Positions 1 through 64,000 of a DNA stretch of 64,000 nt are shown here, one piece after another. The stretch lies in contig NZ_CDBL01000073.1 of the NCBI RefSeq assembly GCF_000820005.1, forward strand, positions 287,947-351,946, in the 5' to 3' direction. The position numbers and the translations under genes were made by a program. How positions within the stretch are numbered: the stretch's first letter is position 1; each line of letters begins with the position of its first letter. The DNA is from Aeromonas piscicola (GTDB lineage: Bacteria; Pseudomonadota; Gammaproteobacteria; Enterobacterales; Aeromonadaceae). The notes under the pieces were generated by a model. The model searched no databases and was not told where the DNA came from. It saw only the letters and a list, made by a program, of their open reading frames with translations.

Positions 1-48
1 ACCCCCACCATGTCAAGGTGGTGCTCTAACCAGCTGAGCTAAGGACGC
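1..48 (-). tRNA. tRNA-Val (GAC), 3' part cut by window edge
   Basis: Read on the minus strand the gene starts GCGTCC at 48, followed by the D-arm TTAGCTCAGCTGGTTAGAG and an anticodon arm with loop TTGACAT, giving anticodon GAC (valine). The T-arm and acceptor 3' half lie outside the window. Its anticodon arm matches that of the second copy at 61-137 apart from one base pair, so the two form a tandem pair, probably one transcript. In E. coli a similar pair (valV/valW) lies next to mdtK, as here. Confidence 0.93.
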
Positions 49-60
49 ATCACGGAAAAG

Positions 61-137
61 TGGTGGGTTTAATTGGATTCGAACCAACGACCCCTACCAT
101 GTCAAGGTAGTGCTCTAACCAACTGAGCTATAAACCC
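61..137 (-). tRNA. tRNA-Val (GAC)
   Basis: Complete 77-nt tRNA on the minus strand. Acceptor GGGTTTA (from 137) pairs with TAAACCC, then A and an encoded CCA (61-63). The D-arm is TAGCTCAGTTGGTTAGAGC, the anticodon stem CTACC/GGTAG has loop TTGACAT (anticodon GAC, valine), and the T-arm contains GGTTCGAATCC. It lies 12 bp from the truncated copy at 1-48. tRNA-Asp (GTC) was considered and excluded, because GTC is not at the anticodon position. Confidence 0.97.
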
Positions 138-298
138 ACTTCATGAACAGGGCAACAAACCCGTTTCATCACGCCAGCACTGCTGACGTGGTCGGCATAC
201 TACCCATGCCCCCCAAGGCTGTCAACAGGCCGCACACACAAAGGAGACTGTTTGCCCAGTTCTTGCGCAGCCTGTTGATTTTGCAGGCGAGTCGCCCC

Positions 299-1678
299 TT
301 ATTGCGCCCTGGAAAGCGCGCTGCACGCGGCCGGGCTGGCGAAGCGGCCATAGGTATGGCGCAGTCTTGCTCCCAGCATCAAAGCGGCACCGGTCAGGCC
401 GACGATGAAGCCGACCCAGAAGCCCTGCGGCCCCATGCGCGGGACGACCCAGTCGGTCAGCCCCAGGATCATGCCGGTGGGCAACCCCAGGCCCCAGTAA
501 GCGACTATGGTGACGTAGAAGATCGCCTTGGTGTCCTTGTAACCGCGCAGCGCGGCGGCAGCCACCACCTGCACCGAATCGGAAACCTGATAGATGGCGG
601 CAAAGAACAGCAGAGTGGCCGCCAGTGTGATCACCTGCAGGTCGTCGGTGTAGATGGTCGCTATCTGTTCGCGCAGCAGCACTGTCAGAGCGGCGGTGCA
701 GACGGCGACAGCCATGCCAAGCATGATACCGGTACGGGCCGAGACCCGTGCGTGATCCGGCAAGCCTTCCCCTATGCTGTGACCGACCCGGATGGTGACG
801 CCGACGCCAATCGACAGCGGCAGCATGAACACCAGGCTGGAGAAGTTCAGGGCTATCTGATGGCTCGCCACTGTTTCTGCACCAAACGGAGCCAGCATCA
901 GGGCCACCACGGTAAACAGAGTCACCTCGCAGAAAATGGCCATGGCGATGGGGAAGCCGAGGCGAAACAGGCGCCAGATCCGGCTGCCGTTAGGGCGTAC
1001 AAGTTGGACAAACAAGTTGATCTTCTTGAAGTGGGGGGAGAGCTTTACGTAGATGATCATCGCCAGCAGCATGGCCCACAGCACGATGGCGGTGGCGACG
1101 CCACAGCCGACGCCACCCAGCTTGGGCATGCCGAACAGACCGTGGATGAAGATGGTGTTGGCCGGGATATTGACCGCCAATCCCACGAAACCTATCACCA
1201 TGGTGGGCATGGTGTGGGAGAGTCCCTCACTGAAGTTGCGCAACACCTGGAACATCACGAAGGCGGGCAGGCCCCACAAAATGGCATGCAGGTAGCCGGC
1301 GGTCTTGGCGGCCATGACCGGATCCACATCCATGAACTGCAGCGCCAGCGGACTGAAATAGAGCGCTACCATGGCGATGGGCGTCACCATCAGGGCCAGC
1401 CAGAAACCCTGGTGCACGGCCGGGCGGATCTCGTCCCGTTTGCGGGCGCCGTTGAGCTGGGAAACGATCGGGGTGAGGGCCATTATGATGCCCTGCACCA
1501 GCAAGATGATCGGCAACCAGAAGCTGGAGGCGACCGACACGGCGGCCAGATCCACGGCACTGACCTGTCCCGCCATCACGGTATCGACAAAGTTCATGGC
1601 GATCTGGGCCACTTGGGCCACCAGAATGGGGCTGGCTAAACGAACGAGTTGCCTCGCCTCGGACAAATAACGTTGCAC
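299..1678 (-). CDS. mdtK: MATE family multidrug efflux pump (MdtK/NorM)
   Basis: Inner-membrane Na+- or H+-coupled exporter of cationic drugs and fluoroquinolones. About 459 residues with twelve hydrophobic segments. The two MATE halves repeat around FVDTVMAG (about residue 28) and HQIALNFSSLVFMLP (about residue 280), and the sequence LGGVGCGVATA is close to E. coli MdtK. I start it at the GTG at 1678 (VQRYLSEARQL) because GGAGGT lies 4 nt upstream and this matches the E. coli start. A longer reading from 1795 adds 39 unlikely residues. It lies between the tRNA-Val pair and yaeP/ribE, an order also seen in E. coli. I see no regulator beside it. Confidence 0.95.
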   Translation of the reverse strand: MQRYLSEARQLVRLASPILVAQVAQIAMNFVDTVMAGQVSAVDLAAVSVASSFWLPIILLVQGIIMALTPIVSQLNGARKRDEIRPAVHQGFWLALMVTPIAMVALYFSPLALQFMDVDPVMAAKTAGYLHAILWGLPAFVMFQVLRNFSEGLSHTMPTMVIGFVGLAVNIPANTIFIHGLFGMPKLGGVGCGVATAIVLWAMLLAMIIYVKLSPHFKKINLFVQLVRPNGSRIWRLFRLGFPIAMAIFCEVTLFTVVALMLAPFGAETVASHQIALNFSSLVFMLPLSIGVGVTIRVGHSIGEGLPDHARVSARTGIMLGMAVAVCTAALTVLLREQIATIYTDDLQVITLAATLLFFAAIYQVSDSVQVVAAAALRGYKDTKAIFYVTIVAYWGLGLPTGMILGLTDWVVPRMGPQGFWVGFIVGLTGAALMLGARLRHTYGRFASPAACSALSRAQ

Positions 1679-1829
1679 TGACACCTCCGAGTGGATCAGA
1701 TAAAAGAGAAAGAACGGATAACGGGATGGGCTTTTGTCTCCCCACTGCGGGGAGACAACATGCGGGGGTGTTATTTTAGCCTGAAAATCAACCATCGCGA
1801 AACGGTTGAGGCGTGGCTTTGTCGCTGGA

Positions 1830-2036
1830 TCAGGCGTCTTCGTGATCGCTGATCAGCAGATTGGCGGCGGCATAGGCGGCCTGTTCGCGTAGATCGGCCG
1901 GCACCCGCTCATCAGAGGCCACGGCGTTGAGCGCCCTGATGGTCGCTGCGATGGCCTGCGGCACATAGCCCTGATCACCTGAGCCGATCTGGTTATAGGC
2001 GATGCGAATGGCCTCACAACATTGATATACCTGCAT
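1830..2036 (-). CDS. yaeP: YaeP family small protein (UPF0253)
   Basis: A 68-residue acidic soluble protein of unknown function. The stretches [19 protein letters not shown] and [19 protein letters not shown] match E. coli YaeP (66 residues) almost word for word, so the family call is firm even though the role is unknown. GAGGAAAAAGAA before the ATG at 2036 gives a good ribosome site. It is divergent from ribE, with 130 bp of shared upstream sequence, and is followed 151 bp later by mdtK in the same direction. No signal peptide or membrane segment is visible. Confidence 0.9.
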
Positions 2037-2166
2037 TTCTTTTTCCTCGTTAACCCGAATGTGAACGCCGTCACTATAGCGATCGAGGGCTGACTTGTCA
2101 GCTGGTGCGCTTGTCAGTGCCGCGACGCGGGGTTAACCTGCTTTTTTTCGTAGCAGGAGACGAGAC

Positions 2167-2784
2167 ATGTTCACCGGCATAGTGCAGGGGACCGCCGAAC
2201 TGGTGGCCATCGAAGAGCTGCCCAACTTTCGCACCCACGTGATCCGCATGCCAAGCCAAGCCTGGGGTCAAGGGCTGGCGCTCGGCGCCTCCGTGGCCCA
2301 CAACGGCTGCTGCCTGACGGTCACCCGGGTGGAAGGGGATCGGGTCAGCTTCGATCTGATGCAGGAGACACTGCGTCTGACCAACCTCGGCCAGCTGCAA
2401 ACGGGGGACAAGATCAACGTGGAGCGGGCGGCCCGCTTTGGCGACGAGATCGGCGGTCATGCCATGTCCGGCCATATCATGGGCACGGCTGAGGTGATCT
2501 CCGTCATCGACACCCCCAACAACCGTCAGGTGTGGTATCGGCTGGCCCCCAAGTTGATGAAATATGTGCTGACCAAGGGTTACATCGGCATCGACGGCAT
2601 CAGCCTGACCGTGGGGGAGGTACGTGAGAACACATTTTGCGTCAACCTGATCCCGGAGACCCTAGCCCGTACCAACCTGGGCTGGGTCAAAGCGGGCTGG
2701 CACACCAATATCGAGATAGATCCCCAGACCCAGGCCATCGTCGATACCGTGGAGCGGGTGCTGGCGGCGCGCCAGCCGGGGTGA
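2167..2784 (+). CDS. ribE: Riboflavin synthase, alpha chain
   Basis: Catalyses the dismutation of two 6,7-dimethyl-8-ribityllumazine molecules to riboflavin and a pyrimidinedione, the last step of riboflavin synthesis, in the cytosol. It has 205 residues (usual length about 200-215) and two lumazine-binding repeats: residues 1-97 beginning MFTGIVQGTAEL and 98-195 beginning MSGHIMGTAEV. The N-terminal MFTGI and the repeat motifs GASVAHNGCCLTV and GIDGISLTVGEV are diagnostic. AGGAG lies 8 nt before the ATG. No FMN riboswitch can fit in the short upstream gap. A hairpin terminator follows at 2824. Confidence 0.97.
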   Translation: MFTGIVQGTAELVAIEELPNFRTHVIRMPSQAWGQGLALGASVAHNGCCLTVTRVEGDRVSFDLMQETLRLTNLGQLQTGDKINVERAARFGDEIGGHAMSGHIMGTAEVISVIDTPNNRQVWYRLAPKLMKYVLTKGYIGIDGISLTVGEVRENTFCVNLIPETLARTNLGWVKAGWHTNIEIDPQTQAIVDTVERVLAARQPG

Positions 2785-2823
2785 TCTGACTGGCTTAACT
2801 CGTCTCTGGCGATTTGCCATAGA

Positions 2824-2850
2824 AAAGGGCCTGCATCATGCAGGCCCTTT
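2824..2850. terminator. Intrinsic terminator after ribE, possibly bidirectional
   Basis: AGGGCCTGCA and TGCAGGCCCT form a perfect 10-bp stem with a 3-nt loop, flanked by AAA on the left and TTT on the right. It lies between the converging ribE and the gene at 2902, so it could serve both strands. The T tract is short on both sides. Confidence 0.7.
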
Positions 2851-2901
2851 GTGATCTCTTGGTCGCTTTCGCTCGCAATCAAAGCTTTTTGTGACTCGCA
2901 A

Positions 2902-3105
2902 TCAGAACATCTGCTCGTCGTCTGCATCCACAAACAGCTGCAGACAGTCGCGGGCTTCATCCCGATGCAGCCGCAGGTGGATGGGATTGCAACAGGCCAT
3001 GCAATCCTCGTAGAACTCCTGATCCCCCTGGCTGGCATCCAGCTCGACCCGGGTGTGATGACCACAGTGGGGGCAGACGATACGCTTGCTGGTGTACTCG
3101 ATCAT
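2902..3105 (-). CDS. CPXCG-motif cysteine-rich small protein
   Basis: 67 residues of unknown function, probably a zinc-binding protein. It has an N-terminal CPHCG (residues 12-16) and a second pair, CMACC, near residues 35-39, giving four or five metal-ligand candidates. The layout, an acidic tail after a CPxCG knuckle, fits the Cys_rich_CPXG family (PF14255 from memory). The ATG at 3105 is preceded by GGAGGTCACC, a strong ribosome site. It stands alone between the ribE terminator and hxpB. No catalytic residues are apparent. Confidence 0.8.
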   Translation of the reverse strand: MIEYTSKRIVCPHCGHHTRVELDASQGDQEFYEDCMACCNPIHLRLHRDEARDCLQLFVDADDEQMF

Positions 3106-3259
3106 GGTGACCTCCTGGGGCCGAGTGGCCGCCTATTTCCCCTGATTCTAGTCGGCTGGGAGGGGGTTAACCGCGAGCAAGCGCACGTTTATGACAGAGA
3201 TCAAGGACGCCGCTGTTTCAGGTTTTCTGGCCCTATGCGCCCCTGGCTCCCGCACGCGT

Positions 3260-3919
3260 TCACGCCACCCAGCTGGCCAGCATGTCGGCATCCAGTTCGG
3301 CGAGCGAACGCAGCTGGTGATCGGCGATGGCCAGACGCGGATCGCCCACCAGGGCGGGATCCGGCACTATGAGCGCCTTCATGGAGGCCGCCTTGGCTGC
3401 CAGCAAGCCGGTAAAACTGTCCTCGATGGCCAGACAATGCACGGGGTCTACGCCGAGCTTCTCGGCGGCGTGGATATAGACATCCGGGTGCGGTTTGCCG
3501 AAGCGCTCCACCTCGGCGGAGTGCACCGCCAGGAAGCGATCGCGGATGCCAAGCTTGCCGAGTACCGCCTCCACCATGGCGAAGGGGGAGGAAGTCGCCA
3601 GACCCACTTTAAGCCCCTGTGCTTCCATCAGGGTCAGCGTGTCCAGTACACCGGCCTTGGCCTCGCCTTCGCTCAGGATGAGGGCGTTGACCCGATCCAG
3701 AATACGCTGCACCACCTCTTCCTGACTGGGGCCAACCCAGGGGCGCAGGCGATACCAATGTGCCACCAGCTGATCGATGCGCACGCCTATGGTGGAGTTG
3801 CAATCCTCCTCGCTGTGGGGATGACCCAGCTCGGAGAAAACGGCCATCTGGGCCCGTTGCCAAAAGGGTTCCGAGTCGATCAGAACACCATCCATATCGA
3901 AGATCACGGCAGCTAACAT
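3260..3919 (-). CDS. hxpB: HAD-family hexitol/2-deoxyglucose-6-phosphate phosphatase
   Basis: A 219-residue HAD hydrolase that dephosphorylates small sugar phosphates. Motif I is FDMDGVLIDSEP (residues 7-18, nucleophile D8 and acid D10), motif II is LATSSP, the motif III lysine lies in GKPHPDVY, and motif IV is IEDS. The cap has IGVRIDQLV and YRLRPWVGPSQEEVV, close to E. coli HxpB (YniC). The start at 3919 has AGGAGTACAAG before the ATG. A -10-like TATAAT (minus strand, 3949-3954) and a terminator for the upstream purT lie in the gap, so it probably has its own promoter. Other HAD phosphatases cannot be excluded for the exact substrate. Confidence 0.88.
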   Translation of the reverse strand: MLAAVIFDMDGVLIDSEPFWQRAQMAVFSELGHPHSEEDCNSTIGVRIDQLVAHWYRLRPWVGPSQEEVVQRILDRVNALILSEGEAKAGVLDTLTLMEAQGLKVGLATSSPFAMVEAVLGKLGIRDRFLAVHSAEVERFGKPHPDVYIHAAEKLGVDPVHCLAIEDSFTGLLAAKAASMKALIVPDPALVGDPRLAIADHQLRSLAELDADMLASWVA

Positions 3920-3970
3920 CTTGTACTCCTGACAAATTTGAAGGGGGGATTATAAGCCTGACGGGCAAAT

Positions 3971-3996
3971 GCAAAAGGGGCATTGCCATGCCCCCT
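3971..3996 (-). terminator. Intrinsic terminator of purT
   Basis: On the minus strand GGGGCAT and ATGCCCC form a stem with a 4-nt loop, extended by flanking G/C, followed by TTTTGCATTT. It lies downstream of the purT stop and upstream of the hxpB -10 element. Confidence 0.75.
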
Positions 3997-4010
3997 GCGC
4001 CCGATCACAT

Positions 4011-4026
4011 CAGCAAACGTTTGTTT
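4011..4026. promoter_or_regulatory. PurR-like operator downstream of purT
   Basis: The 16-mer CAGCAAACGTTTGTTT keeps the GCAA, CG and TT core of the E. coli PurR operator (pattern ANGCAANCGNTTNCNT from memory); two of eleven fixed positions differ. It lies 22 bp past the purT stop, in the purT-hxpB gap, not in the expected purT promoter. The same bases can form a CAGCAAA/TTTGCTG hairpin, so an RNA role is possible. Confidence 0.35.
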
Positions 4027-4047
4027 TGCTGTGACAAAAAATGAGGG

Positions 4048-5226
4048 TCAGAAAATCACTTCTACCTTGGCGGCGACCGCCTTGGCCTTTTCCACCGCAT
4101 CCGGGCAATCCTCTGCGCAGGCCAGCGCCACGCCGAGACGGCGGCGACCGGCGATCTCCGGCTTGCCAAACAGCCGCAACTGGGCACCTGGCACCAGGGC
4201 CAACGCCTCGCCAATCCCCTGATAACGGATGTCCTGACTGTGTCCCTCGCGCAGCACTACGGCCGACGCGCTCGGCCCGTACTGGGTGATGGTGCCGACC
4301 GGCAGCCCCAGGATGGCGCGTACGTGCAGGGCAAACTCGGAGAGATCCTGGGAGATCAGGGTCACCATGCCGGTATCGTGGGGGCGGGGAGAGACTTCGC
4401 TGAACCACACCTCGTCGCCCTTGATGAAGAGCTCGACCCCGAACAGGCCATAACCGCCCAGCGCCTCGACCACCCTGGCGGCGACCTCCTTGGAGCGGGC
4501 CAGCGCCAGCTTGCTCATCGCTTGCGGCTGCCAGGATTCGCGGTAGTCGCCATCTTCCTGGCGGTGGCCTATGGGGTCGCAAAAATGAATGCCATCGACG
4601 GCCCGCACCGTGAGCAGGGTGATCTCGTACTCGAAGGGGACGAATCCTTCAACAATCACCTTGCCGTGACCGGCACGGCCACCCTCCTGGGCGTAGGTCC
4701 AGCTCTCGTCCAGTTTGGCGAGGTCCCGCAGCACGCTCTGACCCTTGCCCGACGAGCTCATCACGGGTTTTATCACGCAGGGCAGGCCGATGGCTTCGAC
4801 GGCGGCGATGAACTCCTCCTTGCTCTGGGCAAAACGGTAGGGGGAGGTGGGCAGACCCAACTCTTCGGCGGCGAGCCGGCGGATCCCTTCCCGATTCATG
4901 GTGAGCTGGGTGGCGCGGGCGTTCGGCACCACTTTGACCCCCTCTTGCTCAAGCTGTGCCAGGGTATCGGTGGCGATGGCCTCGATTTCAGGAATGATGA
5001 GATCGGGTTTGACCTGGGCTACCAAGGCGCGCAGGGCATTGCCGTCGAGCATGTCCAGCACATGGGCTTTGTGCGCCACTTGCATGGCGGGGGCATTGGG
5101 GTAACGGTCGGCGGCGATCACCTCGATCCCGAACCGTTGCAACTCGATGGCGACTTCCTTGCCGAGTTCGCCCGAGCCAAGCAGCAGGGCGCGGGTGGCG
5201 CTGGGGCGGGTGGCGGTTCCAAACAT
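4048..5226 (-). CDS. purT: Formate-dependent phosphoribosylglycinamide formyltransferase
   Basis: ATP-grasp enzyme that makes formyl-GAR from GAR, formate and ATP in de novo purine synthesis, as the folate-free alternative to PurN. It has 392 residues from the ATG at 5226, exactly the E. coli length, starting [24 protein letters not shown]. The N-terminal Rossmann part holds [10 protein letters not shown]. The ATP-grasp core has [11 protein letters not shown], the acidic magnesium site FGVELFI, and [21 protein letters not shown] lies 6 nt upstream of this start, so the 25 extra upstream residues in the longer reading frame are rejected. It follows a terminator of the EamA gene and ends at its own terminator, so it is monocistronic. 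Confidence 0.97.
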
Positions 5227-5286
5227 ACGATCTCTCCTGATGTCGATGGTCACAATGTCTCTGTCGCTATTGGCAGCAATAGCAGG

Positions 5287-5315
5287 CAAAAAAAGAGGCA
5301 CGCATGGCGTACCTC
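5287..5315 (-). terminator. Intrinsic terminator of the DMT permease gene
   Basis: Minus strand: GAGGTACGC and GCGTGCCTC form a 9-bp stem with one wobble and loop CAT, followed by a run of seven T. The stem begins in the stop codon of the 5314-6204 gene and separates it from purT. Confidence 0.85.
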
Positions 5316-6204
5316 AGGAAACAGATTGATGGGCGCGCTGCTCCAGATGGGTAAGCAGCGTGATGGCGCCAATGATGATGGCAGCGCCGAGCCACAATCG
5401 GCCGGGCGGTGCCCAGCCAAACACCAGCCAGCCTGCCAGCACGTTCATGGGCAGCTTGGCAAAATCAAAGGGCTGGACGAAGGAGGCCTCGGCCACGCTG
5501 TAGGCGCGGGCGATGGACATCTGGGCCAGCGCAGACAGCACCCCTGACACCGCCACCAGCAGCCACTGGGTTTCGCTCGGCCACTGCCATTCCGGCAGGG
5601 CCAGCATGGCGTTGAAGGGGGTGCTGAAGATGAGCAGGTAGACCACTATGGTGTGGGACGATTCGCTCGCCGCCTGATAGCGTACCAGCAGGGAGTAACC
5701 GGCCCAGAACAGGGCGGCCGCCACCGGCAGCAGGGAGGCCCAGCTGAAATCATCGGTCCAGGGGGCCAGGATCACCATGGCGCCGACAAAGCCCGCCAGG
5801 GTTGCCAGAATGCGTGCCCGGCTCACCTGCTCCTTGAGCAGCAGGGCAGAACCCAGGGTTGCGAACAAAGGGGAGGTCATCAAGAGTGCTATCCCCTGCC
5901 AGATGGGAACGGGCACCGCCAGCGCCCATAGCCAGAACTGGATGCCGACCACGGCCAGGGCGACCCGCAGCAGGTGCAGGCGCAATTGGTTGGTCATCAG
6001 GGATTGACGCAGGCCATGGCGCACCAGCCAGGGCAGCAGACACACCAGGGCGATCAGGTATTGATGAAAGGCAACCTGGGTCGAGGGAAGGCCGAGCTTG
6101 AAGCTCACATATTGGCTCAGACTGTTGACGGCGGCAAAGCAGAGGCCTGCCACCATCATCCAGACTGCACCGGCAAAAGGAGAGTGCCTGCGCGAGGGTG
6201 CCAT
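5314..6204 (-). CDS. DMT superfamily permease, EamA family
   Basis: A 296-residue inner-membrane protein with about ten hydrophobic segments arranged as two EamA repeats (roughly residues 10-140 and 150-285). The second starts near LLPVAAALFWAGYSLLVRY. Family members export or import small metabolites, and nothing here fixes the substrate. The first repeat has NSLSQYVSFKLG and HQYLIALVCLLPWLV. The ATG at 6204 is the first available start and its ribosome site (GGAT) is weak. It is monocistronic, ending at a strong terminator before purT and divergent from azoR. Confidence 0.85.
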   Translation of the reverse strand: MAPSRRHSPFAGAVWMMVAGLCFAAVNSLSQYVSFKLGLPSTQVAFHQYLIALVCLLPWLVRHGLRQSLMTNQLRLHLLRVALAVVGIQFWLWALAVPVPIWQGIALLMTSPLFATLGSALLLKEQVSRARILATLAGFVGAMVILAPWTDDFSWASLLPVAAALFWAGYSLLVRYQAASESSHTIVVYLLIFSTPFNAMLALPEWQWPSETQWLLVAVSGVLSALAQMSIARAYSVAEASFVQPFDFAKLPMNVLAGWLVFGWAPPGRLWLGAAIIIGAITLLTHLEQRAHQSVS

Positions 6205-6430
6205 GGGATCCGGGTCGCTGGAAAAAAGTGCGGCGGATCATAACGGCAATCGTTTGTTCTGCCAAGCATTGGACGGTTGGCCATGGGACCGTTGGCGATA
6301 GAATGAACTAAGGTCAAAATTTTTGAACAAGTTGAGCATCTATTTTCGCTATCCGCAGAGAAGCTCAATGTTTAGAGTGACCTCCATCGACAGCCAAGCT
6401 GTTCAACCGACAACCAAATGGAGTTTCACC

Positions 6431-7018
6431 ATGGCCAATATCCTCGTACTCAAGTCCAGCATCCTGGGCCAATATTCCCAATCCAACGCCCTGATAGACG
6501 GCTTCCTGGCTAACCACCCGTCCGATACAGTCACGGTGCGTGATCTGGCGACCCTGAACCTGCCGGTGCTGGACGGTGAACTGGCCTCGGGTCTGCGCGG
6601 TGGTGACAACCTGAACGAACGTCAGCTGGCCGTCATGGCCCAATCCGATGAGCTGATTGCCGAACTCAAGGCGAGCGATCTGGTGGTGATTGCCGCCCCC
6701 ATGTACAACTTCAGTATTCCGACCCAGCTGAAAAACTGGATTGACCTGATTGCCCGTGCCGGCGTGACTTTCCGTTACACCGAAACCGGTCCGGTCGGTC
6801 TGGTGGAAAACACCCGCGCCCTGGTGATCAGCCCCCGTGGCGGCATGCACGTCGGCAGCGCCACCGATCTGGTGACCCCCTACATGCGTACCGTGCTGGG
6901 TTTCATCGGCATCAAGGACGTGGACTTCATCTACGCCGAAGGCATGGGCATGGGTCCGGATGCGCAAGCCAAAGGCATTGAGCAGGCCAAAGGCCAGCTG
7001 GAAACCCTGGCACTCTGA
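6431..7018 (+). CDS. azoR: FMN-dependent NADH-azoreductase
   Basis: Flavodoxin-fold quinone/azo reductase (cytosolic, FMN, two-electron NADH). It has 195 residues from [19 protein letters not shown], where the phosphate-binding loop [10 protein letters not shown] lies near residues 9-18. The FMN-binding [23 protein letters not shown] is at about residues 92-114, and SPRGG near 137 completes the site. I use the ATG at 6431, with GGAG 8 nt upstream and family-typical length. The longer frame from 6323 has no ribosome site. A strong terminator follows at 7078. It probably protects against quinones, but no regulator is adjacent. Confidence 0.94.
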
Positions 7019-7077
7019 TCAAGAGACTGACCATGAGGGAGAGGGCATGGCGCAGTGCCATGCCGTACCAAACAAAA

Positions 7078-7110
7078 CAACGCAGCTCAAGGGCTGCGTT
7101 GTTGTTTCTG
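7078..7110 (+). terminator. Intrinsic terminator of azoR
   Basis: CAACGCAGC pairs with GCTGCGTTG (9 bp, 6-nt loop), followed by TTGTTTCTG. It lies 60 bp past the azoR stop. Confidence 0.85.
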
Positions 7111-7144
7111 TGCAGGCAGGGCGGCAGCGGTCAGTCGGGGTGGG

Positions 7145-7324
7145 TCAATCCTGAATGAAGTGACGACAGCCGCTGCCCACCATCAGGCACACGACAACCA
7201 GAGAGCCCAGCAACAAGGTGCTGAGCCACTGTTCGGCACTGTCGGGCAGGCTGGGGGAAAACAAACTGATCATGAGAAGGGCACAGAGGGTGATCAGGCT
7301 GGTCTGTCGGGTCAGGATCATCAT
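7145..7324 (-). CDS. Small hydrophobic protein, unknown
   Basis: 59 residues starting MMILTRQTSL at 7324, where AAGGA lies 6 nt upstream. Two hydrophobic stretches (about residues 8-22 and 33-52, the latter LSTLLLGSLVVVCLMVGSGC) suggest two membrane spans or a signal anchor plus one span. I do not recognise the family. The upstream extension to 7411 has no ribosome site. It sits between the azoR terminator and the DUF4250/MarR pair on the same strand, 162 bp from the latter's start. It could be a chance ORF, but the ribosome site and hydrophobic pattern favour a real gene. Confidence 0.5.
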   Translation of the reverse strand: MMILTRQTSLITLCALLMISLFSPSLPDSAEQWLSTLLLGSLVVVCLMVGSGCRHFIQD

Positions 7325-7486
7325 GGGTCGTCCTTGGCTGGCGGTCGCTAATGAAAGGCTAACCACCGTGTATGACAGCTTGATGTATCCATACATGTCG
7401 CTGAGTGTCATTCCACGGTGTCATCATCACCATATCAGCTTTTACCGCCGGGGCCAGTGCCGTTGGCCGGGTTGTGATCCGGATCC

Positions 7487-7675
7487 CTATCTGAACTGTT
7501 TCTGATCCGGCAGGTAGTGGAAATCGCCGCTGGCGAGTCTGGCGACCAGGGCCTCCTGGTCGAGATCCTGCGCCTTGCAGAGATCATCCAGATCATCGTA
7601 ACGATCACGCAACTGCATGTTGACCAGGCTCAGCAGCATGTTGACGTCCATGGTGGCGAAATTGTTCAGGTTCAT
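7487..7675 (-). CDS. DUF4250 domain small protein
   Basis: 62 residues, unknown function. MNLNNFATMDVNMLLSLVNMQLRDRYDDLDDLC matches the DUF4250 pattern as I remember it (NF..MDP.MLLS.VN.KLRD....LD.LC). The start codon overlaps the stop codon of the MarR gene upstream (TCAT at 7672-7675 on the plus strand, ATGA on the coding strand), so the two are translationally coupled. No membrane segment. The coupling suggests a role tied to the MarR-regulated response, which is inference only. Confidence 0.8.
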   Translation of the reverse strand: MNLNNFATMDVNMLLSLVNMQLRDRYDDLDDLCKAQDLDQEALVARLASGDFHYLPDQKQFR

Positions 7676-8142
7676 GACTTGTGCTCGTTATCCAGTAGAT
7701 GCAGCTGTTCGATAGCGTCGCTGACGCTTTGCAGGTGCAGGCGAATGGTCTGGCGCGCCTCGGTAGGCAGATAGTCGGTAAGGGTGTGTTGCCAGCTACC
7801 CGCTTCGGTCTTGAGTTGCTGGAACAGGGTGAGCCCGGCATGGGTGAGTGACACAAGGCTCACCCGCTTGTCCTGTTCGCTACTTTCGGTAAACAGGATC
7901 CCCTTCTCCACCAGACGGTGGATTTCGCGGGAGATCCGCACCTTGTCCATCCCGCTTGCCTCTACCAGCTCTTTCTGGCTGATGGGGTAGTTGGGGCCGA
8001 GCACCATCATCAAGCGCCACTGGGGCACCGTCAGCTGATAGCGCTGCTGGTAAAACTGCTCAAAGGTGTCGCGCACCATCTCGGCGGCGTGAACCAGCTG
8101 ATAGGGGGGGTAGTGCGCAAGCAGCTCTATGATCTTTGACAT
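7672..8142 (-). CDS. MarR family transcriptional regulator
   Basis: 156 residues from the ATG at 8142 (AGGAT 6 nt upstream). It has the winged-helix MarR fold: VPQWRLMMVLG, then the recognition-helix region ISQKELVEASGMDKVRISREIHRLVEKG (about residues 53-80), and a wing with DKRVSLVSLTHAG. Such dimers usually repress nearby genes and release DNA on binding phenolic ligands or on oxidation; no cysteine stands out here. The first gene of a two-gene unit with DUF4250, overlapping by 4 nt. The longer frame from 8238 adds 32 residues without a ribosome site. Confidence 0.88.
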   Translation of the reverse strand: MSKIIELLAHYPPYQLVHAAEMVRDTFEQFYQQRYQLTVPQWRLMMVLGPNYPISQKELVEASGMDKVRISREIHRLVEKGILFTESSEQDKRVSLVSLTHAGLTLFQQLKTEAGSWQHTLTDYLPTEARQTIRLHLQSVSDAIEQLHLLDNEHKS

Positions 8143-8312
8143 ATGACATCCTGCTGTGACGGCTGCATCGGGTGCAGTTTCTCTTGATACTTTGACCTTG
8201 ATGATACGTAACACAAGGACATTTGTCTGAACAAGCACCAGAGAAATGTGCGGTTGCGCACGTCATCCGCCGCAACCGGGTCTGTTCGAAGCTGATTTTT
8301 GCCTCGTGTTGC

Positions 8313-9527
8313 TCAGCCTTTACGCAACCAGATCAAAGCGTTGTGCTTGAGCCAGGCTTCGCGGCTCTGCAATGTGTAGAGCGCCGCCTCATCGCGACTG
8401 CCCGCCTGCCAGCTCTGTGGCTCCTGCTTGGGCAGCTTGCGCTGACCCAGCAGACAGGCCGGCACATGGGCATTGGCCTTGATGGCCGCATCCAGCCGTG
8501 GCTGCGCCGCCTCGGGGCCGTCACAGACAAACGCCATCAGCGCCCTGTTGTAGAGCAGCCAGCTGGAGGCCTCGTCGAAGCGGACCAGCAAGGCGCGCAG
8601 GGCGGCCCAATCCCCTTGCAGGGCATAGAGGCTGGAGAGGGGATAACGGCAACCCAACTCATCGGCGATGCACAGGTCGAGCAGCGCCAGATATTCCTGG
8701 CGAGCCTGCTCCAGCTGGCCGAGACGCAACAGGCAATCGGCCCTGCCGGCCCTGGCGGCGAGCAGGGGGCGGGCCTCGTGGGCACTCCAGCCGTGGCCGG
8801 CCATCTGCTGCCAGAAAGCGGCATCGAACAGCGGCTCGGCATCGTCAATCACCTTGTCAAACCAGCCAAGACGAGCCGGGGGATCGCGGCAGGCATCGGC
8901 CAGCTCGAACCACTGCTGCCACTGCTCGGCCTGCTCGCTATCGAGGGCTGCCTGAACGCCGGGCACTCCCTGATACTCATCCAGCTGCAGCAGCTGGTTG
9001 AGCGCTGTCTTCATGTTCTGACGCTGGCGTTTGCAAAATTCCATGAAGGGCAGCTCGCTGCCGGCGGCCGCGTGCAGCATCTGGGCCATGGGCTTGTCGC
9101 GAAACAGGCTGAGTTCGGCGGCCAGACTGAAACGGTACTGGGTGGTGGGATCGTTCAGATCCTTCGGCTTGGGCCAGCTGGCAAACCCCTGGCTGAAACC
9201 GTAACACCACTGGCCGAGGGGGTGACTCTGCGCGAACACCTGCTCCGGGGTCTCGGTGGAGAGACGGCACTGGCTTGGCAAGGCGAGCTGGGCCTCGTCC
9301 GCCTGGGCTTCCAGTTCGGCGATCAGATGGTGCAGCGCCTCGGCGCTCTTCTCATCCAGCTCGGCGTCATGTGGCAACAGACCGGCCAGCGGGGTCTGCC
9401 AGTCAGGGGCATCCGGCCCCACCAGACGGGCACACAGAAAACCGTGCAGCGCCGGGTAGGTCATGTCCTGCCCACTGTGGGTCTGGATCCATTGATTGAG
9501 ATGACGGGTACGAGTGGATGGATTCAT
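8313..9527 (-). CDS. UPF0149-like / ST7-like repeat protein, unknown function
   Basis: 404 residues from the ATG at 9527 (AGAGGA 8 nt upstream). The N-terminal half (about 10-140) resembles the YecA/YgfB (UPF0149) fold, with YPALHGFLCARLVGP and WCYGFSQGF. The C-terminal half has helical repeats rich in leucine and alanine and ends with a stretch (about 346-400) containing LLYNRALMAF, HVPACLLGQRKLP and DEAALYTLQSREAW. I associate this pattern with bacterial SEC-C-type proteins and with the eukaryotic ST7 family, from memory. Cytosolic, no signal peptide. Not in an operon. The function is unknown, and a scaffold or RNA-related role is only a guess. Confidence 0.7.
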   Translation of the reverse strand: MNPSTRTRHLNQWIQTHSGQDMTYPALHGFLCARLVGPDAPDWQTPLAGLLPHDAELDEKSAEALHHLIAELEAQADEAQLALPSQCRLSTETPEQVFAQSHPLGQWCYGFSQGFASWPKPKDLNDPTTQYRFSLAAELSLFRDKPMAQMLHAAAGSELPFMEFCKRQRQNMKTALNQLLQLDEYQGVPGVQAALDSEQAEQWQQWFELADACRDPPARLGWFDKVIDDAEPLFDAAFWQQMAGHGWSAHEARPLLAARAGRADCLLRLGQLEQARQEYLALLDLCIADELGCRYPLSSLYALQGDWAALRALLVRFDEASSWLLYNRALMAFVCDGPEAAQPRLDAAIKANAHVPACLLGQRKLPKQEPQSWQAGSRDEAALYTLQSREAWLKHNALIWLRKG

Positions 9528-9757
9528 CGACAGTTCCTCTGGATTTGAACAGCGGCGCAGTCTACCCAAAAGTGGGGTTATTTGCAGCAAAGCCCTGGCT
9601 GACTGACGATTATATCGCCACAAACCGCGCTGGCCGCCCCGAAAATCGTGTGAGAGAAGGGCAAGGGACTAGGCCCGGTTACCGCTCTTGAGGTAACATG
9701 CGCGCCCATACGGGCAATGAAAAATTGACCATCCGGATAATGAAAGAAGAGATCACC

Positions 9758-10612
9758 ATGTTACAGATTGGCAAGATGAACACCCTCACCGTAATCGAGC
9801 TTGAAGACAGGGGCGCCTGGCTTGCGGCCGACGAATATGGCGAGCTGCTGCTGCCCAAGCGCCAGCTGCCGGAAGGCGTGGCCGAGGATGACGGTGTGGA
9901 AGTCTTTCTCTATCTGGATGCCGACTGCGAGCCGGTGATCACCACCGACAAGCCGTTTGCCATGGTGGGTGACATAGTCGGCCTCAAGGTGGTCAATGCC
10001 AACAAGATCGGTGCCTTCCTCGACTGGGGCATGAAAAAGGATCTGTTCGTGCCGACCCGCGAGCAGAACAAACCCATGCAGGTGGGCCACGTCTATCTGG
10101 TGCATCTGATGCTCGACAACGAGGGGCGGATGGTGGGCACCAGCCGGCTGGAGCGTTTCCTGCGCACCGATAATCCCCCTTTCAAGGCCGGTGACGAGGT
10201 AACAGCGCTGCCGGGCGAACACACGCCGCTTGGCATCAAGGCGATCGTCAACGGTGAATATTCCGGCATGCTGTTCAAGAACGAGGTATTTGGCCGGGTG
10301 ATGACGGGTCGACCGCTGACCGCCTGGGTCAAGCAGGTACGTGACGACGGCAAGCTGGACTTGACCCTGCAAAAGCCGGGCATGGATCGGATGGACGATG
10401 CCGGTGGCCGGATCCTGACCCGGCTGATGAAGCAGGGTGGCAGTCTGGCGGTGGGCGACAAGAGCGAACCCGAGCTCATCTACAAGCTGTTCAACATGAG
10501 CAAGGGTACCTTCAAGAAGGCCATCGGCGGCCTCTACAAGCAGGGCAAGATTGTCATCGAAGACAACTGCATCACGCTCGTTGCTGTCGATAGCGCGCCG
10601 GACGGCGAATAA
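9758..10612 (+). CDS. CvfB-type S1 RNA-binding protein
   Basis: 284 residues from MLQIGKMNTLTVIE at 9758. Members of the CvfB/YitL family carry several S1-like OB folds and a C-terminal winged helix and bind RNA. S1-like blocks are visible at VGLKVVNANKIGAFLDWGMKKDLFVP (about 73-98) and GEYSGMLFKNEV (about 164-175). The C-terminal wing is YKLFNMSKGTFKKAIGGLYKQGKI (about 245-268). The upstream ribosome site is AAGAGA; an in-frame ATG at 9740 is a less likely start. The next gene begins at the base after its stop codon, so they are coupled. Confidence 0.85.
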   Translation: MLQIGKMNTLTVIELEDRGAWLAADEYGELLLPKRQLPEGVAEDDGVEVFLYLDADCEPVITTDKPFAMVGDIVGLKVVNANKIGAFLDWGMKKDLFVPTREQNKPMQVGHVYLVHLMLDNEGRMVGTSRLERFLRTDNPPFKAGDEVTALPGEHTPLGIKAIVNGEYSGMLFKNEVFGRVMTGRPLTAWVKQVRDDGKLDLTLQKPGMDRMDDAGGRILTRLMKQGGSLAVGDKSEPELIYKLFNMSKGTFKKAIGGLYKQGKIVIEDNCITLVAVDSAPDGE

Positions 10613-10924
10613 GTGCCGAGTCCCTGTATCGGCCAGTGTCAGGCCCGAGACGGGCTCTGCCTCGGCTGTGGCCGTACCCTGACCGAGATCGGGCACTGGT
10701 CTACTATGGAGAGCGACGCCCAGCTGGCGGTAATGGCCGAGCTGGATGGGTCAAAAAGCACCCATGCGTGCCCTGGCTGTGGCGAGCCGGCGTTTTGCGC
10801 CGTCTCCGCCGGTCAGACCATAGCTCAGTGCTGGTGCAGCCAGCTGCCCGTCTTGCCCATGAACGAGGCGAGCGTCTGCTGGTGTCGTCGCTGTCTGGCC
10901 AAGGCCATAACGGCGCAGGCTTAG
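10613..10924 (+). CDS. DUF1289 and cysteine-rich CWC two-domain protein
   Basis: 103 residues starting with GTG directly after the cvfB-like stop. The N-terminal 35 residues are a DUF1289 zinc knuckle (SPCIGQCQ...LCLGCGRTLTEIGHWSTM). The second half has CPGCGEPAFCAV...CWCSQLP and then CWCRRC, matching the cysteine-rich CWC family (PF14375 from memory). In total 13 cysteines in 103 residues, so two metal sites are likely. Function unknown. The two domains are more often separate genes, so this looks like a fusion. A strong hairpin terminator follows at 10942. Confidence 0.75.
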   Translation: MPSPCIGQCQARDGLCLGCGRTLTEIGHWSTMESDAQLAVMAELDGSKSTHACPGCGEPAFCAVSAGQTIAQCWCSQLPVLPMNEASVCWCRRCLAKAITAQA

Positions 10925-10941
10925 CAGAGAACAAAAACAAG

Positions 10942-10966
10942 AAAGGCGCCAATGGCGCCTTTTTTA
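10942..10966. terminator. Bidirectional intrinsic terminator
   Basis: AAAGGCGCC and GGCGCCTTT with loop AAT, followed by more T on the plus strand and CTTGTTTTTG on the minus strand. It lies between the converging DUF1289-CWC and YciU-like genes and overlaps the latter's stop codon. Confidence 0.85.
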
Positions 10967-11287
10967 TGCCTGTTGCTGGCGGTGCCAGCGCACATGGACA
11001 TCGTGTTCGTTCAGATAACGGGGCAGCAGGAAAGTGGCATAGGTCACCTCAAACTCATCCTGATGGTCCAGCAAGCCGACCCATACTTCGACCCAGCGCT
11101 CCATGTCGACCGGCACACCGAGTTCGGTTGACCAGTCTCCGTTGGGCAGGGTTGCCTCGACGGCGCCACGCTGTTCAAACTCCAGGGTGATGTCGACGAT
11201 TTGTTCGGGGGCCAGCATGTCTGCGGCCTGCTCAAGAAACTGATCATAGGCCCATTCGACCAGCTGATCCGGGGTACGTTGTTCCAT
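10964..11287 (-). CDS. YciU/HI1450 family protein (DUF440), copy 1
   Basis: 107 residues from the ATG at 11287 (GGAG 8 nt upstream). Strongly acidic. WAYDQFLEQAADMLAPEQIVDITLEFEQRG and VEVWVGLLDHQDEFEVTYATFLLPR match the DUF440 pattern (E. coli YciU, Haemophilus HI1450). The HI1450 structure was described as a possible double-stranded DNA mimic, so this may bind DNA-binding proteins such as HU; that is family knowledge, not proven here. A second divergent copy lies at 12406 beyond mtgA. The frame can be extended to 11380, but without a ribosome site. Confidence 0.8.
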   Translation of the reverse strand: MEQRTPDQLVEWAYDQFLEQAADMLAPEQIVDITLEFEQRGAVEATLPNGDWSTELGVPVDMERWVEVWVGLLDHQDEFEVTYATFLLPRYLNEHDVHVRWHRQQQA

Positions 11288-11644
11288 GAAATCACTCCAG
11301 ATACATCGAGGTTCGCTACTGTAGCAAGTATTGACGGTGGCGGCCAGACCAGTGCGGATGGCCATTTGCTGCCTGTTCAACGAAGCGGGCAGGAGGTATG
11401 GTTGAAGAGGTGGTTAACCCGGGCTGGCTGAGCCCGGGCCCTGTTCACAGGAGTGGGGCCATGAAGCGACGGGTGCGGCGACAGCAGATCAAGCGGCGGC
11501 GGGAGACCTGGTGGTGGCACTATCTGCCGCTGCACCAGGGCACGGTAGGCGGTCATCTTGGCCCGCCGGCCGAGGCTTCCCCGCCGGGCTCTGATTGATC
11601 TTCTGGGCCTGCCGGCCGAGATATCTCCACCGAGCCTGAATGCC
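11288..11644. other. Intergenic region between YciU copy 1 and mtgA
   Basis: About 357 bp with no certain gene. It must hold the promoter of the YciU copy (11288 onwards) and the end of the mtgA transcript. A 45-codon basic ORF is listed separately. Short near-repeats of GCCGGCCGAG occur near 11559 and 11611. I see no convincing terminator for mtgA. Confidence 0.5.
11461..11598 (+). CDS. Possible small basic protein
   Basis: 45 codons, starting MKRRVRRQQIKRRRETWWWH. AGGAG lies 7 nt before the ATG, which is the main support. The N-terminus is very basic (10 Arg/Lys in 16 residues) with a WWW cluster, then a Gly/Pro-rich tail. I know no family. It could be a nucleic-acid-binding microprotein or a chance ORF in GC-rich sequence. 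Confidence 0.25.
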   Translation: MKRRVRRQQIKRRRETWWWHYLPLHQGTVGGHLGPPAEASPPGSD

Positions 11645-12421
11645 TTAGTCGGCCTGATGCACCCTGTTGAGGGTGACCTGGCCCAGCTGGCCCATCTGGC
11701 GGCGGATCCAGGCCGAGCGCTGCTGCACATAAGGGGAGGGTGGTTTGACCCGATAGCGCCAGGGATTGGGCAGGGCGGCAGCCAGCAGGGAAGCTTCATA
11801 GCGGGTCAGGCGGGCGGCCGGTTTGCCAAAATAATGCCTGGCGGCGGCTTCGGCGCCATAGATGCCTGGACCGAACTCCACGATATTGAGATAGACCTCG
11901 AGGATGCGGGACTTGTCCCAGCCCAGCTCCATCAGCAGGGTGAACCAGGCCTCGATCCCTTTGCGCAAGAAGCTGCGATCGCTCCACATGAAGAGGTTCT
12001 TGGCCGTCTGCTGGCTGAGGGTGCTGGCACCCCGCACCCGCTCGCTGCGCTGGTTGTGCTTGAGCGCCGAGCTGATGGCATTCATGTCGAAGCCGTTATG
12101 ATCGGGAAAGCGCTGATCCTCGGCGGCGATTACCGCCAGCTGCAGCTCCCGCGAAATGCGCTCGAGCGGCACCCAGTCGTGCTTGACCTCGGCCACCTTG
12201 GCGGGCGGAAACAAGGCCCGCTCGATGCGCCAGGTCCACATGGGGGGATCGATGAAGCGCAGCAGCGCCACCGAGACGATGGAGCTGACCAGCGCTGCCA
12301 GCAGCAGTTTGCCGAGCCAGCTCAGCAGGCGCCGCCTCAGGGCTGGTCGCACGGGGTCGGTCTCGGTCTCCCAGACGTAGTGGCGCGGATCATCGGGATC
12401 CGGAATTATTGGGGCAGCCAT
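11645..12421 (-). CDS. mtgA: Monofunctional peptidoglycan glycosyltransferase
   Basis: Polymerises lipid II into glycan strands at the periplasmic face of the inner membrane (GT51 family, no transpeptidase). 258 residues with a membrane anchor at about residues 35-55 ([16 protein letters not shown]). The GT51 motifs follow in order: [17 protein letters not shown] with catalytic Glu, [42 protein letters not shown], and [23 protein letters not shown]. The ATG at 12421 overlaps the 3' end of YciU copy 2 (stop at 12406), so translation is probably coupled. An upstream TTG at 12433 is an alternative start. Confidence 0.95.
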
Positions 12422-12732
12422 TCGATGTGGCAAAACTTCTCGTCAACACGGCGGGAGAGCAGCATGCGGGCAAACAGGTGCTCATACTCTTGCTCGGCAT
12501 TGCCAAGCCCGACCCAGATCTCGGCGTACTCGGCATCGCTCACGGCAAAACCCACGTCCGCTTCCCAGTCATCGGCCGGATCTGTCTCTGCCAGCAGACC
12601 CCGATCGTTGAACGACTGGTTGAACAGGGCTATCTCCTGCTCCGGCAGGTTGTCGGAGGCCAGCTCCATGAAGAGTTCGAGGGCGGTGTCGAGCAGTTCC
12701 TCGACGCTGTGCATTTCGTCGTTCAAAGACAT
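12406..12732 (-). CDS. YciU/HI1450 family protein (DUF440), copy 2
   Basis: 108 residues, acidic. [29 protein letters not shown] and [19 protein letters not shown] are closer to E. coli YciU than copy 1 is, so this is probably the orthologue. Its end overlaps the start of mtgA, forming a two-gene unit. Family members were proposed as DNA mimics. The two copies share the pattern A....F.E.A.D.L...(I/E)......F..RG and EVWVGL/EIWVGL, so they are paralogues that have diverged strongly. Confidence 0.88.
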
Positions 12733-12859
12733 TGGTCTGTTCCAGATAATAAAAAAGAGAAGCCCCGTCGGCGATGCCGGACGGTGGCGCGCGGTATTCT
12801 AGCTGGCCCCTTCTCCCTTGGCGAGATCCGGCTCTGCGAGCCGGCCCCGTTTGTGGCAA

Positions 12860-12890
12860 TAAAAAACCGGATCCTGGCACAGGATCCGGT
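12860..12890 (-). terminator. Intrinsic terminator of minCDE
   Basis: Minus strand: ACCGGATCCTG and CAGGATCCGGT (11 bp, loop TGC) followed by TTTTTATTG. It lies 37 bp past the minE stop. Confidence 0.9.
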
Positions 12891-12927
12891 CTTCATTGAG
12901 GGAAGGGGTCACGCATGGGGCGTCAGC

Positions 12928-13194
12928 TCATCCCTTCTTGTCATCGGCGAAGGTAATGTTGAGCTCCAGCACAGACAGCTCATCACTCTTCTTGTCCAGC
13001 TGGACCGTGATCTTGTCAGGGTCTATCTGCACATATTTGCGGATCACGTCGAGCAGGTCCTGCTTGAGCTGGGGCAGGTAATCCGGCCCCCCTCTGGATG
13101 AACGCTCGTGCGCGACTATGATCTGCAACCGCTCTTTGGCCAGTTGTGCGGTGTTTTGTTTCTTGTTGGAACGAAAATAATCCAATAATGACAT
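12928..13194 (-). CDS. minE: Cell division topological specificity factor MinE
   Basis: 88 residues, the usual length. MinE stimulates MinD ATPase and drives the pole-to-pole oscillation that places the division septum at midcell. The N-terminal membrane-binding and MinD-contact region [12 protein letters not shown]...[14 protein letters not shown] (residues 1-34) is intact. The C-terminal dimerisation domain has [28 protein letters not shown]. It is the last gene of minCDE and starts 2 nt after the minD stop, with GGGAG overlapping it. A strong terminator follows. Confidence 0.97.
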
Positions 13195-13196
13195 GT

Positions 13197-14009
13197 TTAA
13201 CTCCCGAACAGTCGGCTAAAGAAGCCCTTCTTTTCTTCTTCCAGAAAACGAAAATCCTTGGTGTCACCCAGCAAACGGGCAACGGCATCCTCATAGGCCT
13301 GACCGGCATCGGACTCCTTGTCCAGAATGACCGGCTCCCCCGAGTTGGAGGCGCGCAGCACAGCCTGGGACTCCGGGATCACCCCGAGCAGCTTGATGGC
13401 CAGGATCTCTTGCACATCCTGCACGCTCAGCATGTCGCCACGGCTGACGCGGGTTGGGCAGTAGCGAGTGAGCAGCAGGTGTTCCTTGATCGGGTCTTCG
13501 CCTCGCTCGGCACGACGGGACTTGGAGGCCAGGATGCCGAGGATGCGATCCGAGTCACGCACGGAAGAGACTTCCGGGTTGGTGGTGACGATGGCCTCGT
13601 CGGCAAAGTAGAGCGCCATCAGGGCACCCGCTTCGATCCCGGCCGGCGAGTCGCAGACGATGTAATCGAACTTCATCTCCGCCAGCTGATCCAGAATCTT
13701 CTCGACCCCTTCACGGGTCAGGGCGTCCTTGTCCCGGGTCTGGGAGGCAGGCAGGATGAACAGATTTTCGCAGCGCTTGTCCTTGATGAGGGCCTGATTG
13801 AGGTTGGCCTCACCGTTGATCACATTGACGAAGTCATACACCACGCGCCGCTCGCAGCCCATGATGAGATCCAGATTCCTCAGGCCAATGTCAAAATCGA
13901 TGACCACAGTCTTGTGGCCACGCTGAGCCAAACCTGTGCTCAGGGCCGCGCTGGTTGTGGTCTTGCCAACGCCACCTTTACCCGATGTAACGACTATGAT
14001 TCGCGCCAT
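13197..14009 (-). CDS. minD: Septum site-determining ATPase MinD
   Basis: 270 residues, a ParA/MinD-type ATPase that binds the inner membrane as an ATP dimer and recruits MinC. The deviant Walker A motif KGGVGKTT is at residues 11-18, the switch I/II regions are at [11 protein letters not shown] (about 38) and CDSPAGIE (about 119), and the C-terminal amphipathic helix is [11 protein letters not shown] (260-270). AAGGAAGCGAGA precedes the ATG. It is in the middle of minCDE, 18 bp after minC and 2 bp before minE. Confidence 0.98.
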
Positions 14010-14027
14010 TCTCGCTTCCTTGTAACT

Positions 14028-14744
14028 CTATTTGATATGGTCTATTCGGAGTTGTTCGTTATCCAGCCGGACATGTACCGGCTGTTGTATCAGGCCGGCT
14101 GGCAGTGCATCGCTCAGTTGGAACGTGCCTGCGATGGATAGCAGCTCGGCCTGTAATTGCTGGCAATAGATCCGTGCCTGGGTGTTGCCCTTGGCACCGG
14201 CTATGGCCCTGCCGCGCAGGGTGCCATAAATATGTATGCTGTCATCGGCGATGACTTCGGCCCCCGGGCTCACCGAACCCAGTATCACCAGCGAGGTGCC
14301 GGCGGCATAGAGCTGCTGACCGGAGCGCACCGGGCCTACATGTACCTTGCTCGGCACCAGAGGCGCCGGGGCGGCTTTGACCTCGATCACGGGCGCCGGG
14401 ATTGGCGCGCTTTCCGGCGGCAGCTCGGCCTTGCGGCTCTTGCCGGACGCCATCACCGCCAGGCCCGCCGCCTTGGCGGCCGTCTTCATCGCCTCGTTCT
14501 GTGTCCCCGTGATCCCGACCAGCACGAAATCCTCCGACTCCACCAGCTCTTTGAGCTGTTCGAAGTCAGGAATATCCGCCAGTCGTTCCACATTGATGAC
14601 GAGGGGGGCACAATTAAAAAACTGGGGTGCCTGGGCGACCTTTGCCGCCAGCAACTGGCGGATCCGCTCAGGCTTGCCATCGCTGATATGCAACACAGAA
14701 ATAGTGAAGGTGGTCCCTTTCAATTCGTTATCGCGCTCAACCAT
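14028..14744 (-). CDS. minC: Septum site-determining protein MinC
   Basis: 238 residues from MVERDNELKGTTF at 14744 (GGGGA upstream). MinC inhibits FtsZ polymerisation away from midcell. The N-terminal FtsZ-binding domain (about 1-105) is joined by an Ala/Pro-rich linker (about 110-135) to the C-terminal beta-helix (about 140-235), which has VRSGQQLYA, GAEVIADDSIHIYGTLRGRA and the MinD-contact stretch RGRAIAGAKG. The longer frame from 14789 adds 15 residues including an Asn run and is not supported. First gene of minCDE, divergent from ycgL. Confidence 0.96.
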   Translation of the reverse strand: MVERDNELKGTTFTISVLHISDGKPERIRQLLAAKVAQAPQFFNCAPLVINVERLADIPDFEQLKELVESEDFVLVGITGTQNEAMKTAAKAAGLAVMASGKSRKAELPPESAPIPAPVIEVKAAPAPLVPSKVHVGPVRSGQQLYAAGTSLVILGSVSPGAEVIADDSIHIYGTLRGRAIAGAKGNTQARIYCQQLQAELLSIAGTFQLSDALPAGLIQQPVHVRLDNEQLRIDHIK

Positions 14745-14851
14745 GAATCTTCCCCGAGACAGAGACGGTAATCCGTTATTGTTATTCAATTCCTGATGTT
14801 ATAGTTTGCCACCATCAGAGGCAATAAACCCGTCGGATTATATCAATTTCC

Positions 14852-15130
14852 ATGTTATGTGCAGTCTATAAAAGTCGCAAAAAAGCCGAGACCTATCTTT
14901 TTGTTGAAAGAAGAGAGGATTTTTCCCGCGTACCCGAGGTGCTGATGAGTACATTTGGTCGCCCCGAGCTGGTATTGATGACCAAGCTGGACCCAGCCAG
15001 GCCCTTGGGGATCGCCTCGAGCAGCCGGGTGATGGAGGCGCTGAAAAGCCAGGGCTTCTATCTGCAGGTGCCACCGCCGCCGGAAAATCTGCTGGAGCAG
15101 CACAAGGCACAATTAAAGGCCTCGGGCTGA
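14852..15130 (+). CDS. ycgL: YcgL domain protein
   Basis: 92 residues of unknown role. MLCAVYKSRKKAETYLFVERREDFSRVPEVLM and GFYLQVPPPPENLLEQHK match E. coli YcgL and its relatives, which lie next to minC in many gammaproteobacteria, as here (divergent). No membrane segment. The ribosome site is weak. Its stop overlaps by one base the start of the downstream lytic transglycosylase (TGATG at 15128-15132), so the two are probably one operon. Confidence 0.9.
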   Translation: MLCAVYKSRKKAETYLFVERREDFSRVPEVLMSTFGRPELVLMTKLDPARPLGIASSSRVMEALKSQGFYLQVPPPPENLLEQHKAQLKASG

Positions 15131-16089
15131 TGAAGGATCGGCTGGCACTGTTATTATTGTGCGGGCTGTTAAGTGCCCCTTTGCAGGCCAGCCCCGATTT
15201 TGACGCCTATGTGACTGGGCTCAAACAACAGGCCCTAGCCGCCGGAATCAAGCCCGAAACGGTGGCGGCCGCCTTTGCCGATATTCGGGTCATAGATCCC
15301 GCCATCAAGTACGATAAAAGCCAGCCGGAATTTAAACTGACGCTGGACAGCTATATTCCCCGTGCGGTTCCGCAATGGAAAGTCAATCAGGCCAAGGCCT
15401 TATATCGTCAGCATTTGCCGCTGCTCACAAAAATAGGGGCAGAATATGACGTGCAACCCCGTTTTATTGTCGCCCTGTGGGGCATAGAAACCAATTTCGG
15501 TAAATTGACCGGCACATATCCGTTGATCTCCTCGCTGGCGACCCTGGCTTGGGATGGGCGGCGGGAGGACTTTTTCAAGGGTCAGCTGCTGGATGCGCTG
15601 CACATCATAGAGCAGGGACATGTGACCCCAGCCGCCTTCAAGGGCTCCTGGGCCGGCGCCATGGGGCAGGTGCAATTCATGCCGTCTTCCTTCCTCAAAT
15701 ACGCGGTCGATCAGGATGGGGACGGCAAGAAGGACTTGTGGGGTAATCTGGCGGATGTGTTTGGTTCGGCAGCCAATTATCTGCAGCAGAATGGTTGGCA
15801 CGGGGATGAAACCTGGGGGCGCCAGGTCAAGGTGCCTGAGGGGCTGGATCCCGCCCTGCTCGGGCTGGAGCAGACCCGGCTGCTGTCGGCGTGGCAGACC
15901 CTTGGCGTACGTCAGCTCGACGGTTCACCCTTGCCAGGGGTCGAGATGCAGGCCTCCCTGGTGCGCCCCGATGATGCCAAGGGGCGCACCTATCTGGCTT
16001 ATCCCAACTATCTGGTGTTGCGTCACTGGAATCGCTCCCACTATTTCGTGGTGGCGGTGGGCACCCTGGCTGATCGCATAGTGGAATAA
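15130..16089 (+). CDS. Lytic murein transglycosylase, MltB family
   Basis: 319 residues with a signal peptide (MKDRLALLLLCGLLSAPLQA), so a periplasmic enzyme that cleaves the MurNAc-GlcNAc bond to form 1,6-anhydro ends. Family 3 motifs: ALWGIETNFGKLTG with the catalytic Glu at about 121, GRREDFFKGQLLDAL, GSWAGAMGQVQFMPSSFLKYAVDQDGDGKKDLW (about 174-206), and GSAANYLQQNGW. There is no lipobox cysteine, so unlike E. coli MltB it is likely soluble. The C-terminal 60 residues look like the usual MltB cap. It overlaps ycgL by 1 nt and ends before a strong bidirectional terminator. Confidence 0.9.
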   Translation: MKDRLALLLLCGLLSAPLQASPDFDAYVTGLKQQALAAGIKPETVAAAFADIRVIDPAIKYDKSQPEFKLTLDSYIPRAVPQWKVNQAKALYRQHLPLLTKIGAEYDVQPRFIVALWGIETNFGKLTGTYPLISSLATLAWDGRREDFFKGQLLDALHIIEQGHVTPAAFKGSWAGAMGQVQFMPSSFLKYAVDQDGDGKKDLWGNLADVFGSAANYLQQNGWHGDETWGRQVKVPEGLDPALLGLEQTRLLSAWQTLGVRQLDGSPLPGVEMQASLVRPDDAKGRTYLAYPNYLVLRHWNRSHYFVVAVGTLADRIVE

Positions 16090-16217
16090 CCGCTGCAGAG
16101 CCGGGTGGCTCAGATGACGCGCGGAACGCTGTGTTTATCTGGAGAGGTGAATGGGGCGCGGGAATATGGGATGAGCAGGGGTAATGAGTCAGGCGAGACA
16201 ATCGAAATAACGGGCAA

Positions 16218-16250
16218 CAAAAAGGCGGGAATTCCCGCCTTTTGTATTTT
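16218..16250. terminator. Bidirectional intrinsic terminator
   Basis: AAAGGCGGGAATTCCCGCCTTT is a perfect 22-nt palindrome flanked by A on the left and TGTATTTT on the right. It lies between the converging lytic transglycosylase and sdaA genes. Confidence 0.88.
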
Positions 16251-16263
16251 GGGCAAATGCTGC

Positions 16264-17634
16264 TTATTCGCAGGCAACCTGCATCACCTTGATGGCCAGG
16301 CCACCACGGGAGGTTTCACGGTACTTGGAGTCCATGTCCTTGCCGGTGATGTACATGGTCTCGATGACCTTGTCCAGGGAGACGCGCGGCTTGGAGGTAC
16401 GACGCAGGGCCATGCGGGAGGCGTTGACCGCCTTCATGGCCGCGATGGCGTTGCGCTCGATGCAGGGCACCTGCACCTGACCGGCAACCGGATCACAGGT
16501 CAGACCCAGGTTGTGCTCCATGCCGATTTCGGCGGCTTCACACACGTGCTCCGGGCTGCCGCCCATCAGTTCGGTCAGACCCGCGGCGGCCATGGAGCAG
16601 GAGACACCCACTTCACCCTGGCAACCCACTTCGGCACCCGAGATGGAGGCGTTCATCTTGTAGAGCATGCCCACGGCACCGGCGGCCAGATAGAAACGGG
16701 TGTACTCGTCGCGACCCACCGGCTGGATGAACTTGTCGTAGTAGGCCAGCACGGCCGGGATGATGCCGGCGGCGCCGTTGGTCGGGGCCGTGACCACGCG
16801 GCCACCGGCGGCGTTCTCTTCACTCACCGCCAGGGCAAACATGTTGACCCAGTCGATGATGTTCATCGGATCGTTGGAGAGATTCTCGTTGGTGGTCAGC
16901 TGACGGTAGAGGGGCGCTGCACGGCGGGGTACACGCAGCGGGCCGGCCAGCACACCTTCGGTACGACAGCCACGCTCGATCCCTTCGCGCATTGTGTTCC
17001 AGATCTTGCCGAGCTTCTTGTAGATCTCTTCCGGGGTGTTGAAGCACTTCTCGTTCTCCAGCATCAGAGTGGAGATGGAGAGGCCGGTCTGGCTGCAGTG
17101 GGCGATCAGCTCTGCCGCACTCTTGAACGGGTAGCTGACGGACATGTCACCGCTGTCGGCCTTGCCGAAGTTCTCTTCGTCGACGATGAAACCACCACCG
17201 ATGGAGTAGTAGGTCTTGCTGTAGACGGCTTCATCTTCGATGAAGGCGGTCAGCTTCATGCCATTTTCGTGCAGCGGCAGGGCTTCGTCATGGAACACCA
17301 TGGCGCCCTTGGGGAAGCTGACAGTGTGGCAGTGCAGGCCGATCGGCAGGCGGCCGGTCTGCTCTACGCGGGAGATGAATTCAGGGATGGCGTCGATGTC
17401 GACGTTTTCCGGCAGGTTACCCGCCAGACCCATGATGATAGCGGTGTCGGTGTGATGACCTTTACCGGTCCAGGAGAGTGAGCCATAGACATCGACCTGG
17501 ATCCGGGTGATGTCACGGATCTTGCCGCCTGCACGCAGTTCATCCACGAACTGTTTGGCAGCTTTCATCGGGCCGACAGTGTGGGAAGAGGAGGGGCCAA
17601 CACCGATTTTGAAGATATCAAAAACGCTGATCAT
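16264..17634 (-). CDS. sdaA: L-serine ammonia-lyase (copy 1)
   Basis: 456 residues. An iron-sulfur L-serine dehydratase that converts serine to pyruvate and ammonia in the cytosol. [25 protein letters not shown] opens the beta domain. The catalytic domain has [41 protein letters not shown] and [20 protein letters not shown], which supply the conserved cluster cysteines. The C-terminus MQVACE ends near the usual regulatory tail Cys. AGG lies about 10 nt before the ATG. The tandem neighbour at 17911 is a paralogue. The two are separated by a terminator, so they are expressed independently. Confidence 0.95.
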
Positions 17635-17853
17635 GTAACAATTACCTCAGGATAGAAGGGGGCGCCATGCCCACTCGCAGAAACGGGGTGATCCATGGGA
17701 CGAGGGCGTCGTCGCCGAGGTCAATGAACCAGATAACCGCAGTGTAACGGTTCAAAGCCTAAAAAAAGTTGAAATAGATCTATTTTTGTTGAATCAGAGG
17801 CGCGAGTATAAAATTTATTTTGATGCTTATCCATTTTGTTAAGCGTTTGCCCA

Positions 17854-17880
17854 TAAAAATACCCGGCCAGGCCGGGTATC
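17854..17880 (-). terminator. Intrinsic terminator of the upstream serine dehydratase
   Basis: Minus strand: ATACCCGGC and GCCGGGTAT (9 bp, loop CTG) followed by TTTTATGG. It lies 31 bp past the stop at 17911 and before the sdaA promoter. Confidence 0.85.
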
Positions 17881-17910
17881 GGGGGACAAAGTGGAGTCAA
17901 TTGGCTGTTT

Positions 17911-19293
<1,383 letters not shown>

Positions 19294-19444
19294 GACACCA
19301 CTCCGATTATGGGTTTTGTCTAAACATTGTAATTTTTTTGTAGTCGATGGAAAGCGGGGAAGCTGAGACGTGTGATGGCGGCATACAAATGAGTGGCTGG
19401 CAGCGGGCATAAAGGTTGGAATTGGCGCGCGGCATCAAAGAGAA

Positions 19445-19467
19445 GGAGCGAGACTTGGGCTCGCTCC
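19445..19467 (-). terminator. Intrinsic terminator of ppnP
   Basis: Minus strand: GGAGCGAG and CTCGCTCC (8 bp, 7-nt loop) followed by TTCTCTTTG. It lies 36 bp past the ppnP stop. Confidence 0.65.
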
Positions 19468-19503
19468 CTGGCACTGTTCAGCCATTCATCTGCGTTCAGT
19501 CAC

Positions 19504-19788
19504 TCAGTCGAGGAATTCGCACAGATAGGCAGTGGGGGTTTTCACCTCCAGCTTGAAGGAGGAGTCGCCCGCCACGTCGAAGGATTGGCCCTGGCTATAG
19601 GTGTGCCATTCATCTTCATCGGCCAGCTGGATGGTGAGGGCTCCCTTGACCACTGTCATCCGCTCGGGGGCGGCGGTATTGAACTGGTAGTCGCCCGCAT
19701 CCATCACTCCGACTGTGGCTTTGTCGCCTTTTTGCTCGAAAGCGATAGATTTTACATTTCCGTCAAAATACTCGTTAACTTTCAGCAT
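19504..19788 (-). CDS. ppnP: Pyrimidine/purine nucleoside phosphorylase (cupin)
   Basis: 94 residues, the same length as E. coli PpnP (YaiE), starting MLKVNEYFDGNVKSIAFEQ. This small cupin phosphorolyses a broad range of nucleosides to base and ribose-1-phosphate. The cupin core is YQFNTAAPERMTVVKGALTIQLADE...WHTYSQGQSFDVAGDSSFKLEV, and it ends TAYLCEFLD. The ATG at 19788 has AGGGATG upstream. It is monocistronic. It is a second purine-related gene in the window but lies far from the purine island. Confidence 0.93.
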   Translation of the reverse strand: MLKVNEYFDGNVKSIAFEQKGDKATVGVMDAGDYQFNTAAPERMTVVKGALTIQLADEDEWHTYSQGQSFDVAGDSSFKLEVKTPTAYLCEFLD

Positions 19789-20057
19789 GTTTTCATCCCT
19801 GTATGCACGTTTGCCCAGCAAAAGTAGCACAATGTTTTGTCAGTTGTCATGAACAAAGCGGCAAAAATCGCCATGTCCCTTTTGAATCTTCACTTTGTTG
19901 CAAACTTATCAATAACTCCCGTTAACGATCCGGCGATTTAAAACAGCAGATAAATATGAGATAAAGCGCGCGCTCAGGGGAATGAACAGAGGTTCTTCCC
20001 CTGTTTGGTTAATTGCACTGGGAAAGTGTGAATATTTGCTAATTAAAGGAACATTCT

Positions 20058-21302
20058 GTGTTAACAAAAGGACTCATCAAGAACGTTGGCTTCCAGGTAG
20101 TGGTGGCCATGGTGCTGGGGGCACTGGTGGGGGCGTTCATGGGTGAACAAGCCACCGTCTTTGCGCCGCTCGGCACCCTCTTTATCCAGCTGATCAAGAT
20201 GCTGGTAATCCCGCTGGTGGCCGTCGCCATACTGTCGGGTGCGGCCAACCTGGGCGCCAGCCCGGCGGCGGGCAAGATAGGGGTCACCACCCTGGTATTC
20301 TTCCTCGGTACCTCTGCGCTGGCCGTGCTGCTGGCGCTGGTGATGGGGCAAATCTTCAAACCGGGCGTCGGGGTCGAGTTTGGCTCCATGGCCTCCATGT
20401 TCTCCGGTGATTACGCCGACAAGGGCGCCTTGCCAGATGCGGTGTCGACCCTGCTCGGCATGATCCCGACCAACGTGTTCCAGGCACTGAACGAGGCCAA
20501 CATTTTGCAGATCCTGGTGTTTTGCATGTTCCTCGGCATCGCGCTGGCCAAGCAGCCCCGCGAGCGCGCCAAGCCGCTGGTGGACGGGCTCAACACCCTG
20601 GTGGATGCCTTCGTCTGGATGATCAACAAGGTGATGCTGATAGCGCCGCTCGGGGTATTTGGTCTGATGGCCGAGGCCATAGGTACCTACGGCTTCGACG
20701 TGCTGACCCTGGTGCTCAAGCTGTTCCTGGTCTATCTGGCCGCCATTCTGATCTTCGCCTTCGTGGTCTACCCGCTGCTGATCGTGCTCTTCTCCAACAC
20801 CCCGGTGCGCAAGTATCTGTCGGCAATGAAGAAGCCGCAGATCGTCGCCTTCTCCACCGCCTCTTCCATGGCGACCCTGCCGGTCAACATGGAAACCTGC
20901 GAGCAGGATCTGAAGGTGACCAACGCCACGGCGTCATTCGTGCTGCCACTCGGCGCTACCATCAACATGAGCGGCAACGCCATCTATTACGGTCTGGTCG
21001 CCATCTTCTTCGCCCAGGTCTACAACATAGATCTCTCCATGGGTGCCTGGGCCGCCATCATAGTGACCGCGACCCTGGGAGCCATTGGTCAGGCCGGTGT
21101 GCCGGGCCCGAGCTTCCTGGTGGTGGCCGTGCTGCTGGCTGCCGGGATCCCCATCGAGGGCTTGCCGCTGCTGTTTGCACTGGATCGTCTGTTCGACATG
21201 ATCCGTACCGCCCTGAACATCACGGGGGATGCGGCCTGCGCCATTATCGTCGATCGCTACAGCCCGGATTACGATCCGGATCGCTGGAGCAAGGAAGCCT
21301 GA
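20058..21302 (+). CDS. Dicarboxylate/amino acid:cation symporter (DAACS family)
   Basis: 414 residues, an inner-membrane GltP/DctA-like secondary transporter. Helical hairpin 1 has the serine-rich AFSTASSMATLPV (about 268-280). TM7 has NATASFVLPLGATINMSGNAIYYG (about 295-318), matching the NMDGT-type unwound region (here NMSGN). Hairpin 2 has GQAGVPGPSFLVVAVLL, and TM8 has DRLFDMIRTALNITGDAACAIIVDR. The NMSGN variant and DAACS branch make glutamate, aspartate, serine or dicarboxylates all possible. The start is GTG with AAAGGA 8 nt upstream. A strong terminator follows. Confidence 0.9.
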   Translation: MLTKGLIKNVGFQVVVAMVLGALVGAFMGEQATVFAPLGTLFIQLIKMLVIPLVAVAILSGAANLGASPAAGKIGVTTLVFFLGTSALAVLLALVMGQIFKPGVGVEFGSMASMFSGDYADKGALPDAVSTLLGMIPTNVFQALNEANILQILVFCMFLGIALAKQPRERAKPLVDGLNTLVDAFVWMINKVMLIAPLGVFGLMAEAIGTYGFDVLTLVLKLFLVYLAAILIFAFVVYPLLIVLFSNTPVRKYLSAMKKPQIVAFSTASSMATLPVNMETCEQDLKVTNATASFVLPLGATINMSGNAIYYGLVAIFFAQVYNIDLSMGAWAAIIVTATLGAIGQAGVPGPSFLVVAVLLAAGIPIEGLPLLFALDRLFDMIRTALNITGDAACAIIVDRYSPDYDPDRWSKEA

Positions 21303-21328
21303 GACCAGGCTCACTGCCATGAATGACA

Positions 21329-21360
21329 AGAGGGAGGCGCAAGCCTCCCTCTTTTTATTT
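21329..21360 (+). terminator. Intrinsic terminator of the symporter gene
   Basis: AGAGGGAGGC and GCCTCCCTCT (10 bp, loop GCAA) followed by TTTTATTT, 26 bp past the stop. Confidence 0.93.
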
Positions 21361-21400
21361 TCCTCGGGCAGGGATTGTCACCCCCGCCGACTCAGGGGGT

Positions 21401-21455
21401 CAGCTGGCCCAATGCCTGCTGGCAACGCGGCTCGGCGGCGTTGAGTTTCAGCGGG
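21401..21455 (-). pseudogene. Degenerate duplicate of the MerR gene 3' end
   Basis: This stretch aligns with 21501-21555, the last codons of the MerR gene, at an offset of exactly 100 nt. GGCAACGC.GCTCGGCGGC is shared, and about 15 of the first 20 bases match. On the minus strand it can be read as PLKLNAAEPRCQQALGQL, against LLELDAAEQRCQLALTQL in the real gene. No start or upstream domain is present, so it is a remnant of a partial duplication or of a lost paralogue. Confidence 0.7.
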
Positions 21456-21494
21456 GCCTGAGGGCCCCTCTCTTTGATGACGGCTGACAGGAGC

Positions 21495-21890
21495 TCATCG
21501 CAGTTGGGTCAGTGCCAGCTGGCAACGCTGCTCGGCGGCATCGAGTTCCAGCAGCACCATCTTGATGTCTTCCAGCTGCTGTTCCAGCATCTCCCGTTTG
21601 TCGGCCACCAGTCCCAGCATGGTCTGCAGCTGGGTTCGGCTGCTCTTGTCTGCATCGTAGAGATCGAACAGATCGCGGATATCCGCCAGGCTGAAGCCCA
21701 GCCGCTTGCCGCGCAGGGTCAACTTGAGACGCACCCTGTCCTGCCGGCTGTAGATCCGGGTCTGTCCCTGGCGGGCAGGATTCAAAAGTCCCTGATCTTC
21801 ATAAAAACGAATACTTCGGGTCGTAACATCAAATTCACGGGCCAGTTCGCTGATGCTGTAGGTCCGCGTGTCATCCTTGGATTTGGTCAT
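21495..21890 (-). CDS. MerR family regulator (LiuR-like)
   Basis: 131 residues from the ATG at 21890. The N-terminal MerR helix-turn-helix is TYSISELAREFDVTTRSIRFYEDQGLLNPARQGQTRIYSRQDRVRLKLTLRGKRLGFSLADIRDLFDLYD (about 10-80), followed by a long dimerisation helix (about 85-131). No metal-binding cysteines are seen in the usual C-terminal loop. This pattern resembles LiuR, the repressor of branched-chain amino-acid and acyl-CoA degradation genes. That fits its position, divergent from an acetyl-CoA acetyltransferase with a 133-bp shared promoter region. The ribosome site is weak. A truncated copy of its 3' end lies just downstream. Confidence 0.85.
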   Translation of the reverse strand: MTKSKDDTRTYSISELAREFDVTTRSIRFYEDQGLLNPARQGQTRIYSRQDRVRLKLTLRGKRLGFSLADIRDLFDLYDADKSSRTQLQTMLGLVADKREMLEQQLEDIKMVLLELDAAEQRCQLALTQLR

Positions 21891-22023
21891 ACGGCTGTCT
21901 TGGCTGCCATCTTGGTTGTCAATGCAGGCTGGCACCTTACCCAAACGTCAACTGCCCCGCAAGTCTTGTTCCTGCTGCGGTGGCAGCATATGTTATGTCC
22001 ATGTAACAAGGAGAGTGCAATTG

Positions 22024-23187
22024 ATGGATATAGTGATTGTTGCGGCCAAACGTACCCCCATGGGGGCCTTTCAGGGGGCCCTGGCCAACCAGACTGCCCC
22101 CGAGCTGGGGGCTTGTGCCATCGCCGCCGCCATGGCGCAGGCCGGGCTCAGAGGCGATCAAATCGATGAAGCCTATCTGGGCAATGTGCTCAGCGCAGGG
22201 GTGGGGCAGGCGCCCGCGCGTCAGGCTGTGCTGAAGGCCGGCTTGCCGGACGGCGTGCCCTGCACCACGGTCAACAAGGTGTGTGGCTCCGGCATGAAGG
22301 CGGTGATGCTGGCGGCAGACGGCTTGCGCCTCGGTGACACTAACATAGTGATCGCCGGAGGGATGGAGAGCATGAGTCGCGCTCCCTATCTGCTCGACAA
22401 GGCGCGCAGCGGTTTTCGGATGGGGCACCAGAGCGTGCTGGATCACATGTTCCTCGATGGTTTGCAGGATGCCTATGAGGGTCAGCTGATGGGCCATTAT
22501 GCCCAGCAGAGTGCCGATCGCGCCGGGCTGACCCGCGCCGACATGGACGCCTTTGCCATCGCCTCTCTGGAGCGTGCCTTGGCGGCGCAACAGAGCGGAG
22601 CATTCAAGGCCGAGCTGGCACCTGTGATGGCCGGAGATACCCTGCTGCTCGCCGAGGATGAACAGCCGGCCAAGGCCAGGCCCGAGAAGATCCCCCATCT
22701 GAAACCGGCATTCAGCAAGCAGGGCACCATCACGGCGGCCAACGCCAGCTCCATCTCGGATGGGGCGGCGGCGCTGATCCTGATGCGCGCCGAGACGGCG
22801 GTGCAACTGGGCCTGCCGGTGCTGGCCAAGCTGGTGGGTTATCAGAGCCATGCCGCCGTGCCTGCCGAATTCACCAGCGCCCCGGTCGGTGCTATCTACA
22901 GTCTGCTGGCCAAGGTGGGCTGGCGAGTGGAAGAGGTGGACTTGTTCGAAATCAATGAGGCGTTTGCCATGGTCAGCTTGCTGGCGATGGCGGGCTGCAA
23001 GCTGCCCCATGACAAGGTGAACGTGAACGGCGGGGCCTGCGCGCTGGGCCATCCGCTGGGGGCGAGCGGCGCCCGGATCCTGGTCACCCTTATTTATGCA
23101 TTGCGCGCGCGCGGCCTGAAACGGGGAGTGGCTAGCCTGTGCATCGGTGGGGGAGAGGCGACGGCGATTGCCCTCGAACTGAGTTAA
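22024..23187 (+). CDS. Acetyl-CoA C-acetyltransferase (thiolase)
   Basis: 387 residues, a biosynthetic/degradative thiolase (two acetyl-CoA to acetoacetyl-CoA, reversible). The acyl-accepting Cys lies in TTVNKVCGSGMKAVMLA (about Cys 88), the His in NVNGGACALGHPLGASGARI, and the second Cys in SLCIGGGEATAIALE. ATG at 22024 with AAGGAG 11 nt upstream. The divergent MerR gene suggests control as part of acyl-CoA or leucine catabolism. Its stop overlaps by 4 nt the stop of the converging EAL-HDOD gene, leaving no terminator between them. Gene symbols atoB, phbA or liu-type are all plausible, so none is given. Confidence 0.92.
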   Translation: MDIVIVAAKRTPMGAFQGALANQTAPELGACAIAAAMAQAGLRGDQIDEAYLGNVLSAGVGQAPARQAVLKAGLPDGVPCTTVNKVCGSGMKAVMLAADGLRLGDTNIVIAGGMESMSRAPYLLDKARSGFRMGHQSVLDHMFLDGLQDAYEGQLMGHYAQQSADRAGLTRADMDAFAIASLERALAAQQSGAFKAELAPVMAGDTLLLAEDEQPAKARPEKIPHLKPAFSKQGTITAANASSISDGAAALILMRAETAVQLGLPVLAKLVGYQSHAAVPAEFTSAPVGAIYSLLAKVGWRVEEVDLFEINEAFAMVSLLAMAGCKLPHDKVNVNGGACALGHPLGASGARILVTLIYALRARGLKRGVASLCIGGGEATAIALELS

Positions 23188-24407
23188 TCCGTGTCCGCCA
23201 TGGCCTGGAGTTGCTGGTTGACCCAGGCCGTGGCGGCCAGATAGAGCTGGCTGACCTTCTCTTCATTGAGCCCGAGCCGGGCCGTTCTGGCGGTGATGCG
23301 CTGCCAGTTCGCACTCTCATAGTCCTCACAGAACGAGAGATAAAACCCCAGGTTGCCCTTGCGTTCCAGCAGGGCGACCCGGATCTCCTCGATCAGGGGA
23401 ATGGTGCCGAGCAGCTTGTCCATCGGCTGTTCCATCAGCACATCCAGCAGCGAGAACAAGCCTGTGATGAAGGCCTGCTGTGCCTGCTGGGTAGGAGCAT
23501 GGGCGTGGGCCAGCAGTTCGCAGAAACGGGCTCGGATCATGGACATCTGATAGAGCTCGGCGCTCTTGCCATGGCCGGCACTGGTGGCGGCGACCAGAGT
23601 CACAAAGCGTTTGAGCTGGGCGTGGCCAAGATAGATGGCGGCCTGGCGAAAGGAGGAGATGGGATTGGCGTGGCTCTTCAGGTGGTTGACGTAACGCAGC
23701 AGCTTGAGTGACAGGGAGATGTCCTGACTCAGCAGTTGCTCGATGCGATTGAGGTCTGGCTCCTCCTGATTGACCACGTTGAGCAGTTGCATCACCACCA
23801 CCTGGGCTGGCTCCATGGTGGCCTGCTTCACCATCTCGGGTCGGCTGAAGAAGAAGCCCTGGAACAGATCGATACCGAGCCGTTTTACCCGCTCGAACTC
23901 CGCCTTGTCTTCCACCTTCTCCGCCAGGTAGGTGAGCTTCAGATGTTTATGCTGCTGGATGAACACCTTGATCCGCAACAGCGAGGTAGCGCGCAGATCG
24001 AACTTGATGATGTGGATATAGGGCAGGAAGCGCTCCCACTCGTCCGACATGGTGAAGTCGTCCAGCGCCAGCTGATAACCCAGCCCATGCAGCTGCTGTA
24101 CCTTGGCCAGCAGGGCATCATCGGGATCGGCATCCTCCAGGATCTCGATCACCACCTTTTCTTGTGGCAAGCACTCGGCCAGCCCCTCCAGCAACAGGGA
24201 GTGGGGGAAGTTGATAAAGCAGGGACGGCCACCGAGAAGCTGATCTATGTTCTGTTGCAGGAACTGCTCGACCACCAGTCTGGCTGTGGCTTGTTGAGAG
24301 GAGATCACCGGAAAGACATTATTCAGACTGTCGCGAAACAGGAGCTCATAGGCGTGGGTATTCAACTCCCTATCCAGGATGGGCTGCCTTGCTACGTATG
24401 AATACAT
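23184..24407 (-). CDS. Degenerate EAL plus HDOD signalling protein
   Basis: 407 residues. Residues 1-200 form an EAL-like domain starting YSYVARQPILDRELNTHAYELLFR. The catalytic signature is degenerate (ELL for EAL, DDFTMS for DDFGTG, AEKVED for AEGVE), so cyclic-di-GMP hydrolysis is unlikely, though QGFFFSRP is kept. Residues about 205-400 form an HDOD domain (LLSQDISLSLKLLRYVNHLKS, AAIYLGHAQLKRFVTLVA). The layout is that of the YuxH/CdgJ group, which in Vibrio affects motility. GGAGAGATGC precedes the ATG at 24407. It converges on the thiolase with a 4-nt overlap. Confidence 0.85.
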   Translation of the reverse strand: MYSYVARQPILDRELNTHAYELLFRDSLNNVFPVISSQQATARLVVEQFLQQNIDQLLGGRPCFINFPHSLLLEGLAECLPQEKVVIEILEDADPDDALLAKVQQLHGLGYQLALDDFTMSDEWERFLPYIHIIKFDLRATSLLRIKVFIQQHKHLKLTYLAEKVEDKAEFERVKRLGIDLFQGFFFSRPEMVKQATMEPAQVVVMQLLNVVNQEEPDLNRIEQLLSQDISLSLKLLRYVNHLKSHANPISSFRQAAIYLGHAQLKRFVTLVAATSAGHGKSAELYQMSMIRARFCELLAHAHAPTQQAQQAFITGLFSLLDVLMEQPMDKLLGTIPLIEEIRVALLERKGNLGFYLSFCEDYESANWQRITARTARLGLNEEKVSQLYLAATAWVNQQLQAMADTD

Positions 24408-24453
24408 GCATCTCTCCAGTGTGGGTACTGGATTGATTTTATTGTGAAGATGC

Positions 24454-24504
24454 GCACTATGCCAGTACTGCCGGGCCGGAAACGGTCAATAACTGGCATA
24501 GTGC
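24454..24504. repeat. Perfect 13-bp inverted repeat
   Basis: GCACTATGCCAGT (24454-24466) and ACTGGCATAGTGC (24492-24504) are exact reverse complements, separated by 25 nt. It lies between the start of the EAL-HDOD gene and the end of fadL copy 1. There is no T tract on either side, so it is a poor terminator; a cruciform or paired operator is possible. Confidence 0.75.
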
Positions 24505-24536
24505 TTGTATGGGAGGAGGATCTGCCCCGGCTTGGA

Positions 24537-25793
24537 CTAGAAGAGGTAGTTCAACTGCAGACCAGCCAGCCAGGCATCCCCTTCCGAGGTACCCTGGAAG
24601 GTGGAGGTGGTCTGCGGGATCCCTGGTTTCAGCTGCATGGTTTCGGTCACATCCACCTTCTTGCCATCGATCAGGGTCAGGCCCAGATCCAGCGAGAGGT
24701 TGCGGTCGATCTGGTAACCCACCCCGGCGCTGTACCAGACCCGATCAGAGTCAGGGATGGAGATGGTGCGGCGATCCGCCGGCACAGGACTGCGGTCATA
24801 GGCCAGGCCGGAGCGCAGTTGCCATTGCGGCGTCAGCTGATAGGTCAGGCCTAGAGCGTAGCGCCAGCTGTCTTTCCAGTGTTCGTCCTTGATGTGCATG
24901 ACGCCGTGGTGGTCGAGCTCGGATTCGAGCTGCACGAACTTGCTCCAGTTGGTCCAGTTGATGCTTGAGTGCAGCGCCAGGCTGGGTGTCAGCTGGTGGA
25001 ACAGCGCCAGTTCGGCGGTGGCGGGCAGGGGCAGTTCCAGGCTGCCGGTATCGGTAAATGGCTGACCGTTCTGATCGATGCCGATGGCATCGCCAGAGAG
25101 CTTCAGGGTCACGTCGTGGCGGTAGGAGAGGCCGATGCGCGTCGCATCCGACAGCTCCAGCAGGCTACCCAGGTTCCAGCCCATGGCCCAGCCATCCCCC
25201 TTCAGGTGCTTGGCGATCTTGTTGTTGGAGGGGAAGGTGCCACCCACTTCTCCTTCCCCCTGAATGGCGGAGAGGCCGGCCCCGACGGACCAGACACGGT
25301 TGATGCGATAGGCCAGCGAGGCCCCCAGATCCAGGGTCTTGATATCGGAGACGTTGCCGAAGTGACCGGCATTGTAGTTGTCCGGCATCTCGACGCCGAG
25401 GCCGTAGTAGGAGGTCGCCGCCAGCCCCAGTCGCCACTGCTCATTGAGCGGCACTATCAGGTAGGCGTTCGGTACCCAGGCATCATCGGCAATGTCGTGG
25501 GCGCTCGCATCCAGCGTGACGGGCCCCGTGGCGGTGGGCACCCGGGTGATCCCTTCGATATTGACGTCGGGGCGCACATAGATGAATCCGCCGGAGAAGG
25601 CCATGCGATCAAAACGGGTCATGGCGGCGGCATTGCGGGAGAGCACACTGGCATTGTCGGCGATGGCGGCCTCGCCTGCGAAGGCGCGGCCCATGCCGGT
25701 GGCGGATTGTTCGGCCAGCTGGAAACCTGCCGCCTGGGCTTGGCTTGACAGCACCAGCAGGGCGATAAGAGACGGCTTCATGATGAAGTGCAT
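24537..25793 (-). CDS. FadL-type outer-membrane transporter, copy 1 (variant NAA motif)
   Basis: 418 residues from the ATG at 25793 (AAGGA 7 nt upstream), with a signal peptide ending near AQA. FadL porins pass long-chain fatty acids or other hydrophobic compounds across the outer membrane. The N-terminal hatch has GFQLAEQSATGMGRAFAGEAAIADNASVLSRNAAAMTRFD: the family NPA triplet is NAA here (residues 54-56), checked in the DNA. The barrel ends with LQLNYLF, a typical outer-membrane C-terminal Phe. A FadR-like site lies 62 bp upstream. It resembles copy 2 throughout but is clearly diverged. Confidence 0.9.
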   Translation of the reverse strand: MHFIMKPSLIALLVLSSQAQAAGFQLAEQSATGMGRAFAGEAAIADNASVLSRNAAAMTRFDRMAFSGGFIYVRPDVNIEGITRVPTATGPVTLDASAHDIADDAWVPNAYLIVPLNEQWRLGLAATSYYGLGVEMPDNYNAGHFGNVSDIKTLDLGASLAYRINRVWSVGAGLSAIQGEGEVGGTFPSNNKIAKHLKGDGWAMGWNLGSLLELSDATRIGLSYRHDVTLKLSGDAIGIDQNGQPFTDTGSLELPLPATAELALFHQLTPSLALHSSINWTNWSKFVQLESELDHHGVMHIKDEHWKDSWRYALGLTYQLTPQWQLRSGLAYDRSPVPADRRTISIPDSDRVWYSAGVGYQIDRNLSLDLGLTLIDGKKVDVTETMQLKPGIPQTTSTFQGTSEGDAWLAGLQLNYLF

Positions 25794-25854
25794 TGGATGG
25801 TCCTTGAAAGTGAACTCGGCGTTCAATCTGTCTTATGGTTGGGTGCAGGATTTT

Positions 25855-25871
25855 ATATGGTATGACCAGTA
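25855..25871 (-). promoter_or_regulatory. FadR-like operator upstream of fadL copy 1
   Basis: ATATGGTATGACCAGTA matches 12 of 16 fixed positions of the palindrome AACTGGTCNGACCAGTT (E. coli FadR consensus, from memory), with the right half GACCAGT intact. It lies 62 bp before the fadL start, a usual place for repression. Confidence 0.6.
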
Positions 25872-25939
25872 AGGCAACGGCAGGGGAGTCGTGGGGAGAA
25901 AAACAAGATTAAATGCTGAGGGATAGGGGGCTAATAGCT

Positions 25940-25984
25940 TGATAAAAAAGGAAAAGCGTACAGCTGTTTGCTACAGCTGTACGC
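25940..25984 (-). terminator. Second of two tandem terminators after fadL copy 2
   Basis: GCGTACAGCTGT (25956-25967) and ACAGCTGTACGC (25973-25984) form a perfect 12-bp stem. On the minus strand the stem is followed by TTTTCCTTTTTTATC. It backs up the terminator at 26003. Confidence 0.85.
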
Positions 25985-26002
25985 TGAAAGCAGAATTTGG
26001 CA

Positions 26003-26030
26003 TAAAAAAAGAGCGCCCGCAGGCGCTCTT
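26003..26030 (-). terminator. First terminator after fadL copy 2
   Basis: Minus strand: AGAGCGCC and GGCGCTCT (8 bp, 4-nt loop) followed by a run of seven T, 17 bp past the fadL copy 2 stop. Confidence 0.92.
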
Positions 26031-26046
26031 GTCGATTGGCTGATGA

Positions 26047-27345
26047 TCAGAATTTCATGTTGAACTGAGCGGAGGCCAGCAGGGCGTTACCGTGGGAGGT
26101 ACCCTTCCAGCGCAGCGCTTCGTTGCTTTCGACCAGCTTCTCGTTGACGTCAACTTTCTTACCGTCCAGATAGGCCATACCGAAATCGACGCTCATGTCC
26201 TTGTCGATGTGGTAGGTGGCACCGGCGCTGTACCATACGCGATCGGAGTCCGGGATGCTCAGGCTACGGTATTCCGGCTTGATCGGAGTCTTGTCGTAGG
26301 CGAAGCCGATGCGGGCTTCCCAGGACGGATTGACGTACCAGGTACCGCCCAAGGCGTAGCGGGTGGAGTCCTTGAACTTCTCCGGCTTGTACAGGCAGAC
26401 ACCGGCACCGTCACTGCTGTTGCACTGGCCACTGGTGGCTCTGAGCTCCTGGAAGGCACTCCAGTCGGTCCAGTTTACCGAGTAGTGCACAGCAAACTGC
26501 TGGTTCAGACGGTGGTAACCGGCGAATTCGGCCTGGGCTGGCAGATCCAGCGGCAGCTCGCCACCGACTGTCTTGAAGCCGGAGGAGGTGCCTTGATAGT
26601 CACCCTTGAAGGTCAGGTCTACCTGGGAGCGATAGGTCAGGGCGAAACGGTTGTTCTCGTTCACCTCATACATGGTGCCCACGTTCCAGCCGTAACCCCA
26701 GTCATCCCCTTTCAGGTGGCTGACGATGGTGTCCTTGCCGATACCCGGCACGCCATTCAGCGGCGGCACGGCTGCCAGTACACCGGCACGGCGGTTCAGT
26801 TCAGCCTTGGCATACACCAGGTTCAGACCGGCACCGAAGCTGAAGTGCTGGTTGACGCGGTAGGCGATGTTCGGGTTGATGTTGAAGGTCAGCAGCTCTG
26901 TGTTGCCAGCAACGGAACCACCGTTGAAGTTGTCGGAGTACTCGGTGGCCAGACCGTAGTTGGAGAACATGCCGATACCCCAAGCCCACTGGTCGTTCAG
27001 CGGCTGGATGAAGTAGGTGGCAGGCACGAAGGCGCTCGGCGCGATACCGCTTTCGCTGGCGCTTGCCAGCTTGGTGGAGCCGGCATAGATATCACCATTT
27101 ACATCCACATCCGGCTTGATATAGGTGCCGGAGACGGAGAGTGCCATCTTGTCAAAGCGGGTCATGGCTGCCGGGTTGCGTGACAACACGGAGGCATTGT
27201 CCGCCACGGCGGCTTCCCCTGCGTACGCGCGACCCAGACCGGAGGCTGAGTGTTCGTTCAGTTGGAACGCGGCGGCGAAGGTTTGGGTACTGGCCAGGGT
27301 GACGGCGGCAGCGATCAGGCTCTTTTTGAAAAAGGCAGTTGTCAT
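26047..27345 (-). CDS. fadL: Long-chain fatty acid outer-membrane transporter, copy 2
   Basis: 432 residues from MTTAFFKKSLIAAAVTLAS at 27345 (AAGAGAG upstream), with a signal peptide cleaved near TFAAA. The hatch region FQLNEHSASGLGRAYAGEAAVADNASVLSRNPAAMTRFD keeps the canonical NPA (residues 57-59). The barrel strands end with SAQFNMKF. One loop carries a cysteine pair (QCNSSDGAGVCLY, about 320-332), which is likely a disulfide outside the cell. It lies downstream of the bat/ECF operon on the same strand but behind terminators and a 409-bp region with FadR-like half-sites, so it has its own promoter. Confidence 0.93.
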   Translation of the reverse strand: MTTAFFKKSLIAAAVTLASTQTFAAAFQLNEHSASGLGRAYAGEAAVADNASVLSRNPAAMTRFDKMALSVSGTYIKPDVDVNGDIYAGSTKLASASESGIAPSAFVPATYFIQPLNDQWAWGIGMFSNYGLATEYSDNFNGGSVAGNTELLTFNINPNIAYRVNQHFSFGAGLNLVYAKAELNRRAGVLAAVPPLNGVPGIGKDTIVSHLKGDDWGYGWNVGTMYEVNENNRFALTYRSQVDLTFKGDYQGTSSGFKTVGGELPLDLPAQAEFAGYHRLNQQFAVHYSVNWTDWSAFQELRATSGQCNSSDGAGVCLYKPEKFKDSTRYALGGTWYVNPSWEARIGFAYDKTPIKPEYRSLSIPDSDRVWYSAGATYHIDKDMSVDFGMAYLDGKKVDVNEKLVESNEALRWKGTSHGNALLASAQFNMKF

Positions 27346-27462
27346 AGTGTTCTCTCTTGTAGGCAGATTTTCTGTCAGCATCAGGGCTTTTTTGCCACCG
27401 TATACGACAAGATCTGTTGTTATTTCAGCTTCTTCCCATTCAATTCTGGCGTGATTCTATGG

Positions 27463-27493
27463 ATCTGGTAGGAGGTAAGAAATCAGACCAGTG
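27463..27493 (-). promoter_or_regulatory. FadR-like sites upstream of fadL copy 2
   Basis: On the minus strand CACTGGTCTGATTTCTT (27477-27493) matches 11 of 16 positions of the FadR palindrome and is close to the E. coli form AGCTGGTCCGAYNTGTT. An overlapping plus-strand half-site, ATCTGGTAGGAGG, starts at 27463. It lies about 130 bp before the fadL start codon. Confidence 0.55.
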
Positions 27494-27754
27494 ACAGCAG
27501 AATACATAAAAGTATCTATTGTGTTAATCATTTGTTTTAACCTGGCGTTTAAATAGTCTCTTTTGCCACTTATTGAGTGAAATTCGAGCGTTAATGCTGA
27601 TCTGTATCACAAAAATAATTTTGACCATTTGCGGTGATTGGGCGGCAAATGAGTGAGGATTGTGGTGGGAATGGAGAGGAATGGGCAGACAACCGGATTG
27701 TCTGCCCGTGTAGTTGACTCGATGCGGTGCGAGTCAGGATTGGGTTAAACCCTG
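27494..27754. other. Remainder of the 409-bp gap upstream of fadL copy 2
   Basis: No gene seen. From 27515 to 27645 the sequence is clearly more AT-rich than its surroundings, as for a promoter region. GCTGATCTGTATCACA at 27596-27611 has one good CRP half-site (TCACA) and a poor partner, so CRP control of fadL is only a possibility. Hairpins that end the bat/ECF operon occupy 27683-27735. Confidence 0.5.
27683..27735 (-). terminator. Two hairpins at the end of the bat/ECF operon
   Basis: GACTCG/CGAGTC (27716-27721 and 27730-27735) and GGGCAGACAA/TTGTCTGCCC (27683-27692 and 27698-27707, perfect 10 bp) follow the DUF3379 stop. The T tract after the second (ATTCCTCTCC) is poor, so termination may be partial. 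Confidence 0.6.
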
Positions 27755-28498
27755 TTAAATCGACCAGTGCAGACGGGACTCCAGCGCCTGCGCCACCGGA
27801 TCCAGCAGCTCCTGCATGTCACCGATCAACACCATGTTGGCCCCCTTGAGTTGCACTATCTCCCCCTTGAGCTGGCCATCTTCGAAAGTGGGCTGCAGGG
27901 TGAGCGGCACATGCTTGGGCACCAGGAACAGGGTCACGGGCCCCATCTTGCCCTGGAACACCATGTGCAGCGCCGGTCCCTGGTAGAAGGCACAGTGATT
28001 GACGTAGGTGACCTTCAGGCCCTGCATGCCCATCAGGGTGGCGCCGTATTTCTCCATCTTGGCGTTGATGGTGCGCAGGCTCACCTTCTCATCCACATCC
28101 TTGATGAAGGGCTCCTCACCGTAGACGTGGGCCATGGCGACCTGGGCGAGGGAGAGTTCAGCGGGCTGTGTCAGCGGCCAGCTGAGCCAGCGGGTGCTCA
28201 TGCCGAGCAGGAAGGCGATCGAGGCGGCCATGGCCAGCGGGCGCCATTGGCTGCGCGGGCGCACCGGCAGGTGAACCAGGTTCTCCTGTTCGGCTTCCAG
28301 CGCCTGTCTGAGCAGGATGCGCTCGGCCAGCCCGGCCGGTACTTCGACCTCCAGCGCCTGATACAGGCGACGATCCAGCTGCTTCATCTCGTCCAGATGC
28401 TTGCGATTGGCGGGGGAGGCCTGCGCCGCGTCGACAAAGGCGGGATCATGCTCCAGCGGATGGGCGATGGCCCGACGGCGAAATTCCAGCTCATCCAT
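27755..28498 (-). CDS. DUF3379 protein, probable anti-sigma factor
   Basis: 247 residues. The cytosolic N-terminal part (about 1-85) is helical and rich in charged residues, as in anti-sigma domains. A single hydrophobic segment, PLAMAASIAFLLGMS (about 87-103), is followed by a periplasmic C-terminal part with MGPVTLFLVPKH. DUF3379 proteins regularly lie directly after a sigma-70 ECF gene. Here the start overlaps the ECF gene by 8 nt, so they are coupled. The inference is a membrane anti-sigma factor sensing envelope or fatty-acid state. No zinc-binding HxxxCxxC motif is seen. Confidence 0.8.
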   Translation of the reverse strand: MDELEFRRRAIAHPLEHDPAFVDAAQASPANRKHLDEMKQLDRRLYQALEVEVPAGLAERILLRQALEAEQENLVHLPVRPRSQWRPLAMAASIAFLLGMSTRWLSWPLTQPAELSLAQVAMAHVYGEEPFIKDVDEKVSLRTINAKMEKYGATLMGMQGLKVTYVNHCAFYQGPALHMVFQGKMGPVTLFLVPKHVPLTLQPTFEDGQLKGEIVQLKGANMVLIGDMQELLDPVAQALESRLHWSI

Positions 28499-29081
28499 TG
28501 GTGTGTCCTCTCTGTTGTGTCGTTGACTCCATGGCCTCTTTGATCTGGTTGCGGGCCCGAAACAGGCGAGTCATGACGGTGTTCTTGTTCAGTCCCAGTT
28601 GCGCCGCTATCTCGTCGCCGCTGAAGCCCCCCAGCACCTGCAACAGCAGGGGCTCCTGATACTCGGCGGGCAGGCGGGCTATGTGGCGTCTGAGCCACTC
28701 GTTCTCCATCTCCTGCTCGTTGTGCAAGGCATCCGGATCGCTTTGGGGATGCTCGTCGAGATCGACGAGGTCAAACTGCTTGCGCTCGAACCTGCGGGCA
28801 TTTTCCCGTCGCAATATGGTGATGAGCCAGGCCTTGGCAGCCTTGTCATCGAGCAGCGAGTCTATGCCTTTCCAGGCGCGCAGAAAGGTCTCCTGCACCA
28901 GATCCTCCGCCACCTGCGGATCCCGGCACAGCCAGTAGGCGTAGCGATAAATATCCCCGTGCAGGGCATGCACCAGGGCTTCGTATTTGGTCTGTTTGTC
29001 TGCCATGTCTCCATAGACCGGTGAAGCCGTGGGATCCTTTCCGACCGTGGCACCTTTTTTTCTGAAAAAACCTAAGGCCAT
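28491..29081 (-). CDS. ECF (RpoE-like) sigma factor
   Basis: 196 residues. Region 2 is HALHGDIYRYAYWLCRDPQVAEDLVQETFLRAWKGID (about 38-74). Region 4 is LPAEYQEPLLLQVLGGFSGDEIAAQLGLNKNTVMTRLFRARNQIKE (about 135-180). AAGGA lies 9 nt before the ATG at 29081. An internal ATG at 29006 would give a length nearer to typical ECF factors, but its GGAG is too close. Only 36 bp and no terminator separate it from the BatD gene upstream, so it is probably expressed with the bat operon. It directs RNA polymerase to unknown promoters. Confidence 0.88.
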   Translation of the reverse strand: MALGFFRKKGATVGKDPTASPVYGDMADKQTKYEALVHALHGDIYRYAYWLCRDPQVAEDLVQETFLRAWKGIDSLLDDKAAKAWLITILRRENARRFERKQFDLVDLDEHPQSDPDALHNEQEMENEWLRRHIARLPAEYQEPLLLQVLGGFSGDEIAAQLGLNKNTVMTRLFRARNQIKEAMESTTQQRGHTNG

Positions 29082-29117
29082 CGCTGGGCTTCCTTTTTAT
29101 ATGAGGGTCCTCAAGGG

Positions 29118-30659
29118 TCAGTGACCCAGGCGGGCCAGTTGCCTGAGGCCATAGGCTATCGCAAAAGTTTCATACGCGCATAGCGGACCGGCGAGCCCTT
29201 GCCATGGGCGCTGACGGTCGACGGGGGTGGCCTGGGCGGCAAAACAGGCGCGATCCAGCGCGGCGAGTCCGGCGGCAAGCGAAGGGGAATGGCGACAGGG
29301 CAAGCCGGTGAGGTGCGCGCTGAGGTGCGTATGGCGCCGTGGCCAGCGCAGACTGGCCCATGCCAGCAAGGCCGCTCTGGCGAGGTTCGCATCCTCGCGC
29401 CGCAGTGCCCGCTGCAAGCGATAGAAGGCGTGCCAGCGTGGCCATCCTTGCCAGAGGGCACGCAGCAGCAGAACCCAGATCACCCAGTGAAGGCTCTCAT
29501 GGTTTGGGTCGGTGAAGGCTTCCTGTGCCGGTGTGCCCGCCTCGATGCGCAGCGGGGTAGCGGGCAGGCGGGCGTATTCGATGCGCCCGCTCCGGGTGTT
29601 GAACCAGGGCAGGGTGATGGCCGGCAGCAGGTAGTCGCCTGGCGCTGTGGCCGTCAGGGCCTGACGCCACTGGCGCTCGAAGCGCAGCGCCCCCTTGGCG
29701 AGAAAGCGCTCCTGCTGCTGTTCCCCATCCGGTCTTGCCTGCATTCCGGCGGGCAGGGCAGCGGGCCCGGTGAGCCTGGGCAGGGTGAGCCGGTTGCCAT
29801 CGCCGCCCTCCATCACCAGCGTCAGGGTGCGGATCACCGGCTCTCCCTCCCTGGCGCCCGAGGCCGGGCTCAACTGCTGGCTCAGGGTCAACTGGCTGGC
29901 CACTGGTTGCTGCGGCGCCAGGTCGATTTTCACAAACAGGGTGGCCGCTCTGGCCGAGAGGGGGTCACTGGTGCCGTTATCCTGGGGCAGGCGGCCCTGA
30001 AAGCGCGGTGACACCAGCGGATGCAGCCCGGGCTCCCTGGCCTGCAGCAGCCAGTTGCGGGTCAGCCGGCCCGGCAATCCCGCCCCCGCCGGAGCCTGCC
30101 ACTGATCGTTTCCCAGGCGGCGAATGGTGAAGGCGTCGCTGGCCGGCTCTGTGAGGTTGGGGGCCTCCATGTTGGCGGGCAACCAGAGGCTGAGCTGATA
30201 GATGAAGGGCTGGCCCGGATAGAGCGGCCCCTGATGCAGCACCCTGGCCTGCAGCTCTATGGGGGAGATGGGCTGGCTGGGTTGGGCTGCCAGCGTGCCC
30301 GCCTGGCTGCGTTCTGGCAGGGGCAAGGCCGGGGTCTGTTCCGGCCCAAGTGACAGGGAGGGCACGACCCCGGGGCCCGTATCCAGAGTGTGCAGCGGGA
30401 TCTGCCAGCGGGTCAGGCTGCGCACGGGAGTGGTGACCCGGCTCATGGTCACCTTGCCCACCGCGAACTGGCGCAGCAGGGGAGCAATGGCGAGTTCGTT
30501 GCTCTGGCGCTCCCCGTCCGCCTCTATGATCAGCAGCCAGTCACGGCTGTCGGCCCCCGGCAACAGCTCGGCCCTGGGCGGCGCGGCCAGGGCCGGGGTT
30601 GAAAGCAGGCAGAGCAGCAGCCAGCAAGGCAGCCAACGCAGCAGAGGATTGATCTTCAC
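29118..30659 (-). CDS. BatD family protein
   Basis: 513 residues with a signal peptide (LLRWLPCWLLLCLLSTPALA) and a hydrophobic segment near residues 395-410 (WVIWVLLLRALW), so it is mostly periplasmic and anchored. Beta-rich oxygen-tolerance/BatD-like repeats include YPGQPFIYQLSLWLPANMEAPNL and REGEPVIRTLTLVMEG. Family members work with MoxR and VWA proteins in stress tolerance. The start is GTG at 30659, overlapping the stop of the VWA-TPR gene (GTGA), so they are coupled. It is the last bat gene before the ECF sigma factor. Confidence 0.83.
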   Translation of the reverse strand: MKINPLLRWLPCWLLLCLLSTPALAAPPRAELLPGADSRDWLLIIEADGERQSNELAIAPLLRQFAVGKVTMSRVTTPVRSLTRWQIPLHTLDTGPGVVPSLSLGPEQTPALPLPERSQAGTLAAQPSQPISPIELQARVLHQGPLYPGQPFIYQLSLWLPANMEAPNLTEPASDAFTIRRLGNDQWQAPAGAGLPGRLTRNWLLQAREPGLHPLVSPRFQGRLPQDNGTSDPLSARAATLFVKIDLAPQQPVASQLTLSQQLSPASGAREGEPVIRTLTLVMEGGDGNRLTLPRLTGPAALPAGMQARPDGEQQQERFLAKGALRFERQWRQALTATAPGDYLLPAITLPWFNTRSGRIEYARLPATPLRIEAGTPAQEAFTDPNHESLHWVIWVLLLRALWQGWPRWHAFYRLQRALRREDANLARAALLAWASLRWPRRHTHLSAHLTGLPCRHSPSLAAGLAALDRACFAAQATPVDRQRPWQGLAGPLCAYETFAIAYGLRQLARLGH

Positions 30660-32173
30660 CAGCTGTCATCCCCTTTCAGCGCTGAAGGCCAGGCGCCTTT
30701 CACCTCTTCCCTGAGCTGTTGGCGCCGCTGGGCCTCCTTGCGCAGCCGCTGCTCCAGCAGCACCACAGGGGGGGCTGGCGGCAGCGGCGTGTCCGGGGTG
30801 GCAGCCTGCTCGGGGGCGTCGATGGGCTCGGGATCCTGCGCGGCCGGGCTGGCCTGGGGTGGCTGGGCCCGCAGCAGGGCAAGGTTGTAGAGCGCATCCT
30901 GGTGGCCCGTCTCCAACGCCAGCGCCGCCAGATAGGCTTGCTCGGCGGCGGCCAGATCCCCGAGCTGCACCAGCGCATTGCCCCGGTTGTAGTGGGCGGT
31001 GGCACTGCTCGCACTGGCGTAGGCGGCGACGGCCCGGGCGTAGTCACCGGCTCTGTACCAGGCATTTCCCTGCCAGATGGGGTTCTGGAAGCGGCGAGCC
31101 GCCGCCAGATAGTGTCCCTGCTGGAACGCTTGCCAGGCCTGGCTCTCCTGTGAGGGTAACGTGGCGGCTGGGCTGGCCAGCAAGGGCGGCGGGGTGAAGA
31201 GACCGGCGCCTGCGACCAGCAGAAGCAGCCAGAGCGTGCCGACGCGGGCCAGCAGGGCGAGCGGCAGCAGGGGCAGCAGCAACCAGGGGCCGAGATCCCG
31301 CGACTGATGGGCCGTCAGCGTCTGGCTCATGGGCAGGGGCGCAAAGCGTGGCAGCCCGGCCTGTAGCCATTGCAACTGACCGCCAAGCTCGCTGGCAAGT
31401 TGCTGCATGGTCGCCACATCGGGGGCGGGCAGCTCGCGGCCGAAGGCTGCGCCAACGTCCTGCACCTCGCTGGTGGCGGGCGGCAGCCTGCTGCTCTTGC
31501 CGCCGTTGGCGAGCAGGATGTCGAGGCGGGGCGTCGCCTGCTCATGACAAAACAGGCTGCCCTGACAGGGCCAGAGCGCACGGATCCGGTCCGCCTGTCT
31601 CGCCGAGAGACCGTCGGTGACCAGCAGCAGGCGTGCCTGCTGGCCCGGGGGGATCTGGCCGAGCGCCAGCGCCACGGCGCGCTCGGGTGCACTCCCTTGT
31701 TTGGGCATGATGGCCGGGCGCAGGTCGGGCAACAGCAGCGCCATGGCCTGGTGATCCCGGGTGGCGGGCATGGCGAGGTAGGCATCGCCGGCAAACAGTA
31801 TGAGGGCGATGGGACGTCCCTCCTTGCTCGGGCGTGCCTCGGCCAGCATATCCTGCAGCAGCACCCGCACCCGGGTGGCCCTGTCTGGCAGCAGATCGGT
31901 GGCCAGCATGGAGCGGGAGAGATCCAGCAACCAGATGTCGAGGGCTGGCGTCGTTATGGCCTGGCTCTGCTGGCGCAGGGCGGGGCCGCTGAGGGCCAGT
32001 ATGACGGGCAGGCCCGCCAGCCAGAGCCAGGGCAGGGTACGGCGCCGGCCCGGCAGCAGGTAGGCCTGCATGGCGGGGGCGAGCAGCTGTGGCTGCCGGC
32101 GACGACGCCAGCCCTGCCACAGCCAGGGCAGCAGGGCCAGCAGCCAGAGCGGGCGCAACAGGATCAGCTCCAT
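30656..32173 (-). CDS. VWA and TPR protein (BatB-BatC fusion)
   Basis: 505 residues from the ATG at 32173 (AGGA 9 nt upstream; the in-frame ATG at 32182 has its AGGA too close). Two N-terminal membrane segments frame a von Willebrand A domain with the MIDAS motif DLSRS at residues 84-88, and a third span lies at about 305-330. The C-terminal part (about 345-430) has TPR-like repeats (YRAGDYARAVAAYASASSATAHYNRGNALVQLGDLAAAEQAYLAALAL) and a Pro/Ala-rich tail. In other bacteria BatB (VWA) and BatC (TPR) are often separate. It probably assembles with the VWA protein upstream at the inner membrane. Confidence 0.87.
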   Translation of the reverse strand: MELILLRPLWLLALLPWLWQGWRRRRQPQLLAPAMQAYLLPGRRRTLPWLWLAGLPVILALSGPALRQQSQAITTPALDIWLLDLSRSMLATDLLPDRATRVRVLLQDMLAEARPSKEGRPIALILFAGDAYLAMPATRDHQAMALLLPDLRPAIMPKQGSAPERAVALALGQIPPGQQARLLLVTDGLSARQADRIRALWPCQGSLFCHEQATPRLDILLANGGKSSRLPPATSEVQDVGAAFGRELPAPDVATMQQLASELGGQLQWLQAGLPRFAPLPMSQTLTAHQSRDLGPWLLLPLLPLALLARVGTLWLLLLVAGAGLFTPPPLLASPAATLPSQESQAWQAFQQGHYLAAARRFQNPIWQGNAWYRAGDYARAVAAYASASSATAHYNRGNALVQLGDLAAAEQAYLAALALETGHQDALYNLALLRAQPPQASPAAQDPEPIDAPEQAATPDTPLPPAPPVVLLEQRLRKEAQRRQQLREEVKGAWPSALKGDDSW

Positions 32174-32197
32174 GACGGCCATTCCTGGCAGGGGAGC

Positions 32198-33205
32198 TTA
32201 ATCATGAGCCTGCCCCCGTGGCAGTCGCGAGCGCAGACGCAAGGAGCGGGGCCAGCGTAGCTGGGCGGGCCAGATCAGCAGCAGCCAGGCCAGCGCCAGC
32301 GGCCAGGGGTAGAGCTCCACGTTTGGCCGATAGCGGGTGTGGGGCGTGGCGACGGGCTCCAGGGTATCCAGGGTCTGGTTGATGGCAGCGAGATCGCTTT
32401 GGGTGCGGGCACGGAAATAGCGGCCATGGCCCACCTTGGCCAGCTGTTGCAGCAGGGCCTCGTCCAGCTCGGCGCTGGGATCGCTCTGCGCCGGAGCCAG
32501 TGCCGGGGACAGTGCCTCGGCAAAGGTATCGGGATCAGCCCCCACCCCCAGGGTATAGAGGGTCATGCCGCTGACGGCGGCCCGTTTGGCCTCACTCAGG
32601 GGATCGGCGCTGCCCGCGGTGTTGCGACCATCTGTGACCAGCAGCAGGGCGGTGGGACGCTTGGGGTCGGCATGCTGGCGGGCCAGCAGTATGGCTTCCC
32701 CCAGTGCCGTGGTGCGGCCCACCAGATCGAAGTCCAGCTCGCGGGCCAGGGTGAGCAGGGCCTGGGTCTCCTGGGTCAGTGGCGAGAGCAGGTAGGCGTG
32801 ATCGGCGAAGACGATGAGGGCGATGCGATCGCCGGGGCGCGCCTGGATCAGCTGACTTATCTGCTGGCGCACCGCACTGAGCCTGTCCCGCTGCTCCCCC
32901 TCATCCAGCATGTCCTGGGTGCGCATGCTGTCGGAGAGATCCACCGCCAGGATAAGATCCCGGCTGCTTTGGTAGCTGACGAGGGGTGGCTCCTGCCATT
33001 GAGGGCGACACAAGGCCAGTACCAGGGCGCACCAGCACAGGGCCATGCGCCAGAGTGGCTGGCCGGCGTGGGCACGCAACAGAGGAAAGCCGTCGTGCGC
33101 CAGCGTAGTTCCATTGTGCTGGTCGGTTGAACGGGGCGGCAGGCCGAAGCGCACCAGGAGTGGCAGTGCCAGTGCCAGCGCAAACCAGGGCCAGGCGAGG
33201 ATCAT
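32198..33205 (-). CDS. VWA domain protein (BatA-like)
   Basis: 335 residues from MILAWPWFALALALP at 33205 (AGGAGA 5 nt upstream). Membrane segments at about 3-20 and 52-66, then a von Willebrand A domain with MIDAS residues D89, S91 and S93 (DLSDS), the Thr in GRTTALGEAI, and the Asp in LLLVTDGRN. A C-terminal span is at about 297-315 (WPLALAWLLLIWPAQLRW). It resembles the Bat/Aerotolerance VWA proteins. The start overlaps the DUF4381 stop by ATGA. It is probably membrane-bound with the VWA domain in the periplasm. Confidence 0.88.
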   Translation of the reverse strand: MILAWPWFALALALPLLVRFGLPPRSTDQHNGTTLAHDGFPLLRAHAGQPLWRMALCWCALVLALCRPQWQEPPLVSYQSSRDLILAVDLSDSMRTQDMLDEGEQRDRLSAVRQQISQLIQARPGDRIALIVFADHAYLLSPLTQETQALLTLARELDFDLVGRTTALGEAILLARQHADPKRPTALLLVTDGRNTAGSADPLSEAKRAAVSGMTLYTLGVGADPDTFAEALSPALAPAQSDPSAELDEALLQQLAKVGHGRYFRARTQSDLAAINQTLDTLEPVATPHTRYRPNVELYPWPLALAWLLLIWPAQLRWPRSLRLRSRLPRGQAHD

Positions 33206-33759
33206 GACGCTCTCCTGATGCTGGTGCGCAGGCGTATGAGGCCCTGTTGCCAGCGGCATCTGAGTGTGATCACCCTCTGTGGCAGGCAGCAGCAGGCTCT
33301 TCCCCAGCTGAGGTAGGCACGGCGCAGCGCCTCCCGTTGGCGGGGATCCGGTATCCCCTGACCGTAGAGCCAGCGTGGCCAGAGGGCCGTAAATTCACGA
33401 AACTGGCTGCTGCCCTGCCTGTCCAGAAACGCAAGCCAGGCCTCCCCTTGCAAGGTGTGCGCCTCGGGCCAGCGGACAAGGGCGGCCTCGCGCAGCGCAG
33501 CCTGTAGTCGGGGCACCAGCTCGGGCGCCTCCCAGTCGATTTGTCGCTGCCAGCGGCGATAGCGCAGCAGGCTGAGTAGGGCCGCGCCGATCAGCGCCCC
33601 CATCAGCAGCATGATCAGCAGCGCCCACCAGCCCTGAAGCCGGGGATCCTGTGCCTGGGTCAACATGGGGCCAGGGTGTATGTCGCGCAGCTGCGCCGCC
33701 AGCGCAGACATGGGGGGCGCGCTGGAGACGGCGGCGATCAGGCTCAGAACTGGCGACAT
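33202..33759 (-). CDS. DUF4381 membrane protein
   Basis: 185 residues from MSPVLSLIAAVSS at 33759 (GGAGG 4 nt upstream). One strong membrane segment, WWALLIMLLMGALIGAALLSLLRYRRW (about 44-70), with a cytosolic C-terminal helical part. FLDRQGSSQFREFTALWPRWLYG is typical of DUF4381 proteins found between the DUF58 and VWA genes of MoxR operons. Function unknown, likely a scaffold of the complex. It overlaps both neighbours (16 nt with DUF58, 4 nt with the VWA gene). A longer frame from 33996 is out-competed by the ribosome site. Confidence 0.82.
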   Translation of the reverse strand: MSPVLSLIAAVSSAPPMSALAAQLRDIHPGPMLTQAQDPRLQGWWALLIMLLMGALIGAALLSLLRYRRWQRQIDWEAPELVPRLQAALREAALVRWPEAHTLQGEAWLAFLDRQGSSQFREFTALWPRWLYGQGIPDPRQREALRRAYLSWGRACCCLPQRVITLRCRWQQGLIRLRTSIRRAS

Positions 33760-34640
33760 GCACCCTCCTGCCACTGACGCTGCAGCGGCTGGCCGTTGTC
33801 GAGCCGGTAGAGACGCTGCACCAGCGGCAGCAGTTGCTGATGGCACTGCCTGGCCAGCCGCTCGGCCGCTCGCTGGTAGCGGTGGGCAAAGCCGGGCTGA
33901 GTGGCATCGAGCCAGCCGCGTTGTCTGCCCGCCTGCACCGCCAGCCGTCCCTGCGCGGGCAGGCTTGCCTCCAGCGGATCCCGGATCTGCCAGCAATGGA
34001 TATCGTGGCGGCGACCGAGCAGTTGCAACTGTTGGCGGAGTGGCTCATCGCAGGGCTGGTGATCCGTGATGATCGTCAATCTGGCGCCATGGGGCAGGGT
34101 AAGCCGTGCCAGGGTCCGGGCCAGCGAGTGCGGCAGGGGCGTGCGATCCAGCCCCTTGTCATAGTGGTGGCAAAGGGCCTCCAGCAAGGGTACCAGGGAG
34201 CCGCGCTGGGGTTGGACATGGCATTCAACGCCGTGGCAGATCAGGGTGTTGGCCTGTTTCTCCCCCTGCCACAAGAGAGCTGCTGCCAGCTCGCAGCCCA
34301 GGCGGGCCTTGAGTTGCACCTGTGAGCCGAAGTACATGGCAGGGGAGAGATCAATCAGCAGCCAGTGTGCCTGATCCTGCTCCTCGCTGTAGAGTCTGGT
34401 GTAGGGGCGACCTAGCCGTGCTGTGACCCGCCAGTCGATGTGGCGCACCTCATCCCCCGCCTGATAGGCGCGCAGCTCGCGAAAGGTGAGTCCCGGCATG
34501 CGGCCAAGTCTGCCCTGCTGGGCCGGCTGGACACGCGCCCTCGGCCCCTGTCTCGCCCACAGCCGGATGGCCAGCAACTGGGCCAGGGTGAGGGCAATAG
34601 CGGGATGCGCGCGGGGATCCGGGTGGGGAGTTAAGGGCAC
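33744..34640 (-). CDS. DUF58 domain protein
   Basis: 298 residues. The DUF58 core FRELRAYQAGDEVRHIDWRVTARLGRPYTRLYSEEQD (about 52-88) is intact, followed by a VWA-like fold with LLIDLSPAM (about 94-102) and ITDHQ (about 190). These soluble proteins sit with MoxR ATPases. The start at 34640 is GTG, overlapping the MoxR gene by 10 nt. All genes of this run overlap or nearly abut, so it is one polycistron. Confidence 0.87.
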   Translation of the reverse strand: MPLTPHPDPRAHPAIALTLAQLLAIRLWARQGPRARVQPAQQGRLGRMPGLTFRELRAYQAGDEVRHIDWRVTARLGRPYTRLYSEEQDQAHWLLIDLSPAMYFGSQVQLKARLGCELAAALLWQGEKQANTLICHGVECHVQPQRGSLVPLLEALCHHYDKGLDRTPLPHSLARTLARLTLPHGARLTIITDHQPCDEPLRQQLQLLGRRHDIHCWQIRDPLEASLPAQGRLAVQAGRQRGWLDATQPGFAHRYQRAAERLARQCHQQLLPLVQRLYRLDNGQPLQRQWQEGACRQF

Positions 34641-35581
34641 GGTATCGCGTCCAGCAGCCGGGCGATCAGGGTGTCGTTGTCCAGGTTGTCTGCCAGCGCC
34701 TGATAGCTGGGAATCAGGCGATGGCGCAGTATGGCTGGCGCCAGCTGTTGTATGTCCTCCGGCAGCACGAAGTCCCGTCCGGTGAGCCAGGCCTGGGCGC
34801 GGGCGGTGCGGGCCAGGCCTATGCTGGCCCTGGGGCTGGCACCCACGGCGATGAGGGGTTCAAGCTCGGGGCACAGGCCGCTGCCCGGGCGGGTGGCGCA
34901 CACCAGTTGCACCAGATAGTGCTCTAGCCGCCCCTGCATCTGGACTGCCTGTACCGCCGAGCGGGCCGCCAGCAGGTCGGCCTGGCTCAGGGTGACCGGC
35001 GGTGGCGTCAGCTGTTCGCCCCGGGCGTTGAGCTGCAAGATGGCGAGCTCCATGGCGGGGCTGGGGTAATCCACCAGCAGCTTGAGCAGGAAACGGTCGA
35101 GTTGGGCCTCCGGCAGCGGGTAGGTTCCTTCCTGCTCTATCGGATTTTGCGTCGCCGCCACCATGAACAGCGGTGGCAGGCGCCAGCTCTTCTTGCCCAC
35201 CGTGATCTGGTGCTCGGCCATGGCCTCCAGCAGCGCGGATTGCACCTTGGCAGGGGCCCGGTTGATCTCGTCCGCCAGTACCAGGTGGTTGAACAATGGG
35301 CCGGGCTGGAACACGAAGCTGGCATCTTGCGGGTGAAACACCTCGCTGCCGGTGAGATCGGCAGGCAGCAGGTCGGGGGTAAACTGGATGCGGGCGAAGC
35401 GCCCCTCCACGGCCCCGGCCAGCGCCTTGACGGCGCGGGTCTTGGCAAGACCGGGGGCCCCTTCGATTAACACATGTCCTTCACATAGCAGGGCGATCAG
35501 CAGCCCCTCTATCAGTGCTCCCTGTCCCAGAATTTGACTGCCAAGATAGTCCCCAAGCGCTCTGAACTCGGCCGCTGCCAT
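34631..35581 (-). CDS. MoxR family AAA+ ATPase
   Basis: 316 residues. Walker A GAPGLAKT is at 41-48, Walker B LVLADEIN at about 100-107, then AMAEHQITVGKKSWRLPPLFMVAATQNPIEQEGTYPLPEAQLDRFLLK (sensor 1 and Arg finger region) and the C-terminal lid. MoxR proteins act as chaperones that insert cofactors or assemble complexes with VWA proteins. It is the first gene of the operon; the ATG at 35581 has a weak ribosome site. It is divergent from fadI, and the 195-bp gap holds a FadR-like palindrome that could affect both directions. Confidence 0.92.
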   Translation of the reverse strand: MAAAEFRALGDYLGSQILGQGALIEGLLIALLCEGHVLIEGAPGLAKTRAVKALAGAVEGRFARIQFTPDLLPADLTGSEVFHPQDASFVFQPGPLFNHLVLADEINRAPAKVQSALLEAMAEHQITVGKKSWRLPPLFMVAATQNPIEQEGTYPLPEAQLDRFLLKLLVDYPSPAMELAILQLNARGEQLTPPPVTLSQADLLAARSAVQAVQMQGRLEHYLVQLVCATRPGSGLCPELEPLIAVGASPRASIGLARTARAQAWLTGRDFVLPEDIQQLAPAILRHRLIPSYQALADNLDNDTLIARLLDAIPCP

Positions 35582-35725
35582 GTGATGAACCCGTTGTTTT
35601 TATGGAGGTTGATCTTTTTATACTCCAGTTGGCCCCCAAGGGCGAGGGAGGGTGCAAAGATGGGGGCAATTTAGTTTCAATCAGCCGTATGAAATTTGTG
35701 AGTGGATTGTTAAGATGTGGCCCAA

Positions 35726-35742
35726 TGGAGGTCAGACCTCTT
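35726..35742. promoter_or_regulatory. FadR-like palindrome upstream of fadI
   Basis: TGGAGGTCAGACCTCTT is centred on the perfect palindrome GAGGTCAGACCTC and keeps the GGTCNGACC core of the FadR operator (10 of 16 fixed positions). It lies 35 bp before the fadI start and 145 bp before moxR. Confidence 0.55.
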
Positions 35743-35776
35743 CCTTTTAATCTTCTCGTTTAACCAAGGAGCCAGG

Positions 35777-37087
35777 ATGAAACAGCCATTGAAACTGACG
35801 ACTCGCCAGGGCGAACGGATTGCCGTCGTGGCGGGTCTGCGTACCCCCTTTGCCAAGCAGGCCACCGCCTTTCACGGCGTGCCCGCGGTGGATCTCGGCA
35901 AGCTGGTGGTGAGTGAACTGCTCGCCCGTACCGATCTCGATCCCAAACTCATCGACCAGCTGGTGTTCGGCCAGGTGGTACAGATGCCGGAAGCGCCCAA
36001 TATCGCCCGCGAAATCGTGCTCGGCACCGGCATGAGCGTGACCACGGATGCCTATAGCGTGTCGCGCGCCTGCGCCACCAGTTTCCAGGCGGTGGCCAAC
36101 GTCACCGAATCCATCATGGCCGGCACGGTCGACATCGCCATTGCCGGTGGGGCCGATTCTTCCTCCGTACTGCCCATCGGCGTCAGCAAGACGCTGGCGC
36201 GCGCTCTGGTGGATCTCAACAAGGCTCGCAACCTGCAGCAGCGCTTCAATATTCTGCGGGCATTGAGGATCAAGGATCTGATGCCGGTGCCGCCCGCTGT
36301 GGCCGAGTATTCCACCGGTCTCTCCATGGGGCAGACCGCCGAGCAGATGGCCAAGAGCCACCAGATCAGCCGCGAGGCGCAAGATGCGCTGGCCCACCGC
36401 TCCCACAGCCTGGCGGCGCAAGCTTGGGCCGATGGCAAGCTGAGCGGCGAGGTGTTCACCGCCCACGTGCCCCCCTACAAGTCGCCGCTGGAGCGGGACA
36501 ACAACATCCGCGAAGCGTCCGATCTGGCGAGCTACGCCAAGCTCAAACCCGTGTTTGACCGGGTGCATGGCACTGTCACCGCCGCCAACGCCACCCCGCT
36601 CACCGACGGTGCCGCCGCCGTGCTGCTGATGCGCGAAGGGCGGGCCAAAGAGCTGGGGCTAGAGCCGCTTGGCTATATCCGCAGCTTCGCCTTCTCTGCC
36701 ATCGATGTCTGGCAGGACATGCTGATGGGCCCCTCCTATGCCACGCCGCTGGCGCTGGACCGCGCCGGCATCACCCTCGCCGATCTCACCCTGATCGACA
36801 TGCATGAGGCCTTTGCCGCCCAGACCCTGGCCAACCTCAAGATGTTTTCAAGCCTGGAGTTTGCCCGGAGCAAATTGGGCCGCGATCAGGCCATCGGCGA
36901 GGTGGACATGGACAAGTTCAACGTGCTCGGTGGCTCCCTGGCCTATGGCCATCCTTTTGCCGCAACAGGTGCGCGCATGATCACCCAGACGCTGCACGAG
37001 CTGCGTCGTCGGGGTGGGGGATTGGGGCTTAATACCGCCTGTGCGGCGGGTGGGCTCGGTGTGGCCATGGTGTTGGAGGTAGAGTGA
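35777..37087 (+). CDS. fadI: 3-ketoacyl-CoA thiolase FadI
   Basis: 436 residues from the ATG at 35777 (AAGGAG 8 nt upstream), the usual FadI length. Cleaves 3-ketoacyl-CoA to acetyl-CoA and a shortened acyl-CoA in beta-oxidation. The acyl-accepting Cys is in [12 protein letters not shown] (about Cys 99), the catalytic His in [17 protein letters not shown], and the C-terminal Cys in [32 protein letters not shown] at the N-terminus distinguishes the FadI branch from FadA. It overlaps fadJ by one nucleotide, and a FadR-like site lies upstream. Confidence 0.96.
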
Positions 37088-39210
37088 TGAGCGAGAAGAC
37101 TTTTTCCCTGGCGGTGCGCCAGGATGGCATCGGTATCCTCACCATGGATGTACCGGGCGAGAGCATGAATACCCTGAAGGCCGCTTTTGTGGACGAGATC
37201 CGCACCGTGCTGGCCGAGGTGAAGGCCAACAAGGAGCTGATCGGTCTGGTGGTGGCCTCCGGCAAGAAGGACTCCTTCATCGCAGGTGCCGACATCAGCA
37301 TGCTGGCGGCCTGCACCAGTGCCCAGGATGCCCAGACGCTGTCGCGGGAAGGGCAGGTGATTTTTGCCGAGATCGAGTCGCTGGCCATCCCGGTGATCGC
37401 CGCCATTCACGGTCCCTGCCTCGGCGGCGGGCTGGAGCTGGCGCTGGCCTGTCATGGCCGGGTGGTGACAGATCACGGCAAAACCGTGCTGGGGCTGCCG
37501 GAAGTACAACTGGGTTTGCTGCCGGGCTCCGGCGGGACCCAGCGGCTGCCGCGCCTCATCGGGGTGGCCAAGGCGCTGGACCTGATGCTGACCGGCAAGC
37601 AGGTGCGGGCCAAACAGGCCAAAAAACTGGGACTGGTGGACGATGTGGTGCCGCCTTCCATCCTGCTTGATGCTGCCATCAAGCTGGCCAAGAAGGGCAA
37701 ACCCCGTCACGAGCTGAAGCGGGATCTGCAGGGCAAGCTGCTGGAGACCAATGCGCTGGGTCGCAAGGTGCTGTTCGATCAGGCCCGCAAGGGGGTCAAG
37801 GCCAAGACCCGCGGCAACTACCCAGCGCCGGAGCGGATCCTCGAGGTGGTACGCATCGGGGTGGAAGAGGGGATGCAGGCAGGCCTTGCCGCCGAATCCC
37901 GCCACTTTGGCGAGCTGGTGATGACGGCGGAATCCGCTGCCCTGCGCTCCATTTTCTTCGCCACCACAGAGATGAAGAAGGAAGTCACCTATCAGGGAGC
38001 CGAACCGCGCAAGGTCACGCACGCCGCCGTGCTGGGTGGGGGCCTGATGGGGGGCGGTATCGCCTTCGTCACCGCCACCAAGGCGGGGGTACCGGTGCGG
38101 ATCAAGGACGTGGCGAGTGCCGGTATCGGCAATGCCATGCGCTACAGCTATGAGATCCTGGCCAAGAAACTCAAGCGTCGCCACATTCTGCGCAGCGAGC
38201 TGGAGAAACAGATGAGCCTGCTGTCAGGCACCCTCGACTACTCCGGTTTTCACCGGGTGGACATGGTGGTGGAGGCGGTGTTTGAAGATCTCGCCCTCAA
38301 GCATCAGATGGTGAAGGAGGTGGAGCGTGAGTGTGGTGAGCACACAGTGTTTGCCTCCAACACCTCCTCCCTGCCCATCCACCAGATAGCGGCCGAGGCG
38401 GCGCACCCGGAGCGGATCGTTGGGCTGCACTATTTCAGCCCGGTGGGCAAGATGCCGCTGGCTGAAATCATTCCCCACGCTGGCACCAGTGCCGAGACGG
38501 TGGCCACCACGCTGGCGTTTGCTCGTGCTCAGGGCAAGACCCCGATCGTGGTGAAAGACGAGGCCGGTTTCTACGTCAACCGCATCCTGGCCCCCTACAT
38601 GAACGAGGCGGCGCGGCTGGTGCTGGAAGGGGAGCCGGTGGAGGTGCTGGACGGCGCTCTGCTCGATTTCGGCTTCCCGGTCGGTCCCATTACCCTGCTC
38701 GACGAGGTGGGGATAGACGTGGGTGCCAAGATCTCGCCCATCCTGGAGAAAGAGCTGGGTGGCGAGCGCTTCCAGGCCCCGGCGGCGTTTGACAAGCTGC
38801 TGCAAAACGATCGCAAGGGGCGCAAGAACGGCAAGGGCTTCTACCTCTATGGCAAGGCGGCCAAAGGCAAGAAGAAGGTGGACGAGAGTGTCTACGCCGT
38901 ACTGGGAGTCAAGCCTGTGCCCAAGCAATCCCGGATGGAGATTGCCGAGCGCTGCGTGCTGATGATGCTCAACGAAGCGGCCATGGCGCTGGACAGCGGT
39001 GTGGTGGCTTCGGCCCGTGACGGCGACATTGGCGCCATCTTTGGCATCGGCTTCCCGCCCTTCCTCGGTGGCCCCTTCCGTTACATGGACAGCCTCGGCA
39101 TAGAGCACTTGGTGGGGCGCCTCGAGCACTACCAGAAACGCTATGGCGACCGCTTTGCACCCTGTGAGCGCCTCAAGGCGATGGCGGCGGAGCAGCTGAG
39201 CTTCTACTAA
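37087..39210 (+). CDS. fadJ: Multifunctional fatty-acid oxidation complex, alpha subunit FadJ
   Basis: 707 residues, the usual length. The N-terminal enoyl-CoA hydratase (1-190) has [22 protein letters not shown] and [22 protein letters not shown] with the two catalytic Glu. The 3-hydroxyacyl-CoA dehydrogenase (about 310-700) has the NAD loop [14 protein letters not shown] and [17 protein letters not shown]. It forms a complex with FadI. The start ATG overlaps the fadI stop (TGATG), with GGAGG 7 nt upstream. A GTG one codon earlier is possible. It ends at a strong terminator. Confidence 0.97.
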
Positions 39211-39511
39211 GCATCGCACCTTGCCGGTGACGGCAGGGCTGATGTCAAGGAGGCGACCCCGGGGTCGCCTCCTTCGTTTTGCGCGATCCATGCCGTGGGC
39301 GGCAGGCACAGTCGGCTGACAACTGGCTGAGTTGTGTCCATATTTGTCCTGACCAAGGGCTAAATTGTTGATCCAGCGCAAAGTCGCCCCCTATTTATTA
39401 CTTTGGTGGCATAGGACTCAGGCGCTGGTTGGGGTCAAATAGCATCATCAGGAACGGGGAGATAACTCCGTCACGAAAGGGACACCCATTTCACTGGATG
39501 AAGGACACATA
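39211..39511. other. Gap between fadJ and the small membrane protein
   Basis: 301 bp without a gene. It holds the fadJ terminator (39249-39280). The part around 39330-39410 is less GC-rich and probably contains the promoter of the gene at 39512. I see no other element. Confidence 0.5.
39249..39280 (+). terminator. Intrinsic terminator of fadIJ
   Basis: GGAGGCGACCCC and GGGGTCGCCTCC are perfectly complementary (12 bp; a few central bases form the loop), followed by TTCGTTTT. Confidence 0.88.
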
Positions 39512-39652
39512 ATGAGTCTGCTTGAACAAACCATCTGGACTGTATTGGGATACGGGGCCATGCCCTTTATCTTCCTGAGCGGGTTTGTGGCGGTGGCAGT
39601 GACCTGCTGCTTGCTGCTCAATGCCTTCGGGGTCAAGTCCGCCGAGAAGTGA
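39512..39652 (+). CDS. 46-residue membrane protein (TIGR02808-like)
   Basis: MSLLEQTIWTVLGYGAMPF begins a 46-residue protein with one long hydrophobic stretch (about 8-37) and a short charged C-terminus VKSAEK. AAGGA lies 8 nt before the ATG. It resembles a short conserved family I remember as TIGR02808 from Vibrio and Shewanella. A dedicated terminator with a TTCG loop follows, supporting a real monocistronic gene. The function is unknown; it could be a small regulator of a membrane complex. Confidence 0.75.
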   Translation: MSLLEQTIWTVLGYGAMPFIFLSGFVAVAVTCCLLLNAFGVKSAEK

Positions 39653-39676
39653 TCCGCTTCTTTCGTTCATACCGCC

Positions 39677-39710
39677 AAATGCCAGTCTTCGGACTGGCAT
39701 TTGTTTTTTG
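39677..39710 (+). terminator. Intrinsic terminator with TTCG tetraloop
   Basis: AAATGCCAGTC and GACTGGCATTT (11 bp) closed by TTCG, then GTTTTTT. It ends the small membrane protein transcript. Confidence 0.95.
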
Positions 39711-39845
39711 AGCCTTTTTCGGCACTTATCCGCGCCGCTCAGGGCAAATCTTTGGCCAAGGTGGTCGAACCGATCGCCGATTTTGATTACACTGGCGCGC
39801 AGTTTTTCCACCCCGGATTGACCACTCAAGGTATTCAAGGTTTCT

Positions 39846-40403
39846 ATGGCTCTCAAGGCAACCGTATTCAAGGCTCAACTCAGCCTGTCCGACATGGACC
39901 GCCACCAATATCAGGACGTCTCACTGACCCTGGCTCGTCACCCTTCCGAGACCGATGAGCGCATGATGATCCGGCTGGCGGCCTTCGCCTGGCACGCCGC
40001 CGAGCGGCTGGAGTTCACCAAGGGGCTCTCCGCTGACGACGAGCCCGAGCTGTGGCGCAAGAACTATTCCGATGAAATCGAGCTCTGGATCGAGATGGGC
40101 CAGCCCGACGAGCGTCGTCTGAAGAAGGCGTGCAACCGCTCCCGTCATGTGGTGCTCTACCTCTACGGTGGCCGTGGCACCAACGTCTGGTGGAAGCAGA
40201 ATCAGGGCAAGCTCAGCCAGCACGACAACCTCACTGTGATCGAACTCTCCGACAGCCAGACCCTGCCGCTGACCGCCATGGTGGCGCGCACCATGCACCT
40301 CACCTGCACCATCTCCGACGGTCAGCTCTGGGTCAGCAACGGCACGCTGGAAGTGACGCTGGATCCCGTCTTGCTGATGGGGCCACCCGCCCGCGAACTG
40401 TAA
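39846..40403 (+). CDS. yaeQ: YaeQ family protein
   Basis: 185 residues. MALKATVFKAQLSLSDMDRHQYQDVSLTLARHPSETDERMMIRLAAFA and LSADDEPELWRKNYSDEIELWIEMGQPDERRLKKAC match the YaeQ family. Its structure has a PD-(D/E)XK nuclease-like fold with no proven activity; E. coli YaeQ was linked to RfaH-like suppression, which is disputed. Soluble, no signal peptide. It is followed 12 bp later by the AEC transporter, so the two may be co-transcribed. Confidence 0.92.
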   Translation: MALKATVFKAQLSLSDMDRHQYQDVSLTLARHPSETDERMMIRLAAFAWHAAERLEFTKGLSADDEPELWRKNYSDEIELWIEMGQPDERRLKKACNRSRHVVLYLYGGRGTNVWWKQNQGKLSQHDNLTVIELSDSQTLPLTAMVARTMHLTCTISDGQLWVSNGTLEVTLDPVLLMGPPAREL

Positions 40404-40415
40404 AGAGACTCGCCC

Positions 40416-41300
40416 ATGTTCAGCGCTCTGCTCAATATCGTCATCCCCGTGTTTGCCGTGGTGGGCCTGGGTGCCCTCTATGGCCGGCTGCGGCCGGGCG
40501 GGGCGCTGGGCTATGTCAACCGGGCCAATATCGAGCTGTTTACCCCGGCGCTGGTGTTCTCGGCACTGGTCAAATACCCGCTGGCACTGATGGCCCATTT
40601 GCCGCTCATCGCGGCGGGGGCCCTGGTGATCCTGTTGCCGGGTCTGCTGCTCTCCCTGCTCAGGCTCAAGAGCATCAGCAGACCGGCGCTGATCCTGCCC
40701 GCCATGTTTCGCAACACGGGCAACCTCGGCATTCCGCTGATGGTGCTGGCCTTTGGCGAGCAGCAGCTCGGCGCCATCGTCATACTGTTCGTGCTCTCCA
40801 ACCTGCTCCACTTCTCGGTGGGCATGTTCATCCTCTCGGCCAATACCTCCCGCTGGCTCTGGCTGCGCAGCCCTGTGCTGTGGGCCGCCTTCGCCGGCTT
40901 GCTGGTGGCCAACCTGCACATTGCGCTGCCGGAATACCTGGTGACCAGCGCCTCACTGCTCGGACAGATCTCGGTGCCCTTGATGCTGTTTGCCCTCGGT
41001 ATCCGGCTGATGGAAGGGGAGCTGGATCACCTGGGGCTCGCCCTCAAGTGCAACCTGCTCTACCTGCTGGCGGGCGGCGCCTCCCTGGGCTTGGCGGTCT
41101 GGCTGCTGCCGTTGCAGGCGGAGTGGATCCCGCTGTTGATGTTGTCGGTGGCACTGCCCCCTGCCGTGCTCAACTACATGCTGTGCGAGCAGTACCAGTG
41201 TCAGCCCGAGAAGGTGGCCAGTATCGTGCTCGGCGGCAATGCGCTCTCGGTCGTGGTGATCCCGCTGGCGGTCTGGCTGGCCCTGCACATCAACGGCTGA
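40416..41300 (+). CDS. AEC family transporter
   Basis: 294 residues with about ten membrane segments (auxin efflux carrier family). MFRNTGNLGIPLMVLAFG (about 108-125) carries the conserved N/P crossover motif of TM4, and a second such motif lies near ALPPAVLNYMLCEQY (about 246-260). Family members export or import organic acids, and nothing identifies the substrate. It starts 12 bp after yaeQ. A GGACGCC/GGCGTCC hairpin at about 41323-41341 follows without a T tract. It lies just upstream of ygeV, but the E. coli island has no such gene, so membership is doubtful. Confidence 0.88.
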   Translation: MFSALLNIVIPVFAVVGLGALYGRLRPGGALGYVNRANIELFTPALVFSALVKYPLALMAHLPLIAAGALVILLPGLLLSLLRLKSISRPALILPAMFRNTGNLGIPLMVLAFGEQQLGAIVILFVLSNLLHFSVGMFILSANTSRWLWLRSPVLWAAFAGLLVANLHIALPEYLVTSASLLGQISVPLMLFALGIRLMEGELDHLGLALKCNLLYLLAGGASLGLAVWLLPLQAEWIPLLMLSVALPPAVLNYMLCEQYQCQPEKVASIVLGGNALSVVVIPLAVWLALHING

Positions 41301-41481
41301 GCCGGTTTTTTCCGCATTTTTCGTGGACGCCTGCTGGCGTCCGCGGCTTGCTCCTTCGCTCTCTTCTTCTCCAGTCTGCGCTAGCGCCCACTCCCGGCAG
41401 CGGGGTGGATGCAAGTTCCCTTTTCGTGATCCTCGGCGAAGTCGCTGCCGTCGAATTGGCATAGTATCTGGCCAGCATGAA

Positions 41482-41498
41482 TCCCACCCAGGGTGGGA
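41482..41498. promoter_or_regulatory. 17-bp palindrome in the ygeV leader
   Basis: TCCCACCCAGGGTGGGA is a perfect inverted repeat (8 bp each side of one base) located 18 bp before the chosen ygeV start. It may be an operator or an RNA hairpin beside the ribosome site. Confidence 0.45.
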
Positions 41499-41515
41499 GC
41501 CAAGGGATTAACAAC

Positions 41516-43396
41516 ATGATGTCCGTCAGTAACCAATGTTTGTTGATGCAGATCCAGCCCACCATCTTGCGCTTTGCCAAGATGCTGGCCAGCGTGCTGC
41601 AACTGGAAGTGGAAATTGTCGACGCCAACATGGTGCGGGTGGCGGGAACCGGCCCTTACGGCACGTTTTTCGGCCGCCAGCTGGAGGGAGACTCCCGCCT
41701 GTTGCGCTACGTGATCGAACACCAGAGTGAGAAGATAGTCACCCACACCAGCGAGGATCCTGTCTGTGAGGGGTGCAGCTGCAAGGATAGCTGCCGGGAA
41801 CGCGCCTTCCTCGGGGTGCCCATCATGGTGGAGGAGACCTGTATCGGGGTCATCAGCCTGGTGGCCTTCAACGCCGAGCAGCAGGCCCGCCTCAATAACA
41901 ATCTGCAGGAGGTGTGCGACTATGTGCAACACATCTCCAGCATCTTCGTGGCCAAGCTGCTCGATTCCCGCGGCTTGTCAGACGGGGTCAACAAGGTGTT
42001 CCTCAACCTGATGAGCCACATGGATCAGGGCTGCCTGCTGCTCGACGAGAAGAGCCAGCTGCGCTATGCCAACGAGGTGGCGCTCAAGCAGCTCAACTGC
42101 CAGCAGGAGCAGTTGCTGGGGCGCGAGATTGGCGTACGTCCGCTCACCTTCGCCCAGCAGGGGCTGACCGGGCACATGCAGCACATCATCACACTGGCGG
42201 ATCGCCAGGAGCTCATCATAGGCCAGCTGCACCATGTGCAGGGCCAGCAGCTGTTTCTGATGGCATTTCACCAGTCCCACTCTGCCCTGAGCCAGCCGCT
42301 GGAGCCGGACGAGGGCATGGCGCTGCTGATCGGTGAAAGCAAGCCGATGCGGGCGCTGAAAAAACTGCTCCATCGCATCGCCCTGAGCCCCTCCAGCGTG
42401 CTGGTCTGCGGCGAGAGCGGCACCGGCAAGGAGGTGGTGGCCTGCGCCATTCACCGGCTCAGCCCGCGTCATGACAAGCCCTTCATCGCCATCAACTGCG
42501 CCGCCATTCCGGAGCAGTTGCTGGAGAGCGAGCTGTTTGGCTACGTGAAGGGGGCCTTCACCGGCGCCTCCAGCGGCGGCAAGCAGGGGCTGATCCAGGC
42601 CGCCCACCAGGGCACCCTGTTTCTCGACGAGATAGGGGACATGCCGCTCACCATGCAGGCCAAGCTGCTGCGGGTGCTGGAGCTGCGGGAGGTGACGCCG
42701 ATAGGTGCCAGCCGCCCCGTGCCGGTGGACATTCGCATCATAGCCGCGACCCACCAGCATCTGGAGCAGTACATTGCCGAGGGCAAGTTTCGCGAGGATC
42801 TCTTCTATCGCCTCAACGTCATCCCCATCCACCTGCCGCCGCTGCGCGAGCGGGCAGGGGACGTGGCGCTGCTGACCCACTACTTCCTCAACCTGCACAC
42901 CAGCCGCATCGGCCTCATCTATCCGGGGCTGAGCCCGGAGGTGATGGGCCTGCTCGAGGGGTATCGCTGGCCTGGCAACGTGCGCGAGCTCAGCAACCTC
43001 ATCGAATACCTGGTCAACGTGGTGCAGGCGGGGGAGGTGATCGAGAGCATACTCCTGCCCCCCAACATATTGCGCAACCAGCGCTGTGACGCTGAGGTGG
43101 CGCCTGAAGATATGCATCTGCTGCGCAACCAATGGCGCAGCGCCGGGGAAAACCCGGTGGTCGCGGGTCGTCCCGCGCCGGGCATTGCCTCTCCCGCCAT
43201 GACTGAAACCGGCCCATCCGAGCGAGGTCTGGAGCTGCCCCTCGGGGAAAACGGGCTGGAGAGCATGGAAAAGCAGGTGATAGAGGAGACCTTGCAGCGC
43301 CTTGGCAACAAGAAGCTGGCCGCCCAGGCGTTGGGGATTGGGATTGCGACCCTCTATCGCAAGATAAAGAAGTATGAGATCGCCGTGCAGGCCTGA
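41516..43396 (+). CDS. ygeV: Sigma-54-dependent transcriptional activator YgeV
   Basis: 626 residues from MMSVSNQCLLMQIQPTILRFA. AAGGGA lies 8 nt before 41516; an earlier ATG at 41477 lacks a ribosome site. Order: a sensor domain (about 10-150, GAF-like) with four cysteines C84, C87, C89 and C93 (CEGCSCKDSC); a PAS-like region (about 160-280); the AAA+ sigma-54 interaction domain (about 285-520) with GESGTGKE and ELFGYVKGAFTGA; and a Fis-type HTH (about 585-625, KKLAAQALGIGIATLYRKIKKY). Close to E. coli YgeV along its length. It probably activates ygeW and ygfK at the sigma-54-type promoters described here. Unlike E. coli, where I recall it divergent, it lies in the same direction as ygeW. 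Confidence 0.92.
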   Translation: MMSVSNQCLLMQIQPTILRFAKMLASVLQLEVEIVDANMVRVAGTGPYGTFFGRQLEGDSRLLRYVIEHQSEKIVTHTSEDPVCEGCSCKDSCRERAFLGVPIMVEETCIGVISLVAFNAEQQARLNNNLQEVCDYVQHISSIFVAKLLDSRGLSDGVNKVFLNLMSHMDQGCLLLDEKSQLRYANEVALKQLNCQQEQLLGREIGVRPLTFAQQGLTGHMQHIITLADRQELIIGQLHHVQGQQLFLMAFHQSHSALSQPLEPDEGMALLIGESKPMRALKKLLHRIALSPSSVLVCGESGTGKEVVACAIHRLSPRHDKPFIAINCAAIPEQLLESELFGYVKGAFTGASSGGKQGLIQAAHQGTLFLDEIGDMPLTMQAKLLRVLELREVTPIGASRPVPVDIRIIAATHQHLEQYIAEGKFREDLFYRLNVIPIHLPPLRERAGDVALLTHYFLNLHTSRIGLIYPGLSPEVMGLLEGYRWPGNVRELSNLIEYLVNVVQAGEVIESILLPPNILRNQRCDAEVAPEDMHLLRNQWRSAGENPVVAGRPAPGIASPAMTETGPSERGLELPLGENGLESMEKQVIEETLQRLGNKKLAAQALGIGIATLYRKIKKYEIAVQA

Positions 43397-43404
43397 TCCT
43401 CACA

Positions 43405-43427
43405 CCGCCGCTGGCCACAAGCGGCGG
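43405..43427 (+). terminator. Hairpin after ygeV
   Basis: CCGCCGCT and AGCGGCGG form an 8-bp stem with a 7-nt loop, 8 nt past the stop, followed by TCTGCTCG. Without a T run it may only slow or partly stop transcription. Confidence 0.45.
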
Positions 43428-43437
43428 TCTGCTCGCA

Positions 43438-43540
43438 GATAATGGCTGCGCCTTGAGCAAGGCCATTATCATTATGATAATTCCCCCGCATCGCCTATCA
43501 ATTAACTGGCCGTATCTGATAGCCAGGGTGATAATTATCA
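43438..43540. promoter_or_regulatory. Putative YgeV enhancer region upstream of ygeW
   Basis: ATTATCATTATGATAAT (43465-43481) is a perfect inverted repeat ATTATCA-N3-TGATAAT. A second palindrome, TGATAATTATCA, is at 43529-43540. GATAATGGC (43438-43446) also pairs with GCCATTATC (43462-43470). The remaining 416-bp gap (43397-43812) is AT-rich and holds the ygeW promoter. The same repeat design occurs upstream of ygfK. Assignment to YgeV is inference. Confidence 0.55.
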
Positions 43541-43687
43541 GCGCGCATACTGTCACTATTTTAAATACGGCTTTGGCGTGTCGGCATTTATCGTAAAAGT
43601 GCCACCTTGTATCTCTAAATAGCGTTGTCATGTGCGCTGGCTCACATCTATTTTCCTGTTTCTCGTTATTCCCCCTTAAATACCGCA

Positions 43688-43704
43688 TTGGCATGCTTAT
43701 TGAT
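43688..43704 (+). promoter_or_regulatory. Weak sigma-54 promoter candidate of ygeW
   Basis: TTGGCATGCTTATTGAT fits TTGGCAYG-N4-TTGCW except for A in place of C at -12 (GG-N10-GA). An ATTGCT lies 4 nt further on with poor -24 spacing. It is 109 bp before the ygeW ATG and 150-220 bp after the ATTATCA palindromes. Confidence 0.35.
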
Positions 43705-43812
43705 TGCTCTTGTTTGACGCTGACCGATGAACTCACCTAATGGCCCTATTTTCGGTGACCTTGTGAGTGGAAGGGGAGCAATCCATATCTCATCAACAGA
43801 TTGGGGCTAACG

Positions 43813-45000
43813 ATGAAAGCAGTGAACCAGTTAATCAAAGAGATCAATGAGCTCAAATCCAACCTGCATGAAAAGGACTTTCTGCTGACCTGGGAGCAAA
43901 CCCCCCAGGAGCTGGCGCTGGTCCTCAAGCTGGCTGAGGCCCTCAAGGGGCTGCGGGCCGAGAATATAGCCACCAGGCTGTTCAATACCGGCCTTGGCAT
44001 CTCGGTGTTTCGTGACAACTCCACCCGCACCCGTTTCTCCTATGCCTCCGCCCTCAACCTGCTCGGCCTCACCCAGCAGGATCTGGACGAGGGCAAATCC
44101 CAGATTGCCCACGGCGAGACGGTGCGTGAAACCGCCAACATGATCTCGTTTTGCGCCGATGCCATCGGCATTCGCGATGACATGTATCTGGGGGCGGGCA
44201 ACGCCTACATGCGTGAAGTGGGCGCGGCACTGGACGAAGGGTTCGAGAAGGGGGTGCTGCCCCAGCGTCCGGCCCTGGTCAACCTGCAGTGCGACATTGA
44301 TCACCCGACCCAGTCCATGGCTGATCTCGCCTGGCTGCAGGAGCACTTCGGCAGCCTGGAGAGCCTCAAGGGCAAGAAGATTGCCATGACCTGGGCCTAC
44401 TCCCCGAGCTACGGCAAGCCGCTCTCCGTGCCCCAGGGCATCATAGGGCTGATGACCCGCTTCGGCATGGACGTGACCCTGGCCCATCCCGAAGGGTATG
44501 ACCTGATCCCGGACGTGATCGCGGTGGCCCATGAGAACGCCAAGGCCTCCGGCGGGAGCTTTCGTCAGGTCACCTCCATGGAAGAGGCCTTCAAGGATGC
44601 AGACATCGTCTATCCCAAGTCCTGGGCTCCCTATCAGGTGATGGAGCAGCGTACCGAGCTGCTGCGGGCCAACGATCACGCCGGCCTCAAGGAGCTGGAA
44701 AAGCAGTGCCTGGCGCAAAACGCCAAGCATCAGGATTGGCACTGCACCGAAGAGATGATGGCCCTCACCAAGGGGGGCGAGGCGCTCTATATGCACTGCC
44801 TGCCGGCCGATATTACCGGCGTCTCCTGTCAGGCGGGCGAGGTGAGCGAAGGGGTATTCGAGAAATACCGCATCGCCACTTATAAAGAGGCGAGTTGGAA
44901 GCCCTATATTATCGCCGCCATGATAGTTGCCCGTAAATTCTCGGCGCCAGGCGCCGCGCTAGAGGGCTTGATCAAAGAGGCGCAAAAACGCGTCAAATAA
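43813..45000 (+). CDS. ygeW: Carbamoyltransferase-like protein YgeW
   Basis: 395 residues (E. coli 396). A member of the aspartate/ornithine carbamoyltransferase fold; the true acceptor was long unknown, and it is now placed in purine breakdown. The carbamoyl-phosphate loop SVFRDNSTRTRFSY is at about 68-81, followed by HPTQSMADL (about 159) and HCLPADITG (about 325). The start ATG is at 43813; GGGG lies 6 nt upstream. It begins the catabolic gene run, 125 bp before ygeX. It may transfer the carbamoyl group released from the opened purine to phosphate for YqeA, but the direction is inferred from the neighbour. Confidence 0.92.
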   Translation: MKAVNQLIKEINELKSNLHEKDFLLTWEQTPQELALVLKLAEALKGLRAENIATRLFNTGLGISVFRDNSTRTRFSYASALNLLGLTQQDLDEGKSQIAHGETVRETANMISFCADAIGIRDDMYLGAGNAYMREVGAALDEGFEKGVLPQRPALVNLQCDIDHPTQSMADLAWLQEHFGSLESLKGKKIAMTWAYSPSYGKPLSVPQGIIGLMTRFGMDVTLAHPEGYDLIPDVIAVAHENAKASGGSFRQVTSMEEAFKDADIVYPKSWAPYQVMEQRTELLRANDHAGLKELEKQCLAQNAKHQDWHCTEEMMALTKGGEALYMHCLPADITGVSCQAGEVSEGVFEKYRIATYKEASWKPYIIAAMIVARKFSAPGAALEGLIKEAQKRVK

Positions 45001-45006
45001 TGGTTG

Positions 45007-45037
45007 GGCCGGGCCGGGAATATTTCCCCGCCCGGCC
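45007..45037 (+). other. Hairpin between ygeW and ygeX
   Basis: GGCCGGGC and GCCCGGCC (8 bp) enclose a 15-nt AT-containing loop. No T run follows, so an mRNA-stability or processing element is more likely than a terminator. Confidence 0.5.
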
Positions 45038-45125
45038 ATCATGGCGCAATCATTGTTACGGGTTCTCTCCCCAAGGCTCTTTTTAATCAATGATCCCCGG
45101 CGAGATGACTCTCTGTGAGGTATTC

Positions 45126-46325
45126 ATGTCCCAATTCTCCCTGAAGATGGATATTGCCGATAACCGTTTTTTTACCGGTGAATCCCTGCCCCTGTTTTCT
45201 CGCGCCGAGGCGCAGAAGGCTCGTGCCTTTCATAAAAAACTGGCCGGTTATGAGCCGACCCCCCTGTGCGACCTGAAAGCGCTGGCCGCCTATATCGGGG
45301 TGAAAAATATATTGGTCAAGGACGAGTCAAAGCGCTTTGGCCTCAACGCCTTCAAGATGCTGGGGGGCGTCTACGCCATCGCCAACCTGCTCTGTGAAAA
45401 ATATGGGGTGGCAGTCGAGGATTTCTCCTTCGATCTCATCAAACGCACCATCAAGGAGCCGATGACCTTTGCCACCACCACAGATGGCAACCACGGTCGC
45501 GGCGTTGCCTGGGCCGCCAAGCAGGTAGGTCAGCATGCGGTGGTCTACATGCCCAAGGGCTCGGCGCAGGAGCGGGTGGATCACATCCTCAATCTCGGTG
45601 CCGAGTGCATCGTCACCGACATGAACTATGACGACACCGTGCGCCTGACCATGAAGATGGCCGAAGAGCGCGGCTGGCTCATAGTCCAGGACACCGCCTG
45701 GGAGGGCTACACCAAGATCCCGACCTGGATCATGCAGGGTTACTCCACCTTGGCCGACGAAGCGGTCGAACAGATGCAGGGAATGGGCACCAAGCAGCCC
45801 ACCCACGTGCTGCTGCAGGCCGGGGTCGGGGCGCTGGCGGGCGGGGTGCTGGGTTATCTGGTGGACTGCTTCGGGGCGAAAAATCTGCACAGCATAGTTA
45901 TCGAGCCGGATCAGGCTGACTGCATATACCGCTCCGGCGTAGCGGGGGAGATGGTCAACGTGGGGGGCGATATGCGCACCATCATGGCTGGTCTCGCCTG
46001 CGGCGAACCCAACCCCCTCGGCTGGCCGCTGCTCAAAAGCTGCACCACCCAGTTCATCTCCTGCCATGACAAGGTATCGGCATTGGGGATGCGGGTGCTG
46101 GGCAACCCCCTTGGCAGCGATCCTCGCATCATCTCCGGTGAGTCCGGCTCGGTCGGCACCGGCGTGCTGGCGGCAGTGCGTCACCACCCGGATCGCGCGG
46201 CGCTGATGGCTCGCCTCGGGCTGGATAGCAACTCGGTGGTGCTCATCATCAACACCGAAGGGGATACCGATGTGACCCACTACCGGGAAGTGGTGTGGGA
46301 AGGCAAACATCCAGCCTGCGAGTAA
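45126..46325 (+). CDS. ygeX: 2,3-diaminopropionate ammonia-lyase
   Basis: 399 residues from MSQFSLKMDIADNRFF at 45126 (GAGG 6 nt upstream). A PLP enzyme that splits 2,3-diaminopropionate to pyruvate and two ammonia. The PLP lysine is K77 in SKRFGLNAFKMLGG, the same position as in E. coli. The substrate loop FATTTDGNHGRGVAWAA and the glycine loop GVGALAGGVLGYL are intact. It probably performs the carbon-releasing step of purine breakdown. The extra 12 in-frame upstream residues are not supported. A 14-bp direct repeat covers its stop codon. Confidence 0.95.
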   Translation: MSQFSLKMDIADNRFFTGESLPLFSRAEAQKARAFHKKLAGYEPTPLCDLKALAAYIGVKNILVKDESKRFGLNAFKMLGGVYAIANLLCEKYGVAVEDFSFDLIKRTIKEPMTFATTTDGNHGRGVAWAAKQVGQHAVVYMPKGSAQERVDHILNLGAECIVTDMNYDDTVRLTMKMAEERGWLIVQDTAWEGYTKIPTWIMQGYSTLADEAVEQMQGMGTKQPTHVLLQAGVGALAGGVLGYLVDCFGAKNLHSIVIEPDQADCIYRSGVAGEMVNVGGDMRTIMAGLACGEPNPLGWPLLKSCTTQFISCHDKVSALGMRVLGNPLGSDPRIISGESGSVGTGVLAAVRHHPDRAALMARLGLDSNSVVLIINTEGDTDVTHYREVVWEGKHPACE

Positions 46326-46345
46326 CTCCGGCTGCGAGTCACTCC
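46316..46345 (+). repeat. Short tandem duplication over the ygeX stop
   Basis: CTGCGAGTAACTCC (46316-46329) and CTGCGAGTCACTCC (46332-46345) differ at one base and are offset by 16 bp. The first copy contains the TAA stop; in the second the TAA is TCA. It looks like a slippage duplication. Confidence 0.75.
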
Positions 46346-46465
46346 CTGCAAGAGCAGCGACACGAATTGAAGAACTGATCGCGCCTAGCCAACGGGGCGC
46401 GGTAACGGGCACAGGGCGCTGCCGATGAACAGGCAGCACACTCTCGAATGTTTGGAGAAATCACA

Positions 46466-47683
46466 ATGAGCAAGCAAATTCCGTTTGAAATGGTGTTGGA
46501 GAAGGCCCATCAGTACAAGGCCGAGATGAGTCAGTTCCTGCGCGACATGATCGCCATCCCGAGTGAAAGCTGCGACGAGAAGCGGGTAGTGCTGCGCATC
46601 AAAGAGGAGATGGAGAAGGTCGGTTTCGACAGGGTCGAGATAGATCCCATGGGCAACATTCTCGGCTATATCGGCCAGGGCCCGCACCTGATCGCCATGG
46701 ATGCCCACATCGATACCGTGGGGGTCGGCAACCGCGCCAACTGGACCTTCGACCCCTATGAGGGGATGGAAGATCACGAGATCATCGGCGGCCGTGGCGC
46801 CTCCGATCAGGAAGGGGGCATGGCCTCCATGGTCTATGCCGGCAAGCTCATCAAGGAGATGGGGCTGGAAGATCAATATACCCTGCTGGTGACAGGCACA
46901 GTGCAGGAGGAGGACTGCGACGGTCTGTGCTGGCAGTACATCATAGAGCAGAGCAAGATCCGCCCCGAGTTCGTGGTCAGTACCGAGCCGACCGACTGCC
47001 AGATCTACCGTGGCCACCGTGGCCGCATGGAGATCCGCGTCGAGGTACAAGGGGTGAGCTGCCACGGCTCGGCGCCGGAGCGCGGTGACAACGCCATCTT
47101 CAAGATGGGCCCGATCCTGGGCGAGTTGCAGGCGCTCAGCCACAACCTCGGCAACGACGACTTCCTCGGCAAGGGCACATTGACCGTCTCCGAGATCTTC
47201 TTCACTTCGCCAAGCCGCTGCGCCGTGGCGGACAGCTGCGCTGTCTCCATCGACCGCCGCCTCACCTGGGGCGAGAGCTGGCAAGGTGCGCTCGACGAGA
47301 TCCGCGCCCTGCCTGCGGTGCAAGCCGCCGGTGCCGAGGTCTCCATGTACCAGTACGATCGTCCGGCCTACACCGGTCTGGTCTATCCGACCGAGTGCTA
47401 CTTCCCGACCTGGAAGGTGGAAGAGGATCACATCACGGTCCGGACCCTCTCCAAGGCTTATCGCGAGCTGTTCAACAAGGAGCCTGTGGTGGACAAGTGG
47501 ACCTTCTCGACCAACGGGGTCTCCATCATGGGCCGCCACGGCATTCCGGTCATCGGTTTTGGCCCGGGCAAAGAGCCGGAAGCCCACGCGCCGAACGAGA
47601 AGACCTGGAAAGAGCATCTGGTCAAGTGCGCCGCCATGTATGCGGTGATCCCCATGCTCTATCTGGCCGAGCTGGACAAGTAA
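46466..47683 (+). CDS. ygeY: YgeY, M20 metallopeptidase-family hydrolase
   Basis: 405 residues from [18 protein letters not shown] at 46466 (GGAG 8 nt upstream). Amidohydrolase/deacetylase of the M20 family with two metal sites: AMDAHIDTV (about 76-84), [10 protein letters not shown] (about 106-115) and the base Glu in [10 protein letters not shown] (about 140-149). A lid/dimerisation domain lies at about 185-300. It is described in annotations as a selenium-metabolism-linked hydrolase because it travels with YqeB and YqeC. It likely hydrolyses an opened-ring intermediate, giving the substrate of YgeX. Directly between ygeX and hyuA on the same strand. Confidence 0.92.
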
Positions 47684-47692
47684 GGGGGCTGC

Positions 47693-47760
47693 CGGGCGGT
47701 GATTTTCATCACCGCCCGTCTGTTGAAAGTGCCCCGTCTCCATTGAGGCGGGGCTTTGCT
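47693..47760 (+). terminator. Two successive hairpins between ygeY and hyuA
   Basis: CGGGCGGTGAT/ATCACCGCCCG (perfect 11 bp, loop TTTC, 47693-47718), then GCCCCGTCTC/GAGGCGGGGC (one wobble, 47731-47754) followed by TTTGCTGTTT. The second is terminator-like and probably lowers hyuA expression relative to ygeY. Confidence 0.65.
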
Positions 47761-47788
47761 GTTTGAAGTGATGTTCGAGGTGGTGGGG

Positions 47789-49225
47789 ATGAAACGGCTG
47801 ATCAAAAACGGTGTGCTGGTCGATGCACAGGGTGAATATCGTCAGGATCTGCTGATCGAAAATGGGGTGATCCTTGAGCGCGCCGCCGATATCCAGCCCG
47901 ATGGCGAGACCGAACTGATCGATGCCAGCGGTTGCTACGTGATGCCGGGCGGCATCGACGTCCACACCCACTTCAACATCGATGTGGGGATTGCCCGCAG
48001 TTGCGATGATTTTTTCAGCGGTACCCGTGCCGCCGCCTGTGGTGGCACCACCACCATCGTCGATCACATGGGATTTGGCCCGGTGGGGTGCAATCTGCAT
48101 CACCAGCTGGCCCGCTATCACGATTACGCCGCCGATCAGGCGGTGATCGACTACAGCTTTCACGGCGTGATCCAGCATGTGGATGACGCCATTCTCCATG
48201 AGATGGCCGCCATGGTGCAGGAGGAGGGGATCAGCAGCTTCAAGCTCTATCTCACCTACCAGTACAAGCTGGGGGACCATGACGTGCTGCGTGCGCTGGC
48301 CCGCCTCAAAGAGGTGGGGGCGCTCGCCACCGTCCATCCCGAGAACGATGCCGCCATCGCGGCGCGCCGTGCGGCCCTGCTGGCCGCGGGCCACCATGAA
48401 CCCTGGTATCACCCGCAGAGCCGTCCGCTTGAGTGCGAGGCGGAGGCCATCGCCCGGATGATCAATCTGGCGGGGCTGGCGGGCAATGCGCCGCTCTATA
48501 TCGTTCATCTCTCCAACGGATTGGGACTGGAGTATCTGAAACTGGCACGCCGTCAGGGTCAGCCGGTTTGGGTGGAGACCTGCCCGCAATATCTGCTACT
48601 CGATGACAGCTGCTACTACCGCGAAGACGGGGTCGACTTCCTGTTGAGCCCGCCACTGCGCGGGCGCAGCGAGCAGGACAAGCTGTGGGTCGGCATCAGC
48701 GCGGGTGATATCGATACGGTGGCGACCGATCACTGCAACTTCTCCCACGCCCAGCGCATGACCCTGTCAGGCGGCGATTTCAGCCGTTGCCCCAACGGGC
48801 TGCCCGGGGTCGAAAACCGGATGCTGCTGCTGTTTGCCCACGGGGTGCTCGGTGGGCGCATCTCGCCGTCGCGCTTCGTGGCGCTTACCTGCGCCAATCC
48901 GGCCAGGCTGTTCGGCCTCTGGCCGCGCAAGGGTAACCTGCAACCGGGGGCCGACGCCGATCTGGTGCTGATGGATCCCTGTGGTGAGACCCAGATCCGT
49001 CACGCCGCATTGCATGACAATGGCGACTACAGCCCCTACGAGGGGATGCATTGCCCTGGCCGGCTGAGGATGACCCTGAGTCGTGGCCAGACAGTGGCCC
49101 GCGATGGCGAATTTACCGGGCAACGGGGGCACGGCCGCTTTCTGGCGCGGGCACCCTTTGATCCGCTGCTGGGCGCCGCGGTCCGCGCGCCATTCCCTTG
49201 CGCCACACAGTTGGCAACCCGCTAG
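47789..49225 (+). CDS. hyuA: Dihydropyrimidinase / D-phenylhydantoinase HyuA
   Basis: 478 residues from MKRLIKNGVLVDAQGEY at 47789 (GAGGTGGTGGGG just upstream); E. coli HyuA is a little shorter. A binuclear-metal cyclic amidohydrolase that opens hydantoin or dihydropyrimidine rings. Metal ligands: H59 and H61 in DVHTHF, the carboxylated Lys in SSFKLYLTY, the His in TVHPEND and YIVHLSN, and the Asp in DTVATDHCNF. In the island it may open a hydantoin-like product of purine breakdown. The C-terminal 20 residues (AVRAPFPCATQLATR) extend past the usual end. Confidence 0.92.
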   Translation: MKRLIKNGVLVDAQGEYRQDLLIENGVILERAADIQPDGETELIDASGCYVMPGGIDVHTHFNIDVGIARSCDDFFSGTRAAACGGTTTIVDHMGFGPVGCNLHHQLARYHDYAADQAVIDYSFHGVIQHVDDAILHEMAAMVQEEGISSFKLYLTYQYKLGDHDVLRALARLKEVGALATVHPENDAAIAARRAALLAAGHHEPWYHPQSRPLECEAEAIARMINLAGLAGNAPLYIVHLSNGLGLEYLKLARRQGQPVWVETCPQYLLLDDSCYYREDGVDFLLSPPLRGRSEQDKLWVGISAGDIDTVATDHCNFSHAQRMTLSGGDFSRCPNGLPGVENRMLLLFAHGVLGGRISPSRFVALTCANPARLFGLWPRKGNLQPGADADLVLMDPCGETQIRHAALHDNGDYSPYEGMHCPGRLRMTLSRGQTVARDGEFTGQRGHGRFLARAPFDPLLGAAVRAPFPCATQLATR

Positions 49226-49327
49226 GGCGGGCGTTTGTCGCGGCAAGAGAACAAAAATCAGCACAGCAATAGACAGAACAATCGAGCCGGTATGACGCCG
49301 GCCACCCTTATCATCGGAGAGCACAAG

Positions 49328-50260
49328 ATGAAACAGCGTATCGTACTGGCCCTGGGGGGCAACGCTCTGGGCAACAACCTGCCCGAGCAGATGAAGGCGG
49401 TGCAGAGCACGGCGCACACCATCGCCGACTTGATCGCCCAGGGGCACGAAGTGGTGGTTACCCACGGCAACGGGCCACAGGTGGGGATGATCCAGCAGGC
49501 GTTCGAGGTAGCGGCCCGCCACGACGCAAAAGCGCCCCATCTGCCCATGTCGGTCTGCGTGGCCCTGAGTCAGGGCTACATCGGTTATGACCTGCAAAAC
49601 GCCCTGCGCGAAGCCTTGCTGGATCGCGGCATCCACAAGCCGGTCGCTACCCTGGTGACGCAAGTTGAGGTGGATAAAAACGATCCCGCCTTCCTCGAAC
49701 CCAGCAAACCCATCGGCGGCTTCTTTAGCAAAGAGGAGGCCGAGGCGCTGATGGCGCAGGGTGAGCACCTCAAGGAGGACGCCGGTCGTGGCTATCGCCG
49801 GGTGGTGGCATCCCCCAAACCCATCGACATCATAGAGAAAGAGACAGTCTCCGCCATGCTGGCCGCCGGTCAGGTGGTGATCACCGTCGGCGGGGGCGGC
49901 ATTCCGGTGCTGCGCGAGGGCAATCATCTGCGCGGTGCCAGTGCGGTGATCGACAAGGATTGGGCCAGTGCCAAGCTGGCGGAACTGATTGATGCCGACA
50001 TGCTGATCATCCTCACTGCGGTGGAGAAAGTCGCCATCAACTTCGGCAAGCCGGATGTGCAGTGGCTCGATACCCTGAGCGTGGCCGATGCCAACGGCTT
50101 TATCGCCCAGGGGCAGTTTGCCAAGGGATCCATGCTGCCCAAGGTGGAGGCGGCGCTCTCGTTCGCCACATCCTTGCCGGGGCGCAAATCCCTGATCACC
50201 CTGCTGGAGAAGGCCGCCGAGGGGATCGCCGGCAAGACGGGGACCCTGATCAGCCAATAG
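49328..50260 (+). CDS. yqeA: Carbamate kinase-like YqeA
   Basis: 310 residues from MKQRIVLALGGNALGNNLP at 49328 (GGAG 9 nt upstream; the 31 in-frame residues before it have no ribosome site). Transfers phosphate from carbamoyl phosphate to ADP, giving ATP plus carbamate, so it yields the energy of the pathway. The amino-acid kinase fold shows ALGGNALG (7-14), THGNGPQVGMIQ (about 45-57), VVASPKP, GGGGIPV and DKDWASAKLAELIDADMLIILTAVEKVAINF. It follows hyuA in the same direction. A terminator follows, so it ends the ygeW-yqeA run. Confidence 0.94.
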   Translation: MKQRIVLALGGNALGNNLPEQMKAVQSTAHTIADLIAQGHEVVVTHGNGPQVGMIQQAFEVAARHDAKAPHLPMSVCVALSQGYIGYDLQNALREALLDRGIHKPVATLVTQVEVDKNDPAFLEPSKPIGGFFSKEEAEALMAQGEHLKEDAGRGYRRVVASPKPIDIIEKETVSAMLAAGQVVITVGGGGIPVLREGNHLRGASAVIDKDWASAKLAELIDADMLIILTAVEKVAINFGKPDVQWLDTLSVADANGFIAQGQFAKGSMLPKVEAALSFATSLPGRKSLITLLEKAAEGIAGKTGTLISQ

Positions 50261-50284
50261 CCTCGCTTTTGATGGTTGCAAACA

Positions 50285-50312
50285 GGGGGCCCAAGGCCCC
50301 CTTTGTTTGGCC
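50285..50312 (+). terminator. Intrinsic terminator of the ygeW-yqeA run
   Basis: GGGGGCC and GGCCCCC (7 bp, 3-nt loop), then TTTGTTTGG, 24 bp past the yqeA stop. Confidence 0.8.
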
Positions 50313-50356
50313 GACAGTCCCGCCACCCGACGATGGGCAGGGCGAAAGGAGAGGCG

Positions 50357-50387
50357 TAAGATGGCCCCCCTTGGCATAAGATGGGCC
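50357..50387 (+). repeat. Direct repeat before the EamA gene
   Basis: TAAGATGGCCC (50357-50367) and TAAGATGGGCC (50377-50387) are offset by 20 bp, about two helical turns, in the promoter region of the permease gene at 50414. Possible regulator site. Confidence 0.45.
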
Positions 50388-50413
50388 AGCAGCAGAGGCG
50401 ACAAGGCAGAGCA

Positions 50414-51337
50414 ATGAGCACAAAGATCAATATGGCGGCGCTGGGGGGCTTGGTCCTGCTCACCGCCATCTGGAGTTACAGCTGGATAGTGATGAAGCAG
50501 GTGATGCTCTACGCGGGGGCCTTCGAGTTCACCGCCCTGCGCTGCCTGTGCGGATCCCTGGTGCTGCTGCTGGTGCAGTGTCTACGTGGTCGCCAATACC
50601 TCACACCCACCCCGTTTCGCTACACCCTGGCCATCGCCCTGTTTCAGACCTGCGGCATGGTGGGGCTGGCCCAGTGGGCGCTCATCAGCGGCGGGGCGGG
50701 CAAGGTGGCCATCCTGAGTTACACCATGCCGTTCTGGGTGGTGATCTTCGCGGCCCTGTTTCTCGGTGAGCGGATGCGCAAGCTGCACTATCTGGCGGTC
50801 GGCGTGGCAGCTTGCGGCCTGCTGCTGGTGATAGAGCCCTGGCAGCTGCACCTCGATTCGATGAAGAGCGCGCTGCTGGGGATCGCCTCCGGCATCTGCT
50901 GGGGGATCAGCGCCATCATCGCCAAGCGGATGTATGCCCGCCACCCAGGGGTGGATCTGATGTCTCTCACCACCTGGCAGATGATCTACGCAACTGCCGT
51001 GATGGCGATGGTGGCGGCGTTGGTGCCGGAACGTTCCATCGACTGGCAGCCTTATGTGTTTGGTGCACTCGCCTACAGCGCCATCTTCGCCACCGCGCTG
51101 GCCTGGAGCCTCTGGCTGTTTGTGCTGAAAAAATTGCCGGCGGGGATTGCCGGGCTCAGCACCCTGGCGGTGCCGGTGACCGGCGTGCTGCTCTCCTGGT
51201 GGCTGCTCGGCGAGAATCCGGGGCCGGTGGAGGGGAGCGGCATTTTGCTTATCGTGCTGGCGCTTATCGTCATCAGCCGCAAGGGCAAGCGATCCGTGGT
51301 GACGGTGGCGGGGGAGACCCGGGTCAAGCACGGTTGA
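50414..51337 (+). CDS. EamA/DMT permease within the purine island
   Basis: 307 residues from [21 protein letters not shown] at 50414, with about ten hydrophobic segments in two EamA repeats ([12 protein letters not shown] near 18; [15 protein letters not shown] near 163). A small-metabolite exporter or importer of unknown substrate. It is not part of the E. coli island as I remember it. It has its own upstream region with a direct repeat, is separated from yqeA by a terminator, and ends at a bidirectional terminator shared with yqeB. Its place suggests export of a pathway product or uptake of a purine derivative. This is inference. Confidence 0.85.
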
Positions 51338-51361
51338 GCCCATCGCAGGTAAAGGAATAGC

Positions 51362-51394
51362 AAAGGGCCCGCCATCATGGCGGGCCCTTTTTTG
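51362..51394. terminator. Strong bidirectional terminator
   Basis: AAAGGGCCCGCCAT and ATGGCGGGCCCTTT form a perfect 14-bp stem on one loop base (in practice fewer pairs), with T on the plus side and GCTATTCCTT on the minus side. It lies between the converging EamA and yqeB genes. Confidence 0.92.
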
Positions 51395-51407
51395 CTTCTG
51401 TGCTGGC

Positions 51408-53000
51408 TTATCTGCGCAGTGCCAGGTGCATCATGGCTTCCAGTACGGCGCCGCCGATCGCCCGAGCCTTGTCAGAGACTGTGGTGGGGTCGGCGCGCTC
51501 TCCTCTGGGGTCGATGTCACCGATCTTGAAGCCGACCGGCACTTCGATGCCATCGCTGAGCAGCCCCCGCACCATGCCCGAGAGCGGCGCGATAATGGGG
51601 GTATCCCCCACATGGGCTATCACATCCCCTTCCTGCACCAGATCGCCGAGTTTGATAATGCTCTTCATCACCCCAGGGGCGGGGGCGCGCACCACCCGGC
51701 GGGCGGAGTGCCCCTCGATCACCCCGGGAATGCCGGTGTTGGGCTGGGCTGGGCCCTGATAGATGACTCGCCCCAGATGGTGGCCACGGTTGGTCTCGAT
51801 CACCGCATCGCAGTCGCGCCCCGCCTCAAAACCCGGACCGAGGGCCACAGTAATGGGGGCCATCTCCTTGTGGGTACCGAGATTCTGCTTGGCGAGGATG
51901 GCATCTACCAGATAGCGCGGTTTGAGCTCGGTGAGGGTGGCGCAGTCGGGGTCAACCAGCAGCGGGATAATGCCCCGATCCAGCTGCTCGAACGCCTGCT
52001 CGACGCTCTCTACCCGCTTGGCGCGCACCCCCTCGACACTGGTTTCACCGTCAAACATCCCCTGGGCGAAGGCGACGGTGCGGCGGATCACGGTAGGTTT
52101 GTCGAGATCCAGCATCACCACCTTGAAGCCCGCATTGTGCAGCCGCAGCGCCACCCCGGTGGCGATATCGCCGGAGCCGCGCATCACCACCAGCCGATCC
52201 CGCTTGAGGCGCACATCGTCCTGCATCAGGCCACCCGATTTGCCGTTTTTCACCTGCAGCAGCTCGGCGAGGATGCTGATGGCGATCTCCTCGGGCGTCT
52301 CGGCACCTATGTTGTAGCCGATGGGGGCGTGCAAACGCTGCAGTTGCTGCTGGCTCACCCCTTGCTGGCGCAGGGCCTGGGTGAAGGTCTGCACCTTGCG
52401 CTTGCTGGCGAGCAGCCCCAGGTAGGCGAGGGGACGGGGGATGAGCCGATCCAGCGCCTCCTTGTCCTGATGGTTGGTGGCGATGATGACGAAGTTGGCG
52501 GGCTCGATGGCCAGCGCCTCGATCACCGCGCTGATGGTATCGGCCTGCTTGAGATGGGTACCGGCGGGGAAGTGATCGGGGTTGAGGCTCCCTTCAAAGC
52601 AGTCGCCCACATGGATATCAAAACCCAGCGGCGCGGCGGCATGGGCCAGCGCCCGGTTGACGTGACCAGCGCCGATCAATACCAGACGGGGACGCAGGCC
52701 GTAGACATCGATATAGACCGACATGGCGCCGCCACAATCCGACCCCACCGCATGTTCGCCGTTGCGGGCCATCCGGCCATGGAAGATGCGCGGCTTGCGC
52801 TCACCAATGGCCGCCACGGCCTCTTCGATCACCAGCCGTTCAATCATGCCGCCGCCTATGGTGCCGAGGATCTGGCCATCGGCCATCACCAGCATCTGGG
52901 CCTGATGGCGCGGGGTGGAGCCACGGCTCTCTATGATCTGGGCAATCGCGAACGGGGTGTTCTCCTGTTCCAGTCGGGCTGCGTGTGAAAAAAGATTCAT
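51408..53000 (-). CDS. yqeB: YqeB, XdhC-like selenium-dependent molybdenum hydroxylase maturation protein
   Basis: 530 residues from MNLFSHAARLEQENTPFA at 53000, where E. coli YqeB starts. An in-frame ATG at 53012 also has a good ribosome site (AAGGAT). The N-terminal XdhC/CoxI part (1-260) has RGSTPRHQAQMLVMADGQILGTIGGGMIE and the Rossmann loop VLIGAGHVNRALA. The C-terminal YqeB part (about 275-530) has MRGSGDIATGVALRLHNAGFKVVML, PGVIEGHSARRVVRAPAPG and DIDPRG. It inserts or matures the sulfurated or selenated Mo cofactor of XdhD. Transcribed from the other strand together with yqeC. Confidence 0.93.
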   Translation of the reverse strand: MNLFSHAARLEQENTPFAIAQIIESRGSTPRHQAQMLVMADGQILGTIGGGMIERLVIEEAVAAIGERKPRIFHGRMARNGEHAVGSDCGGAMSVYIDVYGLRPRLVLIGAGHVNRALAHAAAPLGFDIHVGDCFEGSLNPDHFPAGTHLKQADTISAVIEALAIEPANFVIIATNHQDKEALDRLIPRPLAYLGLLASKRKVQTFTQALRQQGVSQQQLQRLHAPIGYNIGAETPEEIAISILAELLQVKNGKSGGLMQDDVRLKRDRLVVMRGSGDIATGVALRLHNAGFKVVMLDLDKPTVIRRTVAFAQGMFDGETSVEGVRAKRVESVEQAFEQLDRGIIPLLVDPDCATLTELKPRYLVDAILAKQNLGTHKEMAPITVALGPGFEAGRDCDAVIETNRGHHLGRVIYQGPAQPNTGIPGVIEGHSARRVVRAPAPGVMKSIIKLGDLVQEGDVIAHVGDTPIIAPLSGMVRGLLSDGIEVPVGFKIGDIDPRGERADPTTVSDKARAIGGAVLEAMMHLALRR

Positions 53001-53027
53001 AAGGTACCTCATTTCATCCTTAACGGG

Positions 53028-53882
53028 TCATGTGCGAGGTGAAGCCACCAGTTCGCCATCCAGAGGGGCCTGGCTCACCACATGACGAATGGCGATGGGC
53101 TCGCGTACCGCTCCCTGCCAGATGGCATGGAGCTCGGGATGACGGGCCAGCAGCGTTATCAACTGCGGCTGCCATGACGCCTCATTTTGATAATCGCCAT
53201 TGATAAACCAGATCCGGCGCGCCCTGGCCGGGGAGCCCTTGAACACCCCCTGCGGGTGGGCGAGTAGCCGGTCAAACAGCGCCCAGTCGAGCGGGTCACC
53301 GGCCTCTATCCCGCACAGGGCCTGGAGCTCGGTCCAGCGGTGGATCTGCTGGGGGTCGGCCTTGGCCCCCACCATGGCGCCGCCCACCAGGGCGATCACC
53401 CAATCACTGCTCTGGGGAATGCAAGGTTCGTGCAAAGCGGGCACTTTCAATAACTTGTGATGGGCGCCGTCCGCCTCCACCAGGATGAGATCGAAGCGCT
53501 GCTGCCCCTTGATGAGATCAATCTGCTGGGGCGTGGGGCCTGCTACCTTGCCGCTGGCCTGATCGATATGGCTGAACAGGGCGACCAGGGTGGGGCCATC
53601 GGGCACTTGCTGGCAGCGGGTGAGCTGGCGGACGGGATCGGCTTCCAGGATCAATTCCCGATAGTGTGACTGGGCTGGCAGAAACATCCGGGTACTGGTG
53701 GTGAACAGCACCTTTTTACCCTGCCGATAAAAATATTCCGCCAGCCAGAACAGGGTGCTGGTTTTGCCGCCTGCACCGCAGAGGCTAATTAAGGTGGTAC
53801 GGCTATCTATATTTTCGGTGAGCGGGTTTAATAGTGTCTCAATATCGGGAAAGGCACGCTGGACAGGTGAGGGGATGGGCAT
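53028..53882 (-). CDS. yqeC: YqeC, putative selenium-dependent hydroxylase accessory protein
   Basis: 284 residues. A P-loop ATPase-like protein with TTLISLCGAGGKTSTLFWLAEYF (loop GAGGKTS near 36-42), TTSTRM, and the Walker-B-like LILVEADGAHHKLLKVP. It travels with YqeB and SelD-dependent molybdenum hydroxylases, and its exact reaction is unknown. The ATG at 53882 shares bases with the divergent mocA ATG at 53881, and no later in-frame start precedes the P-loop, so the overlap appears real. Its ribosome site is poor. It is followed 27 bp later by yqeB. Confidence 0.9.
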   Translation of the reverse strand: MPIPSPVQRAFPDIETLLNPLTENIDSRTTLISLCGAGGKTSTLFWLAEYFYRQGKKVLFTTSTRMFLPAQSHYRELILEADPVRQLTRCQQVPDGPTLVALFSHIDQASGKVAGPTPQQIDLIKGQQRFDLILVEADGAHHKLLKVPALHEPCIPQSSDWVIALVGGAMVGAKADPQQIHRWTELQALCGIEAGDPLDWALFDRLLAHPQGVFKGSPARARRIWFINGDYQNEASWQPQLITLLARHPELHAIWQGAVREPIAIRHVVSQAPLDGELVASPRT

Positions 53883-54513
53883 GGCAACGACCGATTCAAA
53901 TAAGGGCGCAGACAGTGAACAGCACTGTCATTCCAGAGCAAGATGCGACTGCATAATAACGGCGGCCGGCCTCTCGTCGCGAATGGGCGCGTGGAAACTG
54001 ATGCTACCGTATCGCCAGAGCACGATTCTTGATGAGAGTCTCAAAAATGCCCTCGCTTTCTGTGACCGGATTATTTTGGTGGTGGGGCATCGCGGTGATG
54101 AGTTGATGGCTCGCTATGCAGACAGACCCGAGATCCTGCTGGTGGAAAACCATGATTATGCACAGGGGCTCGGTAGCTCCATCCGGCTGGCATTGGCGGC
54201 CAGCAGCAGCGACTACCTCTTCATCTCCCACGGCGATCTGCCCTGCATTCCCCTCGATGTCTACCAGACGCTCTGGCAAGCACGGGGGCCCCACACACTT
54301 TTCCCCCGTTATCAAGGAGAGTCAGGGCACCCGGTGTTGCTGCCATCATCGCTTGGCAAGGCGCTGGCCGAGGCGCCGGTACAAGGCTCCATCCGTCGCT
54401 GGCTGATGGCACATCCCCATCGCTTCGTCGAGGTGCAAAGTGACGCCATCCTGCTGGATGTGGACACCCCTGAGCGTTATCAGGCGCTGTTGCGGGCAGA
54501 CGGCGCTGGCTGA
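53881..54513 (+). CDS. mocA: Molybdopterin cytidylyltransferase-like MocA
   Basis: 210 residues. Transfers CMP to molybdopterin to make the cytosine dinucleotide cofactor used by xanthine-dehydrogenase-type enzymes. The N-terminal nucleotide loop is CIITAAGLSSRMGAWKLMLPY (about 24-44), and the metal site is SHGDLPCI (about 118-125); the end holds LLDVDTPERY, as in MobA/MocA proteins. GAGGGG lies 6 nt before the ATG at 53881. The first 22 residues (hydrophilic, with CHSRARCDC) are longer than usual. Divergent from yqeC with overlapping start codons. Confidence 0.9.
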   Translation: MATTDSNKGADSEQHCHSRARCDCIITAAGLSSRMGAWKLMLPYRQSTILDESLKNALAFCDRIILVVGHRGDELMARYADRPEILLVENHDYAQGLGSSIRLALAASSSDYLFISHGDLPCIPLDVYQTLWQARGPHTLFPRYQGESGHPVLLPSSLGKALAEAPVQGSIRRWLMAHPHRFVEVQSDAILLDVDTPERYQALLRADGAG

Positions 54514-54592
54514 GCCTGGCTGTTGGTGAGTGCATAATTATGAAAGTCGGAGCCAGGGCGAACGCGGCATTTTTGCCGGTATGGTGGCCGAC

Positions 54593-54650
54593 ATTATCAC
54601 CCTGCGTGGCCTGATAAAGGCAGGCGCAACGAGATTATCAAACTGATATT
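54593..54650. promoter_or_regulatory. Putative YgeV enhancer region upstream of ygfK
   Basis: ATTATCAAACTGATATT (54634-54650) has the same ATTATCA-N3-TGATAAT design as the palindrome upstream of ygeW, with one mismatch. A second pair, ATTATCA (54593-54599) and TGATAAA (54612-54618), lies just upstream. It is about 170-225 bp before the sigma-54-type promoter, a usual enhancer distance. Confidence 0.55.
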
Positions 54651-54816
54651 CCAACCCCGCCAACGTGATACTTTCTCAGCATCTATCGCGATTGCTGCGT
54701 TATTAATGTGCGTTATTGATAGCTGCTCTCATTCCCTAAACAGGTATTGCCTGTCGACATTTCATTAATTCGAGGTGCCTCACGCTTTTACGCTCACAAA
54801 TTTAAATATGCCAGCA

Positions 54817-54833
54817 CTGGCCTGATTGTTGCT
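54817..54833 (+). promoter_or_regulatory. Sigma-54-type promoter of ygfK
   Basis: CTGGCCTGATTGTTGCT fits YTGGCACG-N4-TTGCW: GG and GC are separated by exactly 10 bases and the -12 element TTGCT is perfect. Two of the eight -24-side positions differ. It lies 101 bp before the ygfK ATG and downstream of the ATTATCA repeats, and the island encodes a sigma-54 activator. Confidence 0.65.
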
Positions 54834-54917
54834 CTTGTCTGTTTCAAGGGGCTGCCTTGTGAATGAGCCCCATTTATTCACCCAGTCAATGAGCAGAGCC
54901 GCTGCAAGGAGATCATC

Positions 54918-57900
54918 ATGGGCGATATTATGCGACCCGTTCCGTTCAAGAACCTTCTGACCCGTATTTTCGCGGAATATAAAGAGAGTCAGAGCATTTT
55001 CGGTATTCCCGCCGCGCAATTCTATCGCAAGCAGGACGAGCGCAAGATCAAGGTGTTCGGTGAAACCTGCGAAACCCCCATAGGCCCGGCAGCTGGCCCC
55101 CATACCCAGTTGGCCCAGAACATCGTCACCTCCTGGCTGACCGGCGGGCGCTTTATCGAGCTCAAGACGGTGCAGATCCTGGACCGTCTCGAACTGGAAA
55201 AGCCCTGCATCGATGCCGAGGATGAGTGCTTCAATACCGAGTGGTCCACCGAGTTCACCCTGCCCAAGGCGTTCGATGAGTACCTGAAAGCCTGGTTTGC
55301 CCTCTATCTGCTGGAGGAGGTGTTTGACCCCCGCCTCGATGGAGAGGCCAAATCCTTCATCTTCAACATGAGCGTGGGCTACAACCTCGACGGCATCAAA
55401 CAGCCGCCGATGCAGCAATTCATCCACAGCCTGATGGATGCCAGCACCAGTCCGAAGTTTGCCGAGTACCAGCAGGTGGTGCGCGAACTGGTGGCCGACC
55501 CGCAATTTATCGCCGAGCTGGGTCTGGGCTCCCGTCGCGATCGTCTGCAACAGCTGGCGGATCGCATTCCAGCCGATATGGTGCACGGCCTCACCCTCTC
55601 CACCATGCACGGCTGCCCGCCCAACGAGATCGAGGCCATCTGCCGCTACATGCTGGAAGAGAAGGGGCTCAACACCTTCGTCAAACTGAACCCGACCCTG
55701 CTGGGCTACCCGCGGGTGCGCGAGATCCTCGACACCTGCGGCTTTGATTACATCGGTCTGAGCGAAGCGTCGTTCGATCACGACCTCAAGCTGGATCAGG
55801 CCAAAGGGATGCTGGTTCGCCTGATGGCGCTGGGGGCCGAGAAGGGGCTGACCTTCGGGGTCAAGCTGACCAACACGCTCGGCACCATCAACCGCAAGGG
55901 GGCGTTGCCGGGGGATGAGATGTACATGTCCGGCCGGGCGCTGTTCCCGCTCTCCATCAACGTGGCGGCCGTGCTCTCCCGCGCCTTCGATGGCAAGCTG
56001 CCCATCTCCTACTCGGGCGGCGCCAGCAAGTTCAACATTGCAGAGATCTTCGAAACCGGCATCCGTCCTATCACCATGGCCACCGACCTGCTGAAACCGG
56101 GTGGCTACCTGCGCCAGATTGAGTGCCTCAAAGAGATAGATGCGTCGGGCAGCTGGGGCATGAGTCAGGTGGATGTGGCCAAGCTGGAGCGGCTTGCCGC
56201 CAAGGCCCTCACCATGGACTACACCCAGAAGGAGTGGAAGTCCGAGGATCGCATCGAAGTGGGCGGTGGCCTGCCGCTGACCGACTGCTACGTGGCGCCC
56301 TGTGTCACTGCCTGCGCCGTGCATCAGGATATTCCCGAGTACATTCGCCTGATGGGCGAGGGTGAATACGTGGCTGCCCTTGAGCTGATTTATCAGCGCA
56401 ACGCCTTGCCTGCCATCACCGGCCATATCTGCGATCACCAGTGCCAGTACAACTGCACCCGTCTCGACTACGACAGCCCGCTCAATATCCGCGAGCTCAA
56501 GAAGGTCGCGCTGGAGCGCGGCTGGGAAGGGTACAAGGCGCGCTGGCACAAGCCGGCAGGCAGCGGTGACAAGCACCCGGTTGCGGTGATTGGCGCAGGC
56601 CCGGCCGGTCTCTCCGCCGGTTACTTCCTGGCCCGTGCCGGTCATCCGGTCACCGTGTTCGAGCGTGAAGTCGATGCCGGTGGCGTGGTCAAGCACATCA
56701 TCCCCGAGTTCCGCATTCCGGCGGAGCTTATCCAGCACGACATCGACTTTGTCGCCGCCCACGGGGTCAAGTTCGAATTTGGCTGCGATCCGGCGCTCAC
56801 CGTCGACAAGCTGCACGCCCAGGGCTTTACCTATGTCTTCGTCGGTATCGGTGCCGACAAGAATGGCGGCATGCGCCTCGAAGGGGGTCATGATCGGGTC
56901 TACAAATCCTTTAACTTCCTGCGCAGCTTCAATCAGGGTAAACCGCTGCCGCTCGGCCGCCATGTCGCCGTGATCGGGGCGGGCAATACCGCCATGGATT
57001 GCGCCCGCGCCGCCCTCAAGGTGCCTGGTGTCAGCGATGTGACCGTGATCTACCGTCGCAGTGAGAAAGAAATGCCCGCCTATCGCGAGGAGGTTCTGGA
57101 AGCGGTGGAGGATGGAGTGCGTTTTTGCTTCCTCACCAATCCGGAGCGCTTTGACAAAGATGGCAAGCTTGTCGTGCGGATGATGGCGCTGGGGGATCCT
57201 GACGAGCAGGGTCGCCGCCGTCCGGTGCCCACAGAGCAGACCGAAGTGATGCAGATGGATGCCTTGATCACCGCCATCGGCGAACAGCCTGATTGCGAAG
57301 TGCTGAAAGCCATGGGCATTCCCCTTGGCAGCGATGGCTGGCCCGAGGTGGATAGCCAGACTGGCGAGAGCAGCCGTCGCAACGTCTTCCTGATTGGTGA
57401 CGTGCAGAGCGGCCCGTCCTCCATCGTCGGTGCCATCGGTGGTGCCCGCCGCGCTGCAGATCTGGTGCTGGCCCGTGAGCATATCGCTGGCAGTCAGGCT
57501 GAGGTATCAATCCAGCCGTCGGGCAAAGACGAGATCTACCGCCGCAAGGGGAGCATCGCCGTCACCATGGTCGACAAGGGCGAGCGGGAGGCCTTCGTGG
57601 CGCAAGAGGCGCACCGTTGCCTTGAGTGCAACTACCTCTGCAGCAAGTGCGTGGACGTTTGCCCCAACCGGGCCAACGTCGCCATTGCGGTGCCGGGCTT
57701 CAAGGACCAGTTCCAGACATTGCACCTGGATGCCTACTGCAACGAGTGCGGCAACTGCGCCCAGTTCTGCCCGTGGCAGGGCAAGCCCTATCAGGACAAG
57801 GTCACCATCTTCAGCCTGCCGCAGGACTTCGACAACAGCCGCAACCCCGGTTTCTATCTGGCCCAAACCGGCGAAGGGTGTGGTGAGCTGCAGGTGCGTC

Positions 57901-58040
57901 AGGATGGCGAGACCTATCGCCTGACCATCGATGCCCAGAGCCGGATCAAGGATGCCCCCGAGGCGCTCGCTGACATGTGCCGCATCATCAGCCATGTCCA
58001 TGCTCATCATCACTACCTGCTGGGGGCCGTCGAGGCCTGA
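54918..58040 (+). CDS. ygfK: YgfK, large Fe-S flavoprotein oxidoreductase
   Basis: 1040 residues starting MGDIMRPVPFKNLL, as in E. coli YgfK. The N-terminal part (about 30-430) resembles dihydroorotate-dehydrogenase-like barrels. A GltD-like Fe-S region starts at CYVAPCVTACAVHQDIPEY (about 456). The FAD loop VAVIGAGPAGLSAGYFLARAG is at about 554 and the NAD(P) loop HVAVIGAGNTAMDCARAA at about 682. Two C-terminal ferredoxin motifs are CLECNYLCSKCVDVCP (about 900) and CNECGNCAQFCP (about 941). It was annotated as a selenate reductase subunit. In this island it more likely passes electrons to or from the XdhD/YgfM hydroxylase. It has its own sigma-54-type promoter. Confidence 0.93.
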   Translation: MGDIMRPVPFKNLLTRIFAEYKESQSIFGIPAAQFYRKQDERKIKVFGETCETPIGPAAGPHTQLAQNIVTSWLTGGRFIELKTVQILDRLELEKPCIDAEDECFNTEWSTEFTLPKAFDEYLKAWFALYLLEEVFDPRLDGEAKSFIFNMSVGYNLDGIKQPPMQQFIHSLMDASTSPKFAEYQQVVRELVADPQFIAELGLGSRRDRLQQLADRIPADMVHGLTLSTMHGCPPNEIEAICRYMLEEKGLNTFVKLNPTLLGYPRVREILDTCGFDYIGLSEASFDHDLKLDQAKGMLVRLMALGAEKGLTFGVKLTNTLGTINRKGALPGDEMYMSGRALFPLSINVAAVLSRAFDGKLPISYSGGASKFNIAEIFETGIRPITMATDLLKPGGYLRQIECLKEIDASGSWGMSQVDVAKLERLAAKALTMDYTQKEWKSEDRIEVGGGLPLTDCYVAPCVTACAVHQDIPEYIRLMGEGEYVAALELIYQRNALPAITGHICDHQCQYNCTRLDYDSPLNIRELKKVALERGWEGYKARWHKPAGSGDKHPVAVIGAGPAGLSAGYFLARAGHPVTVFEREVDAGGVVKHIIPEFRIPAELIQHDIDFVAAHGVKFEFGCDPALTVDKLHAQGFTYVFVGIGADKNGGMRLEGGHDRVYKSFNFLRSFNQGKPLPLGRHVAVIGAGNTAMDCARAALKVPGVSDVTVIYRRSEKEMPAYREEVLEAVEDGVRFCFLTNPERFDKDGKLVVRMMALGDPDEQGRRRPVPTEQTEVMQMDALITAIGEQPDCEVLKAMGIPLGSDGWPEVDSQTGESSRRNVFLIGDVQSGPSSIVGAIGGARRAADLVLAREHIAGSQAEVSIQPSGKDEIYRRKGSIAVTMVDKGEREAFVAQEAHRCLECNYLCSKCVDVCPNRANVAIAVPGFKDQFQTLHLDAYCNECGNCAQFCPWQGKPYQDKVTIFSLPQDFDNSRNPGFYLAQTGEGCGELQVRQDGETYRLTIDAQSRIKDAPEALADMCRIISHVHAHHHYLLGAVEA

Positions 58041-58070
58041 GCGAACCACGAATAAGCGAAGGAGCAAACC

Positions 58071-59399
58071 ATGTTTATTCTGAAGAACGTCACTGCCGTC
58101 CAGCTGGAGCCGACCCGGGTGCTGGAAGGGGGGGATATCGCCATCGAAGGGACGCTGATCAAAGCGGTGGGGCCCAATCTGCGGGCCCTCTACCCGGAGG
58201 CCAACTATCGGGAGATGGGCGGCAAGCTGGTGATGCCGGGCATCGTCTGCGCCCACAACCACTTCTACTCCGGCCTGTCGCGGGGGATCATGGCCAACAT
58301 CGCCCCCTGCCCGGACTTTATCTCCACCCTGAAAAACCTCTGGTGGCGGCTCGATCGGGCGCTCGATGAAGAGTCCCTCTACTACAGCGGTCTCATCTGC
58401 TCGCTGGAAGCGATCAAGAGCGGCTGCAGCGCGGTGATCGACCACCACGCTTCGCCCAACTTCATCAAGGGCTCCCTCAACGTGCTGCGCAAAGGGTTTG
58501 TGGAGGCGGGTCTGCGCGGCATGACCTGCTTTGAGACCACGGATCGCAACGGCGGTCTCGCCGAGCTGCAGGCCGGGGTGGAGGAGAACATCCTGTTCGC
58601 GCAAGCCATTGATGCCGCCAAGGCCAAGGGGAGCGAACCCTATCTGGTGGAAGCGCACATCGGCGCCCACGCCCCCTTCACCGTGCCCGACGAAGGGCTG
58701 GCCATGCTGCGCGAAGCGGTGCAGGTGACCGGTCGCGGTCTGCATATCCATGTGGCGGAAGACCGCTACGACATGGCGCACGGCCACCACCACTATGGCA
58801 AGGAGCCCATCGCCCGGCTGGATGAGTTTGGCCTTATCGACAGCAAATCCCTGGTGGCCCATGGCATCTACCTGAGCCCGGCCGACATCGAGCTGCTCAA
58901 CAGCCGCGATGCCTTCCTGGTGCACAACGCCCGCTCCAACATGAACAACCACGTGGGCTACAACATGCACTTGCCTGAGTACCGCAATCTTGCGCTCGGC
59001 ACCGATGGTATCGGCTCCGACATGCTCGAAGAGCTCAAGTTCGCCTATTTCAAGCACAAGGATGCCGGCGGCGCCCTGTGGCCCGACAGCTTTGCCCGCT
59101 TCCTGTGGAACGGCAACACATTGCTGGATCGCAATTTCGGCGCCAAATTTGGCCGCCTGGAGCCTGGCTACAAGGCCGATCTCACCATCTGCGACTACGA
59201 CTCACCGACTCCGCTGGCACCGCGCAACCTCGGCGGCCATCTCGCCTTTGGTATGGGCTCAGCCAGCGTCAACAGCGTGATGGTTGAGGGGCGCATGGTG
59301 TATCAGGATCGCGAGTTTCCGTTCGATGTCGCGCCCATTTACGAGCAGGCCAGCAAGGTGGCGAGCCGCCTGTGGCAACGGATGGATCAGCTGGCCTAA
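58071..59399 (+). CDS. ssnA: SsnA, metal-dependent aminohydrolase
   Basis: 442 residues, AAGGAG 8 nt before the ATG. An amidohydrolase of the cytosine/guanine deaminase group. Metal ligands: HNH in VCAHNHFYSGLSRG (about 63-75), the His in EAHIGAHAPF and HIHVAE (about 225), the His in VAHGIYL (about 262), and the Asp in LGTDGIGSD (about 309-317). E. coli SsnA was first noted for stationary-phase viability loss. In the purine island it probably deaminates or opens a purine ring. It starts 30 bp after ygfK and lies 80 bp before ygfM, in the same run. Confidence 0.93.
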   Translation: MFILKNVTAVQLEPTRVLEGGDIAIEGTLIKAVGPNLRALYPEANYREMGGKLVMPGIVCAHNHFYSGLSRGIMANIAPCPDFISTLKNLWWRLDRALDEESLYYSGLICSLEAIKSGCSAVIDHHASPNFIKGSLNVLRKGFVEAGLRGMTCFETTDRNGGLAELQAGVEENILFAQAIDAAKAKGSEPYLVEAHIGAHAPFTVPDEGLAMLREAVQVTGRGLHIHVAEDRYDMAHGHHHYGKEPIARLDEFGLIDSKSLVAHGIYLSPADIELLNSRDAFLVHNARSNMNNHVGYNMHLPEYRNLALGTDGIGSDMLEELKFAYFKHKDAGGALWPDSFARFLWNGNTLLDRNFGAKFGRLEPGYKADLTICDYDSPTPLAPRNLGGHLAFGMGSASVNSVMVEGRMVYQDREFPFDVAPIYEQASKVASRLWQRMDQLA

Positions 59400-59479
59400 G
59401 GCCACTTTCCACAGTTTTGGACCGGATTGCCCGCCCTGTGGATCTCCCCGGCGGCGGGCAGCAAGAGTAAGGACGACAC

Positions 59480-60256
59480 ATGATTGAGCAATTCTTCCGA
59501 CCCGAGCAACTGGGTCAGGCTTTGGAACTCAAGGCCCGCTTTGGCAACGACGCCGTCTACATGGGGGGCGGCAGCAAGCTTAACGCCGCGCCGACCCGCA
59601 CCGACAAGAAGGTCGCCATCTCGCTGGATAGGCTTGGGCTTGGCCAGATTGAGCAGCAGCACGGCCAGCTCCATATCGGCGCCACCGTCACCCTGCAGAC
59701 CCTCAAAGAGGATCCCCGCACCCCGGCCGCCCTGTGCGAGGCGCTGGGCTTTGTCTACTCCCGCCATCTGCGCAATCAGGCCACCCTCGGCGGCGAACTT
59801 GCCTGCCAGCAGCAGGACTCCCCCTTGCTGCCGGTGCTGCTGGTACTCGAAGCGGTAGTGGTGCTGGAGAACAACCTGCTGCAACCCATCGACGCCTATC
59901 TGGCGGGTCAGCGCAATGCCCTGGTGCTGGGAGTTGTGCTGCCGGAGCCTGAACTGCGCTGCGCCACCCGCCGCATCAGCCGCAACGCCGACGGGCTGGC
60001 GGTGATGACCGCCGCCGTGGCCCTCGACAGCATTGGCGATATGCGGGTGGCCGTCGCTGGCGTCACCCCGCAGCCGATGCGTTTGCGGGATCTGGAGCGC
60101 CGCGATCTGCACGATGCCGCGCTGGAGGCCGCCGTGAGCGAGCTGATTTCGCCCCGTGAGGATCTGGCGGGCAGCATAAGTTACAAGCGGTATATCACCG
60201 GCGTGGTGGTGGCGGATCTGCTGGTGGACTGCCAGCAGCAGGAGGTACAAGCATGA
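59480..60256 (+). CDS. ygfM: YgfM, FAD-binding subunit of the molybdenum hydroxylase
   Basis: 258 residues, AAGGA 6 nt before the ATG. The FAD-binding PCMH domain (about 1-170) has YMGGGSKLNAAPTR and YSRHLRNQATLGGELACQQ, which bind FAD phosphate and isoalloxazine in xanthine-dehydrogenase medium subunits; the CO-dehydrogenase-type C-terminal domain follows. It moves electrons between XdhD and an outside carrier. It overlaps xdhD by 4 nt (ATGA), so the two are made together. Confidence 0.92.
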   Translation: MIEQFFRPEQLGQALELKARFGNDAVYMGGGSKLNAAPTRTDKKVAISLDRLGLGQIEQQHGQLHIGATVTLQTLKEDPRTPAALCEALGFVYSRHLRNQATLGGELACQQQDSPLLPVLLVLEAVVVLENNLLQPIDAYLAGQRNALVLGVVLPEPELRCATRRISRNADGLAVMTAAVALDSIGDMRVAVAGVTPQPMRLRDLERRDLHDAALEAAVSELISPREDLAGSISYKRYITGVVVADLLVDCQQQEVQA

Positions 60257-63132
60257 TGGAACTCAACTTTACCCTGAACGGTGCCCTGCGTACCGTCATC
60301 TGCAAAGCCGGTGACAATGCCCAGCGGGTGCTGTTCAACCAGTGCCGGATGCATTCGGTGCGCAACAGCGACGACGGCTTCGGTTTCGCCGGCTCCGACG
60401 CCATTCTCTTCAACGGCAAGGTGATCAACGCCTCTCTGCTGATCGCCGCCCAGCTGGAGGGGGCGCAGGTACGCACCGCCGAATCGCTGGGCAGCTGGAA
60501 CCAGCTCAGCCTGGTACAGCAGGCGATGGTGGATGTGGGGGTGGTGCAGTCCGGTTACAACGATCCGGCCGCCGCGCTCATCGTCACCGACCTGCTTGAT
60601 CGCCACCCCGAGCCCACCCGTGATCAAATCGACGATGCACTCTCTGGCCTGTTTCACCGCGATGGCGGTTACCAGCAGTTCTATCAGGCCATCGAGCTTG
60701 CCTGCTCACGGATGAAGGATCCCGATTATCTGTGCCAGATCGCCCCGGAGTTTCGCGATGATCTGCGCCATATCGGCAAGAGCTGCCCGAAAGTGGACGC
60801 CGCCAAGATGGTGCAGGCCAAGCCCTGCTATGTGGAAGACAGGGTTACCGAAGATGCGTTGATCATCAAGATGCTGCGAAGCCCCCATCCCCATGCGGTG
60901 ATCACCAAACTCGACGTGAGCCGCGCGCAAGCGCTGCCGGGTGTGGTGCATGTCATTACCTATCTCAACTGCCCGGATGTGTTTTACACCCCGGGTGGCC
61001 AGAGCGCCCCCGAGCCGTCACCGCTCGATCGCCGCATGTTCAGCCGCAAGGTGCGCCACGTGGGGGACAGGGTCGCCGCTGTGGTGGCCGAGAGTGAAGC
61101 GGTCGCGCTGGCGGCCCTGAAACTCATCGAGGTCGAATATCAGGTATTGCCTTCGGTCATGAACATAGACCAGGCGATGGCCCCCAATGCACCCCTGGTG
61201 CACGACGAACCCATTATCTATATGGCCGGGGCGCCTGCGGATCTGGAGCAGCAGAACGCCTGCTCGGTGCGTCGTGGCGACGAGCACATGATCATCAACT
61301 TCCCCATCGGCTCCCGCCCGCACGAGAACCTGGCCGCCAGCGTCCATGGCCAGATCGGTGACGTGGCAAAAGGGTTTGCCGAGGCGGACGAGATTGTCGA
61401 GCGCACCTACGAATCGACCCAGGCCCAGCAGTGCCCGACCGAACCGCACATCTGTTTTACCTACATGGATGGGGATCGTCTGGTCATTCACGCCTCCACC
61501 CAGGTGCCGTGGCACGTGCGCCGTCAGGTGGCGCGCATCGTCGGCCTCAAGCAACATCAGGTGCACGTGATCAAGGAGCGGGTAGGGGGCGGCTTTGGCT
61601 CCAAGCAGGACATCCTGCTGGAAGAGGTGTGCGCCTGGGCGACCAAGGTCACCGGCCGTCCGGTCACCTTCCGCTACACCCGTGAAGAGGAGTTCATCAG
61701 CAACACCTCTCGTCACGTGGCCAAGGTGAAGGTGAAAGTGGGGGCCAAAAAAGATGGCACCATCACCGCCATCGAGATGGATTTTCGGGCCAACACCGGC
61801 CCGTACGGCAACCACTCCCTGACGGTGCCGAGCAACGGCCCGGCGCTCTCTTTGCCGCTCTACCCGTGCGACAACGTGCGCTTTACCGTCAACACCTACT
61901 ACAGCAACATCTGTCCAACTGGCGCCTATCAGGGTTACGGTGCGCCCAAGGGCAACTTCGCGCTGACCATGGCCATTGCGGAACTTGCCGAGAAACTGGG
62001 GATCGATCAGCTCGACATGGTGGAGCACAACCGGGTGCACGAAGGGGACATCCTCAAGGTGCTGGGGGCCATTGGCGAGGGCAAGATGCCGACTTCTGTG
62101 CCCCACGCCGCCAGCTGCGCACTCGAGCCCATCCTCAAGCAGGGTCGCGAGCTCATCGCGTGGGATAGCCCCAAACCCGCTGAAGGTGATTGGCGCATCG
62201 GTCGTGGCGTCGCCATCATCATGCAAAAATCGGGGATCCCCGATATCGATCAGGCCAACTGCATGGTCAAGCTGGAATCGGACGGCACCTTTATTGTCCA
62301 CTCAGGTGGCGCCGATATCGGTACAGGTCTGGATACAGTGGTGGCCAAGCTGACCGCCGAGGTGCTCGGTTGCCCGCTCAGCGATGTGCATGTGATCTCC
62401 GGCGACACCGATCACGCCCTGTTCGACAAGGGGGCCTACGCCTCGTCCGGTACCTGCTTCTCCGGCAACGCGGCCAAGATGGCGGCCGAGAACCTCAAGG
62501 CGAAGATCCTGCTGCACGGCGCCGCCATGCTGGGCGAGCCGGTAGAAGATGTGGAGCTGGAGTTCCCGGGCCTGGTGCGTGGCAAGCTGGGGGAGGTCTC
62601 CTTTGCCAAGATCGCCCACAAGTCGGAGACCGGCACCGGTTTTGGCATTCTGGTGGGCACCGCCAGCTACATCACCTCTGAGCTCGCCTTCCCGTATGGC
62701 GCCAACTTCGCCGAGGTGGCGGTCAACGTCAGAACCGGCCAGATCCGTCTCGACAAGTTCTACGCCCTGCTCGACTGCGGCACCCCCATCAACCCGGAAC
62801 TGGCGCTCGGTCAGATCTACGGGGCGACCATGCGGGCCATCGGTCACACCATGACGGAGGAGATCTGCTACGACGGCAAGGGCATTCCGCTCACCCGGGA
62901 TCTGAAGAGCTATGGCGCGCCCAAGATTGGCGACATTCCGCGCGATTTTCGGGCCTTCCTGGTGCCGAGTGATGACAAGGTCGGCCCTTACGGCGCCAAG
63001 TCCATCTCGGAGATCGGGGTGAACGGGGCAGCGCCTGCCATCGCCACCGCCATCCATGACGCCTGCGGTGTCTGGCTGCGCAAATGGCACTTCACGCCGG
63101 AACAGATCCTGCGCGAACTGGGCAAGCTGTAG
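60253..63132 (+). CDS. xdhD: XdhD, molybdenum hydroxylase catalytic subunit
   Basis: 959 residues, GGAGG 7 nt before the ATG. The N-terminal region (about 1-150) has the shape of a [2Fe-2S] ferredoxin domain plus linker, but the cysteine motif is replaced (RNSDDGFGFAGSDAILFNG, residues 37-55), so it probably carries no cluster. The Mo domains (about 170-959) show GGFGSKQDILLEE, GAYQGYGAPKGNFALTMA, GGADIGTGLDT, SGDTDHALFDKG and the catalytic Glu at about 920 in KSISEIGVNGAAPA. It oxidises purines such as hypoxanthine or xanthine, probably with a labile selenium on Mo, given YqeB and YqeC. It has no in-frame TGA, so no selenocysteine. Confidence 0.93.
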   Translation: MMELNFTLNGALRTVICKAGDNAQRVLFNQCRMHSVRNSDDGFGFAGSDAILFNGKVINASLLIAAQLEGAQVRTAESLGSWNQLSLVQQAMVDVGVVQSGYNDPAAALIVTDLLDRHPEPTRDQIDDALSGLFHRDGGYQQFYQAIELACSRMKDPDYLCQIAPEFRDDLRHIGKSCPKVDAAKMVQAKPCYVEDRVTEDALIIKMLRSPHPHAVITKLDVSRAQALPGVVHVITYLNCPDVFYTPGGQSAPEPSPLDRRMFSRKVRHVGDRVAAVVAESEAVALAALKLIEVEYQVLPSVMNIDQAMAPNAPLVHDEPIIYMAGAPADLEQQNACSVRRGDEHMIINFPIGSRPHENLAASVHGQIGDVAKGFAEADEIVERTYESTQAQQCPTEPHICFTYMDGDRLVIHASTQVPWHVRRQVARIVGLKQHQVHVIKERVGGGFGSKQDILLEEVCAWATKVTGRPVTFRYTREEEFISNTSRHVAKVKVKVGAKKDGTITAIEMDFRANTGPYGNHSLTVPSNGPALSLPLYPCDNVRFTVNTYYSNICPTGAYQGYGAPKGNFALTMAIAELAEKLGIDQLDMVEHNRVHEGDILKVLGAIGEGKMPTSVPHAASCALEPILKQGRELIAWDSPKPAEGDWRIGRGVAIIMQKSGIPDIDQANCMVKLESDGTFIVHSGGADIGTGLDTVVAKLTAEVLGCPLSDVHVISGDTDHALFDKGAYASSGTCFSGNAAKMAAENLKAKILLHGAAMLGEPVEDVELEFPGLVRGKLGEVSFAKIAHKSETGTGFGILVGTASYITSELAFPYGANFAEVAVNVRTGQIRLDKFYALLDCGTPINPELALGQIYGATMRAIGHTMTEEICYDGKGIPLTRDLKSYGAPKIGDIPRDFRAFLVPSDDKVGPYGAKSISEIGVNGAAPAIATAIHDACGVWLRKWHFTPEQILRELGKL

Positions 63133-63150
63133 TCACAACAGAGGCAGAGA

Positions 63151-63180
63151 CCGGCAGGGGGGGCAAGCTCCCCCTGCCGG
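63151..63180 (+). terminator. GC-rich hairpin between xdhD and xanQ
   Basis: CCGGCAGGGG and CCCCTGCCGG are perfect complements (10 bp, extended by one G-C pair) with a short loop, followed by ATCAACCC. The missing T tract suggests attenuation or mRNA protection and not a full stop. Confidence 0.5.
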
Positions 63181-63255
63181 ATCAACCCGGCTCACTGTGG
63201 GGTGTGATGCTCCGGGGTTATTGGATCGTTTTCGATACGCCGGGAGTAATGAAGG

Positions 63256-64000
63256 ATGTCTAAGAAATCGCGCAAAGACTCTGATCTTATCTACGCCTTG
63301 GAAGATAAGCCCCCCTTTGGTCAGTCGCTGGTCGGGGCAGTGACCCATCTGCTGGCCATACTGGTTCCTATGGTTGCACCGGCCCTGATCGTCGGGGCAG
63401 CCCTTAATCTTTCCCAAGAGATCACCACCTATCTGGTCTCGATGTCGATGATCGCCTCCGGCATCGGTACCTGGTTGCAAGTGCATCGTTACGGGCCAAT
63501 TGGCTCGGGACTCCTTTCCATCCAGTCGGTCAACTTCTCGTTCGTCACCGTGATGATCTCCATCGGGACCGCCATGGGAAAGGAGGGGATCGACGAAGCC
63601 CAGATCATCTCCTCGTTGATGGGGATCTCCTTCGTCGGAGCCTTTCTGGTGATGGGGGCATCGTTCGTGCTGCCCTATCTGACCCGAGTCATCACCCCCA
63701 CAGTGAGCGGTATCGTGGTGCTGATGATCGGTCTGTGTCTCATCAAGGTCGGCATCATCGACTTTGCAGGCGGTATGGTGGCCAAGAGCAGCGGAACCTT
63801 CGGTAACTATGAAAATCTCGGTGTCGGCTTGCTGGTGTTGGCGGTGGTCATCGGTTTCAACTGCTGCAGGAGCCCACTGCTGCGCATGGGGGGGATCGCC
63901 ATCGGCTTGCTGGTGGGCTATCTGGTCTCCATGATGCTGGGGATGGTGGACTTCTCTGTCTTGCAGGGGTTGCCCCTGATCACCGTACCCATGCTGTTCA
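63256..64000 (+). CDS. xanQ: Xanthine permease XanQ, 3' end cut by window edge
   Basis: The first 248 residues of an NCS2/NAT-family purine:H+ symporter in the inner membrane, running off the window. MSKKSRKDSDLIYALEDKPPFGQSLVGAVTHLLAILVPMV keeps His31, essential in E. coli XanQ, and GSGLLSIQSVNFSFVTVM includes the TM3 QxxNxxF site. TPTVSGIVVLMIGLCLIKVGIIDFAGGMVAKSSGTFGNYENLGVGLLVL is nearly identical to XanQ. GAAGG lies directly before the ATG and GGGAG further up. It supplies the xanthine or hypoxanthine used by the island. YgfU (uric acid) is a less likely alternative. Confidence 0.93.
   Translation, partial: MSKKSRKDSDLIYALEDKPPFGQSLVGAVTHLLAILVPMVAPALIVGAALNLSQEITTYLVSMSMIASGIGTWLQVHRYGPIGSGLLSIQSVNFSFVTVMISIGTAMGKEGIDEAQIISSLMGISFVGAFLVMGASFVLPYLTRVITPTVSGIVVLMIGLCLIKVGIIDFAGGMVAKSSGTFGNYENLGVGLLVLAVVIGFNCCRSPLLRMGGIAIGLLVGYLVSMMLGMVDFSVLQGLPLITVPMLF

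Follow-up and report, generated by a model that had tools for sequence, protein, structure and literature searches.

A reductive urate pathway-like island in Aeromonas piscicola encoding an XdhD that lacks the [2Fe-2S] ligand cysteines

The window analysed here, 64,000 nucleotides of Aeromonas piscicola contig NZ_CDBL01000073.1, ends in an island whose fourteen genes from ygeV to xanQ form an Escherichia coli-like set. All fourteen were recovered as open frames in the interval and order of the original prediction, which had missed a fifteenth gene, an EamA/DMT transporter. The genes and the domain of interest are as follows.

41477..43396, + strand: ygeV, sigma-54-dependent activator (alternative start 41516; AAA+ sigma-54 activator matches, below every equivalog cut-off among the 25 NCBIfam families listed; 59% identity with K-12 YgeV)
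43813..45000, + strand: ygeW, carbamoyltransferase (NF005538 and TIGR03316 above cut-off; 87% identity with K-12; start by eye, ORF from 43801)
45126..46325, + strand: ygeX, 2,3-diaminopropionate ammonia-lyase (TIGR03528 above cut-off; start by eye, ORF from 45090)
46466..47683, + strand: ygeY, M20 hydrolase (TIGR03526 above cut-off; start by eye, ORF from 46448)
47756..49225, + strand: hyuA, hydantoinase, D-hydantoinase-type dihydropyrimidinase (TIGR02033 above cut-off)
49328..50260, + strand: yqeA, carbamate kinase (TIGR00746 above cut-off)
50381..51337, + strand: EamA/DMT transporter (Pfam EamA)
51408..53012, - strand: yqeB, XdhC-type maturation protein for Mo hydroxylases (TIGR03309 above cut-off)
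53028..53882, - strand: yqeC (TIGR03172 above cut-off)
53875..54513, + strand: mocA, molybdopterin cytidylyltransferase (TIGR03310 above cut-off; start by eye, uncertain)
54918..58040, + strand: ygfK, NAD(P)H flavo-Fe/S reductase, putative dearomatising step (TIGR03315, 1616 bits; Pyr_redox_2 and Fer4_20 domains)
58071..59399, + strand: ssnA, amidohydrolase (TIGR03314 above cut-off)
59480..60256, + strand: ygfM, FAD-binding subunit (TIGR03312 above cut-off; Pfam FAD_binding_5; stop overlaps the xdhD start)
60253..63132, + strand: xdhD, Mo enzyme, proposed urate 6-dehydroxylase (TIGR03313, 2069 bits; MoCoBD domains)
60253..60717, + strand: XdhD N-terminal domain, residues 1-155 (predicted [2Fe-2S] domain fold, cysteine at 0/8 ligand positions)
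63256..64000, + strand: xanQ, xanthine permease (Pfam Xan_ur_permease; 77% identity with K-12 XanQ)

The xanQ frame is clipped by the window end and extends to 64785 in the contig (703-2232 in the flanking stretch L005), where it is followed by guaD, a GhxQ-like purine permease and xdhA, xdhB and xdhC. The E. coli K-12 uricolytic cluster (PMC12507026) shares these genes in near-identical order, identities for the genes other than ygeV and xanQ ranging from 40% (yqeC) to 87% (ygeW), and likewise encodes an XdhD free of cluster ligands. In contrast to K-12, Aeromonas xdhABC sits downstream of guaD and a permease, ygeV lies on the same strand as ygeW, the EamA transporter is inserted in the island, and ygfS, ygfT and uacT are absent between the permease and xdhA, a UacT homologue being encoded elsewhere.

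Three candidate regulatory sites were located in the intergenic regions.

43467..43479, + strand: inverted repeat TATCATTATGATA, candidate activator site upstream of ygeW (TATCAN3-5TGATA match)
54636..54648, + strand: inverted repeat TATCAAACTGATA, candidate activator site upstream of ygfK (TATCAN3-5TGATA match)
54818..54834, + strand: sigma-54-like promoter TGGCCTGATTGTTGCTC upstream of ygfK (single match in the window)

The repeat pattern, picked after viewing the Aeromonas alignment, matched twice in the 64 kb against an expectation of 0.03, and upstream of ygfK the form TATCAAA-C/G-TGATA occurs in 15/15 aligned Aeromonas sequences, window included; K-12 carries TATCATAATGATA in the same gap. 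The repeat was not found in L005, which covers the region upstream of xdhA, or, with the pattern scanned, between ygeV and ygeW in K-12. The sigma-54-like pattern, also picked after alignment, had an expectation of 0.13 and was reached in 11 of 100 shuffles, which makes it weak alone; TGGCCTGA-NN-GTTGC is retained upstream of ygfK in all 15 aligned sequences. A sigma-54 consensus scan gave no excess (10 matches against 8.3 expected in the window; 3 against 2.2 in L005).

A reductive urate pathway of E. coli leading from urate through 2,8-dioxopurine to pyruvate was published in 2025 (PMC12507026), its steps having been demonstrated by others with E. coli or C. difficile enzymes. XdhD was assigned there as the urate reductase forming 2,8-dioxopurine, YgfK as a dearomatising reductase and YgeY as the enzyme that takes off a ureido group without opening a ring (PMC12507026; PMC12990295). 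The eight genes of this pathway cluster (Li et al. 2025), xdhD, ygfM, ygfK, ssnA, hyuA, ygeW, ygeY and ygeX, all lie together here, and its E606-type glutamate corresponds to E609, present in 168/168 XdhD rows. The original prediction had rightly connected such an island with anaerobic urate use; these assignments leave its reading of XdhD as a hydroxylase, of YgfK as a possible hydroxylase and of YgeY as a ring opener incorrect or superseded. We consider it very probable that these genes specify the reductive urate pathway, with an XdhD devoid of clusters at the usual places. Because the island would correspond to the published pathway, XdhD most likely removes oxygen from urate rather than hydroxylating a purine. 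By orthology with the E. coli and C. difficile enzymes, guanine deaminase, XdhABC and the permeases would feed the Aeromonas pathway; XdhD and YgfM would turn urate into 2,8-dioxopurine by removing its 6-oxygen; reduction and opening of the pyrimidine ring would fall to YgfK and SsnA, and opening of the hydantoin to HyuA; the two ureido groups would be taken off by YgeW, with YqeA generating ATP, and by YgeY; and YgeX would cleave diaminopropionate, yielding pyruvate and ammonia. Labels in databases, putative selenate reductase and hypoxanthine oxidase among them, follow an older annotation of a generic locus for purine/hydantoin hydroxylation and selenate reduction, a reading made extremely improbable by biochemical and mutant work on the E. 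coli orthologues (PMC12507026).

XdhD was found above its family cut-off in 17 of 37 Aeromonas genomes by profile search. Upstream stretches of 20 kb were taken from 15 of the 16 other positive genomes, and 14 could be assessed, one ending at a contig edge. The genes from hyuA through ygfM, EamA transporter included, were all present and in order in 14/14, and ygeW and ygeX were visible in 13/14; the arrangement is thus not due to chance, as its order repeats across these loci. In samples drawn evenly, which do not measure the frequency of XdhD within the orders that carry it, a TIGR03313 search of 369 Gammaproteobacteria at E <= 1e-200 recovered the window's own genome and no other, and a search of 398 Pseudomonadota gave two genomes above cut-off, the window's own and G553. 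The island as such is ordinary, and its presence in Aeromonas is not new: the A. hydrophila selenium/molybdenum hydroxylase locus, tabulated in 2008 (PMC2432076; PMC2276186), is the same island with only species and sequence variation, and the coordinates printed in PMC2432076 match the XdhD hit in genome G015. The pathway chemistry was published later than these reports.

The genome encodes selD and moaA, so the finding that would have refuted the original prediction, a lack of selD and of molybdopterin synthesis genes, does not apply. Of the traits of a selenium-dependent molybdenum hydroxylase, yqeB, yqeC and selD are present; the selenium link gains little from selD. Of 37 Aeromonas genomes, 36 gave a SelD match above cut-off, every one of the 20 XdhD-negative genomes among them, and SelD is so nearly genus-wide that its presence lends weak or no support to a selenium link; the sole negative genome (G013, in ~380 contigs) is XdhD-positive. 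Since selD adjoins mnmH and selA is also present, SelD has other uses in this organism.

XdhD shows the traits of the xanthine oxidase family in its Mo-binding domains and fold and in the FAD subunit YgfM beside it, whose FAD-type motifs are kept as judged by eye, the YgfM comparison having given zero invariant positions. Compared with family members such as R. capsulatus XDH (1jro), it keeps the Mo-site residues E397 (34/34 aligned rows) and E920 (168/168), and it has lost all eight [2Fe-2S] ligands. The ligand positions are occupied by D40, A46, D49, S61, S100, N103, H135 and D137, and the same 0/8 count was obtained in 168/168 XdhD rows among the matches listed; the sequence of E. coli K-12 XdhD likewise lacks all eight cysteines. 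The rows, which overlap in organism and are redundant, comprise the window, 47 of 48 loci and 120 proteins. L053, on a contig labelled Flavobacterium paronense, was left out on account of a scrambled E. coli-like frame. Two protein searches were examined to the best 120 of 5,029 and the best 120 of 4,053 matches, a depth below which intermediates may rank. More distant relatives kept all eight cysteines in 117/120 of the matches listed. The cysteine-keeping outgroups are not perfect: in Haloarcula Fe/S subunit 1, one of the ligand positions is occupied by serine, judged by eye.

Since all XdhD rows examined share the 0/8 count, Fe/S clusters should be absent from the usual places, and the earlier label of a Mo/Fe-S enzyme is contradicted by a sequence with no cluster ligand left. 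A single loss of the clusters fits the Mo-domain tree, in which the outgroup branches are long; a second tree was built without outgroups. Modelling indicates that the [2Fe-2S] domain fold is retained despite the loss, the model reaching high confidence only with cysteine-bearing relatives in the alignment; without these relatives, pLDDT was 68.6 and fell below 50 in segments 35-48, 98-103 and 134-140, where six of the eight ligand positions lie. The whole-chain fold is common to XdhD and the Desulfovibrio aldehyde oxidoreductases (1dgj, 1sij), of which the D. gigas enzyme is described as lacking the FAD domain (PMC3958847), whereas in XdhD-YgfM the FAD subunit is present and the cluster ligands are missing. 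A plasmid-borne urate cluster of Cetobacterium somerae (L086), which also carries dpaL, ygeY, ssnA and hydA, encodes an XdhD-like single chain, 43.5% identical and adjoining an FAD subunit, that retains all eight cysteines, unlike Aeromonas XdhD; the cluster includes a D-aminoacylase and a short 4Fe-4S protein, and YgeW and YgfK are unannotated in the stretch examined. No statement that XdhD lacks Fe/S ligands was found in the literature searched, and mention elsewhere is possible.

Electrons in enzymes of this kind classically pass from NADH to FAD, through two Fe/S clusters and on to Mo. To judge from the missing ligands, that route could not apply to XdhD, and its replacement cannot be deduced from sequence alone. 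The Mo centre would be reduced without the two-cluster relay, by reduced FAD in YgfM or by another donor. The tunnelling ruler in its standard form (zero driving force, 0.7 eV) gives estimated rates of ~4e4 per second for an FAD-Mo gap of 14 Å, ~10 for 20 Å and ~0.01 for 25 Å. A direct, slow flavin-to-Mo transfer within an XdhD-YgfM complex is our first choice, since in the hands of others an XdhD preparation, run at 10 uM enzyme, formed product with NADH (PMC12507026). The 30 kDa partner in that preparation is described as only 'putatively YgfM', and the electron donor is not firmly established by it. Overall, we think it rather probable that gammaproteobacterial XdhD is a xanthine oxidase-fold enzyme with no Fe/S cluster at all, its relay lost in one lineage and the domain kept, which would reduce urate by direct flavin-to-molybdenum transfer, from an outside donor or by substrate-to-substrate exchange.

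Two alternatives share the pathway and the missing clusters and differ in the electron donor only. The wire may have been lost as electrons come from another protein, namely YgfK, whose [4Fe-4S] domains could dock near the Mo domain, a ferredoxin or a flavodoxin. YgfK has Fer4_20 and flavin-type domains (a C-terminal Fer4 match lies under the Pfam cut-off), its 4Fe-4S clusters have been reconstituted by others (PMC12507026), and ygfK accompanies xdhD in 46/47 loci, the exception being L033; yet NADH alone yielded product with an XdhD preparation not described as containing YgfK (PMC12507026), and we regard such an outside protein donor as unlikely. As for AegA, an earlier E. coli proposal, a search with the AegA model, rather than one for UacF/YgfT, gave no match above cut-off in the window's genome; the best (784 bits, residues 190-655, 475-residue frame) looks like GltD. 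Alternatively, a second substrate (hypoxanthine, an aldehyde or formate) might be oxidised at the same Mo before urate is reduced, in a ping-pong transhydroxylation. An enzyme without Fe/S ligands would suit such an exchange, and E397, E609 and E920 are all retained, but the NADH result and the adjacency of ygfM to xdhD in 47/47 loci render it improbable.

That the wire was relocated rather than lost seems more improbable still. Outside the usual sites, XdhD has eight clade-specific cysteines (192, 401, 460, 554, 670, 707, 735 and 938), each conserved to 97% or more in XdhD but rare in relatives (0 to 8 of 120 among the matches listed), from which a new Fe/S cluster might be built in the Mo domain. 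Their minimum spacing is 28 residues, however, with no CxxC-type arrangement, and in the 34-row alignment roughly half of the Mo-domain columns do not vary at all, so that conserved cysteines would be expected without any role in a cluster.

The island itself carries modest weight, placing a gout-relevant gut urate pathway in Aeromonas, where its genes were already tabulated; the loss of clusters outweighs it in importance. If XdhD is cluster-free, the XdhD-YgfM model given in PMC12507026 loses its middle, and engineered urate-lowering E. coli strains would rely on an unexplained electron step. Together with its cluster-bearing relatives, which constitute a ready comparison set, a cluster-free XdhD would form a natural pair with common active-site residues through which the purpose of the two clusters may be probed.

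All fourteen genes named in the original prediction were found within the window in the order it gave, and an EamA transporter gene is a further member of the island. Past the window end, the contig carries the remainder of xanQ, guaD, a GhxQ-like permease gene, xdhA, xdhB and xdhC. Gene order is shared with the E. coli K-12 cluster apart from three differences: xdhABC lies at the opposite end in K-12, Aeromonas ygeV, unlike its K-12 counterpart, is on the same strand as ygeW, and the EamA gene is an Aeromonas insertion relative to K-12. Among 47 genome-record loci (48 found, one chimeric contig excluded), ygfM lies immediately upstream of xdhD in every case, and ygfK and ssnA are present in 46, the exception being L033. 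XdhD scored above the cut-off in 17 of 37 Aeromonas genomes. The upstream 20 kb was retrieved from 15 of the 16 other XdhD-positive genomes; one ran past the contig edge, and all 14 assessable loci retain hyuA through ygfM, including the transporter, in order. The window belongs to Aeromonas, as its XdhD reaches 98% identity with XdhD from named species of that genus. The island is of a known kind, already known from this genus. Five of six Aeromonas gaps inspected (L099, L100, L102, L104 and L105) hold, between the EamA gene and yqeB, what is presumably a sodium/calcium exchanger-like gene; none occurs there in the window, and the sixth, L103, concerns a different interval (yqeA to EamA) with other genes.

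The urate pathway has been reconstituted with E. coli and Clostridioides difficile enzymes. As described in excerpts of PMC12507026, XdhD–YgfM reduces urate to 2,8-dioxopurine, YgfK and SsnA yield ureidomethyl-hydantoin, HyuA forms diureidopropionate, YgeW and YgeY take off the ureido groups and YgeX releases pyruvate; the sequence of ureido-group removal is contested (PMC12990295). Between Aeromonas and K-12, identity is 54–87% for the pathway enzymes and 40–46% for YqeC and MocA, which are accessory proteins. The genome of the window gave no match to uricase, encodes a UacT homologue (72%) and, searched with the AegA model, showed nothing above that model's cut-off, the best match being a 475-residue frame that lacks the N-terminal half. 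Orthology suggests that the Aeromonas island would serve the urate pathway.

A selenium-linked hydroxylase had been proposed, with selD as the gene to look for; selD is indeed encoded in the genome, as are selA, mnmH and moaA. However, selD occurs in 36 of 37 Aeromonas genomes, including all 20 that lack XdhD, and its presence is therefore no evidence for a selenium-dependent XdhD. The pair yqeB and yqeC is a better sign of selenium dependence. According to parts of PMC11448449, a C. difficile yqeB mutant loses its growth benefit from urate and a yqeC mutant has no clear phenotype. Among the 37 genomes, only G013, an assembly of ~380 contigs, is XdhD-positive with no selD above the cut-off, which may reflect an assembly gap.

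The window holds two matches to TATCAN3-5TGATA, one upstream of ygeW and one upstream of ygfK, and all 15 aligned sequences share a sigma-54-like site before ygfK. In K-12 the gap preceding ygfK contains a similar repeat and, on visual inspection, a sequence resembling a sigma-54 site. These patterns, selected post hoc, would fit two operons under YgeV; just 4 of the 14 Aeromonas loci showed ygeV itself ahead of ygeW within the sequence in view.

In xanthine oxidoreductase, eight cysteines hold two clusters, the cofactor order being Mo, Fe/S I, Fe/S II and FAD, and changing ligand cysteine 43 or 51 gives insoluble or monomeric protein (excerpts of PMC3509653); the centres lie less than 14 Å from one another (part of PMC4334109). 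At these eight positions the window XdhD aligns D40, A46, D49, S61, S100, N103, H135 and D137. XdhC, encoded in the same genome, has retained all eight cysteines and thus serves as an internal control for the alignment. In the top alignment of XdhD with an Fe/S subunit of known structure (3hrd chain D), these XdhD residues again fall opposite the cysteines of that subunit. Across 168 XdhD rows, drawn from the window, 47 of the 48 loci and the top 120 of 5,029 proteins, no cysteine occurs in these eight columns, four of which are unreadable in N-truncated P0093; the rows are redundant, with locus titles covering 15 genera and protein names adding Photobacterium and Paludibacterium. XdhD of K-12, on which the assays of PMC12507026 were done, shows these replacements too, except that serine takes the place of H135, and is still annotated as an Fe-S binding subunit. 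Separately, P0056 (1215 aa), representing a cluster of 43 sequences, joins YgfM and XdhD in one chain, either a natural fusion or the product of frame errors at an overlapping stop/start. The scrambled E. coli-like ygfK, ssnA and xdhD on NZ_JAUFQN010000014.1 (L053; 7.7 kb, labelled Flavobacterium paronense) are probably contamination.

Cysteine-bearing relatives were collected with a Cetobacterium protein as query. Among the best 120 of 4,053 matches, 117 have eight ligand cysteines, two have seven and one is truncated; E609 is common to 116 and Q560 to 103, and 62, as aligned, share 38–55% identity with the window XdhD. Four of six scanned relatives exceeded the cut-off of the XdhD NCBIfam model, which therefore lumps both kinds. 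In a tree of the Mo part only (57 chosen rows), one branch separates the cysteine-free rows with SH-aLRT 100, and a 35-row tree recovers it with support of 100/100. Apart from the two seven-cysteine rows, no intermediates in ligand count appeared among the matches listed (best 120 of 5,029 and of 4,053). A plasmid of Cetobacterium somerae, a Fusobacteriota species from zebrafish, carries a urate cluster (NZ_CP092520.1, 3033-21583) that includes a short 4Fe-4S protein, a D-aminoacylase and a YgfM-like FAD subunit, with YgfK and YgeW not annotated. One stretch of Haloarcula marismortui pNG700 combines two Fe/S–Mo enzyme pairs with a luciferase-type flavin oxidoreductase as well as yqeB, selD and yqeC, an arrangement reminiscent of the Chloroflexota F420-type variant described in part of PMC12507026.

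Excerpts of PMC12507026 report product from an NADH-driven reaction, and we therefore favour direct transfer from FAD to Mo, which would be slow. The main rival is a different electron donor for XdhD; a relocated cluster is possible, with eight new conserved cysteines in XdhD on its side. As judged from sequence, XdhD without cluster ligands is a new form of a known enzyme fold, and the relay modelled for XdhD–YgfM on R. capsulatus XDH would be missing its two middle members.
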